Assembly (NCBI GenBank): GCA_031763025.1
Contig: JASSKH010000021.1
Span: forward strand, 10,810,776 to 10,874,775
Reading direction: 5' to 3'
Length of the DNA stretch: 64,000 bases
Source of the DNA: Macrocystis pyrifera
Taxonomy: Eukaryota; Sar; Phaeophyceae; Laminariales; Laminariaceae
In this document: in pieces, positions 1-64,000 of the stretch
How positions within the stretch are numbered: the stretch's first letter is position 1
Layout of the letters: each line of letters opens with the position of its first letter
The notes under the pieces: generated by a model
The model's input: only the letters and a program-made list of their open reading frames with translations
Databases searched by the model: none
What the model was told of the DNA's origin: nothing
Position numbers and translations under genes: made by a program

Positions 1-478
1 TCGATGTAGTACAAGGTTAGGGTTGGAACATTCGGAGCAATGCACAGAGTGAACTTGATATTCGGAGTAGTGCAAGGGCTGAGTCGGATAATTCGGAGTA
101 GTACAAAGGTGGAGTTGGGTCATTCGGAGTAGGTTGCGATGTTGCCTTGGATCATTCGGAATGGTACAAGGGTATAAAAATGATCGTTCGGAGTCTTACA
201 AGGGTTGCATTGAATTACTCGGAGTAGTGCTAGGGTGGAGGCAGATCAGTCGGGGTGGTACAACGGCTGAGTTTGGTCATCCAGAGTAGTACAAGGAGTG
301 AACTTGATCATTCGGAGCAGTGTAAGGGCTACGTTGGAGCATTCGGGATTGTACAAGGGTTGAGTTTGGTCATTCGGAATACAAGGGCAGGTCTGAACCA
401 TTCGGAGTTGTACAAGGGTCGAGCTGGACCATTCGAAGCAGTTCAAGGGTTGAACTAGATAATTCGGAACAGTACAAG
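1..478. repeat. Minisatellite, period about 30-45 bp
   Basis: Thirteen or so imperfect units built on a core like TTGGTCATTCGGAGTAGTAC followed by AAGGGT. Unit length varies and point differences are frequent, so it is an old array. It is cut by the left window edge and ends just before the proposed first exon of the TPR/WW gene. The short open frames in it are consequences of the repeat. Confidence 0.85.
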
Positions 479-494
479 GCGACCGTGCTAGTCG

Positions 495-3400
495 ATGGAC
501 AGGGACACGTACACCACGGATATTCTCTTGAAGCAGGCTAACCTGCTCTTACTGGAACACCAAAGATACATAGCTCGCCTTAAATTCAAGAACGAGCGAA
601 AGTAAACCATCCTGGAGGCCTTCCGTGGTAAATTTCGATATTTTACGATGGCCAAGGCCAAAACGGAGCCCTCGACTAAATCCCACCCCTAACCCTAACC
701 TATACCCTATCCGTCACCCTAACCCGAACCTCAACCCGAACCTCAACCTAATTCAAGACCAACACCAGTACCAACACCAACCGTTTTGGAGCTTGAGATC
801 GACAGAGGGGGTCACTCGGCTCCACGAGTGTTGTTGTTGTTCTCACATCAACTCATTTTCAAAATATTGAATCAGTGGTCACGGGACAGGCTCCAAAAAT
901 TGAAGCGGAAATATTTTTTGGTGGCGCTTTTCTATAACAAACCCGAGCGGCCGTAAGGTCAGCCTCGACCAGCCAGAGCTCAACGATCTGCAGGGAAACT
1001 TTCGCCGGTCGCTCCTGGCTTGAGAGCGAGTCAGGATTTATGAGAGCAGTCCAGTCACCATACCACCTATCCACCACACAGCGTCAAAGCTGCGAGTCAT
1101 GGAAATGCCTCCACCTGCCGATAATATAAATGGGTACGTATGAACAATTACGGCGTGTCCTTTTCGCAGTCGATATTTCTTGATGGAAGTACTGTACAGT
1201 ACGACCGCGTGGATGTATGCATGATGCGTAATTTGGCTAAAGATTCGGTGCTGTGTCGTCGTGGTTGTAGGTAATCTCACAGAAATGAATGCGACCAGAC
1301 AAAAACTGACCCCGCCTCAACACACACCGATCCGAATCTAAGGCACCGGTAGCACATTATCTCCACCCTCCCATGAACGATGCGTAAATATGATCGATCC
1401 CGGTGTTGAATCGTTTTTTTTTTCGCAACGAATCCCGCAGTAAGGACCTATGGCCGGGTGAATCGGTGCATGCTGTATGGTCGATTCCGGTGTTGCATCT
1501 TTCGTTTGGCAACCAATCTCGCAGAAAGGGTTTCGACCACCAGGCGGAGGCATGCTACGGTACGGTTAACACCTTCTTCTGGGGATATACTGACTTTAGG
1601 AGCTCTGCACCTCACCCAAAAACTGATTTTGAGAAAAAGCTACACAAGTGCAACCCTAAGAACATCCTCAAAGCCTACGTAAAGTATATATATATCACGA
1701 TTACTATTGTAAAACACAAATGGCTTTCCAACGATATTGGATTTAGGAGCATAGTCAGTCACAAAATATGTGTATCACCGAATACGGTGCTGTGCCACTA
1801 TTTTCGCAATTAATTTATCGCAGAAAGGATTACGGGAGGGCTCGGTTGCTGTACCGCAAGGCGCTGCGGGCGATGGAGACACGAGGGCCAGACGTCCAGC
1901 TTCTGCTCTTCGCCTACGGTGTTTTCTGTCTCGTCACTGGGGTACGTATACTCCTATATACACATCATTTTTTGTTCTAGCGCAAACTGGCTAGTTCCAT
2001 CATGTAGATTATGTTTTGCAGCCGTAGAAGTCGTCCTGCTCTGTTTGTTCGCCTTCGGCGTAGTCCGTCTTTGTCCAGCGCGAAAGGGCTACCGTACCAC
2101 ACAGGGTGGTAAGATAGCACACCCCCTGGGACGGATTTTGCGAGCCGTCTTTCCGATACAAGGGAAGGCGCACATATACAACGAAGAAAGTGGTGGGCTT
2201 GGAAAGACCTCGTCAAGGCCCTTGAATTGGACGCATTGGTGGGCATTTTGATAGCATTTGCACTGTCCTCGTTTGTGGAGAAAAACTGTTTAGAAAAAAA
2301 TCGTCTGTGGAGGGGGTGTGTTGTCTTGCCACCGGGTGTGATACGGTAATTTCGTTGTTTAGATTATTTCAGCAACCGTATGTTGCCCTGCTTTGTATAC
2401 CTAAGCCTGAGAGCAGATAGGTGCTGCCCCCTAATGTAGTATTCGTCTCGTACCCTCGTACCCCAGCCTTCGCTCTTTGCACTTGTACTTTCCCGTAGTC
2501 GAATAGCTGAGGCAAGCTTAGCCTCCAATCGTCGAAAGGTCAACACAGGAAAGAGAGAATCACGAACATTGATACCCAGCACCCAACCGCGCTCTTGTTT
2601 TAGACCGGAAGACAAGCATCGCGAAGGTTATTCCCTGACGCCAAATCTCCCTCTTTCTGCAAATAAGAATATCGCGTAGATTTATTGCGTATATCTCCCC
2701 ATCGCCCTGGTTAGCACAGGAAGAAGACAACATCACGAAGGTTATTCCCGGACACCCAACCACTTCCCCTCTGTCCATCCGAATACCGCGAAGATTATTG
2801 ACCGTAAAGTCCAACCGCCCTGGTTGAAACAGGAATAAGACAACAACGCGAAGTTTATTCCCTGCCACCGAACCACCGGCCTCCTTAATGCAGGAGGGGA
2901 GAACATCAGCGAGATCATGCCTACCGCCTAATCACCCTCCTCGTCAATGCAGGAGGGGAGAGCATCACGAAGCATATTCTCTAACACCGAACCACCGTCC
3001 TCGTCGACGCCAGAAGAGAACAACACGAAGCTTATTGCCTAACAAAGGTTCTTGTCAAACACCCTCTCGTCAGTGCCGCATGAGAACACCACGAAGGTTG
3101 CTGCCTAGCCACCCGACCACCCTCCCCTTTTTTTGATACTACAGGACGAGAACATGACCAGCATTATTTCTACAGTGGAACGGGCTATCGCGGCTCCGAG
3201 TACCGCTAGTGGTGCTGACTCGGGCCGACGTTTCCGGCCGCCCGTGACGTTCGCGTCTAAACGAAGCCCGAAATCGTTCGCTCTTGCTGAGGTGCGTGCT
3301 AAGAGTGAAGAATACTGCATGCCAGTATCGTTCAGGCGGCATGTGTACACATTTCAACCAACGGTACGCTAGCTGAGAAATGTGTCCAACTACCGTAGAG

Positions 3401-6400
3401 GCGTGCACCATTTTTTGTTGCTTTGATTCTCTTCACATCGTCTTAAAGAGCTCTACACCTCGCCCAAAAAAACGTTTTAGAGGAAAGTGTAACTGCCATC
3501 CGATGAGCAGTTCTATCGCCTGAATATAGCATACAACCAAAAAATGCTGCAACACGAAAATTAAAAATCGACGATTACGGGTTAAAGAGACCTGTCAGTC
3601 AGAAACAGTTTCTGCCAAAAAGTGTTGCCTGTATTGTAGCACGCGTCGCGCGTAAGACTTGAAAAATGTTTGGCGTTTAGAGCAATACCATGGGAGGGGG
3701 GGTGGCTTATTATTTTCTGAGCTCTCATCTCACATTGAGGAGCTCAACATCTCGCCCGAAAATGCTGACTCCGAACCAGTTTGGTCGCGCAACTCGACCA
3801 ATCTTTCTACGTGCTATCGATCCTTATCGGTAGTTCAGAACCAAAAACAAATGTACTACAGAGTAAAAGTATCATACCAGCGTAATCGGTTCTCTAGTTG
3901 CTCATTTGAGGAGCTCCACCAGTCAGAAACGTTTGATCGAAAAAATGTCCAATCCGTGCTCTGGGATGCGTCTTTGGACGATGCACACGAACTGCAGCAC
4001 TGCAATCAACAGTCGTTCATTGACGCGGTACCCGTACCTGACGCAAATTGGAGGTGATTGACTCATGCCACATCAGGGGTAGCACTACTGTTTGGCTCAG
4101 CGTTTTCTGACCGGTTAAGATCCTCCAGCGAGAACCTATCAGTATGCCGGTGGGTGTAATTATTTTACTACTATAGTAGTATATTTGCTTTATTACTATT
4201 ACGGGGGACCATAGTAAGTAGGACCTATGGCGCACACAAAGACCTACCAGGTACATATTTACCTATTTTTACTGACAATATTTGGTCCTATTTACTATGG
4301 ACCCCCGTAATAGCGCTGTGCGAACAAAGGAACATCTTCGACGTCATGTTCGGGCTGACTTACTGATAGCATCGAGCTCCTCATGTGAGGAGCTCGGAAA
4401 TAAGGTACCACCCCTTACCACCCCTAAAAAGTGGCATTGCTCGTGAGGTACCACCCCTATGCGGCACCACCTCTACCGTGTCATCGCTCGATTGGGCTTA
4501 CGCCCTATGATAAGCTGAGACAACTACCCAAGATTACTGGAATACCATTCATGATTTACTATAGTATCCGCCGTATACCTACAGTGCCTATATATGTAGA
4601 CTACGCGCTTGTTAATCTTGGTTTTCATGTTTCGTCAGTTCTTGAGTGAGGCAAAGATCTTCTATAATATATTCAAGACAGGAGATTTAACCTAAATAGG
4701 AGCCATCGCTACCATGGCACGAGTCCAGTCAAGCGCCTGGAACCACAGGTGGCGAGGACCTCTCCCTTGCCCGGTATAATCGCAAAACAATCCTTGTTGA
4801 AACATTCAACAATATAGCACACCGTTGGGCGCACGGGATTGAGAGGCCGTCGATACCTTGTCGGGCTTGCTACATTGCATTGCTCGGTGCCTCCACACGG
4901 GTTGTCTTACGCCCACGTTGTACAGGGGGAGGGGGGGGGTCCCGGCCACCTGTGTAGTCTTCTCTTTCCAAGGCTAGAGGTCCTCCTCGTTTCGGGGCCT
5001 ATAGTAATATGGTGTTGGCATAATCATGCGATCTATTGTCAGCTGAGCTAGGGTGAACTTTGCTACAGTGGCGCCGCTGAGAGACTCATCAATGTGCTTT
5101 GGAATCTTTAGAAACGGGCACCGCTGCAGGCGATTCTTATATGCTGCCACCTTGCGCGGGCTCCTCTTTCTGTGCCTGGGTTTCTCCTATTTCGCTTGGC
5201 GCGTACCACATTCAACTATGCCTACGCTATAGAGTTGGCACAATCGCACGACGTGTTCTTTCAGCGACTCTAGGGGAAGCTCTGTTATTAAATACCTGGT
5301 AGGGCATCTGAGTGACAAGCCGATGGTTGCCAGAAACGAGAACCTTTGATGATAAGGGTGGCAGTTAGTTTTGCTTTATTATTCTGACCCCGTGCTATAG
5401 GGTAGCACCAAAAGCAACAAAAAAAACGGAGGCTCCTCGCTCGATGGCGCTCCAACCGCCGATTGATCCGTGCTACGATTCAGGTCGCACATTTTGGCTA
5501 AAACATGTTCCGAATGACGGGGTTCCTTAACCCAAAATCGTTCGGAATTTCATTCTTGTCCTGCAAAACTACACATATTTGTATACCTTCTGTAAGCCAC
5601 GGGATTATTCATCAACCGCTGCGCTTTGACCTTTCTCGATTTCAACGCAGCGGTTTACGTGACTTGGCAACGACTTACTAATAGTATAGAGCTCCTCAAT
5701 TGGGGAGCCTCAGAACAAAAGGATGCACCTCTACCGCAGCATGCGTCCACTGCGTCGTCAGAAAAACTTGCCAGGTATCAGGTACTCTGGGATAAGCTAA
5801 GCTCGATACACAACCGATCCCAAACTAAGCTAGGCTAAGTACACCTGGCGGATGACGCTTAAAATAAGCCGACGACGCATGCTAATATAAGCTAAGCCCG
5901 ATACACACCCGATCCCAAACTAGACTAGGCTAGGTACACCTGACGGATGACGCTCAAAACAAACGCCAGAGCCGACGATGCATGCTAATATGGTTCGGTA
6001 GCTCCTTGGTCAGTTGAAGAGCTGCCTGCGTCAGTCCAACCATTGTTTGAGGCATGCATGCTATACGGGAGGCGGTGCACCGTTTTCTGAGGCTCCTCGC
6101 GTAAGGCAAGGAACTCGAAACAACCTCACCCCCCAAAAAAATGCATTTTGACAAAAACGGTGTACAATATTAATAGTACGTACCCTCATTGGCCCGACGA
6201 ACAATCAACCTCCCGGATATACTAAAAGCACCAATGTGATTCCGACGATGTTCGGCAGCTCTGAGCGGAGGAGCCCGCTCTACCAGTCAGATATCCAGTA
6301 GTGGTTTGTAGTAGTTTGTAGTAGTTAGCAGTTCTAGCAGTTAGTAGAGGAAGCGATGCCCCTAATGCGGCACGCTCGCCTAGCGGAGGCACGCTACGAT

Positions 6401-9400
6401 AGGGGTTGCACCGTATTTTTTCCTACGGTCCCCGCTTGAGGAGTTCTACCTACCTCGTCCAATTGGAACGAAGAGTACCTCAGTTAACAACCTCGTGGCC
6501 TAGTCCAATTGGAACGAAGGGTAACTCAGTTAACAACCTCGAGGCCTAGGTAGCATCGAACACAAACGATACAGCATGCCTTATTGCCTTATTGGGTAGT
6601 TGAGGAGCTTCGTCAGTCCCAGTGGCATAGTTTGGACGGAAAGTGCTACCTCTGTCTTGGCAGGCGTCTGCGCTGCGTTGTTCTCCTGGGCTTGATCCGT
6701 GCGTGAAACCCTTTTTCCCAAGCCTGGGTACCTCCATGTTGAAGCGCACGCCATTCTTGAGACAATGCCCTCGCATTCGCGTAATCGCGTAACCTGTCCG
6801 CAACTGGTCGACGTACGTAGGGTGATGTTGGTGGCTCGCCGGCTGAGTACTGCCTCTTTTTTCCTAGACAACGCGCAGATACTGCGGTATACCGTTGTTG
6901 GCCACGTGCTAAAGTTTGCCGTGCGTGTCGCTCTGCTTGCGAAGGCTGGGTTCTTCCGTTTTGCCGCGTATCGCATCAACGATTCCGAGTCTTGGCACAA
7001 CTACGCGGCCTGCCGGCAGCTAGTCTACGGAGACTTCCACGGCGCCACTGAGCGCTACCTCGAGGCGATAGAGCGCGACCCCAAGAATGTCAAGGCGCAG
7101 GTAAGAGTAACCGAAACAAGGTACAGCCTGTAGAACAAGAGGGAGGTTTCGAGCATTTTGCTATGGTAGGAACAGCGCTTTGTCGCAAATAAAACGAAAA
7201 CCATGCTTAACAGAGCGCCTAAACTGGGGGGCATCCACATCGTTGGAATGCCATGCGTGCTCACCTCAATGCACACCTAGGGCATGGAATAGTTACAGAA
7301 ATCACGTTGCACTTTCCTTTTTCTCTAAATCCGTGTTTTTGTGTGACTTTCTGATCGTACTACCAGTACTAATAGTACTAATAGTACAGAGCTCTCCAAG
7401 TGAGTGACCGCAGCAAAAAAAAATGTAACCGACACCCACGGTAGCACGCCTGTCCCATCCGACTCAATGCCTCTGCTCCTACCCGCACCCACACCCACAC
7501 CTACACTCTGACCCCAACCCCCCCTACCGCCGCCCAACCCCACCGCCACCCCCACCCTCTCTCACCCTCCACCCTTCACCCTCCCCCCCACCCCCCCACC
7601 CCTCCGAGTCCGCAATTTCCGTCTGCCTGTAGTCCTACCCGCCTCCTCTCGTAGAATCAACCGTAACACTGCAGTACCAACACCTCAAACGCCTGCAAAT
7701 CGTAGAAAATAATCGCTCCCGTCACCCCTTCCTGACGAACGTCAATTCACTCAGCGTTTGGTCGGAAAAAGAAACTTGCTCACTGCGAGTAGTGAGTAGT
7801 CTCTGGGTTGTAAGCAAGGGAACCGTGATGTCCTGGCAGAAACGAAGGATCACGGACACTTTGGACCCATCAGACGAACAGAACAACAGCACTGAAAAAC
7901 TCGGACGTTTTCGAGAAGTACTGGCTCGACTTCTGGACGAAACATTAGAAAGAAAAACTAGTTGTACTGAAACTAGTGTAGGAAGCACCCTGTCTCGCGT
8001 CAGAATCGGAGCCTTGCCTAAAATTACTACGAAGGGTGATTGTTAATAAGAGGTGTCGAGTTTCTCCAGGGGTGTCCAGCGTATAACTGACTAGAGGGTG
8101 TTGCCGTGTTTGTTGGCGTTTTTGCTGCTGTCGCAGATGAACTACCAGATATTGCTGGACACTTTTCCGGAACACTCTCAGGGAAGCAGCACGTACGAGA
8201 GTCTCAGCGGTCACCACATGCTGCAGGTGCGTTGTTGGTACCGTAAACAGGTGGTTTCCCATCATAGGGTTTGTCGATATTCGTACTGCCAAACGTTCCC
8301 GACGAAGTATATACAGTATGTGTCTCCTCTTCCTTCCTCTTCTTCCTCCTCTTCTTCCCCCTGCCCTTTCCCCTCGCCTCCTCCCCTCCTCCCCTCTTCT
8401 CCTCGCTCCTACTACTCCCCCCCCCCCCCTCCCTCTCCTTCTTCTCGTCCTCTCCTCCTTCCCATCCTCCTTATGGCGTGTGCCCTGGTTTCTACACAGT
8501 AAAAGTGCCACTCCTTCCTCTAGCTAAAGTCCCTCCCGATATAACGTTTTGGCGAGCCTTGACGTTTCGTCTCAGGCCTAGCTACTAGCTACCCTCAATG
8601 CCGTATGATGCCGGCACCGGTATTTTGACAGGCGGAAAGCGAGAAGAGGCGGAAGGACCTATCTTCGGCGGACTTCCTGCGCCGCCCGGAAGTGACACAG
8701 GCCGCTCTCAAGATACAGGTCGGGATATCTGTGGTGTATGGGTAAAAACAAAAAACAAAAGCAAAAACAAATCAGCTGTGATGAGCTCGAGGGTTTGGTC
8801 GAACATCTTCTTATACATACATATATATATATATATACTTCGTACGTGTGACACATCGATCGCGCGTACTACGGGTTTTATAAGATATCATGAAGGATGA
8901 TTTTTTCCGTGTTGAAGCGTTGCATATACGGTAGGTAGCCCCTTTCGAGGGGACCTATTATTAGTAATAGTGAAGTCGGGATTGGAGGTCCCTTGTATTG
9001 GCACGAAGGCCCCTTATCAGAGCAGGTCCCGGCCTCTCGCGGTTACTACGTAGTGGGCAGAAACAGTGGGCAGAAATTGACGTCCCTACTATACCATTTT
9101 CGTTTTCTGTAGTATTTTATCGATGAAAAGCACACGTTAAGTCACAAACGTATCAGTCAGAGGGGAGCAAAGCCGCAGGGCTACGGAAATTACCCGCAAG
9201 CGACTAATAGCTAGTCGGTGACTTGTAGTCAGCCAACTCCCACCCATACTGAATCACGGAACCTACCTAGCCAACCAATAACTAGTCGGCGACTTATAGT
9301 CAGCCCCACTAATCATGGAACCTACCTAGCCAACCTAATAACTAGTGGGCGACTTGGAGTCAGCCTACTTACAGCCGTAGTCATAGAACCTGCCGAGCCA

Positions 9401-12400
9401 ACTAATATCTAGTCGGCGACTTATAGTCTGCCAACTCCCAGCCCTACTAACCATGGAACCTACCTAGCCAACTAATAACTAGTCGGCGACTTGTAGTCAG
9501 CCTACTCATGGCCCTACTGATCGTGGAGCCTACCTGGTCAGCTATTAATAATAAAATAGTGGGCGGCTTACAGTCACCCAACTCATAGCCCTACCAACCA
9601 TGGAACACCATGGAACCTACTAGGTCGACTATTAATAATAGTTGGCGACTTATAAGGAGCCAACTCATAGCCCCACCAACCATGGAACCTACCTAACCAA
9701 TGAGTAACTAGTGGGCGGCGTATAGTTAGCCAATCCAATTCCAAGCCCTACCAGTCATAGACCACCCAACCAACTAGTAACTAGTCGGTGACTTATAGTC
9801 GGCCAACCCACAGCCCTACTAATCATGGAACCTTTCTAGCCAAATAAATACTAGTAGGCGACTTAAAGTCAGCCAACTCACAGTCCTACTAATCATGGAA
9901 CCTGCTTAGGCAAATAATAACTAGTCGGCGAATTGCAGTCAGTCACCTCACAGCTCAGTTGTGTTCCCGTGATCACACATAGCATATAGCACATGTAGCC
10001 AAAAATGAAGTTGCATTGCTGGATACTTTGCTTGAAGATACATGTGAACTGTTGGCTCATTTTCTAACGAGTGCCTGTCTGATGCTGCCTGCTACTTGGC
10101 TGCACAAATAAAACAGTGTGCTTGGATGAGGAGCAAGCAAGACCGCATCCAAGCATTCGGATCATACCTCGACCCGACGGTGAGAGACACAGTATCCACA
10201 GATAGATAGATAGGTCCCCGACTCTCACTTCATGATCCAGATCCTTCAGGGCACAGAGATTCCTGATGTGCATAATCTAGCTCATGTTCTCATGTTGCCG
10301 GGTGAATCTGCACGATGTACAGCAGCAGCATAGGGTTAGGGTTAGACCTGTAATACACGGATCCTGATTCTGCACAACATCTCATATCGGCAGGTTAGGT
10401 TCCAGATGATCTATCTGCAGATCATGATCTATCTGATCTGTAGATGATATGTCCTATGTGTGCATGATTACACTCGTGCTGCGGTAGGGGGGGGGGAGTC
10501 GCTTCTGGGCCCTATGGTTCCGGGCGCTCAGAGCCGCTCGGCCCAGTCAGTCACTACGCTATTTCTTTGAAGTACAGTATTTCAGGAGTTTTTTTGTCTA
10601 GAGTAAGATTTTTGGTGTTGTTTTCGCGATATATACCGACCACCACGGGATTCCTTTGTTACTCCTCCGCGGCAGCAGCATTATTTGTATTTTTGGAAGG
10701 GGGTGTATGGAGTCACTCGCCCGAGTGGGGTAAACGCGGTATGAATACCGTAGTGAGAATATCGGCATCAAAGCCCCCCCCCCTTCAATCGTAGAGCAGC
10801 CGTATTCACATCAATGCATGCCCCGACAGCATTCCATCTTTGTTTCGCACGTCGAACAGAGGGCCATCTACTGCAGGTCATCGACCGGTAGATCCTGTTT
10901 CCCCCGGTTCGAAACCTCCCGCTGGAGATATCGTGCAAGCGCCGTATATCATACATGCCTTATTCCCAATCTATTTAACATTTAAAATGTGTAGGGCTTT
11001 TCCCAATCATCCCGTCCACACACAAAACGGGGACTACAATCCATGCATTTTTCCGCGCGGTCATTGCGCACTAAGAGCCGTGCCGTACACCACTATTCCC
11101 CCTGAATAGATTGACCGTTCGGTTTGAATGTTGATGTAGACATATTCCTTGTACCCTCTGGTATGGTTGAGGCCTCGCTCGGCCACTAATATCTAAGTCA
11201 TGCAGATGATATCAATCAAAATTACACCTACCTGTATCTGCTCCGGAAAATGTACAGTAGATCGCAATGAAATATATGGATGAATGGGATGTATTGTATC
11301 TGTCGGATGCGGGGGTTGGTTTCGCCAATGTACTCGTGTTCGGCCGCGGTCATCCGGGTCACGGATGTTCCCCCGAAGCCTGGCAGTTTTTTGTTACTAG
11401 TAGGTGAATGTCCCTTCATATTCCCTAAAAATATCAGGTATGGCAGTAATCGCAACCCAGGACATCCTATTGATGTTACAGTAGGAGGTGGGTGAAAGAC
11501 AGGCGTTCAAAGCGGTAGAGCTTACCACTTACCTGGTATTCAAGATTTGGTCTGATCGGCGTGGGGTCAGGTTTAGGCTTGCTCTGATTGGCTTAGGCAT
11601 AGGCGTAGTAGGGATAGAGTTAGGGTGAGTTGTATCCGTATCGTGCACAGTGTTAGTGTGTGTCGACCATTTTCTCGGACAAATTGCAAGCCATCCTCGT
11701 TCATAGCACCTCTTGGGACGTGAAAGTTCCCGCAAGATGCGGAAGTGTTGATGTTCTGTGTACTCTGCGTCCTTTTGGCTATGTCCCTAAAGGTGCTCAT
11801 AAGGTCTCTCGGTGGCTGCATTGGCCTAATACGTTCTGCGGACTTTGCGAGGTTGTTTTGCGCTCAAAAAGGTTGCATAGAACGCCTGGATCTCGCCTGC
11901 CTTCTACTGTACCAGGATGACGAGAGGGAGGCAGGGGCCTCGTCCACCGGTGTTCTCAGTTACGGCAGCCCTGACGAGTGATGACGCACACAGGACCCCG
12001 GCGTGGGTGCAACCCGCAATTTTTATGTGGCTCCTCAGCACCTCAGGAAGTCAGGAATATCTCACCCACAAACGTCTCTTGAGAAAACGTGTACGCGCTT
12101 AGCCCGACGAACGTATGAATGGGCAATCCCATGGCCTCAGTGTCTGCAACGACCACTTATATACTGAAAAAACAAACGATTCTGGTAATAACATATTGTA
12201 GTTCCTCAGTTGAGAAGCCATATCAGTCCCAGTGACATCGTTTGGTCCCAAACGCGCTGCTTACTACTATCGTAACAGGCGTCTGCTTTCAGCTGTATTC
12301 AACACGATGAGTGTCCCCCAACTATGTGATTTTGGTGTCGCGGCACGTTTCCCCCCTACCTAAACCGTACTAATAGACCTAGATAATGATGACTGGGTGT

Positions 12401-13622
12401 CTATGATGCACCCCGTGGAGATATAATATATATAACGAAAAGTGCGACATTCTAGCGCGGCCGTCCATCGGAGGCGTGTGTGCCTCAAAGGGGTAGCACT
12501 CAAAGTTTATGAGGCATTCATATTCACTTCAGAACCCCTAGTATCTAAAAACGGATTTAGAAAAAAGCTACGGGTGTATCCCGATGACCAATCCCTTAGC
12601 CCACACCTGGTACTAAGTATTGGTATATCACGAATAATAGTGGTATTGTATAACACTGATAATGCGGTATTCCGATTATATTGGGTTAGGGAACCCGGAC
12701 TGTCTGCTGTTTTTTCGCCGATAAAGTGATATCCCTATCGCGGCCAGCGTCATTGCAGAACATGCAGAACATGACCGTACCCCCCCCCCCCCCCGTGCGC
12801 TATGCATGATATGATCACATAACGTCGTGTGGGAATGTTCTCTTGCATTGCACCTAGGCGAGGCTATTGCGCGAAGTCCAAGAAGAGGCCCTAGTCCTCC
12901 AACGGGAAACGAGGACGACGAGTACGGGAAGCAAGCCGCGCTCACCCTCTTGGAAAAGTGAAGAATCCGAGCCCTTGCGAAGCGCAACGAGCACGAGAAT
13001 AACATCTCCGTCTACCGAGGATAGAAGCCGCCACGATCCATCAACAACAGCATCATCATCCCGTACGAGTGGCGGCAGAAGGATGCTACTGCCGGAGCCG
13101 TCCGAGTCGAACCCCGGTGCGGCGTGCGACTCGGCACTCGCTAAATCTTCGCTTTCCACTATTGCTGTTGGCACTCGTACTGGGCGGGAGATCAGTAGAG
13201 ACGAGGATGGAAACGGGTGTTTCTTTAACGCCCCCCTGAGCGGGGAAACCCGGGGTGATGACTCCCTCCACAGGAGAGATAGCCACGATAATACTCGTAT
13301 TGGTGTGGGGAGTGACAACGACACCCACACATACTCACCGCACAGCCAAACACGGGAGGACCTAGCAGAACACGCCAAAAATAGAAAAGTTGCGAAGCAA
13401 AATGGAACCGATAGTAATGCGGCCGGTTCGGCCGCAGGGGGGGTACTACCACCTTGGGCAGGCAGACAGAGCGAGGGGGGGGCAACGGAGGAGGAGGGGG
13501 GGGGGTCGGCGTATTCGGCTCCTGTTTTGCCGAGTGGTTGGGAAGCTATAGTAGCCGATGACGACGGCACTATTTTCTACCACCACATCGCCTCCGGGGT
13601 GACGCAGTGGGAAATACCGTAG
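495..13622 (+). CDS. TPR and WW domain protein, seven exons
   Basis: Role unknown; the parts suggest a protein-interaction scaffold. Exons: 495-601, 1824-1941, 3145-3291, 6945-7100, 8137-8226, 8632-8718, 12858-13622. All junctions are GT/AG and the phases agree (one phase 2, then all phase 0), giving 489 residues. Residues about 20-75 and 125-185 carry tetratricopeptide helices (KDYGRARLLYRKAL; SWHNYAAC; FHGATERYLEAIERDP). About 205-260 is charged and coiled-coil-like, with ALKIQ at the exon 6/7 junction recalling an IQ motif. About 260-455 is Ser/Thr/Gly-rich and probably disordered. The last 31 residues are a WW domain (LPSGWE, FYHH, second Trp in TQWEIP), a family that binds proline-rich peptides. 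Exon 1 is the weakest call: its ATG follows the minisatellite, and its last codon completes in frame inside a TPR helix. The TAG stop sits where the downstream copies read CAG, so the tail may once have been longer. Further exons in the 4.1-kb last intron cannot be excluded. Confidence 0.68.
680..765. repeat. Degenerate telomere-like CCCTAA/CCCGAACCT stretch
   Basis: Inside intron 1 of the TPR/WW gene. Two clean CCTAACCCTAACC units decay into CCCTAAC, CCCGAACCT and CAACCCGAACCT variants. This is too short and mixed to be a real telomere; it is an interstitial relic or a simple-sequence drift product. Around it, 602-680 and 765-1240 show nothing recognisable. Confidence 0.55.
1243..1545 (+). 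repeat. Three decayed copies of the exon 2 acceptor edge
   Basis: Copies at about 1243-1290, 1391-1456 and 1480-1545 resemble the real junction at 1781-1845. Shared landmarks in order are CGGTG(T/C)TG, then TTTCG(G)CAA, then CGCAG followed by AAAGG or TAAGG. AG is kept at each (near 1271, 1439 and 1523), so each is a potential decoy acceptor. The real exon starts after AG at 1823. Confidence 0.6.
2603..3112 (+). repeat. Minisatellite made of copies of the exon 3 acceptor edge
   Basis: About nine units of roughly 55-65 bp. Each carries a block like GAGAACATCACGAAGNTTATT, usually preceded by CAG or CAGGA. The real exon 3 starts at 3145 with AG, then GACGAGAACATGACCAGCAT, which is the same block. 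Several units keep the AG (GCACAG, GAAACAG and AATGCAG, each before GA). Bases 1942-2600 show nothing else recognisable. Confidence 0.65.
4199..4310. mobile_element. MITE with TTACGGGGG termini and TA target duplication, copy 1
   Basis: About 110 bp with near-perfect inverted ends, TTACGGGGGACCATAGTAA and its complement, flanked by TA on both sides. The middle is AT-rich with CCTATTTTTACT. It has no coding capacity. TA duplications and short inverted ends fit a Stowaway/Tc1-mariner-type non-autonomous element. Eight copies lie in the window. Confidence 0.85.
4748..4953. mobile_element. Small inverted-repeat element with CACAGGTGG ends, copy 1
   Basis: About 205 bp. The left end CACAGGTGGCGAGGACC and the right end GGTCCCGGCCACCTGTG are inverted repeats of roughly 40 bp, followed inward by CTCTCCCTTG and GTGGGCG-like blocks. 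A second copy at 15794-15957 shares both ends and the middle (GCACACC, GATTGAGAGG, TTACGCCCAC). No coding capacity. Confidence 0.6.
5795..5992 (+). repeat. Direct duplication of about 96 bp, two units
   Basis: Both units run AGCTAAGC(T/C)CGATACACA, CCGATCCCAAACTA, GGTACACCTG(G/A)CGGATGACGC and CGACGATGCATGCTAATAT-like. They lie in intron 3 of the TPR/WW gene. A smaller 48-bp duplication with CCAATTGGAACGAAG lies at 6452-6550. The rest of 5000-5680 and 6150-6940 is unremarkable. Confidence 0.75.
7435..7612. repeat. Cytosine-rich simple sequence in intron 4
   Basis: A run of CCCACAC, CCAACCCC and CACCCTC variants with no unit longer than a few bases. Its complement is strongly G-rich and could form quadruplexes. 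Beyond it, 7101-7435 and 7612-8136 show nothing I recognise apart from the acceptor at 8135-8136. Confidence 0.75.
8325..8475. repeat. Polypyrimidine (CCT/CTT) tract in intron 5
   Basis: Nearly pure C/T for about 150 bases on the + strand, including a run of ten C. It fills most of the 405-bp intron 5 of the TPR/WW gene. The apparent Leu/Pro/Ser-rich frames here are artefacts of composition. Confidence 0.8.
9205..9965 (+). repeat. Tandem array, period about 70-75 bp, about 11 copies
   Basis: The unit contains AATAACTAGTCGGCGACTTA, TAGTCAGCCAACTC, CAGCCCTACTAATCATGG and AACCTACCTAGCCAA. Divergence between units is 10-20 percent by eye, with small indels. It sits in the 4.1-kb intron 6 of the TPR/WW gene, with no open frame. 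Unlike the other intron arrays it does not resemble a neighbouring exon edge. Confidence 0.85.
10175..10470 (+). repeat. Dispersed GATCATGATCTAGATC-rich repeat, one copy
   Basis: About 300 bp. Landmarks are ATAATCTAGCTCATGTT, GCCGGGTG, ATCTGCA, TGATCTATCTG and AGATGAT. Related copies lie near 24920-25160, 29380-29710, 31500-31740 (opposite strand), 47310-47400, 49435-49700 (opposite strand), 51060-51550 and 53180-53230. No coding capacity and no clear ends, so the class is unknown. A short TAGGGTTAGGGTTAG piece lies inside at about 10331. The rest of 10470-12857 shows nothing further that I recognise. Confidence 0.7.
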
Positions 13623-14440
13623 CAGCAGGCGCGAGAGGGCGCGAGAGCTGCTTAACGATGCTTCTGAATGATTCGGGTGATCAAACGTTGAAGCTCATGC
13701 TGATGCACATTGTCGGGTGGCAAACGCAACAACAACGATCCTGACGTTCATAAACCCGTCGCAGAATTTGAATAAACATGAAACAATTAGCTCCTGACTA
13801 TGGCCCCGCCTTCTCCCACCATGTCGCCTCTGGCGCTTCGCAGTGGGAGGTATACCTCATCAGTAGTGAGAGAGCACGAAAACTGCGTGATGGTGCTGTT
13901 GAAAAATACGCGGGGGGGGGGGGGTGGTACAACGTCACGAAAACCGCTGATGTATTTGGCCCCCCTTTCTACCACCACATTTCCCCAGGGTAATGCAGTG
14001 TGAGGTACCGCAGGAGCAGGCGCGAGAGAACACGGGAACTGCTGAAGGATGGTTATGATGTTGACTACCAAACCCGCGGCAGGATTTGGTACAAAGTAAA
14101 CAGGTAGGTGGTAACGATGGCCCCGCTTTCTACCACCACATTGCCTCCGAGGCAACGCGGTGGGAGGCACTGCAACAGGAGCAAGAGAGCATAGAACCTG
14201 CTTGACGGTGATACTTGACTATTACGGAGGTCCATAGTTAATAGGACCTATGGTATACATAAAAACATATATGTTTTCCTATTTTTACAAACAAAATTTG
14301 GTCCCATTAACTATGGACCCCCGTAATAATACGTAGCAGGGTTTGATGCAACGCCACAAAACAGCTGATGATGATGGTACCGCTTTTCTACCATCGCATC
14401 GTCTCCGGAGTCACGTGGTGGGGGTTACTTCCACAAACAA
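13623..14440 (+). pseudogene. Four decayed WW-domain copies downstream of the WW exon
   Basis: The end of the intact WW exon (13527-13619) is repeated at about 13790-13852, 13945-14008, 14095-14178 and 14361-14440. Each keeps the stretch coding (F/S)YHH(I/V)xSGxxxW(E), and copies 3 and 4 also keep the following CAGGAGCAGGCGCGAGAG-like tail. Frames are broken by stops and shifts, and spacing is uneven. A MITE (14222-14326) lies between copies 4 and 5 counting the intact one as 1. They read as fossil duplications of the exon end rather than working domains. Confidence 0.7.
14222..14326. mobile_element. TTACGGGGG MITE, copy 2
   Basis: About 105 bp, TTACGGAGGTCCATAG to CTATGGACCCCCGTAA, flanked by TA. 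It is inserted among the degenerate WW copies, so it arrived after those duplications. Confidence 0.85.
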
Positions 14441-15790
14441 TAATGAGAGGGTACGGGAGCCGCATCGCTCTTCTAGCACACCGTTGATTGTTTACAAGCC
14501 ATTTCCCAAGTACATGGGATACGCTAGATCTGAATCTTCAACCCCAGCTTTTCTTTAACAGGAATGGGTGTCACACAAATTTTAGTGTGCTCGTATCAAG
14601 CCATTTGGCCTCTCTTGGCCTCTCTTGAAACAGTACCTGGGACTACAGTACTTGAACTAGTATTTCTCTGAAACCGATATTTCTCAAACTGTGACCCCCA
14701 CTGCTGTGGTTTGTTCAAAAGCGCATGCAGTTTTTTTCCGCAAAGAGGGTACAAAGGGGCACCACCGAGGCGTGTCTCACCCCGTTATACAGGACAGTCA
14801 GGCGTGAAGGGGGGTGCTGATCTATTGGAGAGGCGGCGGGACAACGAGTGAGAGCTATTATAGCAGGCTAGGGTGCCATGGTTAACGCCTCCCTTTCCTT
14901 TTCACTGGTGCTATATGCGGTAGGAGGGGAGCACTTGTTTCGTCCTTCTTTTTAAGCCGCTCAGAGGCACTGGGTCGAGTGAGTCCTCTGTTTCGCTTCG
15001 CAGTCTTATGATTTGGCGATATGCACCGCCATAGGATTGTCTTGTTACGCGTCGCCACCAAAGCACAACCAAGTCCAACTTTGAGTGAGGTTCAAAGCTA
15101 CTCGGGCGAGTGGTCCATCGCGGTAGTGATAATAATGGCCATATACCCTCCCCCCATACCGCAGAACCAGTATTTGGACCCATGCCGAGGTAGAGACGCA
15201 AAGACTTTTGTGGGGCTCCCCGTCTATGCTCGTAGACCTCTACCCGTGGTAGCCAGGGGGCATCGGGGACACTTTACAATCGCAGGTGTCCTCTGTGGGT
15301 ATGGATCTCATGGCGCACATGTGCCAGGTATAGGATACTGCTGTTTCCTGCTTGGGAGCGTCGCGCACAGCACTCGCTTCCCTCTCTGGGCTACTGAAGC
15401 TTTTATATCTACGTTTTAATTGTGTGGGCGAGGGTGATCATCTCCCTCGGGTGCTTCAGCGACTCTGGCCCTCTGAGTCGAGCGTGGTCATCCGGTTCCG
15501 TCCTACATACCTCATGCAAGCAAACGATTTTTCCTCAAAGTTAACGCTTAGGTTTTCTATCGCGAGTAAATCCTATTAAGAAACCACTCAAGCCTCTTGA
15601 CCCCGTTTCTGAAGACGGTTCTTCACCCCTATTCTCGAAGAAGAATATAAACCTCGGTCATCGCGACTCTCAGCCGAAGCTCGCAATCGGACTCGCCTAA
15701 TAATAACAGCAATCTAAGCGCTCCTCTTTCGACTAACGCATCACCATAATCGGCCATCTTTACCGCCAACGTCATGGCCGCTCATCCATT
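14441..15790. other. Intergenic stretch without recognisable features
   Basis: No conserved protein motif, RNA gene or clear repeat on either strand. Open frames up to 132 codons at 15021-15419 lack family motifs and splice context. Confidence 0.6.
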
Positions 15791-15793
15791 CAC

Positions 15794-15957
15794 AGGTGGT
15801 CGGGACTCTCCCTTGTCCAAGGTGGGCGTAAACAAGCTGGTATGGAGACAACGACAAATGCAGCACACCATTAGGCGTACCGAATTGAGAGGTTGTATCC
15901 ACAAGGATTTGTTTACGCCCACATTGTGCAGGAGGGGGGGATCCTGGCCACCTGTGT
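15794..15957. mobile_element. Small inverted-repeat element with CACAGGTGG ends, copy 2
   Basis: About 165 bp. CACAGGTGGTCGGGACTCTC at the left and GGGGATCCTGGCCACCTGTG at the right are inverted repeats. The inner blocks GTGGGCGTAAACAA and TTGTTTACGCCCAC-like extend the ends to about 45 bp. Same family as 4748-4953. Confidence 0.7.
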
Positions 15958-16002
15958 GCTGCATTGCATTGCTGCCTTGATGGAGAAGCATCAGAGCACC
16001 TT

Positions 16003-16269
16003 ACAGGGCCATGTACATTATTGTCATTTTTCGCGACATGCCGTGGCATGCCGTGGCACGACCTGCGGCAAAACTTCCACGGCATACCACGGAATCTTCC
16101 ACGGCATACCACGGAATCTTCCACGGACCCCCACGGCATACCATGGGACCCTAACCCTAACCCTAACCCTAACCCTAACCCTAACCCCAACCCTAATGTT
16201 TTGCCGCAGGTCGTGCCACGGCATGCCACGGCACGCCACGGCAAAAAATGACAATAATGTACATCCCTG
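16003..16269. mobile_element. Foldback element enclosing telomeric CCCTAA repeats
   Basis: The arms at 16003-16073 and 16198-16269 are near-perfect inverted repeats of about 70 bp. The left arm reads outside-in ATGTACATTATTGTCATTTT, then GCCGTGG repeats, then CACGACCTGCGGCAAAAC; the right arm is its complement. Between them lie repeats of CCACGGCATACCACGGAATC (16074-16145) and six CCCTAA units plus two variants (16149-16196). There is no protein coding. The telomeric strand orientation would make the window's left side the centromere-distal side if it were a real end, which it is not. Confidence 0.8.
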
Positions 16270-16499
16270 ACCTTACATAACATTACAGTTGATGTATTCG
16301 ATCCTACCGCTGTTTACAAAAGAAGTACGTCTATTGCGCGGTCGTAGTACAAAGTGTACGCACAAGCGACAACAGTGAAGAATCTCCTATTTTGGCTCAA
16401 GCTTGCGGCTTATCGTGACACCAACGTTGAGCATATGCAATTTCATGTTATTACATATCAATCCAAGACTTAGAGTTTTGTTCCTCGCTGAGCACAAAT

Positions 16500-18040
16500 A
16501 ATCTTTGAGTGAGTTGTGTCGTCCTGGGCCCACCAACTGGATAAAAAAAACTAACTACTCGTCTTTTAGTTTGTTGTTAGCTCTTTGTCTCTACCCTCCT
16601 CTTGTCTTCTTGGCTTTCGTCTGATCTTCTTGAGACGTCTTTAAGTTGGTTCATCAGCTGGACATGTCATAGGACTGATCGTACCCGCAAGCAGCAACGC
16701 TGTCCTCCGGAATCGGGCTGCGCCATGAGCACATGTTTGCTTCGTTTTCCTTTCTTTTTTTTTTCCTTCATCGTTTCTGCTTTCTGTTCCCTCTTCGGAT
16801 TTTTCTTTTTCCTATTCTTTTTTTTCGAGAGTACATTCATATTACCACGGGTATGTTCCTGGTGTTATTTGGTTGCAAGTGATGCGGGATGGTATTTCAC
16901 AGCTCGTTGGTATACCGTTTCCCTTGCGGACTGGTATGATACTGCCCTGAGCACTATCGCGTACTTGTTTCTTATCTCCCAGCGAGCTTTTTTTTTGTGC
17001 AGCCTGTTTTGTGACCACAGGCAGGATTTCAGGGAAGTGTGAAGGTGTTACCAACTGAGGTATAGGGGTAAATGATCGATCGATTACCCAGCCCAGGGAT
17101 CCTTCGGCAAATCAGTAGTAGTTAGTATCCCTCATACGCTTCTCTGCCGGTCGTTTCCCAATTATTGACGTCATGTCGCGTACGTACTGCCGTGCTGTGG
17201 TAAAACTCTGCATACACACTCGAACATAAATCGAAGCACAATGTCATGCTGTTCTCATGTTGCGTGCCGACAGCGGAGAGATTACAAAACGTCCAGCGAT
17301 GTGTCCATACAGAGATCTCAATCGAGATATTTCCAAAGGCGCCGTTTTCGTCTGCTCCCCTCGTTTGCCCCCCTAAGTTGGAGAAAGTATGCTCGGAAAT
17401 TCGACTTATGGTCCTGCGTACAACGAGAAACCAGGTACCAGGGACCAGGGACCAGGAACCAGGTACCAGGTCTCAGGTACCCGTTTAATGCATGTATTGT
17501 TTTTCTGCTCGCCACTTTTTATATTCGCCCTTCTTCTCTCTCTCCCTCTCTCCTCTACTTGTGGTCGCAACTCAGACCCGCGGGCCCATAGCAAATTTTG
17601 GAGCTCTCCACCTCACTACGGTGTATGCCTTGCATTTTTTCCGCGAGGAGACTTCAGCCCTAGCTTCCCTCGTCGACTCGCGTCCAATTGGTACACGGTA
17701 AGTATTATAGGTTACAAACAGTAGCCACCAGAAATAAAAGGAAATTTGATATTCCAACAACCCTACTTACCAAACGACGTGTGATCTAGTGTACCAGGTA
17801 TGTATTACAGTATATATATATATCATATGCCAGGTACTGGTATACGATAGATGGTGCCTGGTACACGATAGACGGTAGACGGTAGACGATAGAACAGAGG
17901 GGAAGACGCTGCAACCTTTGTTGTGCTTGATGTTTTGTTTCTGCAGCACTGTATCTACCCGGATGGTATATACGTATTAATAATAGAATCCCTTTCTCTC
18001 TACCTTTGCCTGCGTACATCCGTCCGCATTCGCCTCGATA
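16500..18040. other. Intergenic T-rich and simple-repeat stretch
   Basis: Poly(T)-rich 16740-16840; ACCAGGTACCAGGGACCAGG repeats at 17428-17480; a TA run at about 17815; and GTAGACGGTAGACGATAG units at 17865-17895. No coding signal on either strand; the open frames here are composition-driven. Confidence 0.6.
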
Positions 18041-20540
18041 TCTTCAGCCGCTGCATGTAGCGCTCCTTTGCTGTCGCTGGCTAGGGTGTATACAAGTACA
18101 TAGAGAGTCGGAAGCTGGGCGCCGTCCTCCCGGCAAGTGCTTGTCTCCGGAGTCGTGCGTCTGCTGTATGTTGCACTTGGACACCGAAACAACATCAACA
18201 ACGCACCAACCAACAACCACCAGCAGCAAAATCTAAAGATCTTCTACCACGTACAACAGCAGTACATGTCTCGCCATCTCGTCAAAGCGACAAATACTTT
18301 AGAACTGCCACGGCGCTTCTGTCCTGTGACGCTCGTGTCTAAGGTCGGGGAGTGAGCGGCATCGTCTGGCCAAGTGCTTGCTTACGGGGGTCTGGGCCTG
18401 CTTTGTGCTGTATGCTGAAACACAAGAAGGAAGAAGAACATCAACACAGCAGCAGCAGCTGCAGCACGAGTAGCGATAAAATATCGGAAATCTCGTCAAC
18501 CAAAGAGGCGCCAACATTGAACCGCGGCGCTTCTGGGCTGCCACACTGTCATGTTATCACGGCAAGGATGTGTGGGAGGTCAAAGGACAAAAATCAGAGG
18601 CTGGAGGGCGCCCTCTGAAGTACGTTTGTGCCTCTGCGGTGGGCATTGTGGTGGTCGGGGGACATTCAGGGTACATCCCCCGAGTATTTTACGTGGATAT
18701 GGATCTTGCGGCGGGTATTCAAGCTAGCGGTACACTCTCTTCGAAACGAAACGGACAACCTCTGGAACAACAAACAACCGTCAAAATGTCAGACCGTCAA
18801 CAAGTAAATTACTTGACCCGGGCAGCATCCAGGGGAGCCGCTGGACTATATCTTTGACAAGGAATTACATATAGAATACCCGCGTTCGGTTTATCACACA
18901 ATACTTGTAAAATTCGGTAAAAAATGGAATATAGACGAGGCGTATTACGCAGCTTGCAACTATGTTGAGTATCAACTATTTAATCAGTCGAACTCACAGC
19001 TGACGTATTTCAAAATTTATAAAAAAAATACTTGAAAAATTCGGTAAAAATGGAATATAGACAAGCCGTATTACGCAGCTTGCAAAGTTGAGTATCACAA
19101 CTATAATATTTAATCAGTCGAACTCACAGCCGACGTATTTCAAAAAAAAAAAAAAAAAAAAAGCAAAAAAGCGGCATCAATCCTGACGACAACAAGCACG
19201 ATATTTGGTATATTCCTACAGGATAGGCCTGGTCCCCGTGACTTCCCACGGGACGTACCATGGATTCCCAGGGGACTTGTCATGGGTCCCCATGAGGCTT
19301 CCCCCATGCTTCCCACATAGGAATCCCCTTGGGACCCCCCATGCCGTGGAATTTCACCCGCTACATCATCCGTACAAAATCCGATATAGTGTGATGCTCA
19401 TAGGGAGCCCAGCAAAAGTGCAAGAACGTGACTCACATTGCCCCCTGTAGCAACCCGACCCTCCCCTTCCTGCTGTGTGTTGCATTGCTGCGAAGCTGGG
19501 GGGAGCGTCGGGGTGCCCTTTACAACAAACCTAACGTGGTGCGTTCGGTACGTAATTGTTTTGTAGCCAGGGGCTACTACTACTGTATATATACTGTAGA
19601 CTCCAGGGAATAAGCTAGTGATACTACAGCAGTGATGTGAGAGCATAGTCATAATACGGCAGGCGATGAGAAGTAATAAGGAGGTGGGTACAAGAGTACT
19701 TCGATCTTTACTCTGTGTTGGATGCTGCTTTATTATATGTTCACCTGTCTCCTGTCTTGCGTCCGTTCGTCTGCATTCATTCGCGTCAGTATACGATCTC
19801 CAACCGCTGCAGGCAGTTACTTCTGTTCTTCCACGCTATATTTGACGAGGGCGTGTAGGAGGTCGGAGACTGGGCGGCGTCTTTCGGCAAGAGCTTGTCT
19901 CCATAATTTATTTTTTTTATAAATTTTGAAATACGTAATTTTTTTTTTTATAAATTTTGAAATACGTCAGCTGTGAGTTCGACTGATTAAATAGTTGATA
20001 CTCAACTTTGCAATTGTGGCCATGCACGCTTGCTGCATGCTTCCTTCCGAAACCACAACAGCAAGCAGCAGCAGCTATTATTTCAACAAAAATAGAAAAA
20101 AAATATCGCAGATCCAAAGATCACGTCAAAGTTACATTTTGAACTGTTGTGGCGCTTCCGTGCTGCCACGCTGCTATGTACGCCGAGGACGTGTTCAACG
20201 CCGGAGGATGAGCGGCGTCCTCTCGGCAAAGGCTCCGGAGTTCTGCGCCTGCGGTATGTTGTCTACTGTATGCCGACTCCAACAACTGCGGCAGCAGCAG
20301 CAGGAGCAGCAGGAGCAGCACCGGCAGCAACAGCAGACAAATGTCAAAGATCTCGTCAGAACTACTGTAAAACGGCACCCATTTTGAACCGTGGCACTTC
20401 TGTGCTGTGACCTGTGACGCTGTCGTGGCAAGGCTATGCAGGAGGTCAGAGGGGGGGCGGCATGCTCTGCATGTACCTGCCGGCAGGTCTCCGCGGCTCT
20501 GCGCCTACTGCATGGCTGTGGCTGCAGGATGATGTCAGTT
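18040..20540. repeat. CAG-rich tandem units of about 230-250 bp, interleaved with a short repeat
   Basis: Units begin near GGCGTCCTC(C/T)CGGCAAG and run through GTCTCCGG, a tract of CAG or CAACAA triplets, TCTCGTCA and TTGAACCG(C/T)GGC(G/A)CTTCTG, to a GCAAGG(C/A)TGT end. They are seen near 18110-18345, 18345-18600, 19850-19900, 20110-20220 and 20215-20460. Between them a second repeat (TTGAGTATCAACTATTTAAT, CAGTCGAACTCACAGC, GACGTATTTCAAA) occurs at about 18960-19030 and 19080-19155, and in reverse at 19925-20010 and 28285-28350. No coding call. Confidence 0.65.
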
Positions 20541-20736
20541 TGCGCCTATTCTTACATGCGTACACGAATAAACAAGAACAAACAACAGCTATGTATCATG
20601 CACCCAAACGTCACACCTACTTTTTATTTTTACGTTAAATCGTTAAATCTTTCGAAGCGGCACGAATCTCGCCGACAGCAACTTGCACGATCTTTGGGAT
20701 GTGGGATATATACCTGGAGCCAGTGTACACCACTAC

Positions 20737-20801
20737 GTCCGTAAATGTAAGGACCACTTTAAATCAATATTATTGACAAATCGATTATTACATTTCCGTC
20801 T
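20737..20801. mobile_element. Tiny hairpin element with GTCCGTAAATGTAA ends
   Basis: About 65 bp. The ends GTCCGTAAATGTAAGGACC and ATTACATTTCCGTC are inverted repeats. A second copy lies at about 63836-63904. A short MITE is the simplest reading; target duplications are unclear. Confidence 0.5.
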
Positions 20802-21310
20802 TTATTGGTACATCTTCCAGTCTATTTTCAATGTGTATAAGTTTTATCACCGCAAAAGCTTCGTCTTGTTCTGAACACCGGGAACAGCCCCAGAATAGTC
20901 TTGCATCACGACGAGGTACATACCGTCCGTATATGCTTGCTTGCGGCCACCCGCCATCAGGAATCAAGCCAAGCTCCGGACCTGCATGGCAACCATAGCA
21001 CAGATAGCACCTTCCCTCCCATCCGGCCCGCGCCACGTCAAAAAAAAAGCATCCTGCCCCGGCCTGCTCTAACATCCTGTACCTGCGAGAGAGCAGTGTG
21101 CCGGTCCCCTTCCAGATAAGTATTGCTATCGTATCGTACGCTACTACTGCTGCTTGCTACAGTACATACGAGAGGACAAGCGGGCAAGTCGACAGCAGCA
21201 CGTAGTAGGCCGATCGCTCGGAGGTCCTACGCGCTCGCCCGTATCGCGTTTTACGCCAGCCGCTGTCGTGGCGTCCGGGGCAGGTTTTGTCATCGAAAAA
21301 AGCTGCATCT

Positions 21311-24300
21311 ATGATGGCTAGGCTTAGCTCAGCTACTCGCACGGCAGCGGCCTTGGGGCTGCTGCTGCTGGCAGAGGCCATCAGCGCTGTGATCGTCACG
21401 AGCCCTTCCGAAAGGTGGACTGTCATCGGCAACAGGTGAGCGTGTGTTTGAGGCCGTGTCGATGAGCTGAAAGCAGCACCAGCGTTCTGTGGCGTGGCGA
21501 GAGTCTGAGTTGTGTCGAGAGACGGAGGACGGGCTGCCTGCGATAGATGATTGATCTATACCAGGTAGAACGGACGGATGTGCTTGTGAAATCGTTGAAG
21601 TTGCGTTCCTTTTTCCATCTCTTTTTTTCTCTGAGCCTGCAAAGGTGATCCCACACTATTTCCAAGTAATTTGTGACCAAAGCACTTCGTACGTACTGCG
21701 CTGCTGTACACCGTTCAATATTGCTTCTTGCTTTGCTATAAATCTGCTGTACGTAGATATTATACAGCCGTGGTACTCGTAGCAGCACTGCTGTACACAG
21801 TTCGTCATTCAACTCCTGGGCACCAATTGGCAGATAGGGGCGGTTAGTTGCCTTGCGGCATGCGCGGCGGCTGGCTTTGGTGGCCCCTATCCGATGCCCA
21901 AACGCCAAATGCGCTCCTGCCTGCCTGTTACTCGGGTGCTTTCGTTGTGTAGTGCGGAGGGAAAACTCCATGGCCGAAAGATACACTGACTGGTGTGTCC
22001 AATTTCAAGAACCGTTAAAACAGCAGTGCTCTGCACACTGCTTTGATGATTTGATGAGCGCTTGTCTGATGATGATTTACAGGCGGTTTTCACTGGTATT
22101 CAGACAAGAGATCACAAGCGCACTCAACTTGACGTCGTACATGGTACCTGATACGTGCGTACTCACAATTGTAGTTGCTGATTTGAGGGAGTTGACAATT
22201 ATAATAATTAATACCAGGTACCTGTATACTTGTACATCCACCTGACGCGGTTTATCAATCCACCGTGGCGTGGTACAAACAACGCGCTGCATAATAACTC
22301 CCTCCGTGCATTCACGGCCCGATCGCGAGCGGTCTTGCATGTACGAGTGCATCAGCCATAAAAAGCAGTACTCTCGTAGCCCCACCCATGCTCGACCCTA
22401 AATTCAATACAAACGGTCCTCTCATACAGCAGTCATATGGTAGGGACAGCAGACAGCAGAGGCATGTATCCCTTCAGTTGGTATATTTTTTTTGGTTATT
22501 TGCCGACATCGCTTTTTTTTCAGATTACCCACATCCCTCATCCGTCCACCACCCGAATACTACTGATATTTAACTGATCCTGTATCCGCCTACCTTGATG
22601 TGAAATACGTGGTGTGGTGTTTGTTGTATACCAGACCGTACAAAGTGGAGTGGGAAAGTACCGAGGAAGGGAGGGGCGGAAACAGCGAAGTCGACATCGA
22701 CCTGTACTACTGTGGCGACTCCTGCCAAGAGGTACGTACAGCTATTCATACCACTTGTGTAGTAGGTGGGACAAGTTGGGCAAGGGGGGCGTTGCTTGCC
22801 GGTGTTTGTTGTCGTATTTTTAGTGTGCCCGAAGACGGAAAATAAAAAATCGCCTCTATTTTCAGTGCGAATTATTAAAATTGAAATCCAGGTCCATTTA
22901 TTTTATTATATGTTGTTTTGGTCAGACTGCATGCATGTCCGAATCGAAAAATAAATGATTGAAGCAAATTTACAGATGTTGGTTGTTTATTGATAGTTGT
23001 CGTCACCCAGTCGTCATATTCTGTTATAGTCATCACCACCACCATCAACTGCCGTCATCATCTGTCGACTGCGGCCACTATTAACCCACTGGAAAGAACA
23101 AGAAAAGATATGAAAGAATTTTTCGCACGCTTACGATTCCGTCTCTTCAATATTTCGGTACTATTAATATCAACAGCTATTCGGTACTGCTCTGTGTGTG
23201 TTCTCTCATTTCTACCCGTCGCCACCCAGCAAAATTGTACCCTGCGGCGGCCCGGCGAATTTGCAAGCTCACCCAGTGTCCGTGCCGATTCTGCATCCTA
23301 TTATTAAAGAGATTTGTACAAGCTCTGTCGTCACAGAACCACGACACAGACGTACTAACACGGGGGGGCATAGTTAATAGGACCTATGGTATACATAAAA
23401 ACCTATATATTTACCTATTTTTACTAACAAAATTTGGTCCTCTTTACTATGGTACTCCGTAATACTGTACGTTAAAATGCAGTAAGAGAAGCAGGCAATG
23501 TAAGGCCGCATCATCGTATATACTGGATACGACAGGTACGACATACTTGGCAACCCTGTACAGTGAGTGCTATGATATGTCTGGTGTCACACTTCCGCCT
23601 GTAGAAAGAAGGGAGTCCATTACGGTGTTTGCCCGAGGGTTGTTCACGGGTCATGACCTGTCCCGTGGGTCGGGTAGGCAGTTTTCATAATCTCACGGGT
23701 CGGCTCGGCTCGGCTCGGGCCGGCTCGGGCCGGAGCGGATCGAGTCAAGAGGTGTTCGAAATCTGACAGGTCGCGTCGGCTCGGGTCAGGACGTGTTCGA
23801 AAAGCCATGGATCGGGTCGGGTCAGATTTTGCAAAAAAAAGATTGCGGGTGGGGTCGAGTCGGGTCAGGAGGTGTTGAAACTCTCAGGGGGTGGTTCGGG
23901 TCGGGTCAGATTCGAGAATCTGATACTCTGACGGGTCGGGTCGGGTCGGGTCGTGACCCGTGAGATGCGGTTCATGTCGCGGGTCGGCCCACCTTGACCC
24001 GCGAGTGTGTTGTCGCTGGCCCGCGGATCCGACCGACGCGCGGATCCTGCCCGAGGATTCGACAAATCAAACCCCGCCGCTTATTGGCCGAAGGCCTTTC
24101 ACATGCCGATAGGTCTTTCATGCCATATTCAAAAACTAAAACACCGCCTAATCTATATACACATTGTGTGTCAGTATTCATGTCCACATCCATACATACC
24201 CGCTACGTACAGCAGTCAGGCCACATATCATTGTGTAGTATAAAATAAAGATGAAGCGGGCTTCAGGTGTCGATCCGTGAGCCGGATCCGCGGGCTTCAG

Positions 24301-26727
24301 GTTCTGAGGGCCGGAAGACGTTTTCTCGCGGGTCAAAGTAACCTGACCCGCGACATGACCCGCATATCACGGGTCAATGGGAATCTGGACGGCCAGGGCG
24401 GGGTGGGGAGTGAGGTATTCACGAGTCGAATCGGGTCGGGTCGGGTCAGGAGGCTTTCAAATATCGCGGATCGAGTCGGGGCGGGCAAAGAGGTTTTCAT
24501 GATCTCGTGGGTCGGGCCGGGTCAGGTTAGGTTAAGACATGTCATTTTTTTTGCGACCCGACCTTGACCAGTGAGGTTCGACCTGACCCGTGAACAGCCC
24601 CGTATTTTCCATGTGCAGGTAGTTACGTTTGTGTTCAGAGATAGAACGGTAGACGCCCCGCACCGCAGCAAACGATTCTAGAATAATAATACTGGCATCA
24701 AATTAGCGCCGAACCGCATCACCGTTCGACTACTAATATATGAAAAAAGTAACACCGTGAAAGGCGCTTTTTCGCGGTTGCGATCCGGTGCGGTGCGATT
24801 TTCACCGACCGGCTTTTACCGAACCGAACCAACCGAACCGAACCGAACCGCACCGCACCGCACCGCACCACACCGCACCGCACCACACCACACCGCACCG
24901 CACGACCGGAAGAATGCACACAGATCGGACAGATCATGTACAGATTATGTACAGATCATTGATGATGTAGATTTTTCAGGGCAGATAGATGGACGAATTC
25001 CCGATATTGTAGGATCTAGCTCGTGTTGCCGGATAGGACCCGTATTGATCTGCATCGTCGAGCACATGTTTTTGAGTTGGATCTGTACTCGGCATGCAGA
25101 TCGTGCTCAGCCTCTCGAAACGAGAGGTGATAAACTGCAGTAGATAGGTAGATCATGATCTTTTCGAGCTGTGAGGGAAAAGATACCGGTACCTGGTACG
25201 TACCACTTTGCCCGGGAAAGATGAAGACCGTATGGGTATTTAGTATGTGGAGGAGAAAAAAAAACGATTGTGACTGTACCTTCCCGGACAGGGTGGTACC
25301 TGGTAACAACGTTCGTGTTTACCTGGTATTGTTTATTTTAACAAACTCCTGTGAATTACTTGGAAACTCCAGAACAACTGCGGTGAGAGGGTGGCCGACT
25401 TGTGCGCCGACGACCTAGAAGTAAAGCCCATGCTATTGTAGTCGAGTACTGTGTGTGAACTTCTTTTTTTAACGACAAAGACGTCGTGGTATTAAAACCC
25501 AGGAAAAAACGCCGTGTCGTGCATTTGAAAAGCCCAGAACGACCGCAGCGAATCGGAGGCCAACCTGAGCATCAGTGCTGTGGGTTATGTTTTGTACGCC
25601 CTACAACACCAGCAGCAACAACAACAACAAAATGTATGTAGCGCCAGTAGTATTGGATAATGCTATTAATACATATGTACTGTTGTAGTAGGGTAGTATT
25701 TTATGCAGTTTCATGTTAATCTGTCGTATTAAAACGCCTCGCCATATCTCTTTGGAAACCCCAGAACGACTGCGGCGAGTGGGTGGCCAACCTGTGTGTC
25801 AACGACCCGAAGGGCTGCGCCACGGCCGACTACGCTCACGAAGTGAGGATGCCCATGCCCACCCGCGGGAGGACGTCGTGGGGCTACAAGATCCGTGTGA
25901 CGGACGGGAGATCGTCGCCCATGAGCGGGTGCTCCGAGGAGTTCACCCTGGTACCGCACTTGGACATGCTATCAAAGGAGGAACTTGACGAGGCGTTTTT
26001 GCTGGTGACCTCTCCTGTCAAGGGGGACCTCGCCGTTGCTGGGGAGGACTACACCGTAGAGGTGAGCACATTACAAAATATACCTGGTAGATATCTTGAC
26101 CCACAAGGTGGGCGCTCAGACCTTTGAAAGTCGCTTTTTTTCCCAGGTTTCAGAGCCGAAGCCAACCTACGGTCGAAGTGACCTTCTCTCGGTGCGCTGT
26201 TTTGCTGGAGGTGCCTCACCTTGCACGCCCCTCCCGACTCTTGTCACTGGAGGTCTCGGCCGCGCCCATCGGTGTGTCTGTCCTGACGGAGCGTGCTGGA
26301 ATCGCATGCTGTAATGTACCACTTAGGAGAAAGTATGAGGAGCGTATAAACATCACTGTAAAGACCAAGTGGTCCCTAGATTTTCCGTCAGAGTGGTATA
26401 CTACCAGGTATACCGGCAAGAGTTTTTTGTCGGGGCTGTGAATCGGCAGGGATCTCCCGAGTATGTATTGACTATATGCTAGGTAGAGCCAGTGATTTAG
26501 TATCTGCCGATAGCCAACTCTTAACAACTGTAGCCGTGAGCCTGTATGAATTTAACACTGTGAATAGTACCTATTATAGTCGGTTAGAGCGCAGCTAGCC
26601 AACTTGCTGACTTTTTTCAAGTCGGTAACTCGACTTGTCCAAAGCCAGCTGATGGCCGGCCGACTTGCCGACATACGTCAGTCAGTCAGTCAAGTCAATC
26701 AGTCAATCAGTCAGTCAGTCAGTCAGT

Positions 26728-26767
<40 letters not shown>

Positions 26768-28558
26768 CAAGCAGGCAGGCAGGCAGGCGGGCGAAGCGAG
26801 CCGAATCAGGAAATCAGGCCGGCCAAGCGGAGGGCTCGTCCAAAAGGGGGAAAATGTATCCCGCAGTTAACAAGCCTTCTCAGGATGGGAACCCAATATG
26901 TCGGATAGTCTGCACGTCCCGGGAACGATTATTAATACGACTACTATTAATAACTAATATTCCCACTACGGTAGTAGGATGTTTGGTGCGCTAACTGATG
27001 TTTGTAACCATTAGCCCAACTATCAACAATAACTTGCCCAATCATAGCTCTACTTAATATAGCTGTTTCGTTCCGTGTACTTGTATTTATATTTCAAGGA
27101 AGGATTTCCCGACCAGGACTCACTCACACGCCGGATTCGCTCATACATCGGATATTATCGTCTGCGCCGAAAACCGATATTTTAAATATCGATATTTTAA
27201 ATATCGGTGAGAACAGGCGATTCACGGCCCTAATATACTGATAAAGTTGTTTTTTCAGGAAACGATTATGCCAGGTACCAGATATGTGATGGTGAAGACC
27301 GACGAAAAAGTAAGAAAGAACCTACCTCGTTTTTTCTTAAAAAAAACTAAGTTTTACATTTCCTGTAAAACAAGAAGTTCGTGACTGTGGTTATACTGCG
27401 GAAGGGTGACCTCGCCGTTCTTTGGAGAGGGCTGCCTACGCCATATTATAAAGAGGTCAGCATTTATTGCTCAACTAGTAGGAGTATGTGCATCCCTAAA
27501 CATGAGGACCGCGTGTGTGAGTATTCGTCTTATTGACAGTAACAAACTGGCCTTAAGTACGTAGAACGTTCACCTTCCCTATGCCTTGGCATCCCATCCC
27601 ATCCCATCCCCTGTCATCATATTCCATACAATACGATACATACCATACCATACCATACCACGCCATACAATACCATATCTTACCATACCATACCGTACAA
27701 TACCATACCATACCATACCATACCATACCATACCATGCCATATCATCCTATCCCATCCCATATCACCCCATATCATCTCATACCATCCTATCCCATTCCA
27801 TCCCATCAGACCCCATCCATCCCATCCCGTCCCATCCCGTCCCATCCCATCCCATCTTGCGCAGTTTTACGACTTCAATCCGGAAGACGACAAGCTGATG
27901 ATCGACTTATACATGTCGGGGGACGGGACGGGAGATTGCGGAGCGTGGATCGGATCCTTGTGCGACGACCCCGACGTCGGCTGCAGATATTCAGGTGGGT
28001 TCCCCTCTCAATTAGTGCTATTAATAATATTATTCTTCTTACCTACTTTTTTTTTACAATTGGCGACTATATCTAACTCAGATCTGGGGGCACGTATCGG
28101 GCACCCCTCCCCCTCTCCCCTCCCTCCCCTCTCCCCTCTCCCCTCTACGTGCGGTGCATGCCTTCATTTCTATCACGGGAAGGGCTGACCATTTTCTCCC
28201 CTCCTCGTCGACTCGCGTCGAATCCCCTGAGTCGTATTCGACTACGGCCATGCATGAACCACCCTGCTCATCTCATTTGATGTTTTTGTTGAACATTCAC
28301 AAAATACGTCGACTGTGAGTTCGACCGATTGAGTGGTTGATACTCAACTTTGAATTTTGATATTGTGTGTATGTGCGTGTTTTCCCACCCCGCTTTTCTC
28401 CGCTTGCAGGTAGAGGGTCCCACGACGTCACCATTCCCACCGCGGCGCAACCCGGATGGTACTCCATCGGGGTCAGTCGCTCGGGGAAACGCGGCTACGT
28501 GTTCGACTGTTCAGGAGAATTCGAGGTAGTTTCGTCTCTCCGAGCTACCTCGAGCTAG
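21311..28558 (+). CDS. Secreted protein with two Kre9/KNH-like domains
   Basis: Exons: 21311-21435, 22635-22731, 25765-26061, 27865-27994, 28410-28558. Phases 2, 0, 0 and 1 agree at GT/AG junctions, giving 265 residues. The N-terminus is a signal peptide (MMARLSSATR, then ALGLLLLAEAISA) with likely cleavage after Ala26. Two repeats follow, each of the form VTSPxxG..VxG..Y.VEW/F, then VDIDLY or LMIDLY, a Cys-rich loop (CGEWVANLC, CGAWIGSLC), a hydrophobic strand pair and G(C)S(E/G)EF. This pattern matches the beta-sandwich of Kre9/KNH and Ser/Thr-rich GPI-anchored surface proteins, a family of cell-wall or extracellular proteins; exact function is inference. The start was chosen for the signal peptide. 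The end is uncertain: GAG followed by GTAGTT at 28526 could be a donor leading to a further exon; otherwise TAG at 28556-28558 stops it. No GPI signal is visible. Confidence 0.75.
22966..23640. other. Intron 2 of the KNH-like gene, proximal part, with MITE copy 3
   Basis: Mostly AT-rich unique-looking sequence. A diverged copy of the TTACGGGGG MITE lies at about 23358-23462: the left end has become ACACGGGGGGG, while the right end keeps ACTCCGTAA and the interior matches CCTATGGTATACATAAAAAC. Nothing else recognised. Confidence 0.7.
23640..24600. repeat. GGGTC/GACCC-rich degenerate array
   Basis: CGGGTCGGGTC, TCGGCTCGGG and GACCCGTGAG words recur over almost 1 kb, broken by a 240-bp unique insert at about 24050-24290. 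Blocks such as AGGTGTTCGAAA(T)CTGA repeat every 60-80 bp inside. Later, 24815-24905 is an ACCGA/ACCGC microsatellite. No coding. Confidence 0.75.
25352..25580 (+). pseudogene. Two decayed copies of the exon 3 acceptor edge of the KNH-like gene
   Basis: Copy 1 (25352-25430) reads TTGGAAACTCCAG, then AACAACTGCGGTGAGAGGGT, still open as NNCGERVADLCADDLE. Copy 2 (about 25505-25580) reads AAAGCCCAG, then AACGACCGCAGCGAATCGGA. The real junction at 25750-25815 reads TTGGAAACCCCAG, then AACGACTGCGGCGAGTGGGT. AG is kept in both copies. They precede the real exon by about 400 and 240 bp. Confidence 0.8.
26676..26800 (+). repeat. GTCA and GCAG tetranucleotide microsatellites
   Basis: About 15 GTCA/ATCA units (26676-26733) followed directly by about 13 GCAG units. 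They lie in intron 3 of the KNH-like gene. The Gln/Ala/Ser frames across it are artefacts. Confidence 0.9.
27395..27466 (+). pseudogene. Decayed copy of the exon 3 donor edge of the KNH-like gene
   Basis: AAGGGTGACCTCGCCGTT, then GGAGAGGGCT, then AAAGAGGTCAGCA mirrors the real exon end at 26018-26070 (AAGGGGGACCTCGCCGTT, GGGGAGGACT, GTAGAGGTGAGCA). The donor GT is kept (AGAG followed by GTCAGC). It lies about 1.4 kb downstream of the real donor in the same intron. Confidence 0.75.
27588..27856 (+). repeat. CCATA/CCCAT pentanucleotide array abutting exon 4
   Basis: More than 50 imperfect pentamers (CCATA, then CCATC/CCCAT). The array ends a few bases before CTTGCGCAG at 27856-27864, so it forms the pyrimidine-rich stretch in front of exon 4 of the KNH-like gene. 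The apparent 200-codon His/Pro/Ile/Ser frame is an artefact of the repeat. Confidence 0.9.
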
Positions 28559-29225
28559 CCGCGCGCGCATCCCGTCCGAGCGAGCCTTGCAGAGTCGTCC
28601 GAGCTTCCGCTGCATCGTCTCAAGAGCTTAGCTGCATTGTGTGTTTACCCTACCGCGACAAACGTGTGACATGACAGCACACCCATGTCGCGATGTCGCA
28701 CGTGTGATAAAGAAAACGTTTACCGTATCACACGTGTGATTATATAACGTTTACCGTATGTATAGCACTATCACCCGTGTGATGAGACAACATACCCCCT
28801 CTGTCGGGTTTCCAATCGGATTCTCTCGACAGCAGGGAGAGTGCGAACGACGAGCGATACGTGCGCGTTTATATATGGAAAGATCTGGACGAGATGTTTC
28901 GAGAGCCGCCTTTCTTTTTCGTGTATGATCTCACGTTTTTGAAACAAAAAGATGGCACGGAAAATCTTTCGAGAGGGTCTGTTATCTTGCGTGTTATATA
29001 TATAGGATGGCTCTGTTGTGCGAGAGCTTGACTGCGTTTGATTTCAGCGTGGCAGGGTCGTCCTAGCTTAGCCCCTGTGTCCGCGCTTGCAGGAGTCGTC
29101 CGAGCCTAGCTGTGTCCGTCAGAGCTTAGCTGCATTGTGCGTGCTTGAATGTGGTCTTCTCGAGCTTCGCAGAGCCGTCCGAGCGTAGCCCAGCTCATGC
29201 AGCGTTAGAGCACGATGTCCGGGCT
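28559..29225. other. Intergenic stretch with CACGTG palindromes and GAGCTTAGC repeats
   Basis: ATCACACGTGTGAT and near copies occur at 28700-28784, spaced about 40 bp apart with AACGTTTACCGTAT between them. GTCGTCCGAGC/TAGCTGCATTGTG blocks occur at 28590-28640 and again at 29090-29210. No gene recognised. Confidence 0.6.
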
Positions 29226-29228
29226 TTT

Positions 29229-29297
29229 GCTGAGCTGAGCTGAGCTGAGCTGAGCTGAGCTGAGCTGAGCTGAGCTGAGCTGAGCTGAGCTGAGCTG
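29229..29297 (+). repeat. TGAGC pentanucleotide microsatellite, about 14 units
   Basis: A clean run of TGAGC, intergenic. Farther on, 29380-29710 is a copy of the GATCATGATCTAGATC repeat, and 29710-30640 is T-rich with no coding signal. Confidence 0.95.
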
Positions 29298-30819
29298 CGT
29301 TGCGCGAAGGCGAGGGGTAATCCCGCCTTCGGAGCTGCCACCGCCACGTTTTCGGGGACAGGCCGCTGGGAATTTTGAGTCAGATGATTTGATAATGTTT
29401 AGTTCATGTCTCGGACCGATCACAGAGATCATTCCCACAGTTCATGATCTAGATCTTTGAAATCTGATATTTTCGTTATTTTGTATGATCTGTACGATTT
29501 AGCTCATGCCGCCGGGTGGGAAGCCGTGAAAATCTGCATGATCTATATATGGGGCATGTTTCTTGGGTTGAACCTGTAGTATTACGACGTATACAGATCC
29601 TGCGCAGCATATTGTAAGGACAGGTCAGGATCTAGATTATCTATTGGTGATCTACCGTACATCATGGATCATCTATAGATCACAGATCGTCTATCTGTAG
29701 ATCGTGATCTCTACGATACGCCCAACCATCGTAGAAATATTTATCGTTCCGCTTTCTGCCTCTTGTATGAGACGGCAGGTGGGGGTTTTTTTTTCGGTGC
29801 AAGCTGTCGACGATTCGAATGAGGTTGGTGGCTGCTTTTTCGTTTTAACCGGGGTTGAATGTTTTCGGATTTTGCACTTTCAACGTCGTCTGTTTTTGTG
29901 TATAACGTTTTTGTTTCATTTTTTGCCGTGTCGTATAGAAGCCGTTTCCCGATGGGATGCGGCGCCTACTCATATGTACAAAACTGGGGCACTTGGCCGT
30001 CTCGGGCAGCTGATATGGCGCTACTAACGTACAGCAGCCGTACGTACCCAAGCTCGAGGCTCGACGAGCAAAGGCTTAATGAGCAAGGCCGGAGGAGCTC
30101 AGGCTTGATGAGCAAAGGAGCAAAGGATACATCAGCAAAGCTCGATGGGAACAGGCTCGTCTGTAACATTTTTTCTAGCTTTTTTGGTTGTGTTGTTCTT
30201 GTTTCTAGTTGCCTGTGTTTTTTATATAGAAACCGTTCAAGAAAAATAAACGTGGTTTTCTTGTTCTGCTTTTTTTTGTATTTTTTGTGTTTTTTTCTTT
30301 ACTTTTGGCTTTGCAGCAGCTGTTTTTTTTACTAAGAAACCGTTCAGAAAATGCCTACAGCAGTAGTTCTGATGTACGCTTGGAACCATTTCGAACATGG
30401 CGCTTTTTTTTTTTTGGACTCATCGTGTATACGGCATCATCGCTACTGAGCTGGTGCTGCACTCTGACGTCAGAGCGTGTACGAATGTATAGATCGAAAT
30501 TCATTCGTACCCCTCTTGTACAGTAATAGGCTTTTTTTTTTAGGTAGAGCGGTAAGGTCCAGTTCTTCGTGCTGGCGTATCATACTTTCCCCTCTTCTTG
30601 ACTTTCTGGTTCGGAGATACAGTAGTATGGTACAGCTTTTCTTATAAACTATGGCTGATAGAGGTGAAGTACCATGAGACGGTACAAGAATCGCCAGTCC
30701 CTGAGTGCAAGGCACTGCTGGTTGGTGATCGGTTGGCTGTTGGGGGAGGAGGAGGATAGCCCCAGGTGCTTTGATGGCATGGACAATAGGGCTGGGTGAC
30801 TCATGTGGGTAGCTCTACC

Positions 30820-31030
30820 GCTTGCTTGATTTGCCCTGCTTGCTTTGTTGCTTGATTTGCCCTGCTTGCTTTGTTGCTTGGTTTGCTTGGTTTGCTTGGT
30901 TTGCTTGCGTTGCTTGCGTTGCTTGCGTTGCTTGCGCTGCTTGCGTTGCTTGCGTTGCTTGCGTTGCTTGCGTTGCTTGCGTTGCTTGCGTTGCTTGCGT
31001 TGCTTGCGTTGCTTACGTTGCCTGCTTTGC
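30820..31030 (+). repeat. Nine-base microsatellite TTGCTTGCG, about 18 units
   Basis: It starts as longer units around TTTGCCCTGCTTGCTTTGTT and becomes regular TTGCTTGCG from about 30905. Both strands stay open only because the period is a multiple of three. Farther on, 31030-31500 and 31740-32160 show nothing recognisable; 31500-31740 is a reverse copy of the GATCATGATC repeat. Confidence 0.9.
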
Positions 31031-32159
31031 TTGGCTGCCCACTTGCTTATTCGCCAGCTTGCGTGTTCTCTGGCTTGTATTGCTAACATTGAGAATTAAT
31101 GACAAGTGTTATTCGGGTGTAACTCTACTACTTGCTTGCTCACTCTGCTTACTTTGCTGCGCGCTTGCTCGCTCGCGATCTTGCTCTCTTGTTCGAAAGC
31201 TGGTGATTTTTCTCGTGCGCAAACGATGAACTGCAAGGTTGCGTCTCCTTACCGAAGTGCAATGACACTCATACTATTTAATCGTGTACTGCAACAGCAT
31301 CTTAGATATTGACTCTACGAGTACAATACAACAGTTCACAGTTACCAGTGAAGTCAATGAAAATCGACGAGCGGTGCGGTGGGAATGCTGAACCTTCTGC
31401 GCGATGAAAACGAAGGCGCGTACAGTACTCAGACGGGGGGGGAAGGGACGACACCTGTGACCATGGCATGGGAAAGTACGCTGAGGATAACACCTCCACA
31501 GCTCGGACATACAGATCATGATATATCTATCTATCTACATATAGATGATCTAGTTCCACAACTGCGTTTGTGAGGAGCTGTGCAGGATCTGTACCGTACA
31601 TATCCAACCCAGGAAACTGTTCTAGATAATGCAGATTACACGGGTCCCACCCGCAAGCATGAGCGATGACATACAAAATCGGGAATATATCTGCCTTGAA
31701 AGAGGTAGATCATGAAATGGGAACCGATGATCCGTGAAAACCTTCTTCGAGTTGAGCTGGAACGTCAGGGTGACGATAAAAGACAAACAAGAAATGGGTT
31801 TAGGGTTGTTTTGACTGTAGTCTCACGGATAGATGGCAGCTCTAATCAAAAAGGCTGCTTTGGGTTGGTTCGACTTGTGGCCTACCCGATAGATCGAAAA
31901 CACATAATGTATACTGGGTTGGCTTGACTTGCAGCCTAACGGATAGATCTAACGAGAACAGACTGCCAACCTGCTGTTGGTTGCGCTTGATTTCCTATTT
32001 CGCCTGGTTTCACTATTGTATCACGAGGCACTTTTATCAGTGGGTTTTTTTTTCCGTCTCCGAGAGAGCGAGAGGGGTATAAGTATAGTGGTAACATTCG
32101 ATGGAGAGCGACGAGCAGTGGGAGTGCCAAACCCTCGGACTGCGTGATAAAAGACGAAG

Positions 32160-32570
32160 GCATGTTCCGGGGGGAGGGGGGGGGCACTCGATAGGAGAGG
32201 TGTACTCGATCTCATGCATGACCGTAGTCGTATGGTCATAGCCCCTCGAATCGCTGCAATGCTGGGACGGAACATGTCGGGGTTTCACCGACCAGGCAGT
32301 CATGGCTTGCACCAAGTGCGAAGCACTGTGAGGCGTTCGGCGAGTCGCATGAAGGGTGAGCTGGATCCTACTAAGAACCGCTTGTGAGGCGGACTTGCAT
32401 ATGGATGACAGCTTTAATGAGTTCGTTTATTCCGGTGTAGCCACTTCCGGAGGCAGCAACGGGAGTACTATGTAACTGCCTGTTGGGTGCCTTACCATAA
32501 ACACACTACGTGGTACGATCATTCCCCTTGTGCGGAGTAAAGGTTCTTCACCTCGCACGTACCTACCTGT
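32160..32570 (-). mobile_element. Poly(C)-tailed short element, reverse copy
   Basis: On the minus strand it runs from about 32570 to a C-rich tail at 32167-32185, ending CATGCATGAGATCGAGTACA, then CC and a C run. It contains the blocks GTGGC(T)ACAC, GGATCCAGCTCACCCTTCAT and CGGCATTG-like, shared with the + strand cluster at 35.2-41.1 kb. No coding capacity. Likely a SINE; no tRNA-like head was recognised. Confidence 0.65.
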
Positions 32571-33024
32571 GACCACGGCTTGCCTAGTGTAAGGTAGCCG
32601 AGCGTTTAAAAAAAAAGGCACACGAGATGGATAGGCTGGAAAATCAGAGGTGAGAATTAAAATGGTAGCTTTAACACTCAAACATAATCTACAGTATATC
32701 TGATGGTGTCTTTCTTGTTTCGTTTTTCGACAACTTATGAGATCATATTTTACGAGCTCGGTGTGATACTTTGATCGCGTTGGCGATTTGCTGCGGCCGG
32801 TCGACGGAAACAAGACGTCGAGTTATCAATAGTTACCTGTTAAATTTTGTTGCATGTCTATCATTGTACTTCTAAACCACAAAAATAGTATTCCCCGGAT
32901 CTGAGCATTGACTACATAGTTCCGGAAATGAACAATGCCTGACAGGCATTTTTTTAAAGGCACCAGGTGGTCAACCACCAGCTCCACCCTCGCTCTCCCC
33001 GCCCTGGTTATACGACTACGGCTA

Positions 33025-33235
33025 TGCATGACATGACACGTGGGTCCCCCCCCGCCGCCGCCCGTCCACCTGCCTGGTTGGTGAAAACCGGGCGTGCTCC
33101 GTCCCGGCATTTGCAAGGATGCGAGGGTCTATGGTCATACGACTACGGCCATGCATGATATCGTGTACACCCCCCCCCCTCTATGGTCATACGACTACGG
33201 CCATGCATGAAATTGAGTACACCTTCCCCCCATGA
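33025..33235 (+). mobile_element. Three tail-end fragments of the poly(C)-tailed element
   Basis: Repeated TACGACTACGGCCATGCATGA ends followed by C-rich tails at about 33048-33062, 33167-33180 and 33222-33230. Only the last 30-110 bases of the element are present in each, i.e. 5' truncation, typical of target-primed retrotransposition. Confidence 0.65.
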
Positions 33236-33249
33236 TGGTTATGTTGTAT

Positions 33250-35198
33250 AACTGGATATGGAAAAACGAGTACGCACCTAGGAGGTGGAGATAAGGAGTA
33301 GTAGTAAACTTATTCAAGAAAGGAGATAAGGCTGACCCGGGGAACTATAGAGGGATATCGCTACTAAGCACAGTAGGCAAAACATTTTGTAAGATTTTGA
33401 ACGATAAAATGGGAACGATGATGGAGAAGGAAGACAAAATAAGCGAAGGGCAAGCAGAGGGTTTAGGCCAAACCGTAGCTGCGTAGACCCTGTGTACACC
33501 TTAGGTAAGATTATTCAAGGTAGGAAAGACGCGGGACTAACAACGTGTTGTTTGTTTCTAGGTGTGCAGAATTTACCGATCTCACCTTATCTTCGCTACA
33601 AACAACTACTGCGCATTTCTTGACGTTCGCCGTCACCCTCCATTTTATGGTGTATTGTAGCGCCTTCTCTATTTGTTTCTGCACTCCTTCGGGTGTTTCT
33701 GATATCCCCACGAAGTCATCGGCAAACATCAATCCCGACACCGTGTCTTCCCCTACCGTGACTCCCTGCCTTGCTGCCTCGACTGCTGCTATCAGGTCGT
33801 TAATACATATCTTGAACAGGTTAGGTGACAACGTATACCCCTGTGCAACTCCTTGTAAAATATCAACATACTTCGATATTTCCCCGTCCAGCATCACAGC
33901 ACTTGTTGCGCATTCCGTCATCTTTCTCATCATTCTCCACGTCTTTCCTCTGATTCCTATTTCCCACAGTTTTTCCTCAATCCATTTCTCCATACTATGT
34001 CGTAGGCTTTCTTTTGAGTTGGAAGTGGGGAGAAGATGAATTGTCGATCGTAGACCAGTATACACACCTTGGCGTAGAGATCTCAAAAGACTGCTCTTGG
34101 GATACACATATAGCAAAAGTAATAGGAAAGGGTAAAGCACAAGTAGGCAAGATGGATGCGATCCTAACACACTCGCACCTTGACACTAGGATTAAGAGAT
34201 GTATCTTGATGAATGTGATAGTACCAAAGCTAAAATATGCAGGAGAAGTATGGGAAGGCAACGCGAAACTCGTAAAACAGTTGGAAACAGTACAAATGAC
34301 AGCAGTTAAAAAAATCCTCAGATGCTCAAGTACGACTAGTAACACAGTAATAAGAGCAGAACTGGGAATGCACCCACTCAAGACAAATAGAGACATGAGA
34401 AAGTCGAACTGGCAATATAAAGTAAGGAACATGCCAAAAAAGAGGTTGCCAGCCATAGTTGAAAGCGCTGTATGGGAGAAAGTAACAAAAGGGCGAGCTG
34501 GAATAAGGTGGGATGGCGTAGTTGAGAAAGTATGGAAGGATATAGGGGGGAAAACCAAGCAGAGATGATGTCCGCCGGGAAGTTTGGGAGCTACAAGGCA
34601 GAAGGAGAAGAATGGATAGAAAGAAGGGAAAGGCTAGCGCTAAGAAACAAGGTGGGATCGGAAAAACACTTGAGAGATATACGGGGGATTGAGGGAAGGA
34701 ATAGGAATGAAAACGTATTTGCATGGCCCAATGGACTTCGTTAAAAAACGCTGAAACTGCGCTTTCGTGTAGGGGACCTGAACCTGCCAGAAAGAAGAAA
34801 GAGATCTACCAGTAACCGGGAGGAGGAGGAAGTAGATGCACAGATGTGCCCGTGTGGCAAAGCAGTAGAGAGTAGGAGAATGTGAAATATACAAGGAGGA
34901 ACGGGACGTGTTAGAAGAGGAGATGAGGGAAATAGACGAATGTGACATGGAGGAGTTTGATACATTTAATAGCAGCGCAAAAACTATCGCTATCCTAGGA
35001 GAGAGATGGTGGCCACAGGCGGCCAGACAGGAAGGGGATAAGAGTAGCAAAAAGTTCATATGTAATTTATGGAAGCAACGTAAAGAGCGCCCAATTGTTG
35101 GAGGTGTCTCTATTAGGAATAGGAACCGTGCTCCGTCTCGAAAGGAATGCATGGTCAATGGTCAAATGACTAAGGCAAGCAACAAATGAGTACCCCCC
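33250..35198 (+). mobile_element. Dead non-LTR retrotransposon (LINE) fragment with an inverted core
   Basis: Forward part 1 (33250-33567) codes the reverse-transcriptase start (FKKGDKADPGNYRGISLLST, then TLGKIIQGRKDAG). Bases 33568-34011 are inverted: on the minus strand they continue with KAYDIVW, GVAQGYTLSPNLFKI and the catalytic-site region GLMFADDFVGISE. Forward part 2 (34013-35189) resumes with VDQYTHLGVEISKDC and ends with a CPCG(K)AV zinc-finger-like region and a terminal VNGQMTKASNK before TGA. The catalytic Y/F-A-D-D is present as FADD. Several single-base frameshifts and stops mean no intact protein. The 3' end is ACAAATGAGTACCCCCC, the same tail type as the short elements nearby. 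The 5' end is missing. Confidence 0.85.
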
Positions 35199-35202
35199 TC
35201 CT

Positions 35203-35718
35203 ATACCTGGTATATATATAGGTTGAGTTGCGACGACGCTGTAAAACACGCCTCTCACTGCATGAGCTAGACAGCCATGGTACCGTTTGTTGTTTTTGTG
35301 TTTTTTGGCGGTTACCACGGCTGGCGGTCAAGTTAGATCATTTTTGTGCGGGGAGAGCCTTTACTCCACACAAGGGGGATGATCGTATCACATAGTGTGT
35401 ATATGGTAGGGCACCCACGAGGCATTTACATAGTAAACCATTGCTGTCTCTGGAAGTGGCCACACCAAAAATTAAATCAATTCATTGATGCTGTCATCCA
35501 TATGCAAGAAAATCCGCCTCTAAAGCGGTTCTTAGTAGTATGCAGCTCACCCTTCATGCGACTCGCCGGACACCTCACGGCGCTTCGCGCTTGGTGCAAG
35601 CAATGTCTACCTGGTCGGTGAAAACCCGACGTGCTCCGTCCCGGCAATGTAGGGATGCGCGGGTCTATGGTCATACGATTACGGCCATGCATGAGATCGA
35701 GTACACCTCCCCCCCGTA
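35203..35718 (+). mobile_element. Poly(C)-tailed short element (SINE-like), fullest copy
   Basis: About 515 bp. Block order: TTGAGTTGCGACGACGCTGT, CACTGCATGAGCTAGACAGC, CGGTTACCACGGCTGGCGGT, GGGGGATGATCGTATCACAT, GTCTCTGGAAGTGGCCACAC, ATGCAGCTCACCCTTCATGC, CGTGCTCCGTCCCGGCAATG, CATACGATTACGGCCATGCA, then TGAGATCGAGTACACC and poly(C). It starts immediately after the tail of the LINE at 33250-35198. No coding capacity. Its end, GAGTACACCCC, resembles the LINE end. Confidence 0.75.
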
Positions 35719-35721
35719 CTG

Positions 35722-36024
35722 CCATTGCTGTCTCTGGAAGTGGCCACACCGGGAATTAAATTAACTCGTTGAAGCTGTCATCCATATGCAAGTCCGCCTC
35801 ACAAGTGATTCTTCGTAGGATGCAGCTCACCCTTCATGCGACTCGCCGGACACCTCACGGCGCTTCGCGCTTGGTCCAAGCAATGTCTGTCTGGTCGTTG
35901 AAAACCCGACGTGCTCCGTCCCGGCATTGTAGGGATGCAAGAGTCTATGGATACGACTATGGTCATGCATGATATCGAGTACATCCCTCCTATCGAGTAC
36001 CCCCCCCCCCCCCCCCCCCCCCCC
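35722..36024 (+). mobile_element. Poly(C)-tailed short element, 5'-truncated copy with a long C run
   Basis: Starts at the GTCTCTGGAAGTGGCCACAC block, so it is 5' truncated relative to 35203-35718. It ends in two tails: GAGTACATCCCTCCTATC, then GAGTA and about 24 C (36001-36024). Confidence 0.75.
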
Positions 36025-36029
36025 AAAAC

Positions 36030-36260
36030 TCCCGCCTTCCATATATAGGGCTATTTCAAGAAAAACAGTTTCAGAAGTATCCCTGTCCAAGGTCCGACTT
36101 CCTGACCCCCCCATGCCCAAACCCCCGTCCCATCACCCGCCTTCCATATTCCTCCCGACCGTTTCGACAAACAGGCTGCTGAAGTGGACAGATCCAAGCT
36201 CAGTCTTCATATCTCCCCGTCCCCCAACCCGCCTCAACTCCCACCTTCCTTACCCCGCCC
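36030..36260 (-). pseudogene. Two weak copies resembling a CobW-gene exon 6 donor edge
   Basis: On the minus strand about 36105-36045 and 36215-36155 read like GAAGTCGGACCTTGGACAGG with CTGTTTTTCTTGAA, comparable to the junction at 46061-46145 of the CobW-like gene. A third lies at 41828-41895. Similarity is about 60-70 percent by eye over 55 bases, so homology is likely but not certain. No open frame. Confidence 0.35.
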
Positions 36261-36269
36261 CCGTATAAA

Positions 36270-36470
36270 CGTCTCACACCGCTTCGCACTTGGTACAAGC
36301 AATGTCTGCCTGATCGGTGAAAACCCGACGTGCTCCGTCCCCGCAATGCAGGGATGTGAGGGTCTGTGGACATACGTCTACGGCCATGCACGACATGAGT
36401 ACGCTCCCCACCCCTCCCCACGACTACGGCCATGCATGACATGAATATGTATAACACCCCCCCTTGCTGG
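36270..36470 (+). mobile_element. Poly(C)-tailed short element, fragment
   Basis: Starts within the CTCACACCGCTTCGCACTTG block and ends CATGCACGACATGAGTACG followed by a C-rich tail, then a second tail fragment (CATGCATGACATG to ACACCCCCC). Beyond it, 36470-37320 is unremarkable except for a duplicated CTCAACACAAGACAGCACTA block (37110-37215). Confidence 0.65.
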
Positions 36471-37324
36471 CTCTATATTGCATTGTGGCGCAGGGCAAGG
36501 GTTGCCCTCCTGTTCCCTAGGTGCTATCATTTCATACAAGGTTGGGCGGAGGTATGGAAATTCTCTCTCGACATACGTATTTGGTAGGTAGAATTTTGCT
36601 TGTTTGAAGATGCTGCTGTTGCCGCTATTTTTTGTTCCTTGCGTGGGTGTTCAGAAGAAGTGATAGCAGCAGGAGATACCAGGCATGCTTATACCGTAGA
36701 CGCTGACCACCCGACCCGAACCCGAACCTGAACCCGAACGCTATGGGGTGACCTGTGCTTGGATGCAAAAAGGTACCGCGGGTTTGTAAGAGAAGTCAGT
36801 AGTATCACTGTTGTCTTGCTTTGGCCTGGTGTAGAAGGGTAGGTTGTCTGTCGTCCTCTGTTGTCGTGGGGCGTTTGACTCTTTTGTCGCAGTAGGCCTT
36901 TTTTTTTTCTTGGAAATAATTATTGTTTAGTCGGCCTTTTTTTTCTTGGAAATAATGATTGTTTTCCTTCAGTCTTTCTTCCTGGGGATTTTTATGAGCG
37001 ATGGACGACGAAACTCTTCCTTCATGCCGCACATTGTCGGACGGGAGATTGCTGGCCTCATTATATGGACACTATGGACACTTAATTGCTGTATTTTTCT
37101 ACCTGTTGTCTCAACACAAGACAGCACTAAAGTACAACACCCTACACGAAACTCACACACATACACGTGCGTGTGCACTTTTTCTAACTGTTCTGTTCTC
37201 TCAACACAAGACAGCACTATACACGTACAACACCCTCCACGAAACTTAGATACATATACGTGCGTGTGCACGTAGAACATGCGTTTACACGTACAGCAGT
37301 AGTATTAATAGTAGTATTTTATAG

Positions 37325-38400
37325 TCACAATGTTTACCCCCAATTTTGCGATTTTTTCATCGTTTTTATTTGTTTTCTGCGATCATCTCGCTCAGTTTGA
37401 ATTATTTTCCATTTTTTTTGTGGAGTTTTGATCGATAGATTTTTTTATTTTTCGCCTTTTTTTTTTCGTTTTCGTATATCGTTCGCATGTTTACCGATCC
37501 TTAACGTTCTTCCGTAGAGTCTCGTCCTGCTTGTGTGATTGTTCGTATGCGAGCTCGCAGTGCGCAGGTATAGTCCGGAACTATAGAAGAGGACCCACGT
37601 AAAGCACCGCTTGCATGTTCGTTTTCGAAGAGTTCACAACGGTTACCCCACTTTTGTGATTTTTTCATCGTTTTTATCCGTTTTTTTTTTTTTTCGCGAT
37701 TATCACGCTCAGTTTTGATTATTTTCCTTTCTTTTATGGATTTTTGGTCAATCGTTTTTATCTAGTTTTTGCTCGTTTTTCGTTTCCGTTTTTTTTGCCG
37801 ATTCTTGACGTTTTCCTCTGTTCGTCCATTTTTGGTATTTATGTCATTCATGTGGTACTTGTTGAGAAATATGAGCTACGCTTGACTATTGGCATGAGTT
37901 GTAGAAGGGGACGCACGTAAAAAAAAACACCGCTTGAATGTTCACTTTCGAAGAATTTACGATGCTTACCCCATTTTTGCGATTTTTTCATCGTTTATAT
38001 CCGTTTTTCACGAATATCTTGCTCAGTTTTGATTATTTTCCATTTTTTTTCGAGTTATGGTCGATCAATTTTTTCGATGTTTTTGCTTTTTGTTTTGTTT
38101 TCGTTTTCGTTTTTTTTCGCCGATTCTTATCGTTTTTCCTCGGTTTCGTCCGTTTATGCGATTTTTTTATTGTTTTTAAACGTTTTTTTGCGAATCCGTC
38201 GCTCAGTTTTTATTATTTTCCATTTTTGTTTGGAGTTTTGGTCGATCATTTTTTTTCAATTTTTCCGTCTTTTTTTTTTTTTTTTAGTTTTCGTTTTTTT
38301 TGCCCATTCTCAACGTTTTTCCTTGGTTTTGTATTTTTTTGGAATTTTTCTCATTCGTGAAGTGTTTGTTCAGAAATATAAGTTATTCCTATGATCACGT
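37325..38400. repeat. T-rich tandem units of about 310-320 bp
   Basis: Landmarks GCGATTTTTTCATCGTTTTT, CGCTCAGTTTTGATTATTTT and GCCGATTCTTGACGTTTT recur at about 37350, 37660, 37980 and, less complete, 38160. Units also share GAATGTTC.CTTTCGAAGA at their borders. The Phe-rich open frames (up to 140 codons) are artefacts of T-richness. Confidence 0.7.
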
Positions 38401-38439
38401 ACGAAAAAGGGCGGAAAGAAAAAAAAATCTCCGTCCCCT

Positions 38440-39010
38440 GTCATGTAATAATTTTCTGCCTTATTGGAACACCTTGCACCGGTCAAAAAAAAAAAAACTA
38501 ACAGCAGAGCTCTCTCAGCTTCGTACGCTGCCCGCCCGTCTCGTGACCACCTCACCACCGATTCGGTCCGGGTAAAGCTTTCCTCCCTCTCTGCCGCAGT
38601 GAGCCCCGTCGCCCGCCTCGCGTGAAGCCCCGGTGCTCACCGTGGCCCTCGTTCGCCAGCTCGGTAAAGTTGGTGCTCAGACTGCGTCGCTCTCTCTTTG
38701 AACTTTAGTTTGGTGCCAAAAATAAGTGCACCGCTTAAATTTTATTGTGATATCAAAACGACCCTTTTAGACTCGTACATGGTATAAGCGGAGTCTCACA
38801 AGGAGGCCAGACAAAGACCATTCGTGCTTCCCTCGTGCCTCGAGGCACACGCGACGCCTAGCCACGAAAACGGCGACCGCGCTCTTTGCAACCCCCCCTC
38901 TACCCGCCGACACCCGCTGACACCGGCGACGGCGCCGGGCTCGCCCGCGGTGCCGTGCTCTGAGTACACGCGCGCGCACGAAACGAAATAAAATTTCTTC
39001 AGAAATATAA
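38440..39010 (+). repeat. Dispersed repeat, inverted partner of 54170-54720
   Basis: Two segments, 38480-38640 (GAGCTCTCTCAGCTTCGTAC, GCCCGTCGCCCGCCTCGCGT) and 38790-39000 (CTCGAGGCACACGCGACGCC, ACACCCGCTGACACC), recur in reverse complement at 54500-54690 and 54180-54360 with the same order and spacing. A mobile element of at least 550 bp is likely; no protein is encoded. Farther on, 39010-39450 holds two copies of GAAAA(C/T)GGTA(T/C)ACCTTGACA with TAATCTAACTTGGGTTTGGT. Confidence 0.7.
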
Positions 39011-39454
39011 GCCACGCTTGACTCGTACCTGGTATGTTCGTATGAATACGAGTACAAAAAGGCGCTTGTATTCTTGAACACGGTTTTTGTTCGCAATACA
39101 CCAGACCTTGCTTTGTTACCAGAAAACGGTATACCTTGACATAAAACGTCATCTACCTTGGGTTTGGTGTGCCCTGATCACCTCGCTTTACTTTTTCGTA
39201 CCGTAAACTGCGAAAAATATAATGACGTACCCTTTTTTATTATTTTTGCGACTTGGACGGACATGGATGTTTCACCAGAAAATGGTACACCTTGACAGAA
39301 AACGTAATCTAACTTGGGTTTGGTGTACCCTTACTTCCTGGTGTTCATGTTTTGTACCGTAAACTGGCAAAAAAATCACTGTTGTACCGTTTTTGTTATT
39401 TTTCCGTTAGAACACGTTTTTATTTTGCTTCTAGATATCCTAGGTAAACTAGGG

Positions 39455-40632
39455 AATACCTGGTATATATAGGTTGGGTTGGCGTCGGTTGGCGACGAAG
39501 CTGTAAAACACGCCTCTCACTACGTGAGCTAGACAGCCAGGGTACGGATTTTTTTTTTTTTGGCGGTTACCACGGCTGGCAGTCAAGTCAGATCATTTTT
39601 GTGCGGGGAGAAGCATCCCTCCGCACAAGGGGGATGATCGTATCACGTAGTGAGTATATGGTGAGGCACCCACGAGGCAGTTACATAGTAAACCCATTGC
39701 TGTCTCTGGAAGTGGCCACACCGGAAATTAAATCAATATATATTGATGCTGTCATCCATATGCAAGCAAATCCGCCTCTAAAGCAGTTCTTAGTAGGATG
39801 CAGTTCACCCTTCATGCGACTCGCTCAACACCTTACGGCGCTTCGCGCTTGGTGCGAGCAAGGTCTGTCTGGTCGGTGAAACCCGACGTGCTTCGTCCCG
39901 GTATTGTAGGGATACGAGGGTCTATGGTCATACGACTACGGCCATGCATGATAATGAGTACACACCCCCCCCCCCCCCCCCCCTTATTATATATGGGTTG
40001 GGTTGGCGTCGGTTGGCAACGACACTGTAAAACATGCCGCTCACTACGTGAGCTAGACATCCAGGGTACAGTTTTTTTTTTTTTTTTTTTTTTTTTGGTT
40101 GTCGCCCACTGCTGGTCGTCGAGTTAGATCATTTGTGCGAAGTAAAGAACCTTTGTTGTGACCACAGAACTTGTATCTCTCTAGGATTGAAGAATCGGCA
40201 CGGACACTGGTTGTGCTGGATGTCGACGGGTAGAAAGAACGGTTTAATGTGAAGAAAAAAAAAAACAACAAGGGAATTGATCGTATCACGTAGTGTTTAA
40301 GGTAAGGCACCGAAGAGGCAGTTACATAGTACTCTCATTGCTGTTTCTGGAAGTGGCCACACCGGAAATTAAACTAACTCATTGAAGCTGTCATCCATAT
40401 GCAAGTCCGCCTCACAAGCGGTTCTTAGTAGGATGCAGCTCACCCTTCATGCGACTCGCCGGACACCTCACGGCGCTTCGCGCTTGGTGCAAACAATGTC
40501 TGCCTGGTCGGTGAGAACCCGACATGCTCCGTCCCGGCATTGTAGGGATGCGAGGGTGTATGGTCATACGACTATGGCCATGCATGAGATCGAGTACATC
40601 CCTCCTATCGAGTACACCCCCCCCCCCCCCCC
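39455..40632 (+). mobile_element. Two further poly(C)-tailed elements, one broken by a foreign block
   Basis: 39455-39985 is a full-length-like copy ending TAATGAGTACACACC and 17 C. A second copy starts at 39988 with TATATGGGTTGGGTTGGCGT, is interrupted at about 40145-40260 by a block also found at 62022-62118 (CACAGAACTTGTATCTCT, GTTGTGCTGGATGTCGACGG), then resumes and ends at 40583-40632 with a double tail. Confidence 0.7.
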
Positions 40633-40639
40633 ACCCCTC

Positions 40640-41095
40640 CCCCTTGCTTGCTCTAGAAGTGGTCACATAGGGGAAAATGATCCCTCGACGCTGTCACTCA
40701 TATTCAAGAAGGTCCGCCTCGCAAGCAGAACCTATGTACGTCGTAGGACGCAGCTCACCCTTCATACGACTCGCCGAACACCTCATGTTTCGCATCGAGC
40801 TGGGTGCAATCAATCAATCAATGTTTGCCTGGTGCTTTAAACAAAACACGTCACGCTCCGTCGCGGTATTGTAGGGACGCAGGGGTGTATGGTCACACCA
40901 CTAAAGTCATGCGTGACAACGAGTGCTCGGCGCAAGCAATGTCTGCCTGGCGGATGAAAAAACCCGACGCGCCCCGTGTCTCTGCATTGCACGGATGCAA
41001 GGGTTCCATGGTCATACGACTACGGCCGCCGATCATGATAATGAGTACACACACACAACCCCATCCCATTCCTTTTCCCCCACCCCTATTCCGCC
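40640..41095 (+). mobile_element. Diverged poly(C)-tailed elements
   Basis: Blocks CCGCCTCGCAAGCAG, GACGCAGCTCACCCTTCATA and CATACGACTACGGCCG occur in family order but with many changes. The tail has become ACACACACAACCCC. At 40813 ATCAATCAATCAATG marks a small microsatellite. Confidence 0.55.
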
Positions 41096-41242
41096 GCCGG
41101 TAATCCTCATGGACGTGTGCTCTATGGTCGGGTCCCACCTCCTCTCTTTTTTTTCTGTGGCTCTTCTCACTTGGGAGAGCTTTGCACCTCAAGCCCCCCC
41201 CCAAAAACAAAAAGTTCGAGAAAAAAAATAAAAAAAAAAATA

Positions 41243-41332
41243 ACTCTTTTAGAGCTGCAGTCCCGTTTCGGAGACAAACCACTCAAATTTTAAGTAGTTT
41301 GTCCCCGAACGGGACTGCAGCCCTAAAAGACT
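41243..41332. mobile_element. Hairpin MITE with GCAGTCCCGTTTnGG arms
   Basis: Arms TTTTAGAGCTGCAGTCCCGT and ACGGGACTGCAGCCCTAAAA enclose about 15 bases, with GGAGACAAAC/GTTTGTCCCC inside. Related, more decayed copies lie at about 47512-47630, 51878-51985, 55190-55230 and 61565-61650. No coding. Confidence 0.7.
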
Positions 41333-41954
41333 TAACCCGGTGAAGAACGCAGTGGCCTTATTAATTAACCCGCACGTAATTAGGTGTATCACACGAACAA
41401 AATTGTCAAAAAAAAAAAAAAAAAACATCTCAATGATACAATCGTTGGTTCTATTTTCCTCGGTCGAGGAGCCCGTTTATGAACAAAAACAAAGCGGCCA
41501 AAATACGGTATACCGTAAATAGGTAAAGGGCGCTGAGTCCGCGCAGGGCATGTAGGGTGCGATCGTTTTGGAGCGCCATTGATAGTCTTCTCGACGACGG
41601 TGAAGCTGCTAAAAAAAAATCCAACAACGATTTTTCGGAAGGAGGCTCTCGGCCAGCTCTTTCCGGAAACGCCTCCTTTGTTCGGTATTGGCAACCCTCT
41701 AGTTCTGGAAAAAAAAAAAATCGAGCGCTACAAAACGATCGCACCCTCTGCTGTGCGAACCCAACGCCCTTGACGGTGCACATCTTGTCGTGGCATGGCT
41801 CTCTATTCCCTCTTATCAACCCCCTTTTCACCAATTCAAGAGAAACAGTTGCAGAAGTGGACGTGTCCCAGCTCCGTTCTCATGACTCCCCGCGCCATCT
41901 CGACCACCCCCGGCCAAGCTTCGACAAGAGACACCGCCCCTCCCACCGCGTACC

Positions 41955-44900
41955 TCAACACGGCGCCCTCCTCCCCCCCCCAGTTCCGCTTACGAGCACG
42001 CCTTCCTGGGACGTTAGAAAAACCCTTGTTTTTTTGTTGGTGGGGTCGCCTGTGGTGGTAGCGGTGTTGATTGAGGTGTTACTGCCGTTGTCCTTGCTGT
42101 TCTCGCTTGTTGGTGTGCTCGTGTTGTTGCTGTTGACCGCGCGGAGAATGGCCCGGTTGACAGCGTCTAGGTTTACCCCAAACTTCAGGCACAGCTGGAC
42201 AAACAAAGCAAAAATCGACGTGTGATTGGTTGGAGGACGGTTGATATATTGATTTATTGGTTGAATGGTTGAGTGATTCATTTGATGCTTTGGATGGTTG
42301 GTTGGCTGGCTGGTTGGTTGATTGATTGATTGATTAAAAAACTATTACGGGGGACCATACTGTAGTTAATAGGACCAACTTTTATTAGTAAAAATAGGTA
42401 AATGTATAGGTTTTTATGTACACCATAGGTCCTGTTAACTGTGGACCCCCGTAAATAGTATCCGTGTACAATATTCCCGTGATTTCCACCTCTTACCACT
42501 TGATTGAGCGAAGTGCTGTAACAGTCCGCCTGGTCAAGCGAAACAGCAGTTAAACCATCCCCAACCCGACCCAATCCACCAAGCCCAACCGAACCCGACC
42601 AGACACTTCCCAACCCAACCCAACCCAATACAACCCAACCCTGACCGCTAACCTAACCCAGCTTTAACCCCCAATCCAACTCAACCCAACCCAACCCAAC
42701 GGCCTAGCCTACGCCGTCTAATCTCAACGGTACATTATTCCCGTAACTTCCCATCATACCTGCGAAAGCGGGATGGGGTAAACCGATGTTTTACCCAAAA
42801 TCATTATCGAAATCAACCTAAAATAAAAAAAAGTCAAAGTCAACCCGAATCGAAATCGAAATCAACCCAAAATCGAAATCGAAACCAACCCAAAACCTGC
42901 GATCGAATCTCTCAAACAGGTCAATCAAATCTGCCCGTCACATTTCCGTCCAACGGTCTAATCTCAATACCTGCGCAGCCGTGACGCCGTAAACACCTTG
43001 GCCGGTGAACCTGAACCGCACGACGTTCGGAGGGCACGCAGGCTCAGCCTTTCGGGGCACCGCGTCGAACATGGGGTCTTCTGCCAACAGCTCCATCAAA
43101 CGCCCGATCTCTTCTTCTTCCTCCTCGCTGTTGCGTTTGTTGGTACTGCCCTTGTCGAGGCGGCTTACGTCCATTCTGCCCGCAAGCAATTCAATGACAA
43201 TGTGGCGTTGTTACAGAAAAAAAACGACTACTGAAAAAGCGGCTAAAACGCCCTTTCCGTGGGTGCGTTTCGGAAAAAAGTTAGGAAGATTAAACTACCA
43301 TAACGACAGCGTTATCGGGCTTAAATTCGAGCACGGCGTTGGAAGATCAACCGAGAACAACTTGAAGAAGTCGCATAATTGTGAGAAAAATCGGAAGAAG
43401 TCCTCTGTTTTCCTGCTCGCTTTTCAGTGAAACAAGAACGTTAAAATCAGAGAAGGAACAAAAAGAAGCAGAAAACGACGCCGCTAGGGAGAGGCAGGAA
43501 CATTGCTACCGTTCGGCCCTGCATTTCTTGCTGCGGTGCAGGCATAGGCGGTTAAGGTTCGGCGATGTGGGGAGGAGGAGGGGGGTGCACTCGATGGAGA
43601 GATGTACTCGATCTCATGCATGGCCGTAGTCGTATGACCACAGACCCTGGCATCCCTGCAATGCCGGGACGGAGCATGTCGGGTTTTCACCGACCAGGCA
43701 GACATTGCTAATTGCACCAAGCGCGAAGGACGGGGGGGTACTCATTTGTTGTTCGCCTTAGTCGTTTGACCGTTGACCACGCTTCCAGTTCGAGACGGAG
43801 CACCGCTCCTACTCCTTACAGAGAGCTACCCTCAACATTTCGACGCTCATTAAGCCTTTGCCATACAGTACAGGCGGAGTGGGGGGGGGGGGGGGTCGGG
43901 ATGGCAGGTGATGTAAGGAGTAGGGGTGGAGGGTGGGAAGGGTTACGGGTGAGGGGTGGGGGGGACGGGGGGGAGAGGCTCACCTGGAGACAGACGAGTC
44001 GGTGAGGGGTGGGGGGGGGGACGGGGGGGAGAGGCTCACCTGGAGACAGACGAGTCGACGCGCATGCCTTCCAATGCAGCCGAAATCCCTGGGAGGTCCA
44101 TCCCCACGCCGATCACGACCAGGTACTGGCTCATCGGCCCCTCCCATTTACCGTCGCTTTCGAAGGCAAGGCGACGCCTTCCGCTCATGTTGAACACCGA
44201 CCTGACCAAGGAAAACCCATCACGTACCAACATATATACCAGGTACCTATGTTGACCTTTTCGAGAGAGCACAGGCATTCAGTGACCAATTTCACCCGAA
44301 AGAGTCACCAAAACAACGATAACTCTTCCTGCTGTAAGTAAATCGTCTAGGGGCAGCAGCGTGAGGGCTCAGTAGCACGGGTGTAAATATTGGGTCATGC
44401 CGCCGCCGTGCGGTGCAACTCCTGGCATTCAACCATTGCCACCCGGACACCATGTTGCAGAATACCATCCCCCAATCACGTAGCGGCCGTTGCTGTAATC
44501 ATACAGTAGTCACTTTTTACCGACAATTTCCGCTCTCAAATCCATCTACCCTGTGTTCAGTCAGAACGAGAAACAAACCAAATGACACATAATATATATC
44601 AGGTATATCAGGAACATATTAATTACCTAATGACACATAATATATATATCAGGTATATCAGGTATATATTATGTACCTAATGATACATAATATATATACC
44701 AGGTATATCAGGTATATATTATGTACATATTTCACGTATGTTTACTTGAGTTCAGTCCGATGCCTGTGACTCATGAAAACAAATTGGGGCGTCGTGTTTT
44801 TTTCTTGTTTAGCGTACCCCGGACCTACACTGAAATCATCCTTCCCTGGCCTAGCGGCCCTCGCTGCTTTCAGTCCAACCCTTTCGGTGCCGTCGTGGCT

Positions 44901-45178
44901 TTGGGGGGGTGTTTTCGAGTGCGGCGGGAATTCGTTTTCATGTTCGTTCTTTTTTTTTTGCTTCGAACGAATACGGTCTGCAATTAGGCAGCTACACAGT
45001 CTTGCCTCATTTGCCTATTTACTGCAGTAGTGATGGCCCGTACCTTGTGAGTCTGTCTTCGTCAAACGCCAGGATTCCCTTCACCCGCACTACACCCGCT
45101 GGCATGCCATAGCAAACCCAATCTTGAAACCTTCAGTAGCGATCGATACAGACAGACAGACAGACAGACAGACAGACG

Positions 45179-45212
<34 letters not shown>

Positions 45213-45409
45213 AACAGACAGATGACAGGCAGGCATGCGGTGCAGTTAGAAATAAACACCGATTAGGTCGATCCCATGGCGAAGTACTGTAGCTCTCCGT
45301 CTATATTTGTTTGGGCCCGTTTCGTCTCGTGATCACGGGCTAGAGTTACGCGACGTATGCCTCGTATGGGTTTGTGCAAAACAACACCAATCCCACAACG
45401 ATGACATAC

Positions 45410-45480
<71 letters not shown>

Positions 45481-48400
45481 ACCAGCACTACTACCACCAC
45501 CACCACCACCACCCCACCCCACCGCGCCCTCATCCCCTACCCCCCCCGCCAGCAACACGTCACCCCCTCACGTACTAGTAGCAGGATACAACGGTAGGGT
45601 AGATGTAAAGATAACTTTCTTCAAGCCATCATCTCGCCAGCGCCCCTCCCACCCAAAAGCCCAGCCACCCATCACCACCGCCACCCCCTCTCCTCCTCCA
45701 ACCCCCACCGACTCCCTCCCACCAATGTAACACATGGAAAAGACGCAATGAGCGCCCAATTGTTGGAGATGTCTCTATTAGGAGTAGGAGCGGTGCTCCG
45801 TCTCGAGAGGAACGCGTGGTCAATGGTCAAACGACCTTTGCAGGCAACAAATGGGCACCGGGTACCCCTCCCTCCCCCCCCCCCCCCGCCAACAGCAACA
45901 TGCCAACCCCTCACCTAGCACGACGAGACAACGGCAAGGCAAAGGCACACGTAACCTGGTCCAAACCATCATCTCGCAAGGACCCCAGCCATCCACCATC
46001 TCCAGCCCCCCCATCACCACCCCCACCACCTCCAACCCGCAACCCCTCCCCACAAACATGCCATCCCCTCACCTAGCAAGAGACAGCGGCAGGGTAGATG
46101 TGAACGTAACCTGCTCCAAGCCATCGTCTCGCAAGTGTCCGTACGGTAATCTCGCCACGCCACTTCCTTCCCCTCCGCTGCCACCGCCACGCACCTCCTT
46201 GCCACCGCCGGTGCAAGGTTTGTTTTGGCCGCTGGAAGAAGAGGAGGCGTTTTTACCCCCACCCCCCCGTTTTTCGAAGAGGGTGATAGCGCCTTCCGCA
46301 GGTTTCCACCCTTGGAAGAAACATGCAAGTGGGTCTTGATTCTCTGGTAGATTGATTGATCGAATGCGATGGGCGTTGCGATGAGGCGTAACGAGGTGGG
46401 CGTGTGAAGGGGATAAGCAACAACACGAAAATATGGTGAGCAGGCGAGAAACACACAACGTCAGCATGGATTGGTCGGCGAAAGCCCGACGTGTTCCGCC
46501 CCGGCATTGTAGGGATGCGAGGGTCTATGGTCATACGACTACGGCCATGCATGATATCGAGTACACACCCCCCGCGCCTAATCGGCGAAAAGCTGACGTG
46601 CTCCGTCCCGGGATTGTAGGGACGCAAGGGATTAAGGCCATACGACTACGGCCATGCATGACAATGAGTACACCCCCCCCCCCCTTCCCACCGAGCGAAA
46701 AAAAATCTATGTGACATTGAGATTACACGGACTGAGCACCAACATGCCGAAGGTGTCCTTACTGGGAGCAAGAGCGGTGCTCCGTCTCGAAAGGGATGCG
46801 TGATCAATCGTCAAGTGAGTAAGGCCAGCACAAAAAAAGTCACCCCCCCCCCTCCATCCATGTGCAAGGCCGCCTCACAAGCGGTTCTTCGTAGCATGCA
46901 GCTCACCCTTCATGCCACTCGCCAAACACCTCACGGCGCTTCGCGCTTGGAGCAAGCAATGTCTGCCTGGTCGGTGGAAACCCGACGTGCTCCGTCCCGG
47001 CATTGTAGGGATGCGAGGGTCTGCAGTCATACGACTACGGGCCATGCATGACATCGAGTACCCCCCTCCCCGCCCCCTCCTCCCCTCCTGCACCAAAGCC
47101 GCGCACCTCGTGAGAAACCCCCTGTATGTCAGTGCGGGGCGCTTCGACATCAAGCACAGCGTGAAGCGGCACCTTTCCGTAGGAGCAGCTCTGGACTCTT
47201 GCCGAAGGGTTCACGGCCAGGACAGCTGCGGTCACCGCTTCCATCCTGAAAAAGGTGTGCAACATCAAAAACAGAGCATGGCGTACGGTAGATCCATTCA
47301 GATCCTAAAAATGCCGTTATGATACATTGTTCAATAGCAGCATCCCTCAGATCCTACCTGTATTCAGATTCATACAGATCTTACAACTCGTGAAAGCAAC
47401 CAGGGGTACACGGAAGAAAAGTCAGACCGCGGAGCCGTACTCGCCACTGTCTGTGTTGGAATCGAAAACAAACTACACCTGTAGCGGCTCGGGATTTTTC
47501 GTCTAGACCTATATTAACCCTTTCAGGACTGCAGTCCCGTTTTTTCAGTTTGGGCACAAACTACCCAGAATTTGAGTGGTCTGTCCCCAAAACAAAAAAT
47601 TGCAGTCCTATCATAGAAGGGTCATTTTTCTATACCAGGTACTACTATTAATACTGTAGTACAGCAGTATTATAGGACCAGGTGTAAGGAAACGCCAAAG
47701 GGTTCGCGGCGAAGGATGAAGCTCAGTAAATAAAGCGAGCAAGGGGTATGTATCATCATGAACCATGAATCATGATAATAGGCCGGTGGCTACTGCTGTA
47801 GATGACTGAGGGTTAAGCACCCTTTTTAACAGTTTTGTTTTCCTTGGTTTTAGAAGTACCCCCGCGCCTCGTCCGGGACTCGAAACAAAAATGGGACGTA
47901 TTTTTTTCTCTCTCTCTTTCTCTCGTGTACCCTTGGACGAAGCAGCGTTTTCTGTCAAGGATCACGATCTACTTTGAAATCATGCAATTGCCGCTTACAC
48001 TACATTTGTCGTGCGATAACAGTATCATCCAGATCCCAGGGGTCAAGCGTTACTATCTACCTGTAGATCGTGCAGATTAATTGTGGCGTTCACGTGGCTC
48101 CATAAGTACGCGTAATTACGTGGTGTCATGTCGTCGTTACGTGGCAAAGGGTACACGTGATTGCGCGCAATTACGGGGTGTCATGTCGCCGTTACCCGTG
48201 TTATGGCAAGGGTGCACGTGATTACGCGTAATTACGGAGTGTCATGACGCCGTTACCCATGCTACGGCACAGGATGCACGTGATTACGCGTAATTACGTG
48301 GTGTCATGTCGCCGTTACGTGGCAAAGGGTACACGTGATTACGCGTAATTACGGGGTGGCATGTCGCCGTTACCCATGCTACGGCACAGGATGCACGTGA

Positions 48401-51400
48401 TTGCACGTAATTACGCGGTGTCATATTGCCGTTACCCATGCTACGGCAAGGGGTGCGCGTGATTACGCGTAATTACGGGGTGTCATGTCGCTGTTACCCA
48501 CGCTACGGCACGGGATGTACGTGAAACGGTTGACTTGCTGAGGCTCCTCACTTGAGGACCCTTATATAAGTAAATCACTATGTATGGCCCAAAAACGCCT
48601 CCAACAAAAAAACGTACGCTAAACCTGATGAGCAATCGCCGTGTCTTATAGATGCCTATCGGAAAATGTCGCAAAAAAAAACAAACGATGTGAATGCAAA
48701 GGAAAATCCTCAGCTGAAAAGACACACCCGTCAGAAATGTTTCGGTCTAAGAGGTGCCACCGTACCCTTCTGCGGAGATGAGGTCGGCCTTGTTAAGGAG
48801 AACCACGTCGGCGCTCTCTAGCTGGCGCTTGGAGGACACCATCATGCCCCCCCCGCCCTGCCCATTTTCACCGAGCTGGTGAAGCAAGGCGTCCGTGTCT
48901 ACAACGGTCACGACCGAGTCTAACCTGTACAAGGAAAAAAGGGCCGGGAAAAATAACAAAAACAGGTCGAAGGGGAAGCGCAACAAGAGTGCGGGGCAAT
49001 GATCGGAAGAAATATAAAAATAAAAAAGCGATTCAACGGAAAACTTGACAACAAACGTGCCGGACAGCATTCGGAACAAATCACCACCTAAATAAATATT
49101 TTTGGCCTCCGACAATGTATTGTAAATGTTCCAGTCGGACATGGAATCGAATATCCTGTAGTACCTCAGTAGTATTTCTTGCACGCGTTTGTCGAACAGC
49201 CGGCGCTATAGTATTATCCATGATTCAAATTAAAAACGTCCGAAGGAAAAGAGTCAGAATAAATATGACAAAAGAAGAAAAAGCGGCGGAAGAACAAAAA
49301 AGAGGTGCAAGGGAAAGTAAGACACCTGAAATCGGGCCAATAATAAGCGGGGAAAAAAAATCGGGACAATACTAAGCGGGACAATTGAAGGCGGGACGAC
49401 AGAAAATATCAGAAAGCGCTGGAAGGAATAATGCACACCTCAGACAGATCATGATCTAGAGCGTATAGTTCCTCGATGTATTAACAGATCATCTAGTTCC
49501 TCACCCGCGGTGGTGAGAGTTAAGTGCTATACATACGGTACAGATCCAACACAGGAAACCTGTGCTGTATAGATCATGCAGCTTATCACACAGCTCTCAC
49601 CCGGCAATATGAACCACCGTAGTAGATCATACACGAGATTGGGAACATAATATCTACCTACCTTGAAAGGTACAGATCATGATATGCATGACCTGTATGA
49701 TCTGTCCAAGGTGCGGAACAATGACAACAGGAAAAGTGTCGCAAGAAAACGTTTCGCAACGGCAAGCGGAAAACTGAGGTGTAACGGCAAAGTAAAAGAT
49801 AGCGGCGGAGGAAAAGCGGAAGAAGGAAAAAGTGTCACGATGAAAAAAGACGGCGGATTTTTTTTTTTCTCAAGCGGTAGAAAGAAAGGAGCGAAAAGGG
49901 AGAACGGGACACTGAAATGAAGGCAACGAAAAGAGGCGGAAACGAAAAGCAAAACACAAGAAGGAAAAACGAAAGGAGGCAAGAGTGCGTACCTTGCCCT
50001 GGTGAGCTTTCCGAAAGTCTTGTCGAGGGCTCGGACGATAGACTCGGGGTCCGACACACCGCTAGTCTCGATCACCAGGTAGTCGTACCTATGATATCCA
50101 TTCGCAGCACCAGGTAGTAGCCAAATTAGCATTAATCGAGCACTACCAATGAGCCGTGAGCCGGTCCCCCCACTGGTCAAGTGGTTAGCTTCGAACACGA
50201 CTACTAATAGCGTGGGATTGAAGTGTTCGAATGTCAGTATCGAGTTTTTTGTTCTCAAACGGTACTAACTGCTGCAGCTGTCGAGAGCGCCTGTCGTAGC
50301 GGGGGCAGGCATAACTGTTAATAGACGCGAGTCGACGAGGGAAGAAAGCGACAACAAATGAACGGCGCGCATATACCGCCGTGGGGAGGGGAGAGAATAG
50401 CCTATTATGTGACCCCGGATCTGTTACCACTAGAAGGGAGAGAGAAAATAAGGGCGAAGATGATACATGGGATGGAAAAAAATAGAATATATTCCGAACA
50501 GAAAACTAAAGAACTACGCGAGTCGACGAGAGAAGAAAGTATTGGAATATTTTCGGGGGAAAAAAATATTGGGGGGGGGGGGGGGGAGTCTGTTATGTGA
50601 CCCCGGAGGGGTGGGCGCACGAGAAAGATGGGCGACGGCAATAGACGGGAGGAAAAATATAAAAAGAAAGAAAGAAAGAAAGAAAACTTGTTAACACAAA
50701 AGGCGACTGTTTTCTTGGGGGGAAAAGTGCCTTTTTTGTTGTTGTTGTCGGAATTCAGTCAACCATGGCGTACACCGACAGTGCGGATCAGGTCGTCACG
50801 TCTGTAGAACGAGCACCATTCTGTTCCACCTACGCGACCAACGAACAATGGCTGCGAGTAGCATGAAGAAGGCTGATTCTCAAACCAAGCGCGCAAAATA
50901 CAAGCAAGCGCCTAGTTCTCTCTACCACAACAAACAACTGACTATTCTCCGAACCGTTCCCGATCGCTGGTAACCGCGTCCACTCACTTTTTACGGCTTC
51001 CTTACCGAAGGCGCTTCACCCTGTCAACTATAAACAATCGTGTAACCCCACCGATTTTGAAACTTAGGTACAGCTCCGACAGATCAGATAGATCATCAGT
51101 TCCCACAGTTCATGATCTAGATCTTTCAGGGCAGACGAATTCCTAATATGTATGATCTAGCTCATGTTGCCGCGTGGGGGGTCGTATAATCTGCATGATG
51201 TATTACGGAGGACCATAGTAAATAGCACCGACGGAATACACAAAAACCTATATATTCCCCTATTCTTACAAACAAAATTTGGTCCCATTTACTATGGTCC
51301 CCAAATTAGGACATGTTTCCTGGGTTGGATCTGTACTGTACAGATCCCGCACGACATCTCATAGGATCCATCTGATCTATTACGGGGGTCCATAGTTAAC

Positions 51401-53084
51401 AGGACCTATGGTATACATAAAAACCTATATATTTAACTGTTTTTACTAACAAAATTTGGTCCCGTTAACTATGGACCCCCGTAATAGATGATCTAGGTGA
51501 TCTATCTGATCTATCTGTAGATAACCTGTCAGACGTGTGAACGTATGTCACAAACGGTTGCACTGTGCGCGCGCGTGGAGCCTATGTAGGCAGTTACGCT
51601 ACGAAAAATATGACCAACAAAAAAAAACAACAACAACGGCAACACGAAATACGAAACAAAAAAACAACTTCATAAAGTCAACCTTCTTAGAGCCCATCTT
51701 AACGGGGAACACTACATTTCGTTCAATCAGACGCAAATAAAATCAGAAGAAAAAAAAAAATCAAGTCAAATTGAAAGAACCGAAAGTCCTCGATAAGATG
51801 GGCCCTTAAATTAAATTAGAAAAAAAAAAAAAAGTCAAGTCAAATTGAAAGAGCCGAAAGTCCGCGTTAAGATGGGCCCTTAGTAGTGCACTCCCGTTTC
51901 AGGAACAACTCGCTTGGAGTATCACTTGGAATCAGAGTGTTTTGTCCCCAATTCGGGACCGAAGTACTGAAGGGGTTCACTATGAGGCAACGAAACGAAA
52001 CAACAAAAGACAAAAGCGGGAACCGAAGCCAAAAACGCCAAAACGAAAAAGCCAAAACCGAAAAAAAAAAAAAAAATCCCGCTCCCAGTCAACATGTCAA
52101 CAACGAACGGTCAGGCAGATTCACAGCTGTACCCACAATCAAACAGTCATCCGCGAACGTGTTACTACGAGGAGACCACGGCACACACTCGCCTACGAAG
52201 ATGCTTGGAGACCCCGGTTTGAACATTGAGTGACTGTCCCCACTATAAAAGTGGTATTAATAGTAGGGGTCAAAATAGGCCTTGACGCAGGCCGAGAAGA
52301 CCGCAGGCCGAGAAGACCGGTCTTCTCAAGAGAACATTTGTTCGCCTGTCGCTCGCGTGGTCCGACCTCCTATTAATCTATTAATACGCACATCTCCGAT
52401 ATTTTTCCCACGCCAGAGCCAAAAACAACAAAAATGGACTATTAATAAAACAAGCAAAGCAAGAAGAAAAAAAAAAACAGAATTGATCAGAGGCCCTTAA
52501 TCAATGTCCTTCTGCGACTTTCCACGTACCTGGCACCCACTACTTAGCATTGGACACCCATACACTTCCCTGCCTGCGTCTTCCGCATGGCCCGGCCTCC
52601 TAAACGGCTATCGGACCTACGGAAGACCTACAATAATCCTTGAGGTCATCAAAACAAACAAACCGATGAGCAAACAAACAACGCTAAACCTTCGAAACAG
52701 GGAAACTCCAAACCAAAAAAAAAATACGGAATCGAAATAAAATCGAACAAACAAGAAAAAAAAAACAACAACAACAACAACAACAACAACTACTACTACT
52801 ACAACAACTGCATAAAAATATAAAAGGACCCTTCTCGCCTGTCGTCGGCGTGATCCGGCCTCCTAAGCAGCTCCCCGACCTTATCTTCGAGTTCAGTACC
52901 GAGCGACCCCTGACAGCAAACGCACCCCCCCGCCAGCTTCTCCACGCCGTCGGTGAAACCGTCCCGTTCCAAGACGCCTCCGTCATGGTCTACAGACCCG
53001 TACTCGTTCACCACGGCCGCGATGCGAAGGTTGTGCTGCAAAAACCGCATTCAAGTGAAACCGTCAAGAAGCGTAAAAACGGGG

Positions 53085-53157
<73 letters not shown>

Positions 53158-53474
53158 GGGGAGGTTCGAAGGGTGAGGAACCATTAATAGATTATCTAGA
53201 TCATGATCTACAGTAGACGGTTGTCTGTCCAATGTGTATTGCGTATTACTATTTGCAAGCCCATGGGATCGTGTATCTATGGGGCTTAGCTTACAATTTT
53301 TCTCAAAAAAGAGTCGGTTGTTGGATCAAGCTATATGTAGAGCTGCTCAGGTGCACAGGTGAGGAGCCTCGGAAAGATGAGCACTTGCCACTTGCACCAC
53401 CCTCGTCACTGATTGGACGGCGCACACTCGCCAAGCCAATGGCTACACCTTTTTAGAGCGGAGTATATATTGCA

Positions 53475-53515
<41 letters not shown>

Positions 53516-56500
53516 CCTTCGCCAATGGTTGGTTGGTGGCTCACCACTGTGTCCAGATTGGTTGGTTGGCTGGTCAATGCAACCCTGACCACCGATTGGT
53601 TGTGTATATACGCGCGTGCGCCAATAGTTGGCGCGAGACGAAGCCTTTGTAGCAGTCTGTGGGAGATGTTACTTTTCGTTGTAGTGTCGTACACCCCCCA
53701 TAGGTAGCAATACGAGAGCTTACCGCTTAGTCGAGAAAAAGGGTTGGCACACACTACTCAGTCTGAGACAAAGGGACTACGACAGTAGTGCTGTTGGTGT
53801 TGGTGTTGGTGCTGCTGCTGATGCTGTTGCTTTCGTTGTTGTTGTTGCTGCTGCTGCTATTGCTGCTGTTGCTGTTGCTGTCGCTGTCGCTATTCTTGTT
53901 GCTGTTGCCGCTGTTGTTGCTGTTGCTACTGTTGTTCCTACTCTTGTTGTTGTCGTAGCTATGGCTAGGGTTATCCCTTTTGGCACTGCAGTGCCCAGAA
54001 ACATAGAAGTACTTACTTAGATCTCGATCTCTGAGCGTGCTCGGTTGGTGCATCCCTGGCCTCTCAGAGCTCCCACTTGGGAATCGCCTCCTTTTATTAC
54101 TTGCCGGACTCTTCCAGCGGGTCTTTGTTTTCTCCATTTCTCGTCGTACTTTCAGTCTTTCTTTCTTTTTTCTTCTTTCGTTTCGTGTGCGTGCGTGTAC
54201 TCCGAGCACGGTTGCGCGGGCGAACCCGGCACCGTCGCGGGTGTCAGTGGATGCTGGCGGGTAGAGGGGGGAGTTGCAAGGAGCGCGGTCGCCGCTTTCG
54301 TGCCTAGGCGTCGCGTGTGCCTCGAGATACGAGGGATGCATCAATAGGCTCTGTCTGGCCTCCATTTGTGATTTTTGATAGAGTACGTACGAGTACTTAA
54401 GATTCGTTCGGAATTATAAGATAATATTCAAGCGGTGCTTATTTTTGCGACCGGGCTGAAAGTCGCAAAAGGGAGGTACACCGAATGAACACCAACATTG
54501 TCGATCTTGCGTCGAGGTCCCCGGTGAGCACCGGGCTTCACGCGAGGCGGGCGACGGGGCTCACTGTGGAAGAGAGGGAGGAAAGCTTTACCCCGACTGA
54601 ATGGGTGGCGAGATGGTCGCGAGAGGGGCGGGCGGCGTACGAGGCTGAGAGAGAAGCTCTGCTGTAGGATTTGTTCTTCTTCTCTTTTTTTCATTTTGAC
54701 CGGTGTAAGTAAGGTGTTCCAATCAGGTAGTAAATTATTATACGAAATGGGACGGGGATATTTTTTCTTTCAGAATTTTTCGGTTTCATTTTCATTGTTT
54801 TTGCTGTGTTGCCGTGACGTGCTGTGCTGTATCTTTCGCACATACGAGTACAGGCACAGAGCATATCGAAAAAAGAAAATAAGTACCCTACCTGGGGTAT
54901 ATACGTATGTACGATACGACACGTGAGCGAGCGTAGCGGAAAAACCGCCCGCGACGCGAAGCGTATGTGGCGCCCGAGCTGTTTTCTCCCGAAACAAGCA
55001 TGGCGGCGGCGGGACTCTTGGCAATGTCGGCAATATCAAGTCGCCAGTTTGCAATCATGGACCTCTGTCCGCTTCGCACAATTATAATTTGATGTACTTT
55101 TCCTTCCTGAGCGAGCGTAGCGGGCGGCGTAGGCCGCCTGCGGAGCGAAGCGCCTTGTACATACATACTCGAATTCCAAGTAATTTGTCCCACGTCGTCC
55201 CAAAAACGGGAGTAGAGTCCTAAAGCCTAAGGAGGTTAAGGTTAATCATATTCGTCCCGTACACAGGTGGCCCTCAACCATTTTCTCAAACACCTGATAC
55301 CTAAGCGGTAAGCTACCCTCCCTTACAGAGGAACATCCTGCACGGTCGACACAACCCTCACCAACTCTCTCCTTCGGCCTGTTCTGTCCTTGAGGTAGGC
55401 CGAAGAAGTCCGCCAGGGCCTGCAACGGTCTAGCGACGGTCACACGAGCATCAAGCCTCGGGCTGGAATAGAGGGGAAACCTTGCGCGGTCTGGCTGGTG
55501 GCCTGCTCACTTTAAGGACCGCGTGGGGTGGTGGTGATGTTCTTTCTTCTTAACCCCGACGCCAAGGAGTTCATCCCTGGGGCGGGGCGGGTACATCACC
55601 ACAGCAGAGAGCGTTACATGGGCAGCCGCGGGAGTGGAGAGGCTGGCCATACCGTGGGTACGCATGCGCGACAGGAAGGATGGCAGCGTCGGCGTTAGCT
55701 GGGACGGCTGGACCCAGCCAACGGAAACCAAGGCATGTACTGGGCTACGAAACGGAGAGCCACATTCGTCATAAAGAAGAAAGAAAAAAAAAAGAAAAGG
55801 AAGGAAGCGAGGACAAGCCTCACGTCGGCGGGCGAAGAAAGCAGCGCGTGAGGCTCATAAGAGACACAAGGAGGCACTTGTGGCGGTAGTTACCTACAAT
55901 GTCCGCACCCTGGTTGTAAAGGGAAAAAAACGGGTACGGCCATGACGAGCGTGTACAGGCGAAGGGTCAGCAACTCGGCTGTAACGGCATTGGCCTCCAG
56001 GAAACTCGAGGTCCGGCAGCACGACGTTCCGTGCGGCACGGGTATCGCGTTTTTTCGTTCCGGTAAAAAAAAACAAAGGCAAGGGCTGTACGGAGTAGGT
56101 CTAGCTGTCAAGGAATCGTTACGCAGTAAGGTCTGCGTACACTCACCAGTTCATTGACGAACGGCTGATGTCTATGCGCTTTGAGCTGGCTGGTAAATGC
56201 GAGGCAGTTCATTTTGTCGTTGCGTATGCTCCAACTCATTGTACCAATGACGGCGAGCTGACACGTATTTTCTGGCAGAAGCTGGACGACTTGGTGTAAC
56301 AGATTCCGACGAGAGAGTGTCTGTTCGTTCTGATGAATGCCAACGCGCGAACTGGGCGGAGGATGAAAGGGTGTGGTGATGATGAAAGCAGAGTGCTTGG
56401 AGCATACGAAATGAAAGCGATATTCGTAACGATAATGGCAAACGACCTCTGCCGTTTCGCCACCAATTGCAAAGTTAGCCCTCACCAACACGTTTTTCAG

Positions 56501-59500
56501 CAACCGCAATGGTGGAATATCGCATACACACAGCGGCACCAGCCCGAATAACCGTAAGCGGATCGACTACATCCTAACCCGCCTACCCCATCGACCTAGA
56601 GGACATGATGTTGAAGTCGTCCCTACAGCCTCCGCCCCCAGCTAAGGCCGGTGCAAACCGCCACATTTTGTGTATCAAATCTGACTCAGTGGTGGTCACT
56701 TTGCACCCAACAGAAAAAACACGAAAATCCCCAAAACACCGAGAGTTCGACAGGCAGTTTTATTTTCGTTTTTTATGCCTGATGACAAGGGTCGCTTCCA
56801 CTCTCAACTATTACGGGGGTCCATTGTAAATATCACCAAATCTTGTTAGTAAAAATAGGTAAATATAGAGGTTTTGGTGTGTATCATAGGTCCTATTTAC
56901 TATGGTCCCTCGTAATAGCTTGTCCAGCCCCGTAAGACGTCTGGCATGGTGAAGTTTTTCGCTGCGGCTACCATTGATGCGGTCGAAAAAGAGGTACCAC
57001 CCCCTCCACGTCGCCAGCGCAGGCATTGACGGGGTGAGTCTGCCGAAACCTTGGCCGCATTCATATTGGCATGGACAGCGAGGGAGGATGCACGACAAAT
57101 TCTTGCGTGCCCACCCGCTGGATAGAAGCGCGTGGGAGACACTGAGATCTGCGTTTGCGAACCTGCAGGACGTGGTTGCCGCAGGACTGCATGCGTATTT
57201 TGAAGAGTACCCAGCCGAAACAAAACGACTCCTATTACGGGGGACCATAGTAAATAGGACCAAATATTGTTATTAATAGCAAAAATAGGTAAAAATATAT
57301 ACCGGTAGGTTTTTATGTGTACCATAGGTCCTATTAACTATGGACCCCCGCAATAGCGAATAACGACCACAGGGGAATCTACAGTACAAGCACCTGAAGA
57401 GTAAGGTGGAATTCGAAGGGACTAAAGCGAGGAGCGAGCAGCGCATTAGGGACGGGGGTGGCACGCTGTTGCGGGGCAGGGCGCGAATTCGTGAACGGCG
57501 GTCGGGGTTCTACCGCAAACTCTTGAACACGGAATCACTGAAAGTCGATCCCACGCACGACCATCGACCTCTTGCCACCGCGACCGCTTAAACCGTCGCT
57601 CGGAGATGAACCATCCATGGACGAGATGACGGAAGCACTTGAGGGCATGTCAAATTGGAAAGCTGTTGGCCCAGATGGTCTCCCGACCGAACTCCTAAAA
57701 AACGACCACCCCGCATTCGCCCAGTGAGTGGTTTTCACAACATCCTTGTCAACGTTTGGGTAACAGGAGAAGCCCCCCAGCAATGGCAAGATGCGATCAC
57801 TAAGCCCTTCACAAAAAAAAGGGCCGAACTGATTGCAACAACCACAGAGATTTCGCTGGTTGCCCACGCAGACAACGCGTTGTTGAAAATTGTCGCGTCC
57901 CGCCTTAGCACTACTGCGAGACCGAGGGATCACTCTCGGAGGAACAGTGCGGCTTCCGCCCCGCACGATCAGCGATTGATCTGTTGTTCGTCGTGCGCCG
58001 GTTGCAAGAGCTCGGACGACAGAGAAAAATCCCCCTCTACGTGTGCTTCATCTATCTGCAGAAAGCGTACGACTCTGTCGACCGAGAGCTGCTGTGGGAA
58101 GTATTCACACGCTCTGATACCAGCCAAGATGCTTACAAGTATCAGCAATTTCCACGAAGGCATGCGTGCGCGCTCGCGTGCGTACGGATGATGGCGAGCA
58201 CTCGGGATGGTTTAATGTCACGCAGGGGCTGCGGCAAGGCTGCGTCCTATCACCGTTACAGTTCTACGTGTTCTTCATTGCTGCGTTACACGTCCTACTG
58301 GTACGCTTCAGCAAAGGCGAAGCCATCCTCACAGATTTGGTTCAACGTCGAACAGAGGAGCAGGAGCCGTAGGCATGCGTGCGAAGGGCTGTATGGGGCA
58401 TGTTGTACACCAATGACGCAGGAATTGTCTCGAAGTCGGCTGAAGGGCTCGTCGAAATGAAGTCATCGTGACTGTCTTCGAAGCAGCAGGCCTCACGGTA
58501 TCGGAAAAGAAGCCGGGGACAACGCTTCTACGAATACCAGACCAGACTACCCTCGCCCCACCGCTTGTCATTGAAGCGGCAGGCCAGAGGTATAAACAGA
58601 CGACCTAGATCTTACACCTAGGCGTCATTATCCACGAAAACGCTGTCCTCTCGCTCGAAATCGACCGACGGATCCGTCTCATGCGGGCATGCCTCAAACG
58701 GTTCGGCCCGGAGTTGTATGATAGGACGACCGCCCCCCCTAGCCTGAAAGTCCGAATGCTGAAGGCCGAGGTGATTGAGACTCAGCTGTACGGGTGTGTG
58801 ACGTGGACCCTCAGAGCGGAACACTTTGCCAAGCTTCGAACGGCTCACCCCCAACTCCTCTTGCGAATCATTGGCTTCCAGCGCCGACTTTATACTGACC
58901 CCGCCATCCTCTCGTACGCGAAGGCCCTCAAGATGACACGTTGCAAGAGCATCGAAACGACCATCCGTAAACGGCGGCTTTTTTTTTTGCGGGGGACGTG
59001 GCACGGCAAAGCAAGGATCGATTAGCCAGTCGGGTAATGTTCGGGACGATGGCTGGTGGGGTGAACCCGAGACCTGACGGATACTTCAAGGCTTGGCACG
59101 GATGCATAGTCGAAGACCTTATGGGGTTCCGATCCACCAGAGGATCAACGGAACTTGCCCCCTTGGTGTTCGGAGTTGAGACCGCGCTGTGGTCCACTGC
59201 AGCAAAAAGGCGAGGAAGTGGTACCGGGGGGACCTAGAAGCAGCCGAACGGTTCATGGTGAGGTGGCACGAGGATGACGCACAGCTGAGAAGGCAGCGCC
59301 GCGCCTCCGCCTTGAGTGGTGCCCAAGGGAATGGGGGGAGGGGGGGCAACAGGAGGAATGGAAGTAAATCCGACCAAGGGAATGGGGGCAGGGAGGGAAA
59401 CAGGAGGAATATGAGGGAAACCTCGGTGGACGAGCGGGAAGGAGATGGCAGACAGGGTGAAAAGGGCCAACTAGTAAGTAGAACGTGTCTATGCTACTCG

Positions 59501-62329
59501 TGCCGCCAACTGGCGCAGCTGGTTCGAACTTGGTCTTCCTTTGTCTTCTTTTTATGTTTGCGCTTTGATCCTCCGTGAGTTCCTTATTGTTACTTTTATC
59601 TTTCTCCTTCTTGGGGCGGGTGGATGACGAACCTGCTTTGCTTGTTTCGGATCGTCTGACGCATCCTCTCGGGGGGTGGGGCATAGTTGACGAATGCAGG
59701 ACGGAGACGGCAGACAGGGCAGCAAGGAACCAGACCGACTAGTAGGTAGAACCTGGCTATCTATGCTACTCATACCACAAACTGCTGCGGCTACCTGGAG
59801 GGTGTTCTTTGCTTTTCTTGTTGTGCTTCGGTTTGCCTGTTATTTCCCTCGGTTCTTAGTTTTTTATGTCGTGTTGTTTCTTTACCTCGTTATTTTCAAG
59901 TGTATGCCACAATCCCTGCGGGGGGGGCACGACAGTTTGTTCTTTTATATTTCCTTTTCTGTTTCGATTTGTTTTTTTTTTGTTTTTTAGTTCTTTTGTT
60001 TTCTCTCTTTTTACAGAATGTGCATGTCGTGCCTGTCCTATCCAGTATGATGACATGCCGTCTACGGTTGAAGAGAGGGGTGTGGCATATCAAGAAAAGT
60101 TATCTCAAACCCGACCTTCTATTAAATCTGTTCAACAGAGGTCTTCTGCAAAACCGGGTTTACAAGAGGTTTTCTGTTAAAATCGGATTAACGTAATCCT
60201 CTTTGAAACCGAATATAGGGGCTTGATGGAGTACGGTATCTGTGGGTGGAATCAAGAGAGATGGAAGGAACTTGTGTGTACTGGCACCTATCTAACTGTC
60301 GACATGCGGGTGGCATCAAGAGAGGAGATGGAACGGACTTTTGGGTACTAGCGCCTAATCCAAGCGCTGACATATCTTATTCTATGTTTACACATCGTTA
60401 TTGTGCGTCTCATGCCCCACACCCACCACGATCCCTTCTTGCTGTTATGCCATCATAGACCAAGAACACAATTATATTTTCGTGGCGTTCAAAGTTATCC
60501 CAACAAATGGACGTAGCGGCCAACAGAACACAGACGCGTCACATCTCGGAAGCAATGACGACAACGAGGGAAAAGACGAAAAAAAAAGAAAACCGCACAC
60601 GTACAAGTGTTATCATACAGCAGTACGAGTACAGCAGTACAGCGACACAGCAGCACTAAGACTCTCACCACTAGCGAAACTCTAGCACCTGCACCCCTCC
60701 TGGTACGACAGCTTCTGCAACATTATACCAAGTCTGCGATGAAAGTTTGCTTCGTTTTGCTTGACCCAACCTCGTTCATCCAGACCAGCTTGGCCTTACG
60801 GTGATGGCACGACAACTCGGCCATGTTGCACCGCTCGGCTACCCCTTCGAGTTCTCCAAACTGCCTAGCTACGTCAGTGTACGGTGGCGGACGAGCGGAG
60901 AGTACGGGCTGCGTGCACTGGCCCTCCTTGTCTGCCGCTGTTCCACTCATGATTTTCAGCATGACGAGCGCTTCGGCCTGTTGAGTGAACGTCTGTCGAT
61001 TGCGATTCACGGTGCAGGGAGCTTTCCTTGGTGTGGTCTTGTGAGCGGGCTTCAAGCTGCCCAGGGCGCCCGCCTGCTTCTCCTTACCCTTCCTGTCCCT
61101 GCCCCTCTGGGCAGAGGCGCTTCGAAGACGCGGGCGGTCCCAGCAGCAGGGTCTGCGCTCGATTCCTTGCGGTTTGTGAATTTGTCGCATCCATCCGTGG
61201 CAAACACGCTGAATCTCGTTGTCGCCAAGCGAGTCCGGCAAACCGCGCGGTCCATGAAGGTAGCCTCCGCAGACGCGGCAACAATAGTAGTATTTGTGGT
61301 TCGTACACAGCGGAGGGCCCGGCGTGTGGTCCGGCGTGAGTGTGCAGAGCGAACCCGCCGCGCAAGGCATCGTGCTGCAGCCAATGAAGCTGCACTATTG
61401 ATACTGTACGTACTGAGAGTTCTCATTTCTGGGCTGCAAGAGCGGGGATTTGCGGTGGGTTCGATATTAAGAGAAAATGGGCTCGCTTTCAAAGAGGGGT
61501 GTGCCAACCCTGTTTCGACCTCTCCTTACCCTTTTAGTATATATATAGTGCAGTCTCTTTATAAATAGATCAGTTTCGTGGACAACCTACCGTTAGATTT
61601 TGACTGGTTAGTCCCCAAAACGGGACTGTCATTCTAAGGGTCATTCTTATCGGAGAGAAATTTTCCGTACGAAGTTTCCAAATTTGTTTCGCGCAATTTT
61701 TCAGTCTTGCAGATTTTCCTGGTATTTTTTTTCCAAATATGTGATATTTAACTTTCCTGATTTTTGTGCTTCTGGAGAATTTCACGATTAGTGACAGGAT
61801 GCCTCCGTATCTTGATGCATACCAGGTATCTCCAATTATTTCCAAACTTTGCAAATTCTGGAAAAACTCCTCTCCTCCGATAAGAATGAACCTAAAAGGG
61901 GTAAACCGGCAACTTTCTCAAACCAACCTCTCTTAAACCGTAGATGCCACGGTCTGATGACATGGCAGTGCATTGTCTACTCTGATTACTACATAACAAT
62001 GTAGTATCTCTGTGGCGAAGTTTTGTGGCCACAGAACTTGTATCTCTTCAGGATTGAATGCTCGACACGGACACTGGTTGTGCTGGATGTCGACGGGTAG
62101 AAAGAACGGGTTAACGTGAAGAACACACACACTGATTGGTCGACGCACATTCGCCAATGGTTGGCGCGAGGCGCACCTTGTTGCGGAGAATCTTCCGCAG
62201 CAGCGTGGTCTTTCCGGCCCCGAGGGAACCCGTGATGATCGTCACGGGGAGGATAGGACGCTGTCGCGTGGCATCGTGCTGTCGCTTCTCGTAAGCCTGG
62301 TACAGGTTGAACTCGCATGTGGGGTCCAT
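41955..62329 (-). CDS. CobW/COG0523-family metal-chaperone GTPase, ten exons
   Basis: Minus-strand exons: 62329-62177, 53035-52830, 50088-49993, 48924-48766, 47245-47107, 46341-46073, 45130-45044, 44201-44040, 43175-42971, 42194-41955. All phases agree, giving 571 residues. Walker A GSLGAGKT is at residues 34-41, the metal-binding CxCC (GGCVCC) near 87-92, ETSGVSDP near 127 and NKAD at 196-199. The CobW C-terminal domain runs about 322-420 (HLRDDGLEQVTF; VVRVKGILAFDED; SGRRRLAFESDGKWEG; SQYLVVIG). This family binds zinc or other metals and GTP and delivers metal to client proteins. A Gly/Ser-rich insert (about 270-320) and a 150-residue C-terminal extension ending Asn/Ser/Thr-rich are unusual. 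Least sure: the acceptor of exon 6; exon 10, which also has a GTAAGC donor-like site inside; and the start, since an upstream exon ending near 62952 would join in frame. Exon 9 alone could stop at 42938. Confidence 0.85.
42345..42454. mobile_element. TTACGGGGG MITE, copy 4
   Basis: TTACGGGGGACCATACTGTA to GGACCCCCGTAA, with TA at the left. It lies in intron 9 of the CobW-like gene. The rest of that intron (42455-42970) is CCCAACC and AAATCGAAATC simple sequence. Confidence 0.85.
43575..43780 (-). mobile_element. Tail fragments of the short element and of the LINE, reverse
   Basis: The minus strand 43735-43578 holds the short element's last 150 bases, ending GAGATCGAGTACATC then GAGTGCACCCCCC. 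The minus strand 43850-43730 holds a LINE end (CGTGGTCAACGGTCAAACG, CAACAAATGAGTACCCCCCC). Both are in intron 8 of the CobW-like gene. Confidence 0.7.
43973..44001 (-). repeat. Copy of the exon 8 donor edge of the CobW-like gene
   Basis: Twenty-nine bases identical to 44029-44057, the real exon end and donor (minus strand GTCTCCAG, then GTGAGCCTC). The flanking G-rich run is copied too. It is a recent tandem duplication of about 56 bp carrying an intact decoy donor. Confidence 0.9.
44585..44730 (+). repeat. Three tandem AT-rich units, period about 48 bp
   Basis: Each unit runs AATGACACATAATATATAT, CAGGTATATCAGG and TATATTATGTACCT. In intron 7 of the CobW-like gene. The rest of 44230-45040 is unremarkable. 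Confidence 0.85.
45152..45212. repeat. CAGA tetranucleotide microsatellite before exon 7
   Basis: About 14 CAGA units on the + strand, i.e. TCTG on the gene strand. It ends 20 bases before the exon 7 acceptor of the CobW-like gene and provides its pyrimidine-rich tract. Confidence 0.9.
45410..45479. repeat. CAA microsatellite, about 23 units, followed by CCA/CAC
   Basis: Clean CAA run to about 45479, then CCACCACCACCACC and C-rich sequence. In intron 6 of the CobW-like gene; the poly-Asn and poly-Thr frames are artefacts. Confidence 0.95.
45560..45985 (-). pseudogene. Two decayed copies of the exon 6 donor edge of the CobW-like gene
   Basis: Copies at 45985-45905 and 45650-45560 (minus) match the real junction at 46145-46061. 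The near copy would code LRDDGLDQV with TLPL-like residues changed; the far one keeps RDDGLKKVIFTSTLPL. GTGAGG is kept in each (after GCTAG, and after AGTAC), as is a downstream G-rich run. Between them lies a LINE-end fragment (45745-45895) with GGAGCGGTGCTCCGTCTCGA. Confidence 0.8.
46465..47090 (+). mobile_element. Three poly(C)-tailed element tails and one LINE end
   Basis: Short-element ends at 46465-46575, 46580-46685 and 46855-47055, each with CCGGCATTG/CGGGATTG, CATACGACTACGG and CATGCATGA, then GAGTAC and C. A LINE end lies at 46740-46850 (GGTGCTCCGTCTCGAAAGGG). All are antisense in intron 5 of the CobW-like gene. Confidence 0.7.
48085..48525. repeat. Tandem array of about 62-bp units with CGTGATTACGCGTAATTACG
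   Basis: About seven units: near-palindromic CGTGATTACGCGTAATTACG, then GGGTGTCATGTCGCCGTTAC, then CCATGCTACGGCACAGGATG. It lies just downstream of exon 4 of the CobW-like gene. Part of the unit (GGTGTCA..CCGT.ACCC..CT.CGG) vaguely recalls the exon 4 donor edge. Confidence 0.85.
49200..49980. other. Intron 3 of the CobW-like gene
   Basis: A-rich on the + strand, with GGGACAAT(A/T) repeats near 49335-49395, and a reverse copy of the GATCATGATCTAG repeat at 49435-49700. Apparent Lys/Glu-rich frames on + are composition artefacts. A partial echo of the exon 3 acceptor edge (CACCAGGTAGTAGCC) lies at 50108-50122. Confidence 0.6.
51060..51550 (+). repeat. GATCATGATC repeat with two MITE copies nested in it
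   Basis: The repeat (TCATGATCTAGATCTTTCAG, ATGATCTAGCTCATGTTGCC, GTTTCCTGGGTTGGATCTGT, CATCTCATAGGATC) is split by TTACGGGGG-type MITEs at 51203-51307 (right end decayed) and 51380-51484 (clean, TA on both sides). Intron 2 of the CobW-like gene. Confidence 0.8.
51690..51985. repeat. Small duplicated block and decayed hairpin MITE
   Basis: AAGTCAAATTGAAAGA(A/G)CCGAAAGTCC with AAGATGGGCCCTTA occurs twice (51765-51810 and 51835-51882). A decayed copy of the GCAGTCCCGTTT hairpin family follows. Confidence 0.6.
52335..52625 (-). pseudogene. Two decayed copies of the exon 2 donor edge of the CobW-like gene
   Basis: On the + strand the exon end at 52836-52880 reads CGCCTGTCGTCGGCGTGATC, then CGGCCTCCTAAGCA. 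Copies at 52343-52382 (CGCCTGTCGCTCGCGTGGTC, CGACCTCCTATT) and 52570-52612 (CTGCCTGCGTCTTCCGCATG, GCCCGGCCTCCTAAACGG) match it. The donor itself is not kept. Intron 2. Confidence 0.65.
53087..53156. repeat. Uninterrupted run of 70 G (70 C on the gene strand)
   Basis: It lies 51 bases before the exon 2 acceptor of the CobW-like gene, so on the gene strand it is a 70-base poly(C) tract in the branch-point/pyrimidine region. Homopolymer length may be unreliable in the assembly. Confidence 0.95.
53403..53660 (-). pseudogene. Three decayed copies of the exon 1 donor edge of the CobW-like gene
   Basis: The minus strand copies at about 53660-53580, 53575-53515 and 53450-53403 share CTCGCGCCAAC(C/T)ATTGGCG and the following ACCAATC(A/G)GTG block with the real donor and intron start at 62185-62120. 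They sit at the far end of the 9.1-kb intron 1. A CAG microsatellite (53477-53513) lies between two of them. Confidence 0.6.
53795..53960. repeat. Imperfect TGC/TGT trinucleotide tract
   Basis: Mixed TTGCTG, TTGTTG and GCTGTC triplets over 165 bases; the Ser/Asn-rich frame on the minus strand is an artefact. Intron 1 of the CobW-like gene. Confidence 0.85.
54170..54720 (-). repeat. Dispersed repeat, inverted partner of 38440-39010
   Basis: Same segments as 38440-39010 in reverse complement; it lies in intron 1 of the CobW-like gene. Flanks differ, so this is a transposed or duplicated repeat rather than a large palindrome. Confidence 0.7.
56811..56915. mobile_element. TTACGGGGG MITE, copy 7, nested in the LINE
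   Basis: TTACGGGGGTCCATTGTAAA to CTATGGTCCCTCGTAA, flanked by TA. It interrupts the LINE between its endonuclease and linker, so it inserted after the LINE. Confidence 0.9.
57235..57353. mobile_element. TTACGGGGG MITE, copy 8, nested in the LINE
   Basis: TTACGGGGGACCATAGTAAA to TATGGACCCCCGCAA, flanked by TA. The coding stretch ending in the linker continues on the other side at about 57390 (SKVEFEGTKAR), confirming insertion into the LINE. Confidence 0.9.
59330..59800 (+). repeat. Duplicated 3' region of the LINE
   Basis: GGGAATGGGGG(C/G)AGGG(A/G)GGG with AACAGGAGGAAT occurs twice at 59325-59410. GGCAGACAGGG, CTAGTA(A/G)GTAGAAC and CTATGCTACTC occur at 59447-59500 and again at 59704-59770. 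It reads as a tandem duplication of about 250 bp in the element's tail. Next, 59800-60700 is T-rich then unremarkable. Confidence 0.6.
60723..61370 (-). pseudogene. Possible DNA-transposase N-terminal fragment
   Basis: A 215-codon open frame on the minus strand. It starts with a Cys/His cluster (CCRVCGGYLHGPRGLPD, then RVCHGW) resembling a small zinc-binding domain. Later come FTQQAEALVMLKIM and YTDVARQFGELEG, which recall the helix-turn-helix of pogo/Tigger or CENP-B-type proteins. No DDE catalytic domain follows. An overlapping + frame (60801-61568, 255 codons) lacks motifs. It lies in CobW-gene intron 1. Homology is by eye only; a chance frame is possible. Confidence 0.35.
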
Positions 62330-62564
62330 TGCCTTCTCTCTCCGGAGATACCTATTAATAAAAACACGGACGAAGTGCATAGAACGCGGTTGTCGGTGGT
62401 GGTGTTGGTGGGTGTGGGGTTTTGTGGGTGGTGACAGTGATTGGCCGGGGGGGGCGGGTGATGGTTGCGTGTGTGGTGTTGGTGAATTTATACGACGAAT
62501 TGCTTTTGCGTTCCAAGGACGAAGGACCAGAGAGTCGGAGTGCCCTAGGGATTGATAGACCCGA

Positions 62565-62713
62565 GACTAGGGGTGGGGGGTGTACTCATTATGATGCATG
62601 GGCGTAAGAGCGAAAGACCCTCGCATCCCGGCATACAAACACCGGGACGGCGAACATGGGATTTTCACCGACTAGGGGGGGGGGGGGGGGGCAGCAGCAG
62701 CAGCAGCAGCAGA

Positions 62714-62751
<38 letters not shown>

Positions 62752-62765
62752 TAAGAGCAGCAGAA
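62565..62765 (-). mobile_element. Poly(C)-tailed element fragment beside G-run and CAG repeat
   Basis: The minus strand 62680-62571 holds the element's last 110 bases (ATTTTCACCG-side to CATGCATCATAATGAGTACA, then CCCCCC in complement). Next to it are 16 G (about 62676-62691) and a CAG/CAACAG tract (62692-62760). It lies upstream of the CobW-like gene. Confidence 0.6.
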
Positions 62766-62769
62766 GCTG

Positions 62770-64000
62770 TAGCAGGAGCAACCGGCAGGTAGCAGGAGCG
62801 CGGGCGGCAGCAGCAGCATGGTGCACTCTGATGCACACGCACACAACGCACACGCTATTATTAATAATACCTGGTAGTTTTTACGAATATAGGGTACTGG
62901 TACACGATATACAAGTACAGCAGTACCTACGTTTTTCATCAAGGCACCAACCTGTCGGCACTAACACCATCTAGCGTACAACACAACGCACCACACCCAA
63001 CGAAGGAGAACCACAGCTCGGGGCCACTTGCTGGAAACTGCTGCAGGTACAGGGGTACTTCTGCTGCTGTTGCTGTTGTCTGTATCACAGCTCCATACAC
63101 ATGGAGCTCTCTACGAGTACGTATATATCTAGGCAAGAGTGTCCTTCGCTTCTCCGCATGTAACTTGTAAAGGGAGACCAACCTGACAAACGCGTGCACC
63201 AGAGAACCCTTCCCCTCATTTTCGCCCCGTGGTGTTTCCTACCTTTGAGCCGGCTTACAGCTTACAGACACGAGCTCCGACACTTGTGGCGAGCAGGCGC
63301 TCTTGCAACAGCAACATCAACTATCTTCCCGGATAAAACACGCCTTTTAAATCTCTATAAAAAAATGATTGCTGCAGATTTTGGTTTGGAAAGCACTCTG
63401 TTCTGGTGGGCTGTGGAGCTGGCCGCTGGGCGGAAACCGAGCCAATCATGTGGAACGCTCATTCCCGTGCCCTGATCAGGACTGGGCCGGTGAGAGCCTC
63501 TTGCAGGAACGACCTGATCCCTCGTTTTTTTTCCTGTTTTGAGCATTTTGAACCCGATCATTTTCTGGAGTTTTTTTTTCGTATTTTTCCTCTCGCACCT
63601 TCGCGTACGTATTTGCTTCACGCGAGTCGGTCACCGAGGCAAGGCCCGGTCGACTGCCCTGTGGCACCGCCACCCCTACTTCTCTTCCTCTACCTCACGT
63701 TGGCAAGTCATAGTCATGGTGTTGTGGTGTGTTTACGGCGCTGGTTTGAACATTCGGGCGACCTCGAGACAATGCAATGCCTCTGCGATGTTGAAGTAAG
63801 CACCCCGACAAAAATCGCGTTGGAAGTTCCACTGTGTCCGAAAATGTAAAAGTCGTAATGTATCAATGTTGATAACAATATGATCCTTACATTTCCGGAC
63901 AGATCGGTACAACAGTAATGTACTCAAGTACCACACACAAACATACACTCGCTCGTGAGAATGGGCCCGCCAACACAAGAAACACCTCGAAATATTCTGT
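62770..64000. other. Upstream of the CobW-like gene; possible 5' exon
   Basis: On the minus strand a frame ending GPELWFSFVGCG, then ADR at a donor-like GACAG/GTTGGT (62952) would join exon 1 in frame through an acceptor at about 62349. This would extend the protein with a hydrophobic N-terminus; it is unproven. A hairpin MITE copy (GTCCGAAAATGTAA to TTACATTTCCGGAC) lies at 63836-63904. Nothing else recognised to the window end. Confidence 0.4.

Follow-up and report, generated by a model that had tools for sequence, protein, structure and literature searches.

The genes and their exons

The window, the 64,000-nucleotide stretch of Macrocystis pyrifera DNA analysed here, carries a TPR/WW gene, a CobW gene and a gene that retains the name KNH-like from an earlier note on the same DNA. 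The exons and the repeated elements are listed in Table 1. By tblastn, all TPR/WW exons except exon 7 match proteins of at least two of three brown-algal relatives, Ectocarpus fasciculatus, Hapterophycus and Discosporangium, and the protein contains a WW domain (E 8.2e-9). An older model of this gene included an exon 1 at 1099-1133 and a start of exon 4 at 6879. Homology to the relatives gave no backing to either, so that exon 1 was dropped, which is why the numbering starts at 2, and the exon 4 start was set at 6945. The start of exon 2 is uncertain: the similarity of one relative extends to 1771, so that this exon may begin before 1824. The translation of 1757-1823 resembles the Discosporangium protein; with an earlier start, the units of the adjacent array may be more exonic.

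The joined exons of the four-exon CobW model used here match the cobW domain at E 2.5e-39, and exons 6 and 8 of the earlier note have no counterpart in this model. CobW exon 2 (52839, minus strand) seems to use a GC donor, and GC is retained in both copies of this edge. The joined KNH-like model has no Pfam match and has a homologue in Laminaria digitata (E 5.9e-45, 70% identity). The fourth gene of the sample was taken from a Cpn60_TCP1 family search, in which the greater part of its exons was listed, before its introns were seen; we take it to be CCT5. Its joined exons form one open protein once one exon end is moved by a base.

Table 1. Exons, copies of coding and splice edges, arrays and MITE-like elements, in window coordinates
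Feature	Position	Strand	Remarks
TPR/WW exon 2	1824 (or ~1757)-1941	+	tblastn to three relatives
TPR/WW exon 3	3145-3291	+	tblastn to three relatives; 29 nt inside direct repeat pair
TPR/WW exon 4	6945-7100	+	tblastn to three relatives
TPR/WW exon 5	8137-8226	+	tblastn to three relatives
TPR/WW exon 6	8632-8718	+	tblastn to two of three relatives
TPR/WW exon 7	10117-10179	+	fits protein alignment
TPR/WW exon 8	12858-13622	+	tblastn to two of three relatives, E 0.091 in one
Copies (two, decayed) of TPR/WW exon 2 acceptor edge	1389-1467, 1470-1535	+	identity 0.71, 0.78; AG kept in both
Weak copy of TPR/WW exon 2 donor edge	2029-2103	+	51/72; exon-only p 0.010; z 1.8
Eight-unit array, TPR/WW intron 2	2541-3130	+	units mostly ~60-70 bp; next unit position is exon 3 acceptor
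Copy of TPR/WW exon 4 acceptor edge	6676-6751	+	29 exon + 47 intron nt; 54/76
Weaker copy of TPR/WW exon 4 donor edge	7385-7453	+	GT lost; 46/62; z 3.4; exon-only p 0.98
11-unit array, TPR/WW intron 6	9214-9985	+	~70 bp units; ends ~130 nt before exon 7
TPR/WW coding end (WW codons) with stop codon and adjoining downstream sequence	13551-13689	+	source of ladder
Decayed coding-end copy 1	13786-13914	+	
Decayed coding-end copy 2	13946-14062	+	
Decayed coding-end copy 3	14104-14232	+	
Decayed coding-end copy 4	14363-14488	+	
KNH-like exon	25765-26061	+	taken as exon 3 of the earlier note
KNH-like exon	27259-27309	+	uncertain
KNH-like exon	27864-27994	+	
KNH-like exon	28410-28525	+	
Copies (two, decayed) of KNH-like acceptor edge	25317-25421, 25486-25574	+	AG kept in both
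Possible copy of KNH-like donor edge	27350-27580	+	149/207
CobW exon 1	62380-62177	-	four-exon model
CobW exon 2	53035-52839	-	four-exon model; GC donor
CobW exon 3	50088-49993	-	four-exon model
CobW exon 4	48924-48766	-	four-exon model
Copies (two, decayed) of CobW exon 2 donor edge	52618-52562, 52372-52328	-	
Borderline copies, CobW exon 1 donor region	53407-53660	-	>8.5 kb from exon 1
MITE-like copies	4195-4315, 14218-14330, 51380-51487, 56820-56920, 57235-57360		approximate, by eye

Searches and scans

The HMMs were trained on intron copies alone, with no edge sequence, and were then run on both strands of 346 kb, that is, the window, contig C1 and 90 kb of contig C2 of the same assembly (537,376,219 bases in 223 contigs), which amounts to ~0.06% of the genome. 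The seed copies were chosen by eye once the likeness had been noticed, so that their choice was not blind. Edges were evaluated by strict scoring first and by softer scoring afterwards. The z scan on the corrected models of the four genes covered 41 of 47 edges; the other six, including the TPR/WW coding end, lay in masked simple repeats or in regions too short for the scan. The first z scan and the rank test (32 edges each), the exon-only test (47 edges) and the count of inverted pairs (48 edges) employed the older TPR/WW model and are superseded for that gene. With the same older model, strict scoring of 20 TPR/WW and CobW edges gave p <=0.01 at three, namely the TPR/WW exon 2 acceptor and the donors of CobW exons 1 and 2.

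Copies of splice edges in the three genes

The introns of all three genes had been described in the earlier note as holding decayed copies of the neighboring splice junctions, at the edges of TPR/WW exons 2, 3 and 7, on both sides of KNH-like exon 3 and at CobW exons 1, 2, 6 and 8. For part of these edges, the description holds. The HMM built from the KNH-like intron copies ranked the true acceptor edge first after the training copies (E 1.6e-13; next match, E 1.6), and the same edge reached z 14.8 in the 41-edge scan. The donor of CobW exon 2 was likewise ranked first after the training copies, at E 0.0017 (next match, E 16), and reached z 7.0 in the 41-edge scan. For the TPR/WW exon 2 acceptor, the HMM of intron 1 was trained on the units 1239-1318, 1393-1478 and 1480-1560, and its first non-training match was 1779-1835 (E 2e-5; next, E 1.7). 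With an exon 2 start at 1824, just ~12 nt of this match are exonic; in the exon-only test, the exonic part of the acceptor was not significant (p 0.26).

Other edges are represented less clearly. The copy of the KNH-like donor edge is suggestive, with z 4.2 in the first scan of 32 edges vs 2.2 in the 41-edge scan, and that of the TPR/WW exon 2 donor is likewise suggestive. The TPR/WW intron 2 array consists of seven training units (2541-3074) and an eighth (3080-3130) that was found by the HMM at E 7e-6 and stops 14 nt short of exon 3. The exon 3 acceptor lies approximately where the next unit is due, in phase with the array, but the evidence of a copy is weak, given that the edge scored 1.1 bits (rank 51 of 87) in the HMM search and z 2.6 in the 41-edge scan. 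For exon 7, the evidence is mixed and the claimed copies are mostly unsupported: the HMM of the intron 6 array gave no match at the exon 7 edge, and the acceptor yielded p 0.020 and rank p 0.032 with the older model vs z 1.2 in the 41-edge scan. The acceptor of TPR/WW exon 4, which is not among the edges of the earlier note, has a copy at p 0.003 and z 4.5 (41-edge scan).

For the CobW exon 1 donor, the copies are borderline. A single-sequence model with ~5 nt of exon gave E 0.0067, and a repeat pair that is 68% identical and takes in 28 nt of exon gave E 0.007. CobW intron 1 contains, by eye, LINE-like open frames at 57535-59025, and an insertion of this kind may have come to lie between exon 1 and old copies at about 53.4-53.7 kb. 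At the edges of CobW exons 3 and 4, z was -0.0, 1.4 and 0.8 in the 41-edge scan; the exon 3 donor had a rank p of 0.016 in the 32-edge test, through intron sequence only.

A gene chosen in advance and a ladder without a splice junction

In CCT5, the strongest copy is that of the exon 7 donor (38/43 identical), followed in gene order by those of the donors of exon 9 (43/49) and exon 10 (57/71). All three comprise exon and intron sequence and keep GT. On exon sequence alone, the exon 9 and exon 10 donors were not significant (p 0.16 and 0.43), so that these copies depend on junction-spanning queries; for exon 10, z was 1.6 in one scan vs 3.6 in the 41-edge scan. The duplicate at exon 9 clearly lies head to tail with its source, and a short AGGG match, identified by eye, is common to both ends of the unit. 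Among the 6 edges of three further CCT introns, none was touched by a repeat pair.

A further ladder, absent from the earlier note, originates where the TPR/WW coding sequence ends. Four decayed copies of the terminal WW codons, the stop codon and the downstream flank follow the gene, with E 2e-15 to 2e-6 as repeat pairs and identities of 0.69-0.74. Because this ladder lies at a stop codon, without a splice site, it argues strongly that the survival of copies is governed by the boundary of constrained with free sequence rather than by the junction.

The 18 splice-edge copies, a few of them weak, each include 11-58 nt of exon and 11-58 nt of intron, within an alignment span of 60 nt on each side of the edge (40 for CCT5 exon 9). 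They start 78-686 bp from the edge, with the exception of CobW exon 1. The copies can be seen to adjoin head to tail at CCT5 exon 9 and in the array of TPR/WW intron 2. At the other edges, the spacing exceeds the length of the match, in several cases by far (~170-390 nt vs ~40-60 nt). No plain tandem unit is visible in such cases, which would require subsequent indels or short template switches.

Direction of copying and decoy sites

The coding edges involved are conserved. KDY at the start of TPR/WW exon 2, as well as a serine and VERA at the start of exon 3, are invariant in four aligned proteins, exon 4 begins within the conserved AGFFRFAA, and the KNH-like edge reads CGEWVANLCV in Laminaria as well. 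The coding edges of TPR/WW exons 2-4 and of the KNH-like exon being conserved in brown algae, the edges are ancestral and the intron copies derived. For CobW, the domain match makes copying from exon to intron the probable direction.

That many copies keep AG or GT, as previously noted, is correct to the extent that the splice dinucleotide is retained in 12 of 18 splice-edge copies, with GC donors counted as kept. However, ~10.4 of 18 would be expected from the squared copy identities, summed by hand, so that the retention gives no indication of selection for decoys; moreover, the array units are of common ancestry, and the 18 copies are therefore not independent.

Edge copies compared with noncoding DNA and exon interiors

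The 41-edge scan bears out the reported placement of acceptor copies upstream and donor copies downstream: z exceeded 3 at 8 of 41 edges on the predicted side vs 1 of 41 on the opposite side, and at ~1 of 41 in the reverse complement. The same threshold was passed by 246 of 1766 noncoding tests and by 10 of 262 exon-interior tests, so that similarity at edges is indeed higher than for exon segments, as the earlier note presupposed. An excess over exon interiors is expected if selection removes duplications within exons. A gene-by-gene draw of noncoding tests predicts 5.7+-2.2 edges at z>3 vs the 8 seen (P 0.20), and the corresponding figures are 10 v 6.6 at z>2.5 (P 0.11) and 6 v 4.4 at z>4 (P 0.28). 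The observed count is above the noncoding expectation at all three thresholds, and a real excess of copies at edges would be small. Repeat pairs cross 5 of 47 edges (6 with the alternative start of exon 2), the TPR/WW coding end among them. The noncoding rate would give 5.4-7.0 crossings and the interior rate 1.1. With the older TPR/WW model, none of 48 edges is crossed by an inverted pair. Thus, in copy rate, the edges resemble noncoding DNA and not exon interiors.

The scans on the older model gave the following counts. In the first z scan, z exceeded 3 at 4 of 32 edges on the predicted side and at 1 of 32 on the other side. In the rank test, p<0.05 was attained by 10 of 32 edges vs 0 of 10 exon interiors. 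In the exon-only test, p<0.01 was found at 4 of 47 edges on the predicted side and 1 on the other side, and for 2 and 1 of 36 interior segments, which indicates weak enrichment from exon sequence alone. The sample comprises four genes, which cannot yield a genome-wide rate of edge copies.

Local direct copies are common around these genes. Copies at z>3 within 500 bp upstream were found for 12.5% of 255 window tiles in direct vs 2.7% in inverted orientation. The excess is small in C2 (8.2% vs 5.8% of 380 tiles) and reaches 24.9% vs 3.7% of 858 tiles in C1, which is rich in long tandem arrays. Such arrays, at ~C1:139000-180000, hold open frames. A coding predictor trained on C1 and C2 was set aside because tandem repeats dominate it. 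In Ectocarpus, according to the available part of PMC12477816, introns are long (autosomal median, 524 bp), and the distribution of tandem repeats is relatively even.

Origin of the edge copies

Given that edges are copied at about the rate of other noncoding DNA of the same genes, the copies are best attributed to ordinary local direct duplication that was tolerated wherever an intact copy of the coding sequence persisted, and to subsequent decay, rather than to a special process linked to splicing; we assign this reading a probability of about 0.8. Under this scenario, tandem duplication or slippage would produce a unit that straddles a border between coding and noncoding sequence. As one intact coding copy would remain next to one intact splice site, selection would tolerate the duplication, and the redundant intron-side copy would decay, whereas units located entirely within exons would mostly be purged. 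The outcome would be decayed edge copies on the upstream side of acceptors and on the downstream side of both donors and the stop codon. The mutational step could be of the kind suggested by the AGGG shared by both ends of the duplicated unit at CCT5 exon 9, and the copies are presumably neutral. The core of the earlier proposal, serial duplication across the junction, agrees with the presence of both exon and intron sequence in the units, with their location on the expected side and with the conserved coding edges.

A process specific to edges is not supported. If exon edges were true hot spots, duplicated preferentially by a process tied to splicing or transcription, such as RNA-DNA hybrids or pausing at junctions, an excess of copies at edges would be the natural outcome, and the ~1.4-fold excess over the noncoding expectation at z>3, together with copies at 3 of 17 CCT5 edges vs 10.1%, goes in this direction. 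Yet the excess is not significant (P 0.11-0.28), repeat pairs show none, and a four-copy ladder lies at a stop-codon border that lacks a junction, so we regard hot spots as decidedly unlikely. The broader notion that junction-straddling serial duplication is a main builder of brown-algal introns and leaves fossils at ~1/5 of splice edges, with edges mildly favored through a transcription- or splicing-coupled process, is unlikely as well. Duplication of whole exons or domains, with the spare exons decayed to fragments, is brought to mind by the likeness, by eye, of the KNH-like exons at 25765 and 27864 and by the resemblance of the TPR/WW post-stop copies to WW ends. It appears improbable because the splice-edge repeat pairs enter the exon by 19-43 nt only and include the adjoining intron, no reported pair spans both edges of an exon (exons of 131-297 nt), and the copies are one-sided; a weaker CobW alignment runs 82 nt into the exon.

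Retention of AG, GT or GC in two thirds of the splice-edge copies could be taken to mean that these are functional decoys or alternative splice sites under selection; with identity alone accounting for nearly as many, this is very improbable. The least probable explanation is that the matches represent a dispersed repeat or chance. Chance can indeed give single alignments as strong as these copies, and in one scan an unrelated site in the window equals the best TPR/WW exon 2 copy on single-pair score. However, the HMMs of the KNH-like, CobW exon 2 and TPR/WW intron 1 copies returned no comparable match outside their loci in the 346 kb, a check against dispersed repeats whose scope is the small searched fraction of the genome.

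Relationship to known duplications

As a single event, local duplication across a junction is not without precedent, contrary to the earlier statement that no named mechanism gives this pattern. The available part of PMC4974935 describes, in potato RdRp, a tandem genomic duplication that crosses an intron-exon boundary. As in such a boundary-crossing tandem duplication, the kelp units hold both sides of the junction, are direct and lie near their source. The differences, so far as that part of the report goes, are that the potato duplication gave rise to a new intron, whereas in the kelp none is seen and the old intron became longer, and that the kelp copies are often serial and decayed. The novel introns of Drosophila that arose by tandem duplication of proto-splice sites (PMC2891723, in part) share with the kelp copies the alteration of exon-intron structure by local tandem duplication; there, exonic duplications were intronized, whereas the kelp units straddle existing junctions. 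Mutually exclusive exons arise from duplications of an exon with adjacent intron (PMC6071210, in part), so that the duplicated unit also has exon and intron sequence, but exons are duplicated in that case and edges in the kelp. Among the matches listed in our literature search, no title or abstract opening dealt with decayed exon-edge ladders in introns, which does not prove their absence from the literature. The prevalence of the copies, their serial decayed form and the lengthening of introns without a new intron may be new.

If a rate of ~1/5 of edges held genome-wide, local duplication would be a measurable source of long brown-algal introns, and gene finders and splice-site models would commonly face similar decoy edges in such genomes. 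Since coding conservation fixes the source of edge copies, these could serve as datable markers of intron growth.

Other repeated elements

The arrays of ~60-70 bp units in TPR/WW introns 2 and 6 are presumably comparable to intronic minisatellites, with the difference that the intron 2 array reaches the acceptor and the intron 6 array does not. No dispersed near-identical intron copies, as expected of introner-like elements, were found in the 346 kb (~0.06% of the genome). Open frames resembling a LINE reverse transcriptase are seen by eye at 33511-34568. A short MITE-like element, also recognized by eye, is present in several copies, and its ends read like tattacgggggtccatag / ctatggacccccgtaata.
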